A DNA stretch of 42,336 nucleotides from Lachnospiraceae bacterium (GTDB lineage: Bacteria > Bacillota > Clostridia > Lachnospirales > Lachnospiraceae), in assembly GCA_024405155.1 (NCBI GenBank), contig JAKSPC010000017.1, positions 1-42,336 on the forward strand, in the 5' to 3' direction. Position 1 is the stretch's first letter. The number at the start of each line of letters is the position of its first letter. The translations under genes were made by a program, and so were the position numbers. A model generated the notes under the pieces. The model had not been told where the DNA came from. It ran no database searches and was given only the letters and a program-made list of their open reading frames with translations. Shown here piece by piece: positions 1-42,336 of the stretch.

Positions 1-47
1 CCTTCACGATGTCTACGTGACGCTCTAACCAACTGAACTATATCCCA
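1..47 (-). tRNA. tRNA-Val(GAC)-like gene, 5' part only
   Basis: Read on the minus strand from 47, the sequence folds as the first two thirds of a tRNA: seven acceptor bases, TA at positions 8-9, a D stem GTTC/GAGC with a GG-containing loop, then an anticodon stem TCACG/CGTGA around a seven-base loop. The window edge cuts it at about position 46. Bases 34-36 (11-13 here) read GAC, which decodes valine. The base at position 33, almost invariably U in elongator tRNAs, is A here (loop TAGACAT). The anticodon stem is otherwise perfect, so the gene is either a variant or a damaged copy. The T arm and the 3' end lie outside the window, so identity elements there cannot be checked. Confidence 0.75.
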
Positions 48-59
48 TTAACAGCAGTC

Positions 60-88
60 AGTTTAAGGGGTAATCGCGGTTTTGTCAA
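60..88 (-). promoter_or_regulatory. sigma-70-type promoter of the tRNA gene
   Basis: On the minus strand there is a perfect -35 box TTGACA (83-88), a 17-bp spacer and a -10 box TAAACT (60-65). Transcription would start near 52-53, a few bases before the tRNA 5' end at 47. The strength and position fit a stable-RNA promoter, and this argues that the tRNA locus is transcribed. Confidence 0.75.
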
Positions 89-224
89 TCCATGGTTATG
101 TTATGCCTTGCGGCCCTGCGGCGAAATGAGAGCGGATGCGGGATTGAAAAAAAACTGGAACTGGCACAGGCTCGTATCCGTAATCCCTAAGACGCACCCT
201 CAAAAGGCTGCTTTTTTTCTAACT

Positions 225-463
225 GTCAGCCAGAAAACAGAAACGCCCGATTTTGGCTGACCGGCATTTTCTCATTGCGCCGGCTGAAATTTCAGAAATA
301 CATATAATTGGCCGTTTTCTGCCATATTATATGCAAAAAAACCGGTTTTTCGGCAGCGGGATACATATAATTGCCCCTTTTTCGCTGAATTATATGTATG
401 TCACCCCTTGTCCCCGGCTAAAATATACATATAATAGCGCGATTTTTTTCGTATTATATGTAT
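225..463. repeat. Phased palindrome array A (4 units)
   Basis: Four 37-39-bp inverted-repeat units lie between the tRNA promoter and the 3' end of nudC. Units 1-3 have left arm ATACATATAAT at 298, 361 and 425 and right arm ATTATATGTAT (or ATTATATGCAA) starting exactly 28 bp later, at 326, 389 and 453, enclosing 17-nt T-rich loops. Unit 0 has an unrelated stem, GTCAGCCA (225-232) with TGGCTGAC (254-261), extendable to 11 pairs with one G-T. Its centre (243) is 74 bp before that of unit 1 (317), the same distance seen in arrays B and C. Following steps are 63 and 64 bp. There is no convincing coding potential. The rest of 89-224 shows nothing I can name, and 464-545 holds only GC-rich inverted repeats (GGGCGCC 484-490 with 502-508). 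Confidence 0.85.
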
Positions 464-485
464 GGGGACCATTCACACGCCCCGG
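263..485. repeat. Duplicated 223-bp block, copy 1 (partner 9881-10103)
   Basis: This block aligns without gaps to 9881-10103 at a constant offset of 9618 bp. By eye I count nine substitutions, so about 96% identity. It covers units 1-3 of array A plus the linker before unit 1. Identity stops abruptly just downstream of unit 0, whose stem differs completely between the two arrays. No terminal inverted repeats, target duplications or transposase accompany either copy. Confidence 0.85.
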
Positions 486-545
486 GCGCCGAGTAAACTC
501 AGGCGCCCCGGAGCACGCACACGCCGCAATTCACCCGGGCGTTTT

Positions 546-1370
546 TTATTTCGGATAGTTTCCCGTGCGGAAGGCTTCCATCATGGTGGCGGTGAGGGAG
601 AAGAGGCTCTCCTGCACCGGCATTTCGTCCCGGGAGAACCATCGGGCCTCCGCCAGCTCATCTTCTTCCACCGTAATGGTATCGTCCCCGTCCACGTCGC
701 AGAAAAAGCCAAACAACATGCTGTCGGAATAAGGCCAGGGCTGACAGTTATAATAACGCAGATTCTTTACGCGAAGCCCCGTTTCTTCCATGACCTCACG
801 GCGCACGGTGTCCTCGATGGGCTCCCCGATCTCCGAAAATCCGGCAATGAGCGCCCAGCGGGCATAGCCCCGTTTGTATTTGGAGCAGACGATCCGGTCG
901 CCGTTCGTGATCCCCACGATGGCCACGGGACTGATGCGGGGGTACACGGTCATACCGCAGCCCGGACACACCATGGCCCGTTCCTTTTTAGAATGCTCCA
1001 TCTTTCCGCCGCAGCGGCCGCAAAACCGGTTGGAACGGTACCAGCGGTCCAGGGAAGCGCCGGTGGCGTGGGCAAAAACCGTATCCGCGGGAAGATCGGT
1101 GCGGCTGCGCACGTTGTCCTCCAGCACGTAGTCCGTGCCTGCCGGAAAGTCCTCCGTACACAGATAGTATTCCGTCTCGTCGATGGAAAAGAGATAGGTC
1201 AGCGGTCCTTTTCCGCCCCGGGCCCTGTATTCGGCACAAGTCATGTGTGTGCCGTCCGCGCCCAGATAGCCGCCCTTTCCCTCGTAGCAAAGCACGCGCG
1301 CAGATGGAGCCGGCACGGCGTCCGGTTTGTAATGATTGTCGTATTTGTGAGGAAAAATATCCTGAAACAT
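546..1370 (-). CDS. nudC: NAD(+) diphosphatase NudC
   Basis: NudC is a Nudix hydrolase that splits NAD(H) into NMN(H) and AMP, and in several bacteria removes NAD caps from RNA. All family marks are visible in the 274-residue product. There is a zinc ribbon with C117, C120, C135 and C138, a Nudix box from about G177 to L199 with its REVMEETGL core, and the NudC-specific motif after it (QPWPYSDS, 210-217). The length matches the family. It is the last gene of a minus-strand run mutY - small ORF - PLP enzyme - MBL hydrolase - nudC, starting 18 bp after the MBL stop. Its 3' end faces palindrome array A; no T-rich terminator hairpin is obvious there. The context suggests nucleotide-pool and DNA maintenance together with mutY. 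Confidence 0.95.
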   Translation of the reverse strand: MFQDIFPHKYDNHYKPDAVPAPSARVLCYEGKGGYLGADGTHMTCAEYRARGGKGPLTYLFSIDETEYYLCTEDFPAGTDYVLEDNVRSRTDLPADTVFAHATGASLDRWYRSNRFCGRCGGKMEHSKKERAMVCPGCGMTVYPRISPVAIVGITNGDRIVCSKYKRGYARWALIAGFSEIGEPIEDTVRREVMEETGLRVKNLRYYNCQPWPYSDSMLFGFFCDVDGDDTITVEEDELAEARWFSRDEMPVQESLFSLTATMMEAFRTGNYPK

Positions 1371-1388
1371 AAACAGCCTTCTTTCCTG

Positions 1389-2297
1389 TCACAGACTTAA
1401 CCGGAGGAAGCACCGGCCCCGGCGCAGATATTTTTCCGTGGGATGCGCCCGCTCGGATTCCGGAGCCTTTCCGCTTTTTCTTCCGGCAAGAGGCAGCCGG
1501 TCTCCCCAGAAATTGGAGCAGACACAGGGCGCCGCCGTCCCCCGGATGGCGTCTTCCATGAGAGCGATCATATCCGGCAGGCAGTCGTCGTCCAGCGGCG
1601 CGCCCAAAGCCCGGAAATCGTGATGGCCGTTGTAGATGCCGTCATATCTGTCAGAAAGCGCTTCCAGTCTCTTAAGTGCTTTCACGGCTTCGGGAAGGGG
1701 CGCGCACCGGCAGATCTGGTTATAGCTGATGGCGTCTCCTGCAAAGAGACTGCGGGTCTTTTCGTCCAAAAGCACCACTTCTCCGGGCGTGTGACCGGGG
1801 CATTCATAGACTGTTACCACGCGGTCGCCCAGGTCGAACTGCTGCCCGTCGGTAAGATCCCGGATCACAAGTTTCGACGGATCTTCCGGGTCCACGATGT
1901 CCGTATCGGGATCGTAGGGGTACAGCGGGAACAGGGTATAGGGAGATCCCAGGCTCCCCTTTGCCCTCTGGGCAATAATGGCGGTCTTTTTCCGCCGGTT
2001 GTCCGCGGATGCCGGGATCTCAAAATACCGGTCCGCGGAATGCATCCATACTTCGGAGAACTGCACCGCATTCCCCGTGTGGTCGATGTGCCCGTGGGTG
2101 AGCACCACGATAAGCGGTTTGTCCGTGATCATTTCGATGGCGCCCCGTATGTCTCCCACGCCCATGCCCGTATCGATGAGCATGGCTTTTTCACTGCCCA
2201 CCAGCAAAAACATGCTGGCGCAGTCAAATTCGTCGATCTCCCAGGTGTCCTTTTTGAACTGTACCATGGGGTACAGCGTTGTCCGTCCGTCTGCCAT
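1389..2297 (-). CDS. MBL-fold metallo-hydrolase
   Basis: This 302-residue protein has the metallo-beta-lactamase fold hallmarks. The dinuclear-zinc motif HGHIDH is at 68-73, a further His lies in ECPGHTPGE, an Asp in LFAGDA, and a late NGHHD motif supplies the last His. It is cytoplasmic, with no signal peptide. Substrate cannot be read from sequence; many such proteins are thioesterase- or lactonase-like. The C-terminal 50 or so residues are unusually Arg/Gly/Pro-rich and do not look like normal MBL sequence, so the end may have been extended by loss of an original stop. The start at 2297 has a good ribosome site (GGGAGG). It sits 45 bp after the PLP enzyme and directly before nudC. Confidence 0.85.
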   Translation of the reverse strand: MADGRTTLYPMVQFKKDTWEIDEFDCASMFLLVGSEKAMLIDTGMGVGDIRGAIEMITDKPLIVVLTHGHIDHTGNAVQFSEVWMHSADRYFEIPASADNRRKKTAIIAQRAKGSLGSPYTLFPLYPYDPDTDIVDPEDPSKLVIRDLTDGQQFDLGDRVVTVYECPGHTPGEVVLLDEKTRSLFAGDAISYNQICRCAPLPEAVKALKRLEALSDRYDGIYNGHHDFRALGAPLDDDCLPDMIALMEDAIRGTAAPCVCSNFWGDRLPLAGRKSGKAPESERAHPTEKYLRRGRCFLRLSL

Positions 2298-2342
2298 AAG
2301 CTGCCTCCCGGCGCATCCTGCGCCTTGTCGGAATCCTGTCTT

Positions 2343-3293
2343 TTACTGCGTATCGATGGCGAAAAGTCCGCCGGCACCGCCGGTGTAGACAAAGAGCACG
2401 TTATCTGTAGGCTTAAACTTTCCTTCCTTTGCCAGACGCAAAAGCGCGCCGAAAGCCTTGCCGGTGTAGACCGGATCCAGGAACAGACCCTCGTTTTCCG
2501 CCATGACCTTGATGGCGTTGTTGCCCTCCTCCGAAGGAATGGCGTAGCCTTCGCCCCAGGCTTTCACATGGAGCACGTCTTCGTCCTTTACCGTAACATC
2601 CGCCTCCAGGATGCGGCATGCCTCCCGCATGATCTCCGGAGTGATCTCTTCGAAGGAACAGTCGTCCACCATGGCACCGATAACGGTGGTGTCCGGCAGG
2701 AACATTTTTGCGCCGAGGGCGATGCCGACATGCGTTCCGCCGCTTCCCTCCGGGCATACGATGTAGTCGAAATGCAGGCCGCTGTCCGCGATCTCTTTCA
2801 CGCAGTCAATGTAGCCCAGAGCCCCCAGGCCGTTGGAGCCGCCGCAGGGGATCTTGTAATACTTCTTTCCGCTTTCCTTTCCCACCCGGTCCATTTCGGC
2901 GTAAATGTCGTCATAGGAATCTGTATCCATGAAACGCACGTCCGTGTTCATGAGCGCCTCCAGCAGAAGATTTCCCTTCCGGCCCATGACGCCCCGCTTT
3001 TTCAGGATAAGGATGGGCTCCATACCCATCTTGCGGGCGCAGGCGGCAGTCAGCATGGCGTGGTTGGACTGGGCCTGACCGGTGGTAAACACGATCTCGG
3101 CGCCCTGTTCCCTGGCCTCAGCCATCAGAAACTCCAGCTTCCGCACCTTGTTTCCTCCCAGGCCGATGCCGGTCAGGTCATCGCGCTTTACCCACACGTT
3201 GGTGCCCAAAAGGCGGCTTATGTTTTCCAGTTTCTGGATGGGCGTGGGGAACGTGCCCAGGGTGACTCTGTTGATCTCATTTAAACTTTTCAT
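2343..3293 (-). CDS. D-cysteine desulfhydrase / ACC deaminase family PLP enzyme
   Basis: The 316-residue product is a fold-type II PLP enzyme of the D-cysteine desulfhydrase and 1-aminocyclopropane-1-carboxylate deaminase family. The N-terminal block ends in GGNKVRKLE, with K49 as the expected PLP lysine. It is followed by the substrate loop TTGQAQSNHA (70-79), the phosphate-binding SGGTH segment, and the C-terminal TGGAGG. Family members release ammonia, pyruvate and sulfide from D-cysteine, or deaminate ACC. Sequence alone cannot decide between these; D-cysteine desulfhydrase is commoner in gut Clostridia. The ribosome site AAAGGA precedes the start at 3293. It shares the operon with mutY upstream and the MBL gene downstream. 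Confidence 0.88.
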   Translation of the reverse strand: MKSLNEINRVTLGTFPTPIQKLENISRLLGTNVWVKRDDLTGIGLGGNKVRKLEFLMAEAREQGAEIVFTTGQAQSNHAMLTAACARKMGMEPILILKKRGVMGRKGNLLLEALMNTDVRFMDTDSYDDIYAEMDRVGKESGKKYYKIPCGGSNGLGALGYIDCVKEIADSGLHFDYIVCPEGSGGTHVGIALGAKMFLPDTTVIGAMVDDCSFEEITPEIMREACRILEADVTVKDEDVLHVKAWGEGYAIPSEEGNNAIKVMAENEGLFLDPVYTGKAFGALLRLAKEGKFKPTDNVLFVYTGGAGGLFAIDTQ

Positions 3294-3318
3294 GGCTGTC
3301 CTTTCTGTTCTCGGTCAT

Positions 3319-3519
3319 TTATACGTCTTCCATAGCATACTGCGCCGCTGCGGAAAACGCCGCGTTGCATTCGGCGATCTCTTTTTTGCCGTCGATGTAG
3401 TCACGGTACATTTCCCAGAGGTCGATGCTGTTTTCGTCCATCGCCTCGTCATCGGGCGTCCAGGAACGGATCAGCTCGATGCGCTGCTGTTTTGTTGTAT
3501 TTTTAATGCTGGTATCCAT
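3319..3519 (-). CDS. Small acidic protein of unknown function
   Basis: This short ORF lies between mutY and the PLP gene in the same direction, so it is probably in the same operon. From the ATG at 3519 it encodes 66 residues that are largely helical and acidic (segments TPDDEAMDEN and YIDGKKEIAECN). An alternative TTG start at 3579 directly abuts the mutY stop and would give 86 residues. I prefer 3519 because it is an ATG and the extra N-terminus is not protein-like, although its ribosome site (AGAAAG) is weak. I recognise no domain, no membrane segment and no motif. Coding status is likely but not certain. Confidence 0.55.
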   Translation of the reverse strand: MDTSIKNTTKQQRIELIRSWTPDDEAMDENSIDLWEMYRDYIDGKKEIAECNAAFSAAAQYAMEDV

Positions 3520-3579
3520 TGTTATGCTTTCTGTGCGGTTATCCACTTTCTGAGGAAAATACTGCCGTGTTGTCCACAA

Positions 3580-4665
3580 TCATAGGAACTTCCGGAAAGC
3601 CGTGGGGAGCGCGTACTGCTCTTTGATCTCTGTGATGTCTGCCCAGGTGAAGAGCTCCGGCATTTTCGTGCAGTTTACGCGGTAACATTTCATGTCCCAC
3701 TCCACGTGGGTGAAAATGTGGGTGCGGGGCTTTTCTTCCGAAACCGCGGGCGCTTTCTGTGCGTTTTTCCCCGCACCGGTGCTGACAGCCTCCGCGGGCG
3801 CGGGCCCGCAGCCCCAGGCCTCTGCCTGCGCGAACGCTTCCTCTTTACTTAGCGCCCCGGGCACATTGGGAAACTCCCACAGTCCCGAGAGGAGTCCCGT
3901 TTCGCCCCGCTTGTGCACTGCTGTTTTCTTTCCGCACTGCAGAAGAAAGACCGTCATCTGCTCTTTCCGGCGTTCCTTTTTCGGCGCCTTCACCGGAAGA
4001 TCCTTCCAACCACCGTCCTTCGAAACGCAGAAATCCTCGCAGGGGCAGTGGGTGCAGTCCGGCTCGCCGTTCGGAATGCATGTCACCTCCCCCAGTTCCA
4101 TGATGGCCTGGGTAAAGGCGCCCCGGTCGCGATCCGGATAAACGCCGGCAAGTTCCGTGCGGATCTCTTTGCGGGTCTTTTCGTCCGTGATGGGACGGGT
4201 ATCGCCGGTGATGCGGGAAAGCACCCGCAGCACGTTTCCGTCCACCGCCGGCGCAGGTTTATCAAAACAGATAGACGCGATGGCGCCTGCCGTGTAATCG
4301 CCGATGCCTTTTAATTTACGGATCTCCGATGCATCCTGCGGGAATTCTCCGCCGTATTCCTCCATGATCTGCCGGGCCGCCGCCTGGAGATTTTTTACCC
4401 GGGAATAATATCCCAGGCCCTCCCACAGCTTGTGGAGCTTTTCGGGGTCCGCCGCGGCCAGGGATGCCACGTCCGGGATCTCTCTTAAAAAGCGCAGATA
4501 GTAGGGCTTTGCCGCCTCGATGCGGGTCTGCTGCAGCATGATCTCGGAAAGCCACACGTGATAGGGCGTGGGGTCGTCCCGCCAGGGCATGCTGCGGCCG
4601 TTCGCAAAATACCAGGGCAAAAGCGCCGGCGCAAGGCTATGAAGTTGTTCCTGTCGTCTGGTCAT
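3580..4665 (-). CDS. mutY: A/G-specific adenine DNA glycosylase MutY
   Basis: MutY removes adenine mispaired with 8-oxoguanine. The 361-residue product shows the full architecture. The catalytic Glu is in WLSEIMLQQT (E41). A helix-hairpin-helix follows (LKGIGDYTAG, 118-127) with catalytic D142 in VDGNV, then a [4Fe-4S] loop with C196, C204, C207 and C213, and a C-terminal NUDIX-like domain that reads 8-oxoG. The first Fe-S spacer is seven residues rather than the six of E. coli. It is probably the first gene of the minus-strand operon ending in nudC. The start at 4665 has an AAAGGGAT ribosome site, and a TATAAT box (4689-4694, minus strand) lies just upstream. It diverges from the fic gene across a 196-bp region with a palindrome. 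Confidence 0.96.
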   Translation of the reverse strand: MTRRQEQLHSLAPALLPWYFANGRSMPWRDDPTPYHVWLSEIMLQQTRIEAAKPYYLRFLREIPDVASLAAADPEKLHKLWEGLGYYSRVKNLQAAARQIMEEYGGEFPQDASEIRKLKGIGDYTAGAIASICFDKPAPAVDGNVLRVLSRITGDTRPITDEKTRKEIRTELAGVYPDRDRGAFTQAIMELGEVTCIPNGEPDCTHCPCEDFCVSKDGGWKDLPVKAPKKERRKEQMTVFLLQCGKKTAVHKRGETGLLSGLWEFPNVPGALSKEEAFAQAEAWGCGPAPAEAVSTGAGKNAQKAPAVSEEKPRTHIFTHVEWDMKCYRVNCTKMPELFTWADITEIKEQYALPTAFRKFL

Positions 4666-4756
4666 AAAAGATCCCTTTCCGTGCTCTTATTATACACGGA
4701 AAAGACTTTTGTTTCACCCAATATCCGGCATTTCTGGTGGAACACCGGGTCTTCTT

Positions 4757-4821
4757 TTTTGCCGGTATCGGCAAAATATAGAAATATTTACACAATAGTT
4801 ATTTTATTTTTGCCGATACCG
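4757..4821. promoter_or_regulatory. Palindromic operator and half-site between mutY and fic
   Basis: A 20-bp perfect inverted repeat, TTTTGCCG-GTAT-CGGCAAAA, occupies 4757-4776. A second partial copy, TTTTGCCGATACCG, lies at 4808-4821, 51 bp further on. Seen together, GGTATCGGCAAAA (4764-4776) and TTTTGCCGATACC (4808-4820) also form a 13-bp inverted pair. The second site sits immediately upstream of a TATACT -10 box (4825-4830) for fic. This layout fits a repressor site, and the fic product's own N-terminal helix-turn-helix is the obvious candidate binder. That assignment is inference. Confidence 0.6.
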
Positions 4822-4861
4822 TGTTATACTTTTGTTGTATGAAACTATGGAGGAATTTCTG

Positions 4862-5758
4862 ATGAAGTACATTTCGACAGCCGAAGCGGCAGAAAAATGG
4901 GGCGTTTCCGAACGCAGCGCGCGCGGATACTGCGCCGAAGGGCGGATCGCTGACGCATTCCTTACCGGAAAAACATGGAATATTCCGGAAACGGCAGAAA
5001 AACCTCTGCGCGTAAATAAACGCGATGAATCACCGAAGACCCTTACGGAAGTTCTGAAAGCAGAAAAAGCGGCAAAAATGCCCGGCGGGATCTATCACAA
5101 AGTTCAGATCGATCTGACCTATAATTCCAACCATATAGAAGGCAGCCGTCTTACCCACGATCAGACCCGTTACATCTTTGAAACGAACACTATAGGAGTG
5201 ACCGACGCGGCGATCCGGGTGGATGATGTTGTCGAAACTGCCAACCATTTCAAATGCATCGATATGATCATCGACAGTGCGGCACACAGGCTCAGCGAGG
5301 CATTTATCAAGCAGCTCCACGCGGTTCTTAAGAGCGGAACATCCGATTCCCGGCTCGACTGGTTTGCCGTCGGTGACTACAAGAAACTTCCCAATGAAGT
5401 CGGCGGTATGGAAACGACTGCGCCCGAAAAAGCAGGCGCAGAAATGAAGAAACTGATTGCCGGGTATAATGCCATGGCAACCAGAACTTTTGACGATCTT
5501 CTGGATTTTCATTACCGTTTCGAACGGATCCACCCGTTTCAGGACGGTAACGGCAGGATCGGCAGATTGCTTCTTTTTAAGGAATGCCTGCGAAACAATA
5601 TCGTGCCGTTTATCATTGAAGACGATATCAAGATGTTTTACTATCGCGGGCTGAAAGAGTGGCCGGTGGAACGCGGATATCTGCGGGACACCTGTCTTTT
5701 TGCACAGGATAAGTTTAAGAAATCTCTTGACTACTTCCGGATCCCGTACGAAGAGTGA
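4862..5758 (+). CDS. fic: Fic family protein with N-terminal DNA-binding domain
   Basis: Fic enzymes usually AMPylate target proteins. From the ATG at 4862, with GGAGG at 4849-4853, the product has 298 residues. Residues 1-45 form an excisionase/MerR-like winged helix (STAEAAEKWGVSERSARGYC). The autoinhibitory motif S-x-x-x-E-G is at 89-94 (SNHIEG), placing it with inhibitory motif N-terminal to the Fic core (class II). The catalytic motif HPFQDGNGRIGR is complete at 224-235. The intact motif and the built-in inhibitor suggest a regulated, active enzyme. The DNA-binding domain and the palindrome at its promoter suggest autoregulation. No separate antitoxin gene is present. A longer reading from 4832 would bypass the ribosome site and is rejected. 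Confidence 0.93.
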   Translation: MKYISTAEAAEKWGVSERSARGYCAEGRIADAFLTGKTWNIPETAEKPLRVNKRDESPKTLTEVLKAEKAAKMPGGIYHKVQIDLTYNSNHIEGSRLTHDQTRYIFETNTIGVTDAAIRVDDVVETANHFKCIDMIIDSAAHRLSEAFIKQLHAVLKSGTSDSRLDWFAVGDYKKLPNEVGGMETTAPEKAGAEMKKLIAGYNAMATRTFDDLLDFHYRFERIHPFQDGNGRIGRLLLFKECLRNNIVPFIIEDDIKMFYYRGLKEWPVERGYLRDTCLFAQDKFKKSLDYFRIPYEE

Positions 5759-5942
5759 GCAGAAATGCCTATTGGGCGTATTTTTCAAAGGATTTTTCCG
5801 GGTGATTATAGACGCCGAAAAAGCGGAAGTCATCCGCAAAGAAATGCACGCCCGGTTTTTGTGCCTTTTTCAGGTTGAAGCCCGTGCAGCCGCATGGGTT
5901 AAACAAGGGGGGCACCGCTTCGTGCGGCAGCATCTTTTGGCT
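5759..5942. other. Non-coding stretch 3' of fic
   Basis: No credible gene lies here. It contains several short hairpins: GCGGA/TCCGC flanking AGTCA around 5823-5837, GCAC/GTGC followed by five T around 5846-5869 (a weak candidate terminator for fic), and a nine-pair stem with loop AGCC at 5879-5900. The stretch leads directly into palindrome array E. Confidence 0.4.
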
Positions 5943-6223
5943 GAACGGACTGAAAAAAGAAATCGCTTATTTGGTCTGTCGTAAATTTTTGATTTCTGCC
6001 GAAACGTGCGGACTAAAAATCTGAATTGTTGATTCAGTCTGTTCCCGGGGAGAAAATAAAACAGACTGAATTTATGAATCCCGATAATAGTCCGTATCGA
6101 AAGAAAAATACTGTAAAAAGGGTGCGGACTGAAAACGATAAACGCAGAATTGGTCCGTACGAAATCAAAGTATGGAGGTTTTCTATGCAGACTGAATGAT
6201 TAAAAACAAGAAACAGTCCGCCT
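5943..6223. repeat. Phased palindrome array E (5 units, different stem sequence)
   Basis: Five 39-bp units start at 5943, 6006, 6059, 6122 and 6185. In each, an 11-nt left arm related to GTGCGGACTGA is followed exactly 28 bp later by a right arm related to TTGGTCCGTAC, enclosing a 17-nt loop. The loops are A-rich on the plus strand. Linkers are 24, 14, 24 and 24 bp, so steps are 63, 53, 63 and 63 bp. The unit at 6122-6160 pairs over all 11 positions, three of them G-T. Right arms can also pair with the next left arm: 6032-6043 and 6060-6071 form a perfect 12-bp stem. The geometry equals arrays A-D although the arm sequence is unrelated. It lies between the convergent fic and AlkD genes. Confidence 0.75.
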
Positions 6224-6283
6224 TGAGGCCTCTGGCTATTGACGGCACAGGATGGATGTGGACAGATGAGGGTGGCTTCAAAA

Positions 6284-6307
6284 GAGACCGGTCATATGGC
6301 CGGTCTC
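6284..6307 (-). terminator. Rho-independent terminator of the AlkD-type gene
   Basis: A perfect 8-bp stem GAGACCGG (6284-6291) with CCGGTCTC (6300-6307) and an 8-nt loop is followed on the minus strand by TTTT. It lies about 40 bp past the stop of the AlkD-type gene. It would end the FAD oxidoreductase-AlkD transcript before array E. Confidence 0.75.
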
Positions 6308-6344
6308 CTGCACGCATAACGCTGTCTTTGCAAACGGATGTATG

Positions 6345-7019
6345 TTACCGTTTCAAGGTCTGTAAATATTCCTTCTGCTCTGTGGTGATGCGGAAGCTTT
6401 CCCGGGCCTTCTGGATCGTCTTGTTGTGGGTCCAGGTGTCCAGCCTGCCTTCCTCCACATATTTCACGGCCTCATCCCACTGCTTTGTCAGCGCAGTGGC
6501 AAAAAACCACGCCACCATCATGCGCACGTAGTATTCCTCACTGCGGACCGCGGCCGGGATCTCCAGATATTCCGGTTTAAAATCGTCATCCAGGAAATGA
6601 GACATCAGCATCTCGATCCCGAAACGGCAGGTATACGTCTTTTCCGAAGCGGACCATTCCCGGATCTTTTTAAGAAGCGCAGGCTTATTGCGCCGGAAGA
6701 TCTTCGGCGACAGGATATCGCAGACGGCCCAGTTATCCACATAGGGAAGGAACCTGTCCACCGCCGCGACGCACGCCTCATAGTCCTTCATCTCTGAAAG
6801 GAGCAGCGCGTGAAGCATGTTTTCATCATAATATTTATGGGGAAGATCCTCCAGAAAGGAAGCGGTCTCGGGCTCTTTTGCCAGCCTTTTCGCGAGCTTT
6901 CTTACTTCCGGCACCCTGACTCCGATAAACTGCTCCCTCGGGATCCCCGGCGTCAGTTTCGCCTGAAAATCGCCGTAGGAACTGTCCTGTAATGCAAATA
7001 ATTCTTCTGTGAAATTCAT
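6345..7019 (-). CDS. AlkD-like DNA alkylation repair glycosylase
   Basis: The product (224 residues from the ATG at 7019, ribosome site GAGGA) is a HEAT-like repeat protein of the AlkD family, which excises positively charged N3- and N7-alkylpurines without base flipping. Positions matching Bacillus cereus AlkD can be seen: W97 and D101 in NWAVCD, R132 in TYTCRFGIEML, and W171 in MVAWFF. This tetrad is the catalytic and DNA-contact set, so activity is likely. Length is normal for the family. A longer reading from 7082 adds an unlikely Arg-rich leader that overlaps the upstream gene. It starts 10 bp after the FAD oxidoreductase stop and is probably co-transcribed with it, although no functional link is obvious. 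Confidence 0.9.
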   Translation of the reverse strand: MNFTEELFALQDSSYGDFQAKLTPGIPREQFIGVRVPEVRKLAKRLAKEPETASFLEDLPHKYYDENMLHALLLSEMKDYEACVAAVDRFLPYVDNWAVCDILSPKIFRRNKPALLKKIREWSASEKTYTCRFGIEMLMSHFLDDDFKPEYLEIPAAVRSEEYYVRMMVAWFFATALTKQWDEAVKYVEEGRLDTWTHNKTIQKARESFRITTEQKEYLQTLKR

Positions 7020-7029
7020 TTTGCGATCC

Positions 7030-9741
7030 TCATCCTTCCAGTCCCGCCCGGATCTCCGTGATCTTTGCGCTCCTGTCGCCATTGGTGGCCGTTACGGTGA
7101 CTCTGATCTTTTCTGCGGACATGCTGTCAAAACGGTGAGTCCGCTTTCTCATGAAATTGCCGGTGACATCGGCGGCCTTCACCCATTCTTTTCCGTCAAA
7201 AAGCTCCAGTGTGTAATCTCTGACACAATCGGGGACCGCCGGGACCCTTATGCTCCAGCAGGTGCCGGGGCTGTTTATATCCGTGTCAAAAACAAGGCTT
7301 ACCGTATTGATCACCGCGGGCTCTTTAAACTGCAGCTCTATCCACTGCGGCAGACTCTGGGCGGGATCGGAGACCCACTCGTATGCGTCGGGGCTTACGA
7401 TCCTTGAACAGCCGTTTATGACATTGGCGGGCGAGCAGTCGGCAAGGATCCGTTCCGGTTTCGTCACGGAAAAGCACGGGCTCGTGCCTCCGCGGATCTT
7501 CCAGTGGTCCTCCTCATTCATTTCTGCCGCAGTGAAATAGAAGGACATGTTTTTGTCGGAATGCCAGGAGATCCCGTCGTTTTTGCCCATTTCGACACGC
7601 AGATACATCCGGTCAAAAGACGGATCGTCTTCTTTCCGGATCTCGGCCGGAAACGCCACCCAGCCGTCGGAAAGCGCGGGGACGACTGCGGAGGTATCAA
7701 ATTCCTGAAGCGGCCTCCCGTATGCCGCGCGGCCAAAGACCGATACATGAACGGTAACCGTGCAGGGCTCGCTGAGGGCAGACGCCAGGCGGAGATAGAT
7801 CCGGTGGATCTCTTCTCCCATCTTCCAGAAAGGTCCCTTGGCATATCTGGGCCTGTCCATGGGAAGCAGCGGGCCTTCCGCGCCGATGGTGGTCCGGAAA
7901 ACATGCTCTGGATCGGTGCTGGACGCGCTTGCCTTCGCGGAAAGACACGGATCGCCGGGGTCTTCATTTTTAAATCCCGGTATGTACTGATCGTTTTTGA
8001 TAAGTGTCTGCTGAAGGAGCCGGATATGTTTCTGATAGATCTCACGGGGCTTTACGGAAAGCTTTGCACACAGCGCTGCCGCCGTACCCACGGCCTGGCC
8101 GAGAGTGGCAATGGTATTTTCCACGCGCACGGTACCCAGCGCAATGTGCGTCGCGCTGATATTCCGGCCGGCAAACAGCAGGTTGTCAATGTTTTTCGAA
8201 TAGAGACAGCGGTACGGTACCGTGGGCATGGGAACAAACTTATAGCAGTACATCGGCCCTTTCCGGCCGGAATACAGGCCCTCCGGGTGATGGATATCGA
8301 TGGGCCAGCCGGTGTATGCCACGGCATCGTCAAAAACACGTCCGGAGATCACGTCGTCCTGTGTCAGGATATAGTCTCCCAGAAGACGGCGGGACTCCCG
8401 CCGGCCGATGGCAGCACTGGGAAAACGGAATTTGTAGTATCTGAGCCGGTCGCGCCCCTTCCACACGTTTCTCTGTCTGTCCAGGAATGCCAGGATGCAC
8501 ATGAAAAGCTCATCCCGCGTCTCTTCGCCGTCCAGGATATCGTCAAAATCATTGGAAGCCTCGATCCACCAGCTAAGCGTGGGTCTGTTATCCACGTCGC
8601 GGCAGAATTCCTCATCGTCTGCAGGCAGTTTCTTTACCCATTCCGGCGCGTGGTAGCTCTGCTCTTCCTCCGTCTTTATGAAAAAGGGACGGTTTCCGCT
8701 TTTGATGCATCCGCTCATCGTGACCGTATCGGCGGTTTCGGGCGCAAAACTCTCTCCGTGCTGGCTGCTGCTCTCCCTGCCGTATCTGTATTTTGCCCCC
8801 GCATAATAGCCAAGCCATCCGTCGCCGGTGCAGTCGGCGAAAAGGCCGGCGGTAAAGCGGGTCTTTTTCTGCGTCAGAATGTTGAGGGAGGTAACGCCGC
8901 GAATGGCAGAGCTGTCCGCCATGTCGGCGGCGATCACGTGATTATCGTAAATAACGGTCAGATTTTCCTCCCTGTCCGTAAGTTCCTTAAGCGCGTCGGA
9001 CCAGTCGGTGGTGGAATTATCCACCCGGTCGCGCAGACGGCGGATCTCCTCCGCGATCCCGGTCTCCCGGGCATACGGCAGGAGCACACCGGCTCCGTCA
9101 AAGGTGATGCCGATCTCCGAACTGCCGTTTCCTCCCAGCATGGGACGGTCCTGGATCAGAAGCGTCTTCGCGCCGAGACGCGCTGCGGCAAGGGCTGCCG
9201 GCACACCGCCGGGGCCGCCGCCGACAACGATAAAATCATAGTTTCCGCCAAACTCCGTCTCCGCGGACTCCTGTTTCATGCGGGCGCGCTCTTTTCGAAT
9301 GGCTTCGATCTCCGCAGGAGGATAATAATCCATATCCTTTGTAAAGATCAAAGCGGCACAGCGGCCGAAATATCCGCTGAGATCATGAAGCGCGACCCTG
9401 CAGGGTCCTTTCTTCAGCTCATACTCGCCCGCGATCTCCCACAGCCACCGGTCTGACGGCTTTATGCCCAGCACGCGGCCGCTGTTTTCTCCGTTTACAA
9501 GAAGGGAAAACTTCCCGGGTGAGTAAGTCCTCAGCCAGTTTCTGTCTCTCACCCACACCCGGTAACGCCCGTCCTCGGGAATGTTTACCGTAAGCTCTGC
9601 GTCTTTCACAGGCACGCCCGGCTCATCTGCCGCAATCAGGTAACCGCTGCCCATCAGATGCGCAAACTGCGTGTCCAGTTTCCACCCGCCCCTTTCAGTA
9701 AACCCGGCGGCATCTATCCAGATTTCTGCAGGACCATTCAT
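7030..9741 (-). CDS. FAD-dependent oxidoreductase with N- and C-terminal beta domains
   Basis: This is a large flavoprotein of the FAD_oxidored (PF12831) type, 903 residues from the ATG at 9741. About 165 N-terminal residues resemble a carbohydrate-binding beta module. The dinucleotide-binding segment VVGGGPGGVPAALAA follows, then LGGNGSSEIG, and further on FAGRNISATHIALGTVRV, typical of this family. The last 200 or so residues include a discoidin-like region (PQWIELQFKEPAVINTVSLVF). No signal peptide is seen, so it acts in the cytoplasm. Its substrate is unknown; relatives occur in polysaccharide or glycoside breakdown loci. I prefer 9741 over 9753 because AAAGGA lies about 11 bp upstream of 9741 but abuts the ATG at 9753. 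Confidence 0.85.
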   Translation of the reverse strand: MNGPAEIWIDAAGFTERGGWKLDTQFAHLMGSGYLIAADEPGVPVKDAELTVNIPEDGRYRVWVRDRNWLRTYSPGKFSLLVNGENSGRVLGIKPSDRWLWEIAGEYELKKGPCRVALHDLSGYFGRCAALIFTKDMDYYPPAEIEAIRKERARMKQESAETEFGGNYDFIVVGGGPGGVPAALAAARLGAKTLLIQDRPMLGGNGSSEIGITFDGAGVLLPYARETGIAEEIRRLRDRVDNSTTDWSDALKELTDREENLTVIYDNHVIAADMADSSAIRGVTSLNILTQKKTRFTAGLFADCTGDGWLGYYAGAKYRYGRESSSQHGESFAPETADTVTMSGCIKSGNRPFFIKTEEEQSYHAPEWVKKLPADDEEFCRDVDNRPTLSWWIEASNDFDDILDGEETRDELFMCILAFLDRQRNVWKGRDRLRYYKFRFPSAAIGRRESRRLLGDYILTQDDVISGRVFDDAVAYTGWPIDIHHPEGLYSGRKGPMYCYKFVPMPTVPYRCLYSKNIDNLLFAGRNISATHIALGTVRVENTIATLGQAVGTAAALCAKLSVKPREIYQKHIRLLQQTLIKNDQYIPGFKNEDPGDPCLSAKASASSTDPEHVFRTTIGAEGPLLPMDRPRYAKGPFWKMGEEIHRIYLRLASALSEPCTVTVHVSVFGRAAYGRPLQEFDTSAVVPALSDGWVAFPAEIRKEDDPSFDRMYLRVEMGKNDGISWHSDKNMSFYFTAAEMNEEDHWKIRGGTSPCFSVTKPERILADCSPANVINGCSRIVSPDAYEWVSDPAQSLPQWIELQFKEPAVINTVSLVFDTDINSPGTCWSIRVPAVPDCVRDYTLELFDGKEWVKAADVTGNFMRKRTHRFDSMSAEKIRVTVTATNGDRSAKITEIRAGLEG

Positions 9742-9840
9742 ATAAAGACCCATCCTTTCGCTATGTCACACATTGGCTTTTTCGTTTAAACATGCCGGTA
9801 CTCACCGGGTCTGTTCATGCCTGTCTGTTCTTTTCAGCAA

Positions 9841-10081
9841 TTACATACAAATCCGGCAAATCATCGCAAATTATATGCAAGGCGTTTTCTCATTGCACCG
9901 GCTGAAATTCCAGAAATACATATTATTGGCCGTTTTCTGCCGTATTATATGCAAAAAAACCGGTTTTTCGACAGCGGGATACATATAATTGCTCCTTTTT
10001 CGCTGAATTATATGTATGTCACCCCTTGTCCCAGGCTAAAATATACATATAATAGAGCGATTTTTTTCGTATTATATGTAT
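9841..10081. repeat. Phased palindrome array B (4 units)
   Basis: This array lies in the 374-bp gap between the FAD gene start and the 3' end of the cyclase gene. Units 1-3 have left arms at 9916, 9979 and 10043 and right arms at 9944, 10007 and 10071, steps 63 and 64, exactly as in array A. A degenerate unit 0 (TTACATACAAA at 9841-9851, ATTATATGCAA at 9870-9880) lies about 74 bp before unit 1 by centres. Units 1-3 belong to the duplicated block shared with 263-485. In unit 1 an arm base has changed (ATACATATTAT). In that unit the right arm ATTATATGCAA pairs with G-U on minus-strand RNA, whereas the plus strand would have A-C. Confidence 0.85.
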
Positions 10082-10103
10082 GGGGACCATTCACACGCCC
10101 CGG
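9881..10103. repeat. Duplicated 223-bp block, copy 2 (partner 263-485)
   Basis: Gap-free match to 263-485 with about nine substitutions. The match begins immediately after unit 0 of each array and ends in GCCCCGG. The flanks are unrelated. This looks like an element that disperses or is homogenised by conversion, but there is no recognisable transposon end. Confidence 0.85.
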
Positions 10104-10115
10104 CCGCCGGCATTT

Positions 10116-10706
10116 TTACAGGTCGAAAAGAATCGCCCGGCACGGCGCGCCGTCGGCGTGTCCCAGATTCAGCGGCGCGCAGTTTAAGAAATACGCCCCG
10201 TCCGGCACATTCTCCAGCCGGATCCCCTCCAGCAGAACGACCTCCGCCCCCAAAAGGATCTTGTGGACCGCCATGGGCGCGTCCTCCGGCCCCACGGACT
10301 GGGACTCGTTTCCCAGAAGGTCGATCCCGGCCCCGGCAAAGACTTCCGCCGCTTCCGAAGTGACGACTGCGTTTCCTTTGATTAAAAGGCGCTTCTCCGC
10401 GCCGGGCACCGCCGCAGCTGCCTTTTCCAGCATCCTTTTCGCATCTTCCGCCGAAACGTCCCCTTCATGGCTTACCACATACGCTTTCCCCGCGAATTTC
10501 CCGAGGGCGATCTCGCCGATGCCTTTTTTGTCATTCAGAAAATGCAGCGGCGCATCCACATGGGTTCCGTTGTGGGCGCACATGGAAAACACTGTCATAT
10601 TATAAAGATCGCCGTTTTCTATACTTTCCGCTGTTTTTCTTTCCGGCGCCGGATCCCCCGGATACACGCAGCATCCGAAAACCGGCTGTGAAATATCGTA
10701 TATCAT
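10116..10706 (-). CDS. Cyclase family protein (kynurenine formamidase-like metal hydrolase)
   Basis: The 196-residue product belongs to the cyclase/arylformamidase family (PF04199), manganese- or zinc-dependent amide and lactone hydrolases. The signature H-x-G-T-H-x-D-x-P-x-H-F is intact as HNGTHVDAPLHF at residues 45-56, with a further conserved region GNESQSVGPEDAP. I chose the ATG at 10706 because the protein family starts there (MIYDISQPV) and a purine-rich ribosome site (GGACAGG) precedes it; a longer reading from 10790 is not family-like. The true substrate could be N-formylkynurenine, isatin or a sugar lactone. It diverges from the RpiR-type regulator at 10901 and may be under its control. 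Confidence 0.88.
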   Translation of the reverse strand: MIYDISQPVFGCCVYPGDPAPERKTAESIENGDLYNMTVFSMCAHNGTHVDAPLHFLNDKKGIGEIALGKFAGKAYVVSHEGDVSAEDAKRMLEKAAAAVPGAEKRLLIKGNAVVTSEAAEVFAGAGIDLLGNESQSVGPEDAPMAVHKILLGAEVVLLEGIRLENVPDGAYFLNCAPLNLGHADGAPCRAILFDL

Positions 10707-10837
10707 GAAATATGACCTGTCCTCTCCTGCTTCCTGCGGTCTCTTTCCCCGCAGGATACTGTGGTTCCTCTGACCGTAAGTGTACTGCATTCCGGCGGAT
10801 CACACAACAAGATCCCGTTATTCTTTCTCCAAGGCGG

Positions 10838-10866
10838 TTTTGCGATTTCCGGAATCATGATATACT
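10838..10866 (+). promoter_or_regulatory. Probable promoter of the rpiR-type gene
   Basis: A TATACT -10 box (10861-10866) lies 17 bp after a poor -35 match TTTTGC (10838-10843), and about 34 bp before the RpiR start codon. The -10 is good and the -35 weak, as expected for a modestly expressed or activated regulator gene. Confidence 0.45.
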
Positions 10867-10900
10867 GACAAAAACGATCGTTCGGCAGAAAGTGAAAATT

Positions 10901-11800
10901 ATGAAGATCATTCAGAAAATCCGCAATTCTTTTGAGCAGCTGTCCCCTTCCAAAAAGAAGGTGGCCAGCTATTTCCTGAACCACTATTCCACCCTCTACC
11001 TGGATACCGTTATGGGGCTTTCCGAAAAGATCGGCGTCAGCGACACCACCATCATCAATTTCTGCAGCGACCTTGGGTTCTACGGATACTCCGATTTTAA
11101 GCAGATGCTGAAAGAGGAGCTGCTGACAGAAAGCGCCCCGCAGGACGAGGCCGCTGGAGGTTTTTTCGATGGCACTCTGGACGTGCTTTCCCGGTTCAAG
11201 GCCTGCGCCGACAGCATTACCGCGGGCCTTAACACAACCATCGCCGATCCCGAAAACCGGGCCGCCGTTTCTGAAGCCGTGGAGCTTTTAAAAGCGGCAG
11301 AAAAGATCTACTTCATCGGCTTCTACAACAAAGCGGCGCTGGCGAAATCCGAAGCGCTTTTTCTGCTGTACCGCGGATACGAGGCGGAAGCCATCTATCC
11401 GGACCTGGGCGATTACATCGACCACCTGCTGTGGGCAAAGGAGGGCAGTGTCGCCGTCGTTTACGACATGGCGCTTTATTCCACGGGGCTTACGGAGATC
11501 TGCTCGGTGCTCAGGGAAAAACACATCCCCATCATTCTTATCACAGACATGGGTCCCTGCCCCAGGCTTTCCCTGGCCGACGTGGCCATTCACTGTCATT
11601 TTGATTCTCCCGAAAACGGCCCCCGCCCGGACGAAGACGTGCTGTGTCACGCGGTAAGCCGTTTCCTGCTCACCACACTCTGCGACTTGTATCCCGGCAA
11701 GATCCCTGCCTATAACGAGGCCCTCAGAGAGGGTATCTTTACGCGATTCAATCCCTACGGCGCCATAGAGACATCATCGAACCGGCTGGACCGGATATGA
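10901..11800 (+). CDS. MurR/RpiR family transcriptional regulator
   Basis: The 299-residue product has an N-terminal HTH_6 domain (residues 1-77; LSPSKKKVASYFL and GVSDTTIINFCSDLGFYGYSDFKQML are typical) and a C-terminal SIS sugar-phosphate-binding domain (about 125-260). The SIS ligand loop is divergent (IGFYNKAALAKSEA instead of the usual Gly/Ser-rich loop), so the effector may not be a standard hexose phosphate. The ATG at 10901 fits family N-termini; upstream in-frame sequence overlaps the promoter. It precedes two UroD-like genes by about 100 bp, and a 16-bp palindrome sits just upstream of their promoter. It is therefore the likely local regulator of both the UroD-like pair and possibly the divergent cyclase gene. 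Confidence 0.88.
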   Translation: MKIIQKIRNSFEQLSPSKKKVASYFLNHYSTLYLDTVMGLSEKIGVSDTTIINFCSDLGFYGYSDFKQMLKEELLTESAPQDEAAGGFFDGTLDVLSRFKACADSITAGLNTTIADPENRAAVSEAVELLKAAEKIYFIGFYNKAALAKSEALFLLYRGYEAEAIYPDLGDYIDHLLWAKEGSVAVVYDMALYSTGLTEICSVLREKHIPIILITDMGPCPRLSLADVAIHCHFDSPENGPRPDEDVLCHAVSRFLLTTLCDLYPGKIPAYNEALREGIFTRFNPYGAIETSSNRLDRI

Positions 11801-11808
11801 ATAGTTCC

Positions 11809-11873
11809 ATTACAGAATGAGCAAATTATTACAGTTCTGTAATATTGTAACATCGCGATTTCTCTGTTATAGT
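11809..11873 (+). promoter_or_regulatory. Promoter and palindromic operator of the UroD-like pair
   Basis: A good promoter is visible: -35 TTGTAA (11845-11850), 17-bp spacer, -10 TATAGT (11868-11873). A 16-bp palindrome, ATTACAG-TT-CTGTAAT, occupies 11828-11843, ending one base before the -35. An extra half-site ATTACAG lies at 11809-11815, 19 bp earlier. The arrangement suits a dimeric regulator such as the upstream RpiR-type protein, acting as activator or as a repressor at the -35. The binder is inferred from proximity only. Confidence 0.7.
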
Positions 11874-11902
11874 GACCGAAAGAGTTGAGAAAGGACCAAG
11901 CC

Positions 11903-12985
11903 ATGCGGATACAGGATTTTAATTTCGATCATTTTTTGAAATATAAGGAAGAAAAGGACGCCTTCTTCGCGAAGTTCGACCGCGGGGAGTATCGCGGTCC
12001 GGTGATGACGCAGCGGTGCTGCGGAGCGGCCTTCGGCTTTGCCTCCACGAAAAAGGAGACCGCCCTGGAGGCCTGGCTCGATAACATGGATACCAACAGC
12101 CGCCTGCACGGCGATGTGGGATTCACCTACATGGAGCCCTGGGCCGGCGTGCCTGTTTTTGCCAACGCTTTCGGCGCGAAGCTTTTCTGGAACGGCAAAG
12201 ACGACGTGCAGTCCGCGCCCTGCTATTTCGACGTGGACGAAGTGGCAAACGTGCCCATGCCAAAGACCGGCGACTGCGAGCTGATGCAGATGGTGCTGGA
12301 ATACATCCGGTACTTTAAGGAGCAGACCCACGGGCTCATCCCCATGTCCCTCACCGACACCCAGAGTCCCTGCGATACGGCGTCTCTGATCCTGGATCCC
12401 TGCGAACTGTTTGCCGCTTCCCTGGACGAGCCGGAGTCGCTTACCGATTTTATGGCAAAGATCACCCGCTGCATCGGAGATTTTACGGAAATGCAGATGG
12501 AACTGATCGGCGAAGACCTGCTGTCCGCGCCCGGCCACATGATGATCTCCTCCACGGGAAGAAAAGGCATCGCCCTTTCCGACGACAACCTGGCGGTGAT
12601 CTCGCCGGACAGTTTCGCGGTGATCGGCACTCCCTGGAACGCAGAGCTCAGCAGACGTTTCGGCGGTGTGGCCATCCATTCCTGCGGCCTGGTGACTCAC
12701 AATACGCCCCAGGTGCTGTCCCTCCCGGATCTGCGCGAATTCGACTGCAAAGTGACGGACTTTGAGCCCAACGATGCCGAAAAGCTTGCCGGGCAGTTTA
12801 AAGACCGGTCCGCCATCCTGAAAGTCTGCATTTATCCGGACGAAGACAACAGCCGGCTGATCCCGCTGCTTCGCTCCGACGTGAAGCTGATCATTGAAGT
12901 GTTCACCCACGGCACCGTCGACGAATGCAACCGCCAGTACGACAGGGCCGCGGCATTTGTACACGAGCATTATCGCTTGTTGTAA
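11903..12985 (+). CDS. Uroporphyrinogen decarboxylase-like protein (possible methyltransferase)
   Basis: The 360-residue product belongs to the UroD superfamily, which in anaerobes includes many methyltransferases that move methyl groups to or from corrinoid proteins, not only heme enzymes. An IHSCG motif (H-x-C) around residue 263 corresponds to the zinc-binding part of the methyltransferase branch. True HemE substrate residues at the N-terminus are not apparent. The start at 11903 has a strong AAAGGA ribosome site; a TTG at 11885 lies within that site and is rejected. It is the first gene after the operator-promoter region, followed 80 bp later by a second UroD-like gene. Exact substrate is unknown. 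Confidence 0.82.
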   Translation: MRIQDFNFDHFLKYKEEKDAFFAKFDRGEYRGPVMTQRCCGAAFGFASTKKETALEAWLDNMDTNSRLHGDVGFTYMEPWAGVPVFANAFGAKLFWNGKDDVQSAPCYFDVDEVANVPMPKTGDCELMQMVLEYIRYFKEQTHGLIPMSLTDTQSPCDTASLILDPCELFAASLDEPESLTDFMAKITRCIGDFTEMQMELIGEDLLSAPGHMMISSTGRKGIALSDDNLAVISPDSFAVIGTPWNAELSRRFGGVAIHSCGLVTHNTPQVLSLPDLREFDCKVTDFEPNDAEKLAGQFKDRSAILKVCIYPDEDNSRLIPLLRSDVKLIIEVFTHGTVDECNRQYDRAAAFVHEHYRLL

Positions 12986-13065
12986 GAGGTAACTGACTTT
13001 AAGCCTGCAGCAGATGCCGGCCGGAAGACAGCAAAGGCGGATGCGCTGCATGAAAGGAGTTCTGC

Positions 13066-14073
13066 ATGAAACACAACATGAGAAAATGGGTCCGTGATAC
13101 GATCGCGGCCGGAAAGAAACAGGCGCTTCCCATCCTGTCCTTCCCGGGCGTTCAGCTTCTGGGAAAGACCGTAAAAGAAGTAATAAACGACAGCGCGCTT
13201 TATGCGGAGGGCCTCTGCAAAGTAAGCGGGCGCGTGCCCTCAGCCGCCGCCGTAAGCTTCATGGACCTTTCTCTGGAAGCGGAATGCTTTGGCGCGGCGA
13301 TCCGTACCTTTGACAGCGAAGTGCCCACCGTGGTGGGATCCCTGATCGAAGAGGAGGAAGACGCCGAAGCCCTTTCTGTCCCTGCCGTGGGCAGCGGCCG
13401 GACCGGGGTCACGCTGGAGGCCGTCCGCCTTGCCTGCGGACGCATCACAGACCGTCCTGTTTTCGCAGGAATCATCGGCCCCTTCTCTCTGGCCGGGCGC
13501 CTGATGGGCGTTTCCGAAGCGCTGTGCAATTGTCTGGAAGAGCCGGACATGGTGCATATCACATTAAAGAAATGCACGGAATTCCTTATAGAATACGGCA
13601 GGGCCTTCAAAGCGGCCGGTGCCGACGGCATCGTTTTTGCCGAGCCTCTGGCAGGCGTTTTGAGCCCCGCTCTGGCGGAAGAATTCTCCACGCCCTACTG
13701 CCGGCAGCTGGTGGAGGCGCTGCAGGATGATTCGTTCCTCATGATATACCATAACTGCGGTGCTTCCGCAGAAAAAATGGCAGACTCTCTGGCGTCTGTC
13801 GGCGCCATGGCCTACCATTTCGGAAATGCGGTCTCTATAAAGGAAATGCTTCGGAAAATGCCGGAAGATGTGCTGGTGCTGGGAAACGTGGACCCCACCG
13901 GAGAGCTTAGAAACGGGACACCGGAATCCGTGCGGGAAACCACGCTTGGCATCCTGAAGGAATGCAGCTCCCACAAAAATTTTGTGATCTCCACGGGCTG
14001 CGACGTGCCGCCGGCCGCAGGCTGGGACAACATCGACGCGTTCTTTTCGGCAGTGGAGGAATTTTATTCCTGA
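13066..14073 (+). CDS. MtaA/CmuA-like methyltransferase (UroD family)
   Basis: The 335-residue protein resembles the MtaA, MtbA and CmuA methylcobamide:thiol methyltransferase branch. It carries the zinc motif H-x-C at H229/C231 (YHNCG) and the distant third ligand C312 in STGCDVPP, with LGNVDPTGEL between, all usual for this group. It therefore probably transfers a methyl group between a corrinoid protein and a thiol or C1 carrier. No corrinoid-binding protein or corrinoid activation protein lies in the window, so partners must be encoded elsewhere. The ribosome site AAAGGAG precedes the start. It is co-directional with the preceding UroD-like gene and likely co-transcribed with it. Confidence 0.85.
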   Translation: MKHNMRKWVRDTIAAGKKQALPILSFPGVQLLGKTVKEVINDSALYAEGLCKVSGRVPSAAAVSFMDLSLEAECFGAAIRTFDSEVPTVVGSLIEEEEDAEALSVPAVGSGRTGVTLEAVRLACGRITDRPVFAGIIGPFSLAGRLMGVSEALCNCLEEPDMVHITLKKCTEFLIEYGRAFKAAGADGIVFAEPLAGVLSPALAEEFSTPYCRQLVEALQDDSFLMIYHNCGASAEKMADSLASVGAMAYHFGNAVSIKEMLRKMPEDVLVLGNVDPTGELRNGTPESVRETTLGILKECSSHKNFVISTGCDVPPAAGWDNIDAFFSAVEEFYS

Positions 14074-14179
14074 AATGCCCCTGTAATGATCCACAAAGGC
14101 AGACGGTACATCAGCGAAATTCCCGCATTTCCCTGACTCTACGATGAATGGATACCCGGACCCGCCCGCGGGTGCTATG

Positions 14180-14225
14180 ATGATGCAAGGGTCGAGAGCG
14201 CGAAGCGCGAAGCGGCTCGCATCAT
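14180..14225 (+). promoter_or_regulatory. Long hairpin upstream of the HTH-SOR gene
   Basis: ATGATGC (14180-14186) pairs with GCATCAT (14219-14225); inside it CGAG and CTCG can extend the fold around a GCGCGAAGCGCG core. The 3' arm ends 7 bp before the ribosome site GGGAGG (14233-14238). It could be a regulatory leader fold or an operator for the self-encoded XRE domain. Confidence 0.45.
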
Positions 14226-14244
14226 GGAATACGGGAGGTTTTTT

Positions 14245-14892
14245 ATGGATCAGTACGTTACAGGTTCTGCCATCCGGCAGTTAAGAGAAAAAAAGAAATT
14301 GACACAGGAAGCCCTGGCGGAAAAGCTGGGCGTTTCCGGAAAAGCCGTGTCCCGCTGGGAGACCGGCAAAGGATATCCGGACATTTCCCTGCTGGGACCG
14401 CTGGCGGAAAACTTATCCGTTTCGGTGGCGGAGCTTCTGTCAGGAAATGCCGTGGAGAACGCCAACGTTTCGGCGAATATGCTGCGCTCTGAATTTTACG
14501 TGTGTCCTGTCTGCGGAAACGTGCTGTGCAGCACGGGAGAGTGTGCCGTTTCCTGCCATGGGGTAAGCCTTCTTCCCGCGGAGGCGGAAGGACCTGACGA
14601 TGCGCACCGGGTCTCTGTGGAGGTGGTGGAAGACGAACACTTTGTTGCGATTGACCATCCCATGACGCGGGATCATTACATTTCTTTTATTGCCGGTATA
14701 GGAAGCGACAGGGTACAGCTTGTGAAACTGTACCCTGAGGGAAATGCCGAAGCGCGCCTCAAAATAAACGGCGTGCGGCGCATCTGTTATTACTGCAACC
14801 GGGACGGGCTGTTTTCCTTTTCGCCCCTTAATTCTTCCCTTCGCTCTGTCAGGCAGGTAAGCGCCTCCTGCCAGGTCGCGGGACGTCCGTGA
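14245..14892 (+). CDS. XRE regulator fused to a desulfoferrodoxin-like domain
   Basis: From the ATG at 14245 the protein has 215 residues. Residues 7-60 are a classical XRE helix-turn-helix (LTQEALAEKLGVSGKAVSRWETG). Residues 84-110 form a desulforedoxin-like cysteine motif (C87, C90 in VCPVCGN, then further Cys). Residues 120-190 resemble the superoxide reductase iron centre: H132, H138 and H144 (IDHPMTRDHYISF) and C184 in CYYCNRDGLF. In true SORs this last motif is C-N-x-H-G; here the His ligand is Asp (D187), so the iron centre is probably altered or lost. The last 25 residues run past the normal family end and overlap the convergent dehydrogenase gene by about 100 bp. It is likely a redox-linked transcription factor. 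Confidence 0.85.
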   Translation: MDQYVTGSAIRQLREKKKLTQEALAEKLGVSGKAVSRWETGKGYPDISLLGPLAENLSVSVAELLSGNAVENANVSANMLRSEFYVCPVCGNVLCSTGECAVSCHGVSLLPAEAEGPDDAHRVSVEVVEDEHFVAIDHPMTRDHYISFIAGIGSDRVQLVKLYPEGNAEARLKINGVRRICYYCNRDGLFSFSPLNSSLRSVRQVSASCQVAGRP

Positions 14893-15692
14893 GTCAGATG
14901 ATCCCGGATGTCAAGCTCGCCGATCTCCTTTAATTTCTCGGAGCCGGCCCGGCTCATCAGTGCCGGGAATCCCTCGTCCTCCAACATCTGGGCCGCGCAG
15001 AGAAGTTCATGGGAACGACGCTCCGCATGAATGACACCGCCGGCGCAGCGCTTGTTCATTCCCTGGTCGAAGGTTTCGGAATCCATGGTCTTTGCCAGAC
15101 CTTCCATGATATAATCCGTCACGCCGAAATGTTCGGCAGCTTCCAGCATTTCAAACACGCAGGCCAGGTGCGCTTTGGTATACATGCTGCGAAGGAGCTT
15201 TACCGCGTCGGCCTTTCCGGTCTCCTCGCCAAGGGGATCGATCAACATGCCCAGGGCATTCATCTTTTCTTCCGCTTCCTTTACGTCCGGCCCGCAAAGC
15301 GTCACGGGGACTCTGTGAAGGAGCTTCGGAACGGTATCCATCATGGCACCGTCCGCGAAACCGGCGCCGGTGGCTTTGATGATCTTTTCCACCTTTTTCA
15401 TATCCTTGGGAGAAGAGGTGGTGAGATCCACGTAAAGCTGTCCCGGCTTTAAAAACCCGGCCGATTTTTCCGCAACGTCCACGGCGGCAGCGCCCGGTAC
15501 CAGCGCAAACAGAAGGTCGCTGTTCTCGATCAGTTCTTTTAAGGAACCGTACACACGGACACCGTTTTCATCCCGCACTGGGGAGCCCTCCAGCACCACG
15601 GACCAGGCATTCATTTCTTTTACGCCCACCGTTTCATGAAGGCCTTTGGCGATCGCCTGGGCCGCGTCTCCGTATCCGATAAAACCAAGCAT
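14790..15692 (-). CDS. NAD(P)-binding 6-phosphogluconate dehydrogenase-like protein (DUF1932 type)
   Basis: The product (about 300 residues) has an N-terminal Rossmann fold with GFIGYGDAAQAIA (G-x-G-x-x-A form) and a C-terminal helical domain resembling DUF1932 proteins of the 3-hydroxyisobutyrate/6-phosphogluconate dehydrogenase superfamily. The middle holds DLTTSSPKDMKK and FADGAMMDTVPK. It probably oxidises a beta-hydroxy acid with NAD(P). I prefer the internal ATG at 15692 (MLGFIGYG) since family members begin there; 15698 is possible. It starts a few bases after the Ldh2-type gene stop (15705), so the two are co-transcribed. Its 3' end overlaps the HTH-SOR gene in antisense. Confidence 0.85.
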   Translation of the reverse strand: MLGFIGYGDAAQAIAKGLHETVGVKEMNAWSVVLEGSPVRDENGVRVYGSLKELIENSDLLFALVPGAAAVDVAEKSAGFLKPGQLYVDLTTSSPKDMKKVEKIIKATGAGFADGAMMDTVPKLLHRVPVTLCGPDVKEAEEKMNALGMLIDPLGEETGKADAVKLLRSMYTKAHLACVFEMLEAAEHFGVTDYIMEGLAKTMDSETFDQGMNKRCAGGVIHAERRSHELLCAAQMLEDEGFPALMSRAGSEKLKEIGELDIRDHLTHGRPATWQEALTCLTERREELRGEKENSPSRLQ

Positions 15693-15704
15693 ATGCATCC
15701 TCCG

Positions 15705-16745
15705 TCAATCAAAGGGGAAGGGAACGCCAGTCTCTTCGCCGATGCTTCTCAGTTCATTTATGACCACGTCGGAAATGGCGATGCCTTCCTCCAGGGCCTT
15801 TTCGTACTTTCGCTGCTCGATCTCGCCGGCAACGAAGATCTCTTCCACGCCGTCAGCCTTTTCGGCATTCTTTATTTCATCAATGTAAGCAGCGACCCGC
15901 TTCTGGAATTCAACAGGATCCGTGATCACGGCGGGGTTGATGACACCCAGGAAAAATCCCGTCCCCTGAATGTTGCCGTCGCCGGGCTTCCAGAAGGAGC
16001 CCATGTGACGGGAATCGCAGGCGCCGGAAAGGGTGGCGGAAAGAAGGTCGATGGCCATGCCGATGCCGTATCCCTTATAGCCGCCGAAGGGCATCAGGTG
16101 CTTTACCTGGGAGGGATCCGTGGTGGCTTCTCCGTTTACGGTCATGCCCCAGCCCTCGGGGATGGATCTGCCTTCCTTGGCGGCCAGACGGATCCTTCCG
16201 CTGGCAACCACAGAAGTAGCCATGTCAAGAAGGAAGGGCTCCTTCCCGTAAGCGGGAACGGAAATGGAAAGGGGGTTGGTGCCCAGCATGGGCTGCTTTG
16301 CGCCGGTGGGAAGAACGACGGCGTTGGCGTCAGCCATGGAAACGCCGATCATTCCCTGTTCTGCCGCGTATTTGGTAAAGTATCCCGCGCACCCGAAATG
16401 GTTTCCGCCGCGGATGGCCGCGAAGCAGGCGCCGGTGGTCTTTGCGCGTTCCACGCAGAGTTCCATGGCATGGAAAGCAAGGGGAGCGCCCATCCCGTTG
16501 CAGCCGTCGATGAGCATAAGCGCGGGCCGGTCCTCAACGACCTTTAACTTTGCGTGAGGATCCACCTGATCGCAGACAAGACGCTTTCTGTAAACGCCAA
16601 CTCTGGTCACGCCGTGGGAGTTCACGCCTCTCATGTTGGCAAAAACCAGCGAGTCCGCAAAAATGGAAGCGTCCTCCTCGGAAAGACCGGTGGTCTTCAT
16701 CACGTCCTTCACAAATGTTTTCAGTTTCGTGCAATCGTATTTCAT
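15705..16745 (-). CDS. Ldh2-family malate/lactate/ureidoglycolate-type dehydrogenase
   Basis: This is a 346-residue member of the NAD(P)-dependent Ldh2 family (PF02615), which lacks a classical Rossmann fold and oxidises 2-hydroxy acids such as malate, L-lactate, sulfolactate or ureidoglycolate. The catalytic His lies in NSHGVTR (H44). The cofactor-contact segments GGNHFG (113-118), LGTNPLS and GGYKGYG are all present. Length is typical. The ribosome site GGAGG is close to the start. It pairs with the 6PGDH-like gene directly downstream, suggesting two sequential hydroxy-acid oxidations, and follows the ROK kinase gene after a 93-bp gap with its own palindrome. Confidence 0.9.
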   Translation of the reverse strand: MKYDCTKLKTFVKDVMKTTGLSEEDASIFADSLVFANMRGVNSHGVTRVGVYRKRLVCDQVDPHAKLKVVEDRPALMLIDGCNGMGAPLAFHAMELCVERAKTTGACFAAIRGGNHFGCAGYFTKYAAEQGMIGVSMADANAVVLPTGAKQPMLGTNPLSISVPAYGKEPFLLDMATSVVASGRIRLAAKEGRSIPEGWGMTVNGEATTDPSQVKHLMPFGGYKGYGIGMAIDLLSATLSGACDSRHMGSFWKPGDGNIQGTGFFLGVINPAVITDPVEFQKRVAAYIDEIKNAEKADGVEEIFVAGEIEQRKYEKALEEGIAISDVVINELRSIGEETGVPFPFD

Positions 16746-16781
16746 AAAGCCTCCTTTGCCACTGTCTCTGATACGATTCTA

Positions 16782-16804
16782 TCACGGTTCTTTCTGCACC
16801 GTGA
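16782..16804 (-). promoter_or_regulatory. Inverted repeat in the ldh2 promoter region
   Basis: TCACGGT (16782-16788) and ACCGTGA (16798-16804) form a perfect 7-bp inverted repeat with a 9-bp centre. On the minus strand it is followed by TAGAAT, a plausible -10 box for the Ldh2-type gene about 35 bp further on. It could be an operator for the dehydrogenase pair. Confidence 0.45.
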
Positions 16805-16838
16805 GTATCTTTTCGGCTGAATCAGATTAATTTCAAAG

Positions 16839-17822
16839 TTATGGTAAAAACAGTGCCGCGGCGCCGCAGATCCCGGCGTCATTTCCCAGTTTTGCCGGCA
16901 GGATCACAAGATCTTTCTCATCGATGAGCGTCGTATACCCGGCAAGTTTCTGCCGAAGCAGCGGCTCCAGCACATCAAACGCCGCCGACACGCCGCCGCC
17001 GATGAGGAACGCCTCCGGATCTGCGGTGTACGCCACCACCGCCAGTGCCTTAGCCAGCTGTTCCATGGAGAAGGAAAGCGCTCTCAGCGCCAGTTCGTCT
17101 CCGCTTCGTGCCAGGTCGCACACGTCTTTTGCCGAAAGGCTGTCCCCGCGCTTTGCAATTTCTGATTCCGGATATTGAAACGCTTTCCCCGGATCCAGGG
17201 GAATCATGGGATCGCCGTTTGCTGCCATCCGCTTTGCCACCCGTACGATACCCGTGGCAGAGGCATACTGCTCACAGCAGCCTGAGCCGCCGCAGCCACA
17301 GTGCTCTTTTTCTCCGTCCATCACCGGGATATGGCCGATCTCCCCGCCGGTGCCGTGCTTTCCCACGACCACAGTTCCCTTCAGGATGATCCCGCCGCCA
17401 ACGCCTGTTCCCAGCGTGACCATGCAAAGGGACCGGTATCCCTTTCCGGCGCCCATCTTCTGTTCGCCCAGTGCCGCCGCGTTGGCGTCATTTTCGGCCC
17501 TGGAGGGAATGCCGGAAAGCCTTCCGGAGATCTCTTTGCCCGGGTCGCCGCCCTTTACGGACAGATTGGCACAGGCGCCCAGGCAGCCGTCCTCATAGAC
17601 GGGACCGGGCATGGTGAGCCCCACACCAAGAACATCCTCCTTCGGGATGCCTGCCTCCGCCATGGCTTTTGTCACTTCTGCGGCGATGTCGTCATAGATA
17701 AGCGCTCCGTTTTCCCCTTTCCTTGTGGGGATGGACCACTTTTTGAGAAGCTTTCCGCTTTCTTCGAAAAGCCCCGCTTTGATGGTGGTGCCGCCTACGT
17801 CAATGCCGAAAATGTACCTCAT
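16839..17822 (-). CDS. ROK family sugar kinase (glucokinase-like)
   Basis: The 327-residue cytoplasmic product has the ROK kinase fold. The phosphate-1 motif is GIDVGGTTIKAG (6-17), the catalytic Asp lies in ENDANAA (D112), and the ROK zinc site is formed by H164 in EIGHIP together with C175, C177 and C182 in HCGCGGSGCCEQ. The motif usually reads C-x-C-G-x-x-G-C-x-E; here it is intact. No HTH precedes it, so it is an enzyme rather than a repressor. Glucose is the default guess, though N-acetylmannosamine or fructose are possible. The start at 17822 has AAAGGAG. It is the first gene of a minus-strand set with the two dehydrogenases. Confidence 0.9.
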   Translation of the reverse strand: MRYIFGIDVGGTTIKAGLFEESGKLLKKWSIPTRKGENGALIYDDIAAEVTKAMAEAGIPKEDVLGVGLTMPGPVYEDGCLGACANLSVKGGDPGKEISGRLSGIPSRAENDANAAALGEQKMGAGKGYRSLCMVTLGTGVGGGIILKGTVVVGKHGTGGEIGHIPVMDGEKEHCGCGGSGCCEQYASATGIVRVAKRMAANGDPMIPLDPGKAFQYPESEIAKRGDSLSAKDVCDLARSGDELALRALSFSMEQLAKALAVVAYTADPEAFLIGGGVSAAFDVLEPLLRQKLAGYTTLIDEKDLVILPAKLGNDAGICGAAALFLP

Positions 17823-17936
17823 AAATACTCCTTTATTTACCGGAACACATTATAGGAATATGATGCACCTTCATGGCGACCATGTCAACACGTTGAGATA
17901 TTTTTAATCTCTTTGCATGTTTTTCATATACGACTT

Positions 17937-19328
17937 TTATTTAATTTCTACCACATTAAAACCCATCATTGAACCAAACGCCTTGATTTCTTCTATGTCC
18001 GCATCATAAATCATCGCCGAATGATGAGTCCCGCCTGCCAAAGAATACTCTCTTAGGAACTCCTTTAAAGGTTTGCAGGTTTTGAACCAACCCTGTGTAG
18101 CTTTTGCATATGCACCATAGCGAAGGCCGCAATCAAGCATTTCCCCTTCTGTTACGATCAGAGTATAACTGTCATCCATCGGTGCCAGATTAATGTATAT
18201 CACTTTTCCTTTCCGATAGCAGTTATACATTCCCGTCGTGTTCCCGCATTTATTGATCGTAAATTTTTTGTCTGTAATAAGCGGCTGCCAGCTACCAAGA
18301 TTAGGATTACTTTCTGCCATGTGGCTTAAAAGAATCACATTTTCCTTCCAATCAGGGCAAAACATCTCTGTAAAGGTTGTGTTGGGATAAACGCTCAGCA
18401 GAGCACCAACCAGGCCCGCAGTCAACACATCGCCTTCCCCTGCGTACCCCTGCCTTCTTTCCAGAATCTTGCAGCACTCGACAAACGGCATTTTCGGAAG
18501 ATTGTATTTGTCAAGGGAGAGGAAATTTATCGTACACGCCCCCAGATCGTTATCATTCATCCATTTTCGAACAGCAAGTCCTGATCTTGTTGAAGCTTTA
18601 TAATTTTCCGTATCCGTGACCTGTACGTCGTATTTTTTCTTGTCGGACCGGATCTCATCTTCGACTTCTTTGTCGGTTACCCGGGCAACATAGCGTTCTG
18701 CCTCTTCGGGAGTCATATAGGCAATTTCCGCGCCGATGTCCCTTTTAATGCGATCATCGGGTATCTGAAAATCACCCATCCCGTAAAAAGCGCCGCCCAC
18801 GGAACCGATTTTTATGTTTCGAAAACTCTTAACAACAGCTGCCGCACGGCACATTCCGATCACTTCACTGATCACTTCACTGTGAAACGCGTGCCCGACG
18901 CAAAGATTGAAAGCACGATGGTTTCTTTTCAAAAGCGTACACATATCTTGTACGCCGTGTATTCCATGATTCATTCCGATCCGGTTGGAATACTCCGCAG
19001 TTTCAATCAGTTCATAATCAGGTGTAGTATCCAGCACAATAATAGGTGCTGCTATGCTGAGAAGTGCCTGAATGGATTCCAATGAAGGTGAATACGCCAA
19101 ATGGTAGGTGACCACAGCTGAAACATCTTCATTATTGAACATATTTGCAGCCTTCGAAAATTCTTCCGCTGTCCGACAGACATCTGCTTTCACTAATTCC
19201 AGTCCCTGGCTCTCCAGCATATCCGCCAACACGTTTGCATAAGCTTCCCTTGGAATACGGGAAGCCGGGTTGGAATCGTCATACATCTTTATATACAACG
19301 GCAAAAAGCCAATCTTCAATTTACTCAT
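17937..19328 (-). CDS. L-arabinose/L-fucose isomerase-like protein
   Basis: At 463 residues this resembles the L-arabinose isomerase/L-fucose isomerase superfamily, which interconverts aldoses and ketoses with a Mn2+ ion. Four metal-ligand candidates fall in the expected order: E298 in AGEGD, E321 in FTEMFCPDW, H336 in LLSHMAE, and His 435/436 in AGGTHHSAM. The similarity to true AraA is distant, so the sugar is unlikely to be simply arabinose. It is the last gene of the nine-gene AT-rich operon, 18 bp after the amidohydrolase. With the FGGY kinase two genes earlier it forms a classical isomerase-kinase pair for a released sugar. The ribosome site AGAAGGA precedes 19328. Confidence 0.8.
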   Translation of the reverse strand: MSKLKIGFLPLYIKMYDDSNPASRIPREAYANVLADMLESQGLELVKADVCRTAEEFSKAANMFNNEDVSAVVTYHLAYSPSLESIQALLSIAAPIIVLDTTPDYELIETAEYSNRIGMNHGIHGVQDMCTLLKRNHRAFNLCVGHAFHSEVISEVIGMCRAAAVVKSFRNIKIGSVGGAFYGMGDFQIPDDRIKRDIGAEIAYMTPEEAERYVARVTDKEVEDEIRSDKKKYDVQVTDTENYKASTRSGLAVRKWMNDNDLGACTINFLSLDKYNLPKMPFVECCKILERRQGYAGEGDVLTAGLVGALLSVYPNTTFTEMFCPDWKENVILLSHMAESNPNLGSWQPLITDKKFTINKCGNTTGMYNCYRKGKVIYINLAPMDDSYTLIVTEGEMLDCGLRYGAYAKATQGWFKTCKPLKEFLREYSLAGGTHHSAMIYDADIEEIKAFGSMMGFNVVEIK

Positions 19329-19346
19329 AATCCTTCTGCCCTATTT

Positions 19347-20396
19347 CTAAAAACCATAAATTGACTTTCTTGCACCCTCTATCAGATTGTTGGCGTTGTT
19401 ATACATCAGATCCTCAACATCTGCAGATGTAAGGCCAAGCGTTTTGCATGCCCGCTTTAGGGAGAGCAGCTCCTCATAAGCAAAAAAAGTTATCTTTTTT
19501 GCTTCTTCCTCCGATACCTCCCGCAGATGCGGGTCTTTTTCAGCACCGCCATAGAGTCCCGGAGGAACCAGATTGATATAGGTTCCGTTTTCCTCAATTC
19601 TATGCGTACGCATACGAAGGATCGGCATATCTGTACCAAACATCAGATGTTTCGGACCGGCATGACGAAGTGCTTCTGTAATTACATATTCACTGCAATT
19701 TGCGCTGAAATCGTACATGAGATCAGGATACTTGTCGAGCGTTTCAAACGCATCACCGATATCACTGCTGACATAAGCACGACCAATATGAGCAACAATA
19801 AACCGGACATTCGGGAATTCCTCTTTGATTTCAGCGATCTGTGCAACATTGACCGGGTCTTTCAACCGACCGTCTCTGGGAACATGACACATACATATAG
19901 CCCCCATCTCATTCAGCCTTTGCAGTTGATGTTTCGGAAAGAAATCGAGAATTCTGACTTCCTTTGTTGGGATATATGACGGAGCCAGACTTAAATATGA
20001 CTTAAGTCCTAAAAATCCGCCATCCCGGATCATGGTTTCTATTTCATCGGCACTCTGCGTCGGGTTGGAATAGTACAATGCCGGCCATCCGGTTTCTTTG
20101 GAAACTCTTGAAAGATAGGCATTATTCTGCAGTTTTCCCGTTCTTCCGGATATAAACATTAACGCTTTCACGTCTTTTCCTGGAAAAAGCAGGTGATATG
20201 TTTCCTGCAGGTCCTCTATTGGATCCTCCGATGCAACAAGGGAGGGCCAGCGGATCACTTTCTTTTTAAAGTTCGGATCAAAGTATTCTTTTTTATAAAC
20301 ATGCGTATGAACGTCTATAATCTTTTGCGGAAGAAAATCCTTTAACTCTTCTTCCCACACTTTTCTGTCATAATCATTCACTTCAAATAGCGGCAT
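19347..20396 (-). CDS. Amidohydrolase family protein (PF04909-type)
   Basis: The 349-residue product is a TIM-barrel amidohydrolase related to amidohydrolase_2 enzymes (decarboxylases and lactone or amide hydrolases). Metal-site residues are visible: H30 and H32 in IIDVHTH, a His in MCHVPRDG, a His in IVAHIGRAY, and an Asp in MFGTDMP. Cytoplasmic. Substrates in this family range from lactones to aromatic acids, so none is assigned. It follows the kinase by 17 bp and precedes the isomerase by 18 bp, in the same operon. One reading is that it opens a lactone or removes a carboxyl from the sugar part. Confidence 0.8.
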   Translation of the reverse strand: MPLFEVNDYDRKVWEEELKDFLPQKIIDVHTHVYKKEYFDPNFKKKVIRWPSLVASEDPIEDLQETYHLLFPGKDVKALMFISGRTGKLQNNAYLSRVSKETGWPALYYSNPTQSADEIETMIRDGGFLGLKSYLSLAPSYIPTKEVRILDFFPKHQLQRLNEMGAICMCHVPRDGRLKDPVNVAQIAEIKEEFPNVRFIVAHIGRAYVSSDIGDAFETLDKYPDLMYDFSANCSEYVITEALRHAGPKHLMFGTDMPILRMRTHRIEENGTYINLVPPGLYGGAEKDPHLREVSEEEAKKITFFAYEELLSLKRACKTLGLTSADVEDLMYNNANNLIEGARKSIYGF

Positions 20397-20413
20397 AACA
20401 GTATTCCTTTCAT

Positions 20414-21895
20414 TTACACTTTGTATATATTTCCCAGTTCGGAAGCTATTTTCGTATATTCACGAGCCAGCTTTTCATAAGAAGCGGCAGTCTCGGCATC
20501 CGGATAAATAACGCGGTCACTCACTGCAAGACACCGGTACCCCTCTTCCACATCAAAAAAGATATTTGCTCCCACTCCGGCGAGAATGGCGGCACCCACA
20601 CATGCAAGGTCTGCGACATCCGGTATGCGAACCGGCAGATTTGAAATATCTGCGATCATCTGACACCAAACCGGACTTTTTGTGGCACCTCCGGACAGTT
20701 TCAATCCATCCTTGGACGGTTTGGTTTTAAAGCCGCCAAGCATCCATACGATCTGAAATGCAATGCCTTCCATAATCGCACGCGCCAGATCAAATCTGTC
20801 ATGTGCCAGATCGATTCCTATGAATGCGCCTTTTGGCAGTGTTGCCTGCAAGGTCGAACGACCAGAAAACGGAAAAAAGAACAAGCCCTCTTCCGCAGCC
20901 TTTCGTTTCGCTACCTCTTCATTGATGGACTCAAAACTGATCCGTTTTTCGTTTTCACTACAGGTCAATTTCTTTCTCCACCATTCAAGGCATATGCCAC
21001 CGTTGCTCAGTGTCCACATAGTACCCCATTTTCCGGGAGCCGCTGCGACAGACTGTGCCCTTCCCGAATCAAAATCAGGGGAGTCGCCGATCGCCGTGAT
21101 TACCCAGGCAGTCCCTGTCCCTATGAGAATATCTCCTGCTTTGTTTGCTCCTGCGCCCACTGCAACAGCATACTGATCGTGCGCACCGGCAACCAGGACA
21201 CACTTTGTTGTCAACCCCAGTATGAATGCCGCTTCCTTCGTGAGCGGACCTATCACATCACCGGAATGAACTAGTTTTGGAAGACGGTCCTCTGCGATAC
21301 CGGCAAATTTCAAAAGGTCAGGATCATAGCGTCCTTCTCTGATATCTACCAGATGATTGATTCCGGCATTGGACATATCGCAGGCCGGAATACCTGTCAT
21401 TTTGCCGGAAACATAGTCCGGAACGGAAAGAAAAAATGCTGCTTTTTTGAAGTTTTCCGGCTCGTTTTCTTTTAACCAGCGGATCTGGCTTAGGTTCAAG
21501 CCATTTCCAAGCCGCCAGCCCGTTTTCTGATAAACAGAATCGAGCGATCCGAATTCCTCTTCAAACTGCCTTTTCTGCTCCGGACATCGTTTATCACTCC
21601 AGACAATGGCGGGTCGAACAGGATTGAATTTTTCGTCCACGGCGACCAATGTTCCGCCTTGCGTGGAAAGCGATATTGCCGCAACATTTTCACTTATTTC
21701 AGGATCTGGGCAAAGGGATCGTATTGTATGAATGATTGCGTTCCACCAGTCTAGCGGATCCTGTTCACATCGACCGATTTTTGGTGTGGATAACGCATAG
21801 GAACTGTATGCATGTCCCAGGTTCTCACCCGTTTCAGAGAACAACATTGCTTTTGTTCCGGTAGTTCCGACATCAAGACCTATTAAGTATTTCAT
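20414..21895 (-). CDS. FGGY-family carbohydrate kinase (xylulokinase-like)
   Basis: The 493-residue product has the FGGY kinase N-terminus (GLDVGTTGTKAMLF), the middle LSTQGGTLVAVD and IVWSDKR segments, GAHDQYAVAVGAG, and the C-terminal ATP-site LSGGATKSPVWCQMIADI. This is closest in pattern to xylulokinase/gluconokinase-type enzymes that phosphorylate a ketose or sugar acid. Length is typical. Its start lies 9 bp after the M20 gene stop and the ribosome site is weak (AAGAGAA), implying translational coupling. Together with the isomerase it would trap the imported sugar as a phosphate. Confidence 0.9.
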   Translation of the reverse strand: MKYLIGLDVGTTGTKAMLFSETGENLGHAYSSYALSTPKIGRCEQDPLDWWNAIIHTIRSLCPDPEISENVAAISLSTQGGTLVAVDEKFNPVRPAIVWSDKRCPEQKRQFEEEFGSLDSVYQKTGWRLGNGLNLSQIRWLKENEPENFKKAAFFLSVPDYVSGKMTGIPACDMSNAGINHLVDIREGRYDPDLLKFAGIAEDRLPKLVHSGDVIGPLTKEAAFILGLTTKCVLVAGAHDQYAVAVGAGANKAGDILIGTGTAWVITAIGDSPDFDSGRAQSVAAAPGKWGTMWTLSNGGICLEWWRKKLTCSENEKRISFESINEEVAKRKAAEEGLFFFPFSGRSTLQATLPKGAFIGIDLAHDRFDLARAIMEGIAFQIVWMLGGFKTKPSKDGLKLSGGATKSPVWCQMIADISNLPVRIPDVADLACVGAAILAGVGANIFFDVEEGYRCLAVSDRVIYPDAETAASYEKLAREYTKIASELGNIYKV

Positions 21896-21904
21896 GGTTT
21901 TACA

Positions 21905-23275
21905 TTATTCTCTTGGAATCTCCGGCCTTAACTCTTCCGGCAGCGGGCAGACATAACCCCTTCCCGTCTGTTCCCGCAGTTCTTTCCAGGCCATTTTGAT
22001 AAGGTTTGGATCCTCCATTAATCTAATTGCGGTACCCGCAACAGATTTTCCTGCATACAGCATTGCTTTTTTAGCGTATGTTGATTTTCCCTGTGATACC
22101 GCCTGCCAGCTATGTCCTGGTGTTCCGATACACCAGGTCCCTATATGCATCTGTACGGTAGGACAATTCCAACTGACATCTGCAGTATCCGTAGAACCAC
22201 CATGATCCTTAGGCGGAGCCGGAGAAAGAAGGCGTTCTGCATAAACCGGTCCGGAAAGATCCGCCTCGCTTAAGTTCATGGTTTTCCGTAAAGCTTCTCC
22301 AAACTCCAGCTCTTTTTCTGATGCCATTGGGAACTCTGTATCCTTCATGGCACTGTAAGCGGTCTCCTGCAGCGTCGGTATCGTGATCAGGTTGGAATAA
22401 GCAGCTGTTATTCTGCTGGAAACAGAAGTTTCCGTCATCATGGCTGCTCCTTGTGCGACCTTGTCAACTCTCGCTTTCAAGGCTCGCACGGCATCATTAT
22501 CGATCGCACGGATCATATATTTCACTTCCGCATGCGCCTGAACCACATTGGGAGCGGTTCCGCCGCTGTCGATCACGGCATAATGAATCCTGGATGTTGT
22601 ATCCATGTGTTCTCTCAAATAATTGCAACCTACATTCATCAGCTCGACTGCATCCAGCGCGCTTCTCCCTTTTTGCGGGCTTCCGCCTGCGTGCGCGGCG
22701 ATTCCGTCAAAGTGGTAGACGACCATAACATTGGCCAGTGAACGTCGGGTCCTGACCATATACATCTTCTCCGGATGCCAGCTTACTATTGAATCGATAC
22801 CTGAAAAAACTCCTGCACGGGAAAGGAAAACCTTTCCTCCACCGTTTTCTTCTGCAGGACAACCGAAAAGCGTAACACTGCCTTTTCCGGTTTTCAATAT
22901 ATACTCTTTCAAAGCTAATGCAGCTGCAAAAGACCCTCCGGCAAACAAGTTATGGCCACACCCATGACCCACATCAGGGCCGGGGATCTTTTTGGGGTTA
23001 ACTTCGCCTGCTTCCTGATTAAGCCCATCCAACGCGTCAAACTCAGCAAGTATACCGATTGCGGGATGCCCGGTTCCGAAAGTTGCCTTAAAAGCAGTTG
23101 GAATATCCGCAAGACATGTTTCCACAACAAATCCTTCTGCGTTCAGCGCTTCAGCAAGGATCCCAGATGACTGATATTCCCGAAATGATGTTTCGGCATG
23201 ATTCCAGATCTCATCGGAAACCCGGAAAATTTCCTGCTTCTTTTTGTCTATGACGGACAAATAGTCTTTATACAT
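21905..23275 (-). CDS. M20 family amidohydrolase (AbgB-like)
   Basis: This M20/M28-fold metallopeptidase-type enzyme has 456 residues. It contains LAEFDALDGL, the metal motif GHGCGHNLF and a dimerisation domain, like AbgB (p-aminobenzoyl-glutamate hydrolase subunit) and N-acyl-amino-acid amidohydrolases. It cleaves an amide between an amino acid and another group. The ATG at 23275 overlaps the last base of the upstream ATPase stop (TGATG), a sign of coupling, and GGAAAGGG precedes it. It sits between importer and sugar-kinase genes, so its substrate is probably what the importer brings in. A paralogue lies at 31030-32406. Confidence 0.88.
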   Translation of the reverse strand: MYKDYLSVIDKKKQEIFRVSDEIWNHAETSFREYQSSGILAEALNAEGFVVETCLADIPTAFKATFGTGHPAIGILAEFDALDGLNQEAGEVNPKKIPGPDVGHGCGHNLFAGGSFAAALALKEYILKTGKGSVTLFGCPAEENGGGKVFLSRAGVFSGIDSIVSWHPEKMYMVRTRRSLANVMVVYHFDGIAAHAGGSPQKGRSALDAVELMNVGCNYLREHMDTTSRIHYAVIDSGGTAPNVVQAHAEVKYMIRAIDNDAVRALKARVDKVAQGAAMMTETSVSSRITAAYSNLITIPTLQETAYSAMKDTEFPMASEKELEFGEALRKTMNLSEADLSGPVYAERLLSPAPPKDHGGSTDTADVSWNCPTVQMHIGTWCIGTPGHSWQAVSQGKSTYAKKAMLYAGKSVAGTAIRLMEDPNLIKMAWKELREQTGRGYVCPLPEELRPEIPRE

Positions 23276-24234
23276 CAATGCCCTTTCCGAACCTCACAAC
23301 AGGCAACAAAATGCCCCGGTGTCACTTCAATGAGTTCAGGTTCTTTTCTTCTGCACTCTTCCGTGCAGAACTCACATCGCTTTGCAAATCTGCACTCATT
23401 AGGCGGATCTATCGGAGAAGTTATTTCACCTCGAAGGATAATGCGCTTCCTGTTTTCAATGATCTCAGGAATCGGTATGGCAGAAAGCAATGCCTTTGTG
23501 TATGGATGCAGTGGATTCTTGAATAACTCTTCAGACGGTGCTTTCTCCACGATCCTGCCAAGATACATTACGGCGATTTCATCCGCCAGATGATGTACCA
23601 CTGCCAGATCATGTGTGATGAACATATAGGTAATTCCCTTTTCCTTCTGAAGCTTACGCAGCAGATTCAGTATTTGTGCCTGGATCGATACATCCAGAGC
23701 TGAAACAGGTTCATCGCATACGATGAACTTCGGATCCATTGCCAAGGCACGTGCGATACCAATACGCTGGCGACGGCCACCATCCAACTCATGCGGATAA
23801 GTGTTGATCAGCCTCTCACTCAGACCGACAGTATCCATAAGTTCAAGCACACGCTCTTCAATTTTTTCCCGACTCTGAATCAAATGCTGTGTAGTAATCG
23901 ATTCCGAAATTGTTTCAAATATGGTCTTTCTTGGGTCCACAGAAGAAAACGGATCCTGAAAAATGATCTGCATATCCTTTCTGGCTTTTCTCAATTGTGT
24001 TCTTCCGAGCCTGGCAACATCAATCCCTTCAAAGAACACACTGCCGCTTGTTGGCTCGATCAATCTAAGGATTGTTCTTCCAAGAGTAGATTTTCCACAA
24101 CCAGATTCACCAACTATACCAAGCGTTTTGCCGCGTTCCAATGTAAAGCTTACATCGTCAACGGCATGCAGCGTTCCTTTTGGCGTAGAAAAATACTTGT
24201 TCAGATGTTCAACTCTCAATAATGTATCAGCCAT
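23275..24234 (-). CDS. Oligopeptide ABC transporter ATPase (DppF/OppF-like)
   Basis: The 319-residue ATPase carries Walker A GESGCGKST, a Q loop (IFQDPFSS), the signature region (LDGGRRQRIGIARAL) and Walker B (FIVCDEPVSALD). The C-terminal oligopeptide-type extension has a Cys-rich Fe-S-like stretch (CRFAKRCEFCTEEC). The signature reads DGGRRQR in place of the usual SGGQRQR. I chose the ATG at 24234, one base after the DppD-like stop, with AGAGGGG upstream; a longer reading from 24378 runs back into the preceding gene. It pairs with the DppD-like ATPase. Confidence 0.93.
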   Translation of the reverse strand: MADTLLRVEHLNKYFSTPKGTLHAVDDVSFTLERGKTLGIVGESGCGKSTLGRTILRLIEPTSGSVFFEGIDVARLGRTQLRKARKDMQIIFQDPFSSVDPRKTIFETISESITTQHLIQSREKIEERVLELMDTVGLSERLINTYPHELDGGRRQRIGIARALAMDPKFIVCDEPVSALDVSIQAQILNLLRKLQKEKGITYMFITHDLAVVHHLADEIAVMYLGRIVEKAPSEELFKNPLHPYTKALLSAIPIPEIIENRKRIILRGEITSPIDPPNECRFAKRCEFCTEECRRKEPELIEVTPGHFVACCEVRKGH

Positions 24235-24235
24235 A

Positions 24236-25246
24236 TCAACGATCCCCTCTTTCAATGTGGAACCCTTCCTGCTCATATGCGGTGCAGGCAACCATATGGG
24301 TATCACTGATCCAGTGCTCTTCTGGCTGCTTTTCCTTGCACGCCTCTGTTGCATAGCGGCAACGCGGTGCAAACGCACATCCTTTCGGAAGATTTGTAGG
24401 ATCGGGCATCTGACCGGGAATAGGCGTCAGCTCTTCTACACGACAATTGATATTAGGAAGCGAATTAAACAGACCTTCTGTATATGGATGTCTTGTGTGA
24501 TTGAAAACATCCTTCAAAGTACCCTGCTCAACGATACGACCGGCATACATCACGGCCACATCATCACAGACTTCGGCAATGATTCCCAGATCATGCGTGA
24601 TCATTATCATGGCCATATTGTACTGAGCTTTCAGATCCTTCATAAGTTCAAGGACCTGTGCCTGTATTGTTACGTCCAGAGCTGTTGTCGGTTCATCTGC
24701 AATAAGAATGGATGGATTACACGCAAGCGCTATTGCAATAACCACCCTCTGCCTCATGCCGCCCGAAAACTGGTGGGGATACTCATTTGCTCTCTCCCGG
24801 GGTATGCCGACGGTCTCCAGCATATCCTTGGCTTTTTCAACTGCTTCCTGACGGGAAATATCCAAATGAAGCAGAAAGCTTTCGGCAATCTGATCTCCCA
24901 CTGTTTGGACCGGATCCAGAGATGTCATCGGATCCTGGAAAATCATTGAGATCTCGTCACCGCGAATCTTCTGCATTTTTTGAACAGGAAGATCCATAAT
25001 GTTTTTATCATTAATAATGATCTCTCCGCTTTCAATAATTCCCGGCGGATCCGGCACAAGGCGCAAGGCGGCAAGTGCCGTTGTCGTTTTTCCGGCGCCC
25101 GTCTCACCAACTAATCCCAGTGTCTGTCCTGCATTTAGTGACAGATTCACATTGTTAACGGCACGGACTACTTCCCCGTCCACATCAAATCTTACAGTAA
25201 GGTTCTTGATTTCCAAAACTTTTTTGATTTCGTTTTTTTCAGGCAT
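24236..25246 (-). CDS. Dipeptide ABC transporter ATPase (DppD/OppD-like)
   Basis: At 336 residues this has Walker A GETGAGKTT, Q loop IFQDPMTS, the ABC signature FSGGMRQRVVIAIAL, Walker B ILIADEPTTALD, the H loop ITHDLG, and the oligopeptide-family C-terminus with CAFAPRCRYATEAC. It powers the peptide-type importer as a heterodimer with the DppF-like protein. AGGAGG precedes 25246. The gene lies 11 bp after the DppC-like gene. Confidence 0.94.
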   Translation of the reverse strand: MPEKNEIKKVLEIKNLTVRFDVDGEVVRAVNNVNLSLNAGQTLGLVGETGAGKTTTALAALRLVPDPPGIIESGEIIINDKNIMDLPVQKMQKIRGDEISMIFQDPMTSLDPVQTVGDQIAESFLLHLDISRQEAVEKAKDMLETVGIPRERANEYPHQFSGGMRQRVVIAIALACNPSILIADEPTTALDVTIQAQVLELMKDLKAQYNMAMIMITHDLGIIAEVCDDVAVMYAGRIVEQGTLKDVFNHTRHPYTEGLFNSLPNINCRVEELTPIPGQMPDPTNLPKGCAFAPRCRYATEACKEKQPEEHWISDTHMVACTAYEQEGFHIERGDR

Positions 25247-25257
25247 TTCGAACCTCC

Positions 25258-26157
25258 TTACTTTCTGAGCTTCGGATCGAGCGCATCACGAAGTCCGTCT
25301 CCCACAAGGTTAAAAGCAAGTACGGTAACCATGATGGCAAGACCGGGGAAAAGTGTCATATAAGGCTTTGTACGCACGTAGGTCCTGCCTGCAGACAAAA
25401 GCGCTCCCCATTCCGGTGACGGTGGCTTGACACCGAGCCCAAGGAAACTGAGGGATGAAGCTGCAACGATGGCAGAAGCAATACGCAGCGTAACCTGTAC
25501 GATAATTGGGCTCAGACAATTCGGTAAAATATGTGAAAAGATAATTTTTGCTTCACTCTGACCAATTGCGCGGCCCGCTTCCACATATTCCTGATTTCGA
25601 ACTGTCAGAACAGCGGCTCTCGTAATCCGCACAAAGGAAGAAATACTGGTAAAGCCGAGCGCCAGGATCAAGTTCATCGTACTTACACCGAGAGCCGAAA
25701 CAATGGCAATACCCATGAGAATATGCGGAATGGATCCGCATATATCAGTTGCACGCATAATCACGTCTTCTATCGCTCCGCCAAAGTATCCAGCAATGCA
25801 TCCAAGCGTCATACCGACAATAAGGCCAATCAGCGTGGCCATTGCTCCAACAGAAAGTGATGCTCTGGACCCATATAGCACACGAATAAAGATATCACGC
25901 CCCATCTCATCCGTACCAAACAGATGTTCCATGCACGGTTCTTTCATGCGGTTAGCGATATCCATTGCGGTAACCTGTGTATCATAATCAAATAAGACAT
26001 CAGCAAACACCGCAATAAAGATGATCACAAATACAACAAAAAGACCGACCATAGCACCTTTATTCTGCTTGAAGCGACGCCATATTTCAGCAAACTGGCT
26101 GCGTTTTTTATATTTTTTCGTAACAGATTCCGAAGAAGATACAGTATTTTGATTCAT
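25258..26157 (-). CDS. Dipeptide ABC transporter permease (DppC-like)
   Basis: The 299-residue membrane protein has the N-terminal OppC-type helix (KGAMVGLFVVFVIIFIAVFADVLF), then five further hydrophobic segments. The EAA loop (EAGRAIGQSEAKIIFSHILPN), which contacts the ATPases, is at about 200-220. The region around FGTDEMGRDIFIRVLYG is strongly conserved in this family. It forms the channel with the DppB-like permease. Its ATG overlaps the DppB-like stop by 4 bp (ATGA), so translation is coupled. Confidence 0.94.
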   Translation of the reverse strand: MNQNTVSSSESVTKKYKKRSQFAEIWRRFKQNKGAMVGLFVVFVIIFIAVFADVLFDYDTQVTAMDIANRMKEPCMEHLFGTDEMGRDIFIRVLYGSRASLSVGAMATLIGLIVGMTLGCIAGYFGGAIEDVIMRATDICGSIPHILMGIAIVSALGVSTMNLILALGFTSISSFVRITRAAVLTVRNQEYVEAGRAIGQSEAKIIFSHILPNCLSPIIVQVTLRIASAIVAASSLSFLGLGVKPPSPEWGALLSAGRTYVRTKPYMTLFPGLAIMVTVLAFNLVGDGLRDALDPKLRK

Positions 26158-27110
26158 TTCTTTTTCCTCCTTCCGGAATTTGCGAATCTTGCACGAACTC
26201 TGGGGTCTACTGCCGCGTAAAGAAGATCGACAATGAGAATAATGACACTGCCGATAAGTGTCTTCAGGATAAGTAAACCGGTTACTGTAGTCACATCCCG
26301 TCCGTTAATTGAGTCGATCAGCAATCGACCTGTTCCGGGCCATGCAAAAACGGTTTCTGTCAATGCAGAACCGCCGAGTACACCGGCAAACTGTTCACCG
26401 GCTACTGTCAGGATCGGGATCATTGCATTTTTTAACGCATGTTTCCAGATGACGATTTTCTCGCTTGCGCCCTTTGCGCGAACCGTCCTCAGGTAATCCT
26501 GATGTATGACATCCAACATAGAAGACCTTGTGGTTCGCCCCAAAGCAGCCGTTAAAGATGTTCCTATCGTTATGGCCGGAAGGATCAGGCTCTTAATCGT
26601 TCCATCATCTCCGTTGGACGGAAGCCATCCGAGTTTCAGCGAAAAAACTATGATCAGCACCAGGCCAAGCCAGAAATTGGGAATAGAAAGGCCTAATAGC
26701 GTGCCAAAGGAAGCCACATTATCAATAACCGTACCATCGTGGACCGCTGAAATAATACCCAGAGGAATGGAAATAATTATTGAAACCAATACGGAGGCTA
26801 TGGCAAGTCTTGCTGTACTGCCAATACGTGCCATAAACATATCCATAACAGGCTCACCGGTAGCCTGAGAAATACCCAGATCTCCCTGAAGCAGCCGTCC
26901 CATATACTTAAGATATCTCACCGGCAGCGGTTGATTTAAACCATATTGCTCATAAAGAGCTTCGATCTGCTCGGCGGTCATATTATTATCGCCCATTTTT
27001 AAAAGGACAATGTCTCCGGGCGCGATATCCATCAGAAAATAAATGAGGAAGGATACACCAATAATAATAGGGATCAATTGAAGTATCCTTCTAAGGCAAT
27101 ACCGCCACAC
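26154..27110 (-). CDS. Dipeptide ABC transporter permease (DppB-like), GTG start
   Basis: The 318-residue permease begins MWRYCLRRILQLIPIIIG, as DppB/NikB proteins do. It has about six membrane helices and the EAA-type loop (RAKGASEKIVIWKHALKNA). The start codon is GTG (27108-27110) with AGGAG upstream. The segment DIAPGDIVLLKMGDN is the usual family turn after helix 1. It follows the binding-protein gene after about 100 bp that hold a stable hairpin. Confidence 0.94.
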   Translation of the reverse strand: MWRYCLRRILQLIPIIIGVSFLIYFLMDIAPGDIVLLKMGDNNMTAEQIEALYEQYGLNQPLPVRYLKYMGRLLQGDLGISQATGEPVMDMFMARIGSTARLAIASVLVSIIISIPLGIISAVHDGTVIDNVASFGTLLGLSIPNFWLGLVLIIVFSLKLGWLPSNGDDGTIKSLILPAITIGTSLTAALGRTTRSSMLDVIHQDYLRTVRAKGASEKIVIWKHALKNAMIPILTVAGEQFAGVLGGSALTETVFAWPGTGRLLIDSINGRDVTTVTGLLILKTLIGSVIILIVDLLYAAVDPRVRARFANSGRRKKK

Positions 27111-27150
27111 TTTGTTCTCCTTTCTGAAAAGGTTTCTTGTTTAACCACAT

Positions 27151-27183
27151 GGACTGTGACGCACAGAACGCGCATCACAGTCC
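27151..27183 (-). promoter_or_regulatory. Intercistronic hairpin after the binding-protein gene
   Basis: GGACTGTGA (27151-27159) and TCACAGTCC (27175-27183) form a perfect 9-bp stem with a 15-nt loop, between the binding-protein and permease genes. No T run follows on the minus strand, so it is unlikely to be a full terminator. In many importer operons such a hairpin stabilises the upstream message, which allows excess binding protein. Confidence 0.65.
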
Positions 27184-27211
27184 GAATTATTACATTGAGT
27201 TTGGTTAAATA

Positions 27212-28831
27212 TTACTTTTCAACTTTGGCATATGCAAATTCCATAACGCCTCTGCTCTCCCACTTTACGCCGGAGACTTTCTTGTTATACGCAATTGCTT
27301 TTAATGCATAGTACATCGGATATGCAGGACACTCTTCATGAATGATCGACTGGATCTCCTTGTACATTTCGTAACGCTTTGCTTCGTCAGTTTCTACCGC
27401 ACACTGCTTAAACAGTTCATCAACTCTGGCATTTGACCATCCCATCTGGTTGGTACCACCATCGGTGACAAATGTCTCTGAGAAGCTGTTTCCTGCATCT
27501 GTATAAGCAACGCTTGCCAGATAAGCCTGCCATTTGTCTTCCTGCTTTGCTGCCGCACGACCTGCACTGTCAGTTTTATCAAGCTCAACAGTTACGCCAA
27601 TATCTTTCCACTGACTCTGAAGGATCTGAGAAATGATCTCTCGCTGTCCTGTTGTAAACTGGATCGTTACAGTCGCACCGTTAGGATATTTACTCTTTGC
27701 AAGGTATTCTTTTGCCTTATCAAGATCTCTGGTGTACTTGGACTGTCCAACCGACTCAAAATCATCAAAGAAACTTACTGCGGTAAGTGAGTTGGTCGTT
27801 GTTGCAGGAACACCATATCCACCAAGAGCACCATCAATGATCTGCTGATTATCTGTTGCATACGCAAGTGCCAGACGGAAGTTGGGATCGTCAACCGGCG
27901 CCTGATCAACGTTATAGAAAATGTAATTCAGACCGGAGGTATAAGTGAACATATCAAGTTCCGGGTTTTCTTCTACAAGACTATACTCTGAAGCATCCGG
28001 ATAAATGCAGACATCGATTTCGTGGTTCTCAAGAGCGATCAAACGGGCTGATGCTTCCGGAATCAGTCTGAAGGTGACTTTCTTGGTTACAGGAAGCTCA
28101 CCCCAGTAATCATCATTACGCACTACGGTGATATGATCTTCTGCAAAAAACTCGGAATTCACCCAGGGACCGGTGCCATATTTGTATCCGTCCTCTGCTG
28201 CGGCGCATGCCTCTTCACTTAACATGCCAAGAGAACCGGTCTTTGACATATCGATAAGGAAGTCATTGTTGACCTCTGTAAGTTTAAATACAACCGTATA
28301 ATCATCGACCTTAGTTACAGATTCGATGGTGTCAACAAAAGCTTTAACATTAGCATGTGTGGTAGGATTCTCTTTTGCGCGCTTAATAGTGAAAAGAACA
28401 TCATCCGCAGAAAATTCACTTCCATCATGGAATTTAATGCCTTTGCGAAGGTGGAAGGTATACTCAAGTCCATCCTTATTTTCCCAGGTTTCTGCAAGCT
28501 TCGGGAAGAACTCGCCTTCATAATAATGAACAAGGGGCTCATGAGTCATAAGATAGATATAACCGCTGGCAATGGCACAGTTCTCCTGAATATCCAGTGA
28601 ATTCACCTTTGTGTCAGTACCAATGATGACCTCCTCTTTATACTCGACCTCAGGAACGGCAGCTTCTGTTGCAGCAGCTTCCGTTGCGGCAGGAGCTTCT
28701 GCTTTTGCTGCTTCCGTTGCGCTTTGTGCATCAGCCTGCGTGGCAGCCGAATTGTCAGCCGCGCCGCTGCTGCATGCAACCAGTGACAATGCCATAATGG
28801 TGGCAAGAACCAATGCAAGTACTCGTTTCAT
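27212..28831 (-). CDS. Peptide-type ABC transporter substrate-binding lipoprotein (SBP family 5)
   Basis: The 539-residue product begins with a lipoprotein signal peptide; the lipobox LVAC puts the lipidated Cys at residue 20. A low-complexity Ala/Thr/Glu linker follows, then the SBP_bac_5 fold (FHLRKGIKFHDGSEFSADDVLFT is the family signature). It captures the substrate outside the membrane and delivers it to the permeases. Family members bind di- and oligopeptides, nickel chelates and also oligosaccharides, so the ligand is open. The start at 28831 has GGAGGAAA; the longer in-frame reading from 28951 crosses the promoter. It is the first gene of the nine-gene operon. Confidence 0.93.
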   Translation of the reverse strand: MKRVLALVLATIMALSLVACSSGAADNSAATQADAQSATEAAKAEAPAATEAAATEAAVPEVEYKEEVIIGTDTKVNSLDIQENCAIASGYIYLMTHEPLVHYYEGEFFPKLAETWENKDGLEYTFHLRKGIKFHDGSEFSADDVLFTIKRAKENPTTHANVKAFVDTIESVTKVDDYTVVFKLTEVNNDFLIDMSKTGSLGMLSEEACAAAEDGYKYGTGPWVNSEFFAEDHITVVRNDDYWGELPVTKKVTFRLIPEASARLIALENHEIDVCIYPDASEYSLVEENPELDMFTYTSGLNYIFYNVDQAPVDDPNFRLALAYATDNQQIIDGALGGYGVPATTTNSLTAVSFFDDFESVGQSKYTRDLDKAKEYLAKSKYPNGATVTIQFTTGQREIISQILQSQWKDIGVTVELDKTDSAGRAAAKQEDKWQAYLASVAYTDAGNSFSETFVTDGGTNQMGWSNARVDELFKQCAVETDEAKRYEMYKEIQSIIHEECPAYPMYYALKAIAYNKKVSGVKWESRGVMEFAYAKVEK

Positions 28832-28922
28832 TTTTTCCTCCTTTAAAATTCTTTTACAAAACTGTACTGCTTCATGCAAAATACCAATGTACATCATAAA
28901 AACATGACTGATATTTGTAGAA

Positions 28923-28951
28923 AATGTATCATGGTGTATTCGTTTGTACAA
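28923..28951 (-). promoter_or_regulatory. Promoter of the nine-gene ABC/M20/kinase operon
   Basis: On the minus strand, -35 TTGTAC (28946-28951), a 17-bp spacer and -10 TACATT (28923-28928) form a good promoter. The leader would be about 85 nt before the ribosome site at the 28831 start codon. Confidence 0.6.
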
Positions 28952-29180
28952 TTTTCAAATATTTATAACGGTTATGCAATTTGTTTATATGTGGTTCCCC
29001 CTAATCACACAGACATCTTTCTGTAATATCAGGGATCATTCATTTGTTAAAATTTCACAATATAAGAACGATTATATTATGCCAATTAAACGAACTCTGT
29101 GCGAATCCTGCTTTATCGCTATACATTTCCAGCGAAAATATATAATCTAATCTTATTGCCGATATTTGATGTTTTTATAA

Positions 29181-29206
29181 CGGAGCCTCTCCGCTCTTGT
29201 TATAAT
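29181..29206 (+). promoter_or_regulatory. Extended -10 promoter and small palindrome for lysR
   Basis: TGTTATAAT (-10 at 29201-29206) is an extended -10 element. Just upstream CGGAG-CCT-CTCCG (29181-29193) is a 13-bp inverted repeat placed where a -35 would be. This would suit autoregulation of the LysR gene. Confidence 0.5.
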
Positions 29207-29230
29207 GATTTTTGGAAAGGAAGTTCACAT

Positions 29231-30160
29231 ATGACAATCGAACAGTTACGGTGTATCTCTGAAATTGCGCGTTACGGGTCACTAAATAAAGCTGCCGCTG
29301 CACTTTATATTTCACAGCCGGCGCTTTCAGCAGTAGTAAAAAATCTGGAGGAGGATCTTGGCGAGCCGATTTTTACTCGTAAAAATTATGGCGTCGTACT
29401 CACCCCCTATGGCGAGTCGATCCTGCCATACATCCGCGATGCACTGAGCTGCATTGATCAGATCCCCCATCATCTTTACGGAAAAACCGCATACTCCAAA
29501 CCAAGGCTCTCCGTATGCAACGGCAACTATTTGTACTGCGCCAGAGCCCTTGCCGAAACATATCGCGCTCATAAAGACGACGGCATTTGTATCGATTTTT
29601 ATGATGTAAGCTGTGAAGAATCTCTTGAAATGGTTGCATCCGGAACCGCACAAGTCGGCGGATACGGCATGTATGATTTCCAGAAAGAACAACTCATGAG
29701 GCAGCTTGAAACAAAGGATGTGCAATTCTTTCCTCTTACCATAGCAGGAATCATGGTTTCCGTCGGACCTCAAAATCCGCTGTTCACCCGCGAGGAAAAC
29801 TGGGTCACCCTGGATATGTTACGCAAATATCCTCTTTTGTATTCATTAACTGCACACAGCACAGCACTGTATAAAAAACTCAATATTTTTTCTTCTTTCA
29901 ATATTATTACGTGCTCCAGCCGCGCCGGACGCAGAGAGCTGTACGACAATCTGGATTGTGTGTCTATCAGTTCGAAACTTTCATCGCCGTATCAGGATAT
30001 TAAGTTTTTCAAAAACCGGAGGCTGTTTCAACTTAAAGACGTGAATTACACTACAGAGATCGGTTATATTACGAAAAAAAATATTCCGATCCCGCCGATC
30101 ACGCAGGAATTTATCAACCATATAAAGGAAATGTTTATCAAACAGGATGAATTTTTATGA
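29231..30160 (+). CDS. LysR family transcriptional regulator
   Basis: The 309-residue protein starts with a clear LysR helix-turn-helix (MTIEQLRCISEIARYGSLNKAAAALYISQPALSAVVKNLEE shown in part: residues 18-36 are the HTH core). A periplasmic-binding-like effector domain follows from about residue 90. GGAAAGGAAG precedes the ATG. It is transcribed away from the ABC operon and directly into the MBL and M20 genes (16-bp and overlapping junctions), so it probably controls both arms of the module in response to the imported compound or a product. Confidence 0.92.
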   Translation: MTIEQLRCISEIARYGSLNKAAAALYISQPALSAVVKNLEEDLGEPIFTRKNYGVVLTPYGESILPYIRDALSCIDQIPHHLYGKTAYSKPRLSVCNGNYLYCARALAETYRAHKDDGICIDFYDVSCEESLEMVASGTAQVGGYGMYDFQKEQLMRQLETKDVQFFPLTIAGIMVSVGPQNPLFTREENWVTLDMLRKYPLLYSLTAHSTALYKKLNIFSSFNIITCSSRAGRRELYDNLDCVSISSKLSSPYQDIKFFKNRRLFQLKDVNYTTEIGYITKKNIPIPPITQEFINHIKEMFIKQDEFL

Positions 30161-30176
30161 ATAACCGGAGAACTCC

Positions 30177-31037
30177 ATGAAAAAAACGTATGAACAACTT
30201 GTAGACAACTACAGAAGCCATAACGCAGATTATTACATGACTCCATCACTGAAACACATGGAGCCTTTCAAACTATTCGGCCCCATATATTACGTCGGGG
30301 ATCAAATGGTCTGCGTTCATCTGATCGATACAGAAGACGGTCTTCTGCTCCTTGATTGCGGTTATCCTCAGGCGATTCATATGCTTACTGATTCGATTTA
30401 TCAACTGGGATACGATCCGCGTCAAATCAAAGAAATCATAATGACACATGGTCACTATGATCATTTTGGAGCCGCCATGGAGTTTAAACGCCTGTATGGA
30501 TGCAAACTTGCCATGAGTAAAGTCGACGCAAACTTATTGAGGGAAAAACCGGAGTTGGGACTTGCTTCTTGGACCTCGTTTGAACACTTGATCACCCTTC
30601 CGGAAATAGACCACGAGATTGAGAATGGAGAACATATTCGGCTTGGCTGCATCGATATGGAGTGCAAACTGATTCCCGGACATACCCCCGGTGCCATGGC
30701 ATTCTTCTTTAATGTTACGGAAGATGGAAGTCATTATTATCGTGCCGGAGAGTTCGGTGGAGCAGGAAAGGGAAGCGCCACCAGATGTACACTGGAACAT
30801 TTCGGAATGCCGCTGTCCCAACAGAGAGACATGCTGAAATCCATCGAAAACATGAAAAAAGAGCATGTGGATATTCAACTTGGCAATCATCCGGCAAACA
30901 ACCACACTTTGGAGAAACGTCGGGAGCAGCTCGCAGGAAACCCAATGGCTTTTCTGGATCCGGAATCCTGGTCAGGATTTCTCGCAGAAACCGAAAGAAG
31001 TTTTACTCAATTGATTGCGGAGGATAACAATGAATAA
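30177..31037 (+). CDS. MBL-fold metallo-hydrolase (subclass B3-like pattern)
   Basis: The 286-residue protein has the zinc motif HGHYDH at 91-96, PGHTPGAM with a further His, and GNHPANN near the end with the last His. The overall pattern resembles B3-type metallo-beta-lactamase relatives. It has no signal peptide, so resistance is unlikely; an intracellular amide, lactone or thioester hydrolase is more plausible. The ribosome site is CGGAGA. Its stop lies inside the start of the next gene (8-bp overlap), which means tight coupling with the second M20 enzyme. Confidence 0.87.
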   Translation: MKKTYEQLVDNYRSHNADYYMTPSLKHMEPFKLFGPIYYVGDQMVCVHLIDTEDGLLLLDCGYPQAIHMLTDSIYQLGYDPRQIKEIIMTHGHYDHFGAAMEFKRLYGCKLAMSKVDANLLREKPELGLASWTSFEHLITLPEIDHEIENGEHIRLGCIDMECKLIPGHTPGAMAFFFNVTEDGSHYYRAGEFGGAGKGSATRCTLEHFGMPLSQQRDMLKSIENMKKEHVDIQLGNHPANNHTLEKRREQLAGNPMAFLDPESWSGFLAETERSFTQLIAEDNNE

Positions 31038-32406
31038 GACGATCCTTGATTGGTACAAAAGAAACGGAGACGATGTCAAAGCATGGGCAAAAGATATCTG
31101 GGACCACTGCGAAATTGCCATGGAAGAGTACCATGCCTGTGAAGTAACGGCTGAATTTATGAAAAAGCACGGCTTCCATGTAGAGACTCTCAACTGCAAA
31201 TTTCCTGGAGAAAAGCCAAATACAGTGGTAGCTTCCTGGGGAAGCGGCCATCCTGTCATTGGATACATTGGTGAATATGATGGCCTTACCGGTATGGGAC
31301 AGGATTGTGTTCCCTATTATTCTCCAAAAGAAGGCCCCGGGCATGGCTGTGCCCACAACCTGATGTCTCCATCCTGCGGATCCGCAGCCATCGCCTGCAA
31401 AGAAGCCATGCAGGCAGAATCGCTTCCGGGCACGGTTATGTTTTTCGCGTGTCCTGCAGAAGAAACCGTAGAAGGCAAAATCTATATGGCCTCTTTAGGT
31501 TTGTTTGATAATCTGGATGTTTGTATGGCATGGCATCCACAACCAAGAAATTTAAAGATCCGTGAGCTTCGCCAGTGCTCTCTCACAAATATGAAAGTGG
31601 AATTCTTCGGTCTTGCTGCACATGCTTCGTCTTATCCCGAACGGGGGAGAAGTGCTCTTGACGCCTGTGAGATCATGAACGTTGGTGTGAACTACTTGAG
31701 AGAACATGTTGAGTCCACAACCAGAATGCATTACTCCTACATCAATGGTGGCGACAAGCCCAACATTGTACCGAGTTACGCTGCACTGCATTATTTCCTC
31801 CGCACAAAAGATCTCAAATCAAATTATGAGCTCCTGGAAAGAGTAAAAAAATGCGCAGAAGGCGCATCTATTATGACAGAAACAAAATATAAGATCACGA
31901 TTAATTCCATGGGGCCCGGCTGCATCCTGCTGAACGGATTTAATCGCTTCCTCTACGAAGCAGCCGCCAAGATACCGCAAATATCCTTTTCTGCGAAAGA
32001 TGAGGCATTTGCGAAGGAGTTGTTTACAAATATCAATGGCAGGGAGCCGGAGGAAGGCGAAGATATCATTTTCACAAAAATCGAAGAACCTACCGGCAAC
32101 CCGGTTTATGCCCCCAGCTCAACGGATGCCGGTGTAGTAAGCCGTATCTGTCCTACATCAAGGTTATTTGGCTGGGGAGAATTAAACCGGACTCCCTCCC
32201 ATTCATGGGGGTATGTTTCCTGTGCCGGAAGCGAGATTGGGCTCAAAAGTGCTGTATATGCCGGCATAGCACAGGCTCAGGCTGGTTATGAAATTGCAAA
32301 GGACCCTTCAGTCATCATACCCTGGCGTGAAGATCTTGATCAACAGTTAAAAGAAGACGGCGATTTAAAACCGATCAAGCCGAACACCGTATATTCTGAA
32401 TCCTGA
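31030..32406 (+). CDS. M20 family amidohydrolase (AbgB-like), second copy
   Basis: The 458-residue product is a paralogue of the enzyme at 21905-23275. It has YIGEYDGLTGM, GPGHGCAHNLMS (metal motif) and FACPAEETVEGK. The start at 31030 has GGAGG and lies within the end of the MBL gene; a longer reading from 31015 is unnecessary. AbgB-type enzymes often work as hetero-oligomers with a second M20 subunit (AbgA with AbgB), so the two M20 proteins of this module may pair, or handle two related amides. Confidence 0.88.
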   Translation: MNKTILDWYKRNGDDVKAWAKDIWDHCEIAMEEYHACEVTAEFMKKHGFHVETLNCKFPGEKPNTVVASWGSGHPVIGYIGEYDGLTGMGQDCVPYYSPKEGPGHGCAHNLMSPSCGSAAIACKEAMQAESLPGTVMFFACPAEETVEGKIYMASLGLFDNLDVCMAWHPQPRNLKIRELRQCSLTNMKVEFFGLAAHASSYPERGRSALDACEIMNVGVNYLREHVESTTRMHYSYINGGDKPNIVPSYAALHYFLRTKDLKSNYELLERVKKCAEGASIMTETKYKITINSMGPGCILLNGFNRFLYEAAAKIPQISFSAKDEAFAKELFTNINGREPEEGEDIIFTKIEEPTGNPVYAPSSTDAGVVSRICPTSRLFGWGELNRTPSHSWGYVSCAGSEIGLKSAVYAGIAQAQAGYEIAKDPSVIIPWREDLDQQLKEDGDLKPIKPNTVYSES

Positions 32407-32433
32407 CAGTTGTAAAGTTTTATAGCAATACAA

Positions 32434-32481
32434 AAACCTCGGAATGCTTGTAATGATCTAGCACTAGCAGTTCCGGGGTTT
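32434..32481. terminator. Possible bidirectional terminator between convergent genes
   Basis: AAACCTCGGAA (32434-32444) pairs with TTCCGGGGTTT (32471-32481), 11 pairs with one G-T, around a 26-nt loop. It sits in the 88-bp space between the M20 gene and the convergent dipeptidase. The T run is short on both strands, so termination strength is uncertain. It also marks the right edge of the AT-rich segment. Confidence 0.5.
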
Positions 32482-32494
32482 GTTGATGAATCAG

Positions 32495-34060
32495 TTATTC
32501 CGCAGAATATCGTTTTTCTATGCTGTCCAGAAGCACGCTTGCGAAGGGCTCGTGCACATAGGGCTCGTATATGCCGCCGGCTTCGTTGTTGATCTTATAG
32601 TCGAAGGTCCGCTGGTTGAGTGCCAGGTAATGCAGGAGCTCCGCCTTCACTTTCCTTGCGTCAAAGTATGCCGCGTTCTGGATCTTCACGGAATAGTCCG
32701 TCATGTATTTTTCCGCCGCTTCCTTGTCGGTCTTGTACAGTTCCGCCGTCTTCATAAGAACTTCCGGATAGGTCTTCAGCAGATGATCCTCCACGCTTCG
32801 CCAGTAAGCACGGACGCCTTTTCCGTAGGTGTCCCTGCCGGTGACGGAAAGGACGCACAGGTTCTGAAAAGCGTAAAAGGCGATGGTCTCATCCTCATAG
32901 GGGAAGCCTTCCTTTACGTCACGGCTCCAGTAAGGGGAAGCCTTTGTGATCAGATTGGAGAACGGCACAAACACGGAATGCTCCGCGTTGTCCAGGCACA
33001 CCCAGGAGACCAGAGAAAGGGGCCTGGGCAGGTCGTGGTGCACTTCTGTGATATCCACGGAATACTGGGTCTCGATGCCGATAATGCGAATGTCCTTGCG
33101 GCCGTTTTCGTCCGGACAGAATTCCGTGCCCTCAAAGCGGCTGCGGTCCATTTCCTGGATATCCCGCACGTTCATCTTTTTCTTCGGCGTAAAGAGCAGT
33201 TCGTATTTTGTACCGGTCTCGTATTTGCCGGGGTCATTTTTGTTGAACAGGAACTGACCGTACCAGTTGCGCATATTGGCATAATCCGTCTGCTTTTCGC
33301 TGCCGGTATAAGTCTCGAACAGGTCGAATTTTCCGTCCGTATAGACCGCGGCGCCGCCCTTTTTCATAGCGGTCTCTATATCTTTGGACATGCGGATCTC
33401 CGGATATGTCTCGTGCAGCGGATCCAGGTTGAACTGGTTGCCGAACACGGCGCATTTGTCATCCGGCAGGCGGATGGCCGCCCACTGATGGCCTGTATAA
33501 GTCTCGATGTACCAGGCTTCGTCCTGATCTGCCACCAGGATGACACTTGGCTCGGCGTTTCCGCTCTCTTCCATCACGCGCGCCAGAAAGTCCACGCTTT
33601 CTCTGGCCGTTTTGCAGTTGAGGGCGATGATGTCACCGATGCATGCTTCGGAAATGCCGGTCTCCACAAAGGGATCCGCATCCTCGGCCTTCTGCCTGGT
33701 CGCCGCCGTCACGGTGGCAGTCACTGCCACGCCTTCGTCATTCAACGTAGATGCGCCGAAGGTACCCCGTCCGCTGGAGGTGGAAAGAGGGCCGGAAACA
33801 TAGCCATAGGTGGTCGCCGGAAGTTTCAGCAGAAAGCCGTTTGCTTCCTTCCACTCCCTGCCGGGTTCGTTTTCCACCCGGGGCGTTACCGTTCTGCGGC
33901 AGATGCACGAAAGGTTATTGGAATCCCTGGTCCGGGCGATGATGGTGGTGCCGGTCTCACTGACGTCCTTTCCCACATAGGCGCCGGTACAGGCAAAGCT
34001 GCTTACCGCCATGGCAGACGACAAAATAAGCGCCAGTACTGTCATTATGATTTTTTTCAT
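32495..34060 (-). CDS. pepD: Secreted C69 family dipeptidase
   Basis: The 521-residue product is an Ntn-hydrolase dipeptidase of family C69. A signal peptide (MKKIIMTVLALILSSAMAV...) ends at SFA, and the next residue, C24, is the expected catalytic N-terminal nucleophile (CTGAYVGKDVSETG, then ARTRDSNN). Cleavage by signal peptidase would itself expose the nucleophile, so the enzyme is probably active outside the cell. C69 enzymes cut dipeptides with broad specificity. The start at 34060 has GGGAGG; the longer reading from 34087 adds a non-signal leader. GC content returns to the high level of the left flank. Confidence 0.9.
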   Translation of the reverse strand: MKKIIMTVLALILSSAMAVSSFACTGAYVGKDVSETGTTIIARTRDSNNLSCICRRTVTPRVENEPGREWKEANGFLLKLPATTYGYVSGPLSTSSGRGTFGASTLNDEGVAVTATVTAATRQKAEDADPFVETGISEACIGDIIALNCKTARESVDFLARVMEESGNAEPSVILVADQDEAWYIETYTGHQWAAIRLPDDKCAVFGNQFNLDPLHETYPEIRMSKDIETAMKKGGAAVYTDGKFDLFETYTGSEKQTDYANMRNWYGQFLFNKNDPGKYETGTKYELLFTPKKKMNVRDIQEMDRSRFEGTEFCPDENGRKDIRIIGIETQYSVDITEVHHDLPRPLSLVSWVCLDNAEHSVFVPFSNLITKASPYWSRDVKEGFPYEDETIAFYAFQNLCVLSVTGRDTYGKGVRAYWRSVEDHLLKTYPEVLMKTAELYKTDKEAAEKYMTDYSVKIQNAAYFDARKVKAELLHYLALNQRTFDYKINNEAGGIYEPYVHEPFASVLLDSIEKRYSAE

Positions 34061-34238
34061 TATGCGAATACCTCCCCGGGCGATCAATGCCGGTATTGTG
34101 TATTTTGCAGTTATCAGGCCCTTCGGCCCTTATTTACTTTATTCTATCACGAAATCACCGGAAAACACCAATAATTTCGAATGCTTCAGCTTCGCCGGCC
34201 GCATCCCGAATGCCGCGTCGTGCCTGTCTGCTGCACAA

Positions 34239-34478
34239 ATGCATATAACAGGCGGGTTTTTCCAATATTCTATGCATTTCTTCATTCGCCGCAGAATCCC
34301 GAAAATCGTTATATACATATAATACGCGCTTTTCTTCTCTATTATATGTATTTTTTTGACTGAAACTGCCTCGGCATACATATAATTCATCCATTTTCCC
34401 GTTATTATATGTATCCACCCCGGTGCATGACCCGAATTTATACATATAATAGCCGCGTTTTCTGCGTATTATATGTAT
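34239..34478. repeat. Phased palindrome array C (4 units)
   Basis: Units start at 34239, 34313, 34376 and 34440 (steps 74, 63, 64), with right arms exactly 28 bp later at 34267, 34341, 34404 and 34468. Units 1-3 have perfect ATACATATAAT/ATTATATGTAT arms. Unit 0 has ATGCATATAAC/ATTCTATGCAT: both sides changed so that ATGCAT still pairs with ATGCAT, a compensatory difference. Loops and linkers share no sequence with arrays A and B beyond a central T run, so this is an independent copy with the same ruler. The rest of the 34061-34823 gap shows no gene: a GGCCC/GGGCC hairpin near 34119-34131, and AT-rich sequence after 34500. Confidence 0.85.
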
Positions 34479-34823
34479 CCTTCTGTTTTCCGCTCTCACT
34501 CGAGAGGCGGACGATTATTTCCGGGCTCTAACACGGCCAGACAGGCCGCATTCCCTCTTCAAATTGTTCTTTTTTTGTATTTTCGTCATTTTTATCACCA
34601 ACGTGGTGTCAGCGCCTGTATGTACTTTTTCTTCGAAGTATACTATGCTTTTTCCATACCAAAACTTGTGTTTCTGCAGCGCGAAAACAGCAGATACGCA
34701 GCACATGAAACTGAAGCAAAACCGAATGCGGCGAAACCCGCCGGGGGACGCCGTTATGCGCCGGCCGCGGTGGAGCGAAGATGTAAGTGTTGATTCTGAA
34801 TAGTTACAAATACGAGGAGGACT

Positions 34824-35651
34824 ATGAATAAAAGAAATAACCGGGATGTCATGTACGGGGACTTCAAGCAATTGGAACGGCTGGTAAAAAGGCGCATCAG
34901 ATTTCTGGAATACATCGTAAACAAAAAAGACGCTCCGGAAAGTGCCGTGCAGGGCCATTTGCGAATTGTAAAAAAGGGGACCGGCTTTCAGAACTATTTT
35001 GTCTCCGGAAAAGATGACGCTCAAGGTAAGTACATGCAGAAAAAGGACGACACTCTGGCCCGGGCGATCGCTCAGAGAGACTATGACGCCAAAGTACGGC
35101 GTGCTGCCGAAAAAGAACTGGCCGTTCTGTACCGTCAGGAGAAAATGGCTGCCGGTTGTGTAAACGCCGTCTATGACAATCTTGTTCCCGGGCGGAAAGT
35201 TCTGGTGAAGCCGGTGTATCTGCCTGACGAGGAATGCGTTGCCGCCTGGGAAGATCAGCCATACACCCATGTACCCGTAGAAAACGCTTCTGCCGAAAAC
35301 ATCACCAAAAACGGAGAGCAGGTGCGCTCAAAATCCGAAGTGCTGATCGCCAACGCGTTATCTGACGCGGGGATCCCTTACCTCTACGAAAAACCGCTGC
35401 AGCTTTTTGACAGGACTGTATTGCCGGATTTCACCATCCTGGATCTGCGCCGCAGAAAGACCATCTACTGGGAGCATTTCGGCATGATGGAACAGGAAAA
35501 GTATAAAGACAAAGCTTATGAAAAGATCATCAGCTATCAGAGAGCCGGCTATATGATGGGCGTGGATCTGATCGCCACGTTTGAATCTTCCTCCAGGCCA
35601 CTCGGTACAAAGGAGATCGGCCGGATGATCGCCGGGCTGCTTGCGCCGTAA
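34824..35651 (+). CDS. Hypothetical protein, possible PD-(D/E)XK nuclease-like domain
   Basis: I do not recognise a named family. The 275-residue protein has a charged, helical N-terminal half, probably coiled coil (residues 10-110). The C-terminal half holds RSKSEVLIANAL (168-179), a PDF motif (D202) and YWEHFG (E217), followed by YKDKAYEKIISYQRAGY. Glu - PD - E-x-x spacing of this kind recalls PD-(D/E)XK endonuclease cores, but the usual Lys after the last acid is replaced by His-Phe-Gly, so catalysis is uncertain. The ribosome site GAGGAGG is strong. It stands alone next to palindrome array C. A link to the arrays is speculative. Confidence 0.75.
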   Translation: MNKRNNRDVMYGDFKQLERLVKRRIRFLEYIVNKKDAPESAVQGHLRIVKKGTGFQNYFVSGKDDAQGKYMQKKDDTLARAIAQRDYDAKVRRAAEKELAVLYRQEKMAAGCVNAVYDNLVPGRKVLVKPVYLPDEECVAAWEDQPYTHVPVENASAENITKNGEQVRSKSEVLIANALSDAGIPYLYEKPLQLFDRTVLPDFTILDLRRRKTIYWEHFGMMEQEKYKDKAYEKIISYQRAGYMMGVDLIATFESSSRPLGTKEIGRMIAGLLAP

Positions 35652-35700
35652 TGCAGCGGATGCCGGCTGACCATGGCAAAAGCCCATTGCGGCAGGCCGT

Positions 35701-37452
35701 TTATGACGGAAAACGATAGAGCCTTGCTTCCCAGGGGAGATACTCCCCTGCAGCGCTGTCCCGGGATGCGCCGGGGTAACTTGACAGCAGCTCCTGCAGA
35801 CTGCCGTTTTCCCCGACTTCCCCGTCCGCAGGAAAAGCTGCTCGCCGTTCATCCCGCTGCTCTTCCCGCATGTTTCTACGCAGTTCTTCCGGCAGCGAAA
35901 GGACTGCTTTTTCATTGGTGGGATTGGCAATCAGAAGAAGCGTCGCATGGCCCAGCGTTCTGGTGATCACTACGAAATGCGGATCTTCTTTCAGGCACAT
36001 GCCGAAATGCCCCGCCACCAGCGCCGTCTCTTCTTTCCGCAAAGCAATGAGCTTCTAATAGAAGGCAAACAATGAGTCGGAAGAAGCACGGTCGGATGAA
36101 ACATTGATCTCCCGGTAATTCGGGTTCACTTTGATCCACGGCCTCGCTCCCGGCACCGTAAAACCGGCGTTTTCGGAGGCATCCCACTGCATGGGCGTGC
36201 GGGCGTGATCCCGGGAATTGATGCGCACTTTCCGAAGCGCGTCTTCCGGCGTCATGCCGTCGCGGATGGCCGCCGCGTAATCTCCCAGCGTGTACCGGTC
36301 GTTGTAATCGTCGATGCTGTCGAAATACACGTTGGTCATGCCGATCTCTTCCCCCTGATAAACAAAGGGCGTGCCGGGAAAGACGTGGGTCATCATGGCA
36401 AGACATTTGGCGGAAGGCTTCCGGTATTTGGAAGAATCGTTACCGAAACGGGAGACCTGGCGGGCCTGATCGTGATTGGAAAGATGCTCTGTGGTCCAGG
36501 AGCCACGGTTGAAGATCTGTCCCCAGTTGTCCTGGATCTCCTTGTATGCCTTGAGCGTAACCGTGGGGCGGTTGCGGCTCACGATCTGAAAGTGATACAG
36601 CGTTTCCAGCTCGCCCCGCTTTGGTGAAAGAAACTCCTCGGCATTCTTTTCGGTCACGCCGCCGGCCTCGCCTACCGCAAAAGCGTCGTACTGCGGAAGG
36701 CCCCAGGTGTTTTCCCGGAGCTCCTTTATGATCTCATGGAGGCCCGGATTGCAGGACTGGATCTCATTATCCAGCACGTAGCCGAAAGGATTGGGCTTTT
36801 TGGGAGAGTCCACGAAAGGCGGCTTTTTCAGCTTCGTGATCACGTCCAGCCGGAACCCGTCCACGCCCATGTCCAGCCAGCCGCGGATCACCCGGTATAC
36901 TTCCTCCCGGAGCCCCCGGGACTCCCAGTTGAGCTCCGGCATCTTCACCGCATAATTGTGCAGATAGTATTCGCCGGTCTTTTCGTCAAAAGTCCAGGCG
37001 GACCCGCTGCCGTCGTTGAATTTATTTGCCCAGTTGTTGGGCTCGCTGCCGTCCTCCCGGGGAGAGCGCCAGATATACCAGTCCCGTTTGGGGTCATCCC
37101 GGGAACTCTGTGACTCTTTGAACCACCGACACTCGTCGGAACTGTGATTTAAGACCAGATCCATGACCACCCGGATCCCCAGGGCGTGGGCCTTTTCCAG
37201 CAGTTCCTTAAATGCAGTCATGCCGCCGTAGGCAGGTTCGATATCCTCGTAATCCGCCACGTCATAGCCGTTGTCCACCTGGGGCGAAGGATAGATGGGC
37301 GTGAACCAGATGCAGTCGATGCCCAGCTCCTTCAGATAGGGAAGCTTTTCGATCACGCCGAAAAGATCCCCCAGGCCGTCGCCGTCGGAATCCTTAAAAC
37401 TCTTTGTATAGATCTCGTAAATGACCGCTTTCTGCCACCACTTGGGTTCCAT
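35701..37452 (-). pseudogene. GH13 alpha-glucosidase interrupted by an in-frame amber codon
   Basis: This is a GH13 oligo-1,6-glucosidase/alpha-glucosidase-type enzyme that hydrolyses alpha-linked glucosides. The catalytic set is complete: D203 (DGFRLDVI), E262 (VGEAGG) and D328 (LSNHDQ). The reading frame meets TAG at codon 466 (minus strand, 36055-36057), then continues in frame for 117 more sense codons to 35701 with normal GH13 C-terminal sequence (KLIALRKEETALVAGHF). Family members usually have FYQKLIALRK here, so TAG replaces a Gln codon (CAG to TAG). Without readthrough, the beta-sandwich domain C is lost. A recent nonsense mutation, a base-calling error or suppression are all possible. 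It follows dgoD by 15 bp. Confidence 0.85.
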
Positions 37453-37467
37453 GATCGCCTGCCGAAA

Positions 37468-38616
37468 TCACCACTCCGCGATGGAACCGTCGGCATGACG
37501 CCATACCGGGTTCTTCCAGTTGTGGGGGGTCTTGTTTTCTTCCAGTACCAGGTCCCTGTTCACGTCCACGCCGATACCGGGCTTTACAGGCAGCTGCACA
37601 CAGCCGTCGATAAACCTGAAATCCTCTTTATTGTTCACGTAATCCAGCACGCTCTTCCCCACGTTGTAGTGGATGCCGATGGACTGCTCCTGGATCACGG
37701 CGTTGTAGCTCAACGCGTCCACATTGAGGCAGGCTGCCAGCGCGATGGGACCTAAGGGGCAGTGCGGCGCCAGCGCCACGTCATAGGCTTCCGCCATGGC
37801 AGCGATCTTTTTCACCTCAGTGATGCCGCCGGCATGGGAAAGGTCCGGCTGAATGATGTCCACGCCGCCCGCGGTGAGAAGGCGCTTGAAATCAAACTTG
37901 GAGAACAGTCTCTCGCCGGTGGCGATGGGGATGTTGCAGGCCGCGGCGATGTCGCGGAAATCCTCCATGTTTTCGCAGAGCACCGGCTCCTCGATGAACA
38001 TGGGATCGAACTCCTCCAGCTTCTTTGCCAGCACTTTCGCCATGGGCTTGTGCACGCGGCCGTGGAAGTCGATGGCGATGCCGAAATACTTGCCGCAGGT
38101 CTCACGGATGGCAGCCACACGCTCCAGGACCGCGTCCAGCTTGTCATAGGTATCCACCATCTGCAGCTCCTCGGTGGCGTTCATCTTGATAGCCGAAAAC
38201 CCCTCGTTCTTCTTTTCCAGTGCCGCCGCGCCCACGTCGGAAGGCCTGTCGCCGCCTACCCAGCAGTAGATCTTCATCTTGTCGCGGCACTTTCCGCCCA
38301 GAAGCTGATATACGGGAGCGCCGAACACCTTGCCCTTGATATCCCACAGAGCCTGGTCGATGCCGGAAATGGCACTCATCATCACACCGCCGCCCCGGTA
38401 GAAACCGGCGCGGTACAGCGTGGTCCAGATATCCTCAATATTTGCGGGATCCGCGCCGATCAGATAATCGCTCATTTCCTCCACGCAGGCAAGAACTGCC
38501 TTCGCGTGGCCTTCCAGCACGGCCTCACCCCAGCCGGTAAAACCGGCATCAGTCTCGATCTCCACAAAGCCCCAGCGGGGACGGACAAAATAGGTGTTTA
38601 CTTTTGTGATCTTCAT
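37468..38616 (-). CDS. dgoD: D-galactonate dehydratase (enolase superfamily)
   Basis: At 382 residues this has the same length as E. coli DgoD and closely similar sequence throughout. Shared segments include [38 protein letters not shown] and EQSIGIHYN. Metal ligands fall in DFHGR, FIEEPV and ATGERL, and the general base His in LAPHCPLGP. It converts D-galactonate to 2-dehydro-3-deoxygalactonate. The family start is the ATG at 38616, but the strong GGAGGGGG site lies about 19 bp upstream, unusually far; no better start is visible. It probably leads an operon with the GH13 gene. No aldolase or KDGal kinase is nearby. Confidence 0.93.
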
Positions 38617-38657
38617 ATGACAAAACGGGCCGAAGCCCCCTCCTTGCATTTTTCTTT

Positions 38658-38695
38658 ATTATAAAACAGGCACTGCGTTTTCTGCAATGCCTGTT
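38658..38695 (-). promoter_or_regulatory. dgoD promoter overlapped by a hairpin that may end the upstream gene
   Basis: On the minus strand TTGCAG, an 18-bp spacer and TATAAT (38658-38663) form a promoter just before dgoD. The same DNA contains AACAGGCACTGC (38665-38676) and GCAATGCCTGTT (38684-38695), a 12-position stem with one mismatch followed by TTTTAT. It may terminate the lipoprotein gene upstream, act as an operator on dgoD, or both. Confidence 0.6.
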
Positions 38696-38781
38696 CGTTT
38701 CCGATCCTTTGCCATGTAACTATTCAGCAGCCGCGCAGTATGTTTGCGTTCGCTTCATGCTCATGTGCTGCGTGTCTGTTA

Positions 38782-40815
38782 TTACAGGTTTATGGCCATG
38801 ATGCCGCTGAAGCAGGTGGCCGGCTTTTCCAGGGTGAATTTCGTGTAGATCTCGGAGGACTGTGCGCCGCCTCTGCCGAAATCACCGCCGAAGCCGCCGC
38901 GGTCTGCTGCCCGGCCTGTGCCGAAACCGTCTCCGGGCATCTGCGGCATCTCACCCGGCTGGCCGGCTCCTTCCGGCATCTCCGGTCTTACGGCTCCCTC
39001 TTTTGCTTCCGCGGCGATCATGATTTCCGGATCTAACGGCGCAGCGTTGGGATCCGGCATGATCTCCGGCTGCCCGTCAGGCATTCCGCCCTCCGGCTGC
39101 CCGTCCGCGGGGATCGCTCCGTCTTTGCGGGGATCGCCCACAATGTTCATGCCCTCCGGCTGTCCGCCGCGGCCGCCCATACCCTCCGGTCTTTCACCGC
39201 CGGGCTGTCCCATGATGCGGGACTCGGTGGTACTGCCGGTGTAGCCCAGCAGTTTTTCTCCATAATAAAGTTTGTACGTCTCACCGACTTTAAGTTTCGG
39301 GCAGCTGATCACCGCGCCGCCGAAGCTGCGCTCGTTTCCGCAGAAATCCTCATGCTCCATCTGGCAGAAGCCTGTGATATCGTCCCCGTTTTCGGTCCTC
39401 ACGCACAGCCACTCTTTTCCGTCCAGCTGACCGTTGAACTTAAGTGCCAGAAGCGGCTGGGACGTCTCTTCCGAATAGCCGCCCACGTCCATGGAAGAAC
39501 CCAGAGCGAAAAGCGTGCCGCCGGTCACCCGGTAGCCGTCTTCGGCGTCGATGCCGGAATCCGCCGCGGGATTGCACACACTGTACAGATACCCGCCGTT
39601 TATCGTGGCAAAACCGTTGGAATCCACGCCGTCGCCTTCAAACCCAAGCCCCGCGATCACGGATACGCTGGCGCCGTTAAACTGTACCACGCTCACGTGG
39701 TCCTCGTTCACGTTGACACCATCGTTGTCGGCGATGATCTTCACGCAGCCCGAATTAAACGCCAGATGCAGCTCGGTATCCACTCCCTCGAAGGTGCTTT
39801 CCACCTCCAGCAGTCCGGTGCCCTCGGGGCCGCCGTCCACATTCATGCTCATGTAGGAGTACAGAGCGCCGTCGGTCTTTCTCTGCTTTTTCTGAACCTT
39901 CACCGCATCGGTGGAGTCCTCATCCTTGTACTTTGTTTTCAGCATCCGGTAAACGTTGGCGCCGGATACGGTGTTTCTGGTATCGTCTGCCACGATCACG
40001 TTGGCACCGGCACCCGAAATGTCCACCTCGTCGGAGTAAGTTTCCCGCTCCTCCCAGGTATTGTCCGCCTCATAGACCTGATAGAACACGATGGCGGGCG
40101 CCACGGTGCAGGTAATATTGGCATCGTTAAGCACCAGCGTCACCACGGCTTCCGGATCCGTAAAGGACTCCTCGCCCAGATCCACCCACACCTGTCCCTG
40201 CCAGGTGCCGGAAAGCTCGTAGGTGCCGGGGGCGGTGATGTGCAGCTTGGCGTTTTTCGCCGCTTCCTCTGCCGTATGCATCATGCGGGCGGGAACTTCG
40301 GTCCCTTCCACAGGCAGGGTGCCGAAAAGATAGTCCTTGTACTTCTCGTTTCCGTAGTACACGCACCACTCGGTCTCGCCGTCGTAGTTTAATTTCTGAA
40401 ATTTCTCCGCGTCGATCTGCGGATAGTAGAAAATATCGTGAGCCACATATACTGCCTCGGTGCCGTCCGGCTCCGTACCGGTATAGTATTCCGCCGGGGC
40501 GTTCTTCACCTGATCGTAATCGCCGTCGATGTCCACGTTCCAGGTATAATCGTATTCCTTTACCGCCGCGCCGTCAAAAGTCACGCCGTTTCCGGTAAAG
40601 GCGATCTTATGATCCACGGTGTATGCCCTGCCCGGTGTCAGAACGTCCGTGGCCGCATCGTTTCCGGCGGCGTCCTGTTCTGCGGAAACGACTTCCTCTG
40701 TCGCTTTCTCCGCTTCCACGGTCCCCTGTCCGCCCACGCCGGTGGCGCCGGCGGCAGCACAGCCCGCCAGGGTCACAAGTGAAAATGCCATGATCAGTGC
40801 CAATAATTTCTTCAT
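38782..40815 (-). CDS. Carbohydrate-binding lipoprotein (Cthe_2159-like, PF14262)
   Basis: From the ATG at 40815 (ribosome site AAGGAA) the 677-residue product has a lipoprotein signal with lipobox LAGC. An acidic linker and a long beta-rich region follow, containing ITAPGTYELSGTWQGQVWVDL and VTLVLNDANITC, which match the Cthe_2159-type carbohydrate-binding domain, known as a beta-helix that binds cellulose and pectic polymers. Residues from about 560 onward are very rich in Gly, Pro, Met, Glu and Gln (QPEGGMPDGQPEIMP), then a Gly-Arg-Phe stretch and a short ordered end. It is anchored on the cell surface and may help hold plant polymer. The longer reading from 40902 has no ribosome site. Confidence 0.87.
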   Translation of the reverse strand: MKKLLALIMAFSLVTLAGCAAAGATGVGGQGTVEAEKATEEVVSAEQDAAGNDAATDVLTPGRAYTVDHKIAFTGNGVTFDGAAVKEYDYTWNVDIDGDYDQVKNAPAEYYTGTEPDGTEAVYVAHDIFYYPQIDAEKFQKLNYDGETEWCVYYGNEKYKDYLFGTLPVEGTEVPARMMHTAEEAAKNAKLHITAPGTYELSGTWQGQVWVDLGEESFTDPEAVVTLVLNDANITCTVAPAIVFYQVYEADNTWEERETYSDEVDISGAGANVIVADDTRNTVSGANVYRMLKTKYKDEDSTDAVKVQKKQRKTDGALYSYMSMNVDGGPEGTGLLEVESTFEGVDTELHLAFNSGCVKIIADNDGVNVNEDHVSVVQFNGASVSVIAGLGFEGDGVDSNGFATINGGYLYSVCNPAADSGIDAEDGYRVTGGTLFALGSSMDVGGYSEETSQPLLALKFNGQLDGKEWLCVRTENGDDITGFCQMEHEDFCGNERSFGGAVISCPKLKVGETYKLYYGEKLLGYTGSTTESRIMGQPGGERPEGMGGRGGQPEGMNIVGDPRKDGAIPADGQPEGGMPDGQPEIMPDPNAAPLDPEIMIAAEAKEGAVRPEMPEGAGQPGEMPQMPGDGFGTGRAADRGGFGGDFGRGGAQSSEIYTKFTLEKPATCFSGIMAINL

Positions 40816-40974
40816 TTCCTTACTCCCAAAATCTTTTTTTGCAGCGGTCATCCGCCGCATATTCACAAAAAGCGTTTCCGCATGAGAAACGATGGTTCTC
40901 ACCGGAAGCGCTTTTATTCTATGGTACGTTTGTGATGAAACTATGAAATCGATGTGACCGTTTGGTGTCGCTCC

Positions 40975-41211
40975 TTATCCCAGCGGGATCACCAGCTGCT
41001 GCCCTTCCCATATCACGTCGGGATCCGCAATGACGCTCCTGTTTGCCCGAAAAAGCGCGTTGCAGTCGTCACTGCCGAAATACCGCCTGGCAATGGAACA
41101 GAGCGTATCGTTTTTCCGCACCGCGTAGATTACGGGATCTTCCTCGGAAACAGCGCCCACCTTCGTATTGAACTCATAGCTGTCATCATAAAGACCCAGA
41201 ACGGCATCCAT
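40975..41211 (-). CDS. Small LysM-domain protein
   Basis: The 78-residue ORF contains one LysM domain (about residues 28-77; YAVRKNDTLCSIARRYFGSDD and a final GQQLVIPLG), which binds N-acetylglucosamine polymers such as peptidoglycan. There is no signal peptide, and the 27 N-terminal residues are not recognisable. The start at 41211 lacks a clear ribosome site. In-frame codons continue upstream into array D without a better start. It may be the surviving C-terminus of a larger protein cut by the array, or a genuine small protein. Confidence 0.6.
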   Translation of the reverse strand: MDAVLGLYDDSYEFNTKVGAVSEEDPVIYAVRKNDTLCSIARRYFGSDDCNALFRANRSVIADPDVIWEGQQLVIPLG

Positions 41212-41257
41212 GCCGGGGTTGGAAGAAAGTATTCTCCCGGACTCAGCGATGGACCCT

Positions 41258-41423
41258 ATACATATAATAGCGCCTTTTTTGCAGTATTATATGTATTTTT
41301 CCCCGATTTTTCTCTTCAGAATACATATAATTGCAGTGTTTTCGGCCGAATAATATGTATGTGAAGCAGGCTGCAGAGCTAAAAATACATATAATAAGGC
41401 GATTTCCCGCGTATTCTATGTAA
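41258..41423. repeat. Phased palindrome array D (3 units)
   Basis: Left arms ATACATATAAT start at 41258, 41321 and 41385 (steps 63 and 64). Right arms are at 41286 (perfect), 41350 (ATAATATGTAT, one base further than usual) and 41413 (ATTCTATGTAA). No unit 0 is found 74 bp upstream, where the LysM start region lies instead. Orientation is the same as arrays A-C, judged from the 63-then-64 order and the T-rich loops. Confidence 0.82.
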
Positions 41424-41446
41424 TCCGCATTTTTCGGCAGGATTTA

Positions 41447-41557
41447 CTGCTTCACCAGCCCCTTTCGTGCCGCAAAATCACCTGCTTCGCGGGCTCCTTT
41501 TTCTGCCGCACGTGAATTGCTGCCCGACCGGTCAGTTTTCCGCCGCGCGGAGGAATG
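41447..41557. repeat. Degenerate 35-38-bp tandem repeat next to array D
   Basis: Three consecutive segments begin CTGCTTCACC (41447), CTGCTTCGCG (41482) and CTGCCCGACC (41520). Each contains a T run and a GCCGC motif, and has 35, 38 and 38 bp. Similarity is good between the first two and modest for the third. Motifs such as GCTCCTTTTTC resemble the loop of array B unit 2, so these may be decayed units whose arms have been lost. Confidence 0.35.
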
Positions 41558-41601
41558 CTTTGCTCACCGCTTGATGCGGTTGTATCCGATTATACCACAT
41601 A

Positions 41602-41629
41602 AAAAGACTGCCGGTCACAGCAGTCTTTT
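41602..41629 (-). terminator. Rho-independent terminator of the tetR-type gene
   Basis: AAAAGACTGC (41602-41611) pairs perfectly with GCAGTCTTTT (41620-41629) around an 8-nt loop, with five T following the GC part on the minus strand. It lies 30 bp past the regulator's stop and could also work from the other side. Confidence 0.8.
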
Positions 41630-41661
41630 CCTTTCTGATCATTTGCGGTCTCTTTCCAACC

Positions 41662-42150
41662 TTACAGAAGCTTTTTTAAGTTGTCTTCGATGTCTTCGTA
41701 CTGTACGTCTTTCAACGTAACGAAATGCAGAATACATTCCACGACAAACCAGGAAAGTCCGCTGATGGCACAGAGCTTTTTCACGAACATGTCGTGATAT
41801 TTAAGCACCCCGCCGCTGGTATGGCTCTGCCCCACGTACTGATCCCAGACGTTCTGATACATCGCGGTAAACCTCTTCAGATAGGTAAACAGCACCCTTG
41901 TCTGTTCCTCCGGTGTGGATGCCGTTTTGATGGCTTCCTCCATTTCCTTTTCCACGGACTGCCAGTCCTGTAAGATGATCTTTGCCGCAAAGTATTCTTT
42001 GCTGGGGAAATAATTGTAAGCCGTCCCCAGACCGATGCCGCAGGCTTTTGCCACCTCGCGCATGGTAAACTTTTCATAGCCGCCGTTTAAGAGAAGATCC
42101 CTTCCCGCTGCCAGCAGTTTCGCATCCACATCCTTAATGATCTTCGGCAT
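41662..42150 (-). CDS. TetR/AcrR family transcriptional regulator
   Basis: The 162-residue product is short for the family, which is usually around 190 residues. It has a complete N-terminal TetR helix-turn-helix (residues 8-55; FTMREVAKACGIGLGTAYNYFPSKEYF). The all-helical ligand domain is probably abbreviated. A perfect 14-bp palindrome in its own leader suggests autorepression. No target gene is adjacent within the window; a divergent target could lie beyond 42336. Confidence 0.9.
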   Translation of the reverse strand: MPKIIKDVDAKLLAAGRDLLLNGGYEKFTMREVAKACGIGLGTAYNYFPSKEYFAAKIILQDWQSVEKEMEEAIKTASTPEEQTRVLFTYLKRFTAMYQNVWDQYVGQSHTSGGVLKYHDMFVKKLCAISGLSWFVVECILHFVTLKDVQYEDIEDNLKKLL

Positions 42151-42185
42151 AAATGTCCCCCCGTCAGGTCCGTTTTCGAGTTTTT

Positions 42186-42245
42186 ATGAACCTGTTCATT
42201 GTGCCAAACATTTGGATTTTACAGCAAAAACTGCGGATATGTCAA
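42186..42245 (-). promoter_or_regulatory. tetR promoter with 14-bp operator
   Basis: Minus-strand -35 TTGACA (42240-42245), an 18-bp spacer and -10 TAAAAT (42216-42221) form a promoter. ATGAAC-CT-GTTCAT (42186-42199) is a perfect palindrome just downstream of the expected start site, a placement typical of TetR-type autorepression. Nothing further is recognisable in 42246-42336. Confidence 0.7.
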
Positions 42246-42336
42246 TACTTTACCGCAAAAAAGCGTTAAAGGATATATCGGCTTCACTTGCAAAACTAAA
42301 TTCCACCCCAGAAAACGAAAAAGTGGATTTTACTTA

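Follow-up and report, generated by a model that had tools for sequence, protein, structure and literature searches.

Phased palindrome arrays beside a nuclease-like gene in Lachnospiraceae: a candidate two-part repeat-spreading system

What are the evenly spaced palindromes that stand between the genes of a Lachnospiraceae bacterium, and is there a protein to which they belong? In the present study, this question was raised by a stretch of 42,336 nt (the window), which is the entire contig C9 of a 2.03-Mb genome in 46 contigs (G000). Four intergenic arrays were found in it (Table 1). The palindrome unit is 39 bp long and consists of ATACATATAAT, 17 nt and ATTATATGTAT, with inverted 11-bp half-sites that start 28 bp from each other.

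Palindrome arrays of the window and their distribution

The initial annotation of this DNA had described 11-nt inverted arms 28 bp apart, and the description was well borne out: arms with no more than one mismatch numbered 21 in the window, whereas 100 dinucleotide shuffles yielded 0.36 on average and never more than 2. It had also claimed five array loci, of which four were recovered; a blind detector, which missed two of 11 known positive stretches (L176 and L183), gave no fifth in the window. The two pitches between full units are the same in arrays A, B, C and D, and a degenerate outer unit precedes arrays B and C. The loop length proved near-constant as claimed, except for one 18-nt loop in array D. 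The supposed free variation of loops and linkers in sequence did not hold, as arrays A and B derive from a single element and have since diverged, and the linkers of G000 fall by eye into three sequence groups; the constancy of linker length did hold (24-25 bp in all three groups).

About 73 bp ahead of array A, positions 225-261 carry an inverted repeat, GTCAGCCAGAA/TTTTGGCTGAC, with arms unrelated to those of the arrays. The stretch 18001-32000 is array-free and has a G+C content of 0.43-0.47, compared with 0.49-0.59 elsewhere in the window; its genes were read as a peptide ABC transporter, an amidohydrolase-like and a kinase-like gene. A Fic-domain protein with a helix-turn-helix at the N-terminus is encoded at 4832-5758 (+) according to Pfam.

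Table 1. Arrays and partner gene of the window, and half-sites at three further gene loci
Feature	Position	Strand	Description
Array A, solo	298..463	no strand	Units 298-336, 361-399, 425-463; pitch 63, 64 bp; linker group I
Array B, solo	9841..10081	no strand	Degenerate unit from 9841; units 9916-9954, 9979-10017, 10043-10081; pitch 75, 63, 64 bp; diverged copy of A
Array C, gene-linked	34239..34478	no strand	Degenerate unit 34239-34277; units 34313-34351, 34376-34414, 34440-34478; pitch 74, 63, 64 bp
Unnamed-family gene, P0001, 275 aa	34824..35651	+	345 bp right of array C; C-terminal domain, putatively PD-(D/E)XK-type
Array D, solo	41258..41423	no strand	Units 41258-41296, 41321-41360 (18-nt loop), 41385-41423; pitch 63, 64 bp
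L230			Half-sites ATGTGAGCCGG; array flanks gene on both sides
L237			Half-site TTCCGTCAAAA
L238			Half-site GCCTGCTAAAT

The initial annotation had proposed a pattern search of the genome and its relatives, and this search was fruitful. There are 24 exact units in G000 and none of a reversed control pattern. When the window and 16 further stretches were read, 21 array loci with 74 units were obtained, one of which (L080) overlaps a predicted gene. Ten of these arrays lie between co-directional genes (array B was counted here, with a cyclase gene matched by Pfam at 10116-10790), four between divergent and five between convergent genes, and two were left unassigned.

Among 298 other genomes of the bacterial family, one further genome (G275) has true arrays with the same arms. 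None was seen in 24 congeners, and in 398 genomes of the phylum the same-arm pattern was confined to G000, apart from a single unit in G702. Arrays with related arms were found in Candidatus Treponema equifaecale (G715) and an uncultured Treponema (G716); these were traced from a scan of named contigs, in which ten stretches came up and the two Treponema loci were arrays. The other stretches were dismissed as chance single units from their arm listings and, for L047, L048, L050, L053 and L055, also from the sequence. Viral contigs gave 36 stretches with a single unit each and no array. Arrays with other arms were sought in 759,658 bp from 13 congeners, where the same detector, with its two misses in 11, gave one AT-rich match that was taken as false, and shuffles gave none. 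Between genomes the pitch varies (62-64, 73-74, 84-86, 92-96 and 103-106 bp) and is near whole helical turns. In G716, several arrays at L178-L181 are flanked by small genes that were read as acetyltransferase-like or otherwise cassette-like, an arrangement that recalls integron cassettes.

Most examined copies of a nuclease-like gene have an adjoining array

The gene to the right of array C was picked out by comparing array-neighbouring proteins across genomes, and it is the only one of five G000 copies that adjoins a ATACATATAAT array. Its protein was matched by neither Pfam nor NCBIfam, and 16 relatives gave scattered weak matches in profile libraries, each in one member only. PD-(D/E)XK-type profiles of PADLOC matched the C-terminal part of all 16 relatives; by candidate profile, PDC-S68 matched 16, PDC-S69 11 and HEAT_CxxC_PDDEXK eight. 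In the alignment of the 16 relatives, K170, E172, P201-D202-F203 and E217 are invariant. The E and PD motif residues of PD-(D/E)XK nucleases are conserved, and the third motif reads E-H and not E-x-K in 15 of 16. A structure model built from two sequences has a mean pLDDT of 48.6 and is too poor to confirm the fold, and no relative by sequence was found among solved structures. From the motif residues and the PADLOC profiles, the protein probably carries a PD-(D/E)XK-type nuclease domain. The initial annotation had seen no relevant enzyme nearby, which this gene contradicts; as for Cas proteins, none was seen by reading among the window proteins inspected, six of which were scanned against profiles.

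In a sample of about one genome per genus of the bacterial family, a profile search found this protein family in 115 of 299 genomes, and it is also present in the two Treponema genomes. Of 14 chosen genomes, G000 has five matches, G715 four, G716 ten at seven places, G310 two and G316 one, which is partial. The gene was not found in the other nine, G275 among them; the arrays of G275 thus stand without a detected gene in an assembly that is 77% complete. In viral contigs, none of 28 pattern matches to the family was confirmed. Three putative faecal phage records were matched; one of them (MT839528.1, with 90% coverage and 32% identity) has no visible array upstream. Eight plasmid records matched in the nuclease domain only. 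These plasmids come from other phyla; six carry AAA-type, RecD/RecQ-type or helicase annotations, one is RecQ-like and one is unannotated.

The PDC-S68 and PDC-S69 matches suggest a role in defence, in which foreign DNA is the target of the nuclease, and the arrays keep the enzyme under control or sequestered. We consider this improbable, because the match is limited to the nuclease domain and the solo arrays are left unexplained. To our knowledge, the PDC candidates of the PADLOC library are themselves putative defence proteins, which also counts against it.

The association of gene and array was examined at family-gene loci in other genomes. With the stricter blind detector, arrays were found at 21 of 30 loci and at none of 227 three-kb congener pieces or 30 shuffled loci. 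At further copies of the gene, looser detector settings, run without a control, gave arrays at 10 of 14 loci, with half-sites mostly unlike ATACATATAAT. The detector thus gave no array at 9/30 and 4/14 loci, respectively. Weaker arrays were added by eye at L241, L242 and upstream of the L180 gene, and none was visible at L231, a truncated gene copy, or at L243, which lies at a contig end. In total, a half-site could be named at 38 of 47 gene loci, at least five of which are weak (L241, L242, L244, L248 and L259), and up to 31 half-sites were counted within a 900-bp flank by the half-site scan. Several unlike array classes coexist in one genome. These results show that most examined gene copies have an adjoining array, with a half-site mostly particular to that copy.

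The six gene-linked arrays that were printed are tandem repeats, in which the sequence between half-sites is nearly identical from unit to unit. At L264 (2365-3260), there are three half-sites and not two per 75-bp unit. The array of L242 (5935-6165, in the congener G310) seems by eye to mix GAATCGA and GGCAACGA half-sites.

At 32 of the 38 named loci the array is upstream of the gene; at three it is on both sides (L230, L232 and L262) and at three downstream. Such a position would suit operator arrays, by which the protein mainly regulates its own gene while solo arrays regulate their neighbours, and there is general precedent for phased operators that are bound cooperatively. This explanation is nevertheless unlikely. 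The nuclease residues are invariant, 5 of the 21 arrays of G000 sit between convergent genes, and the flanking genes have no evident common function by reading; for the last reason, a regulon defined by common neighbours was rejected.

Half-site conservation, phasing and co-divergence

In the 74 units of G000, half-site positions 2, 4, 6 and 7 are invariant on both the left and right arms. Covariation was assessed by permutation of right arms among units. The number of matches between the left and right arms of a unit was 729/814 in G000 (permutation mean 729.9), 124/143 in G275 (126.1) and 109/143 in G715 (107.3). As the arms of G000 are free of within-unit covariation, they behave as DNA half-sites and not as RNA stems. 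The exception was G716 (19 units, three of them misregistered), with 168/209 matches against 145.4 and none of 5000 permutations as high, and the excess is due to the three outer arm bases (50/57, permutation mean 25.8). In the G716 arrays L178 and L181, the outer trinucleotide differs between arrays and is common to the units inside one array (TGT in every unit of L178). Since the outer trinucleotide tends to be particular to an array, we prefer to read this matching as common descent within arrays.

An RNA stem was rejected on the lack of covariation in G000, G275 and G715, G716 being opposite, and we find arrays of RNA hairpins or guide RNAs hardly credible. No array has a match in Rfam, where the sole match, a sub-threshold narK at 18661-18734, lies away from the arrays. 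Furthermore, the nearly identical sequence between half-sites in the six gene-linked arrays leaves no unique spacers, and it is not evident what helical phasing would mean for an RNA. In favour of RNA are the pairing that each unit could form, the matching outer arm bases of G716 and other non-CRISPR repeat arrays with nucleases, which are on record in the available part of PMC10910872. The initial annotation had proposed an RNA or DNA-binding element; the DNA half of this proposal is upheld and the RNA half is not. Invariant bases, the lack of covariation in three genomes and whole-turn spacing support the palindromes as DNA-binding half-sites.

The spacing was evaluated in 34 of the 38 arrays, and the modal pitch was 53-55, 62-64, 73-74 or 84-86 bp and once 125 bp. 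The value of 55 at L264 comes from its three half-sites per unit, and that of 125 from the mixed array L242. The pitches were coherent at a period of 10.3-10.5 bp (R=0.87), and none of 20,000 random sets was as high. The 12 distinct pitch values alone gave R=0.84 (0/20,000), which is the safer figure because some loci are related.

Half-site similarity tracks protein identity over the 38 loci (Mantel r=0.22, 0/5,000 permutations), and the signal comes mainly from the close groups L250/L257/L269 and L258/L259/L265. By domain, r was 0.26 for the C-terminal and 0.19 for the N-terminal part. Specificity seated in the N-terminal domain was rejected, as the half-site signal is no stronger there than with the nuclease domain.

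Chromosomal sites such as parS and matS load or anchor complexes that structure DNA, and phased arrays could serve in the same way. Helical phasing and the dispersed, intergenic position of the sites, with no orientation preference, would agree with this role. We hold it to be a poor candidate, however, as the pattern is patchy (one of 25 genomes of the genus), unlike array classes lie side by side in one genome and the exact units are confined to few contigs.

Spread of the arrays and comparison with known systems

Arrays also occur away from the gene. The class of the window gene has solo arrays at 20 further loci of G000, and in G716 there is a second class, TTCCGTCAA, with 13 units. Four of these stand at the gene locus, and contigs C236, C253 and C255, where no family gene was found, have three apiece. 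No TTCCGTCAA array was present in G715 or G000. The 0.25 Mb examined for the other three classes of G000 yielded no additional array; dispersal is shown for some classes and not for every class. Family genes lie near contig ends at 12 of 30 loci, with 3.9 expected, an excess that is as expected of repeated DNA. In eight related copies, whose flanks were aligned by eye, homology stops about 20 bp beyond the outer arms and no target-site duplication, as would go with a MITE, was seen. The gap between rfbA and rfbB is 314 bp with an array in G000 and 82 bp at the best-matching congener locus, and it ranges from 12 to 449 bp over 16 congener loci; as an empty site it is suggestive only. Patchy presence, solo arrays, two-sided arrays, the diverged copies A and B and the excess at contig ends would speak for mobility; the missing target-site duplication and the rfbA-rfbB gap are neutral or count against it.

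We lean towards a two-part system, in which a nuclease-like protein is paired with a cognate phased array and solo arrays are non-autonomous copies. On the association of gene and array, the palindromes would be double-stranded DNA recognition sites of the cognate PD-(D/E)XK-domain protein, which probably binds as a dimer to the two inverted half-sites of one unit. Several dimers may assemble along one helix face, as the phasing suggests; dimers so placed would account for a pitch that measures 5 to 10 turns of the helix. Gene and array together would form the autonomous unit, and its non-autonomous copies would be the solo arrays, among them A, B and D. If arrays were cut or nicked and then repaired from another array copy, this could lead to array spread and to homogenisation of units. 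A wider claim is advanced tentatively, and it may well be otherwise: that this is a selfish two-part element of a new class, widespread in a single large family of gut bacteria and found also in Treponema, whose PD-(D/E)XK nuclease both recognises its own helically phased array and copies it, whose specificities co-diverge, and of which mutually blind systems coexist in a genome, each seeding solo arrays.

No description of the gene-array pairing was found in the main texts of the open-access journal articles that were searched, and the pairing looks like an undescribed repeat-spreading system. In this way, an unnamed nuclease-like protein family is tied to a repeat architecture not found in print in that literature. 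The 38 named loci are natural pairs of protein and half-site, with which a recognition code can be tested directly, and nuclease-site pairs that are orthogonal could serve as tools. If the system moves or marks DNA, it would answer, independently and for a second time, the REP problem of how an enzyme and the dispersed palindromes that match it come to share a genome.

Homing endonuclease genes are patchy, free-standing and tied to a long recognition site. The patchy, free-standing nuclease gene and its long site are alike here, whereas here this site takes the form of a repeated, phased array, which flanks the gene on one side or on both and also has copies without the gene. Plasmid iterons with their Rep protein, and operator arrays, are phased binding repeats beside the gene of their binder. 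The present arrays are likewise phased and next to the gene of the presumed binder, but they have inverted half-sites, a putative nuclease domain and dispersed chromosomal copies. Iterons are direct repeats, unlike these half-sites, and no replication-initiator domain was found by Pfam in the 16 relatives. The half-sites are also unlike CRISPR, being inverted and not direct repeats, and in the printed gene-linked arrays the intervening sequence is repeated and not made of unique spacers. The doubts that the initial annotation had raised about CRISPR, REP and iterons were justified as far as the analysis went.

According to the available text of PMC12045711, TIGR-Tas has one effector gene with an adjoining array, a repeat that varies by locus, a Nop domain, and edge repeats that alternate with loop repeats around unique spacers of 9 nt. 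The array adjoining a single effector gene and the change of repeat sequence from locus to locus are common to both. Measured against that text, they differ in that Pfam gave no Nop match in the 16 relatives and the present arrays have no edge/loop alternation with 9-nt spacers. Judging by the text of PMC10910872, its non-CRISPR repeat systems are unlike the present one in their protein and in the anatomy of their arrays.

The closest likeness in function is to the REPtron of RAYT (TnpA-REP) and REP. In the parts of PMC8266576 and PMC3733652 available to us, REPtrons are described as a gene with cognate palindromic repeats nearby and genome-wide copies, in element-specific pairs. Here too, repeats stand beside the gene and are dispersed, as in the ATACATATAAT class of G000 and the TTCCGTCAA class of G716. 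In contrast, the enzyme of the REPtron is a HuH (Y1) tyrosine transposase, and here it is predicted to be PD-(D/E)XK-type from 16 of 16 relatives, in which Pfam found no Y1 transposase. The 38 half-site consensuses have no common GTAG (or CGTC) tag, GTAG being inside those of L249, L270 and L271. Moreover, G000 has no sign of a single-strand hairpin constraint, and the present arrays are helically phased. The best reading is that the system may work like a REPtron, built from parts that appear unrelated to it.
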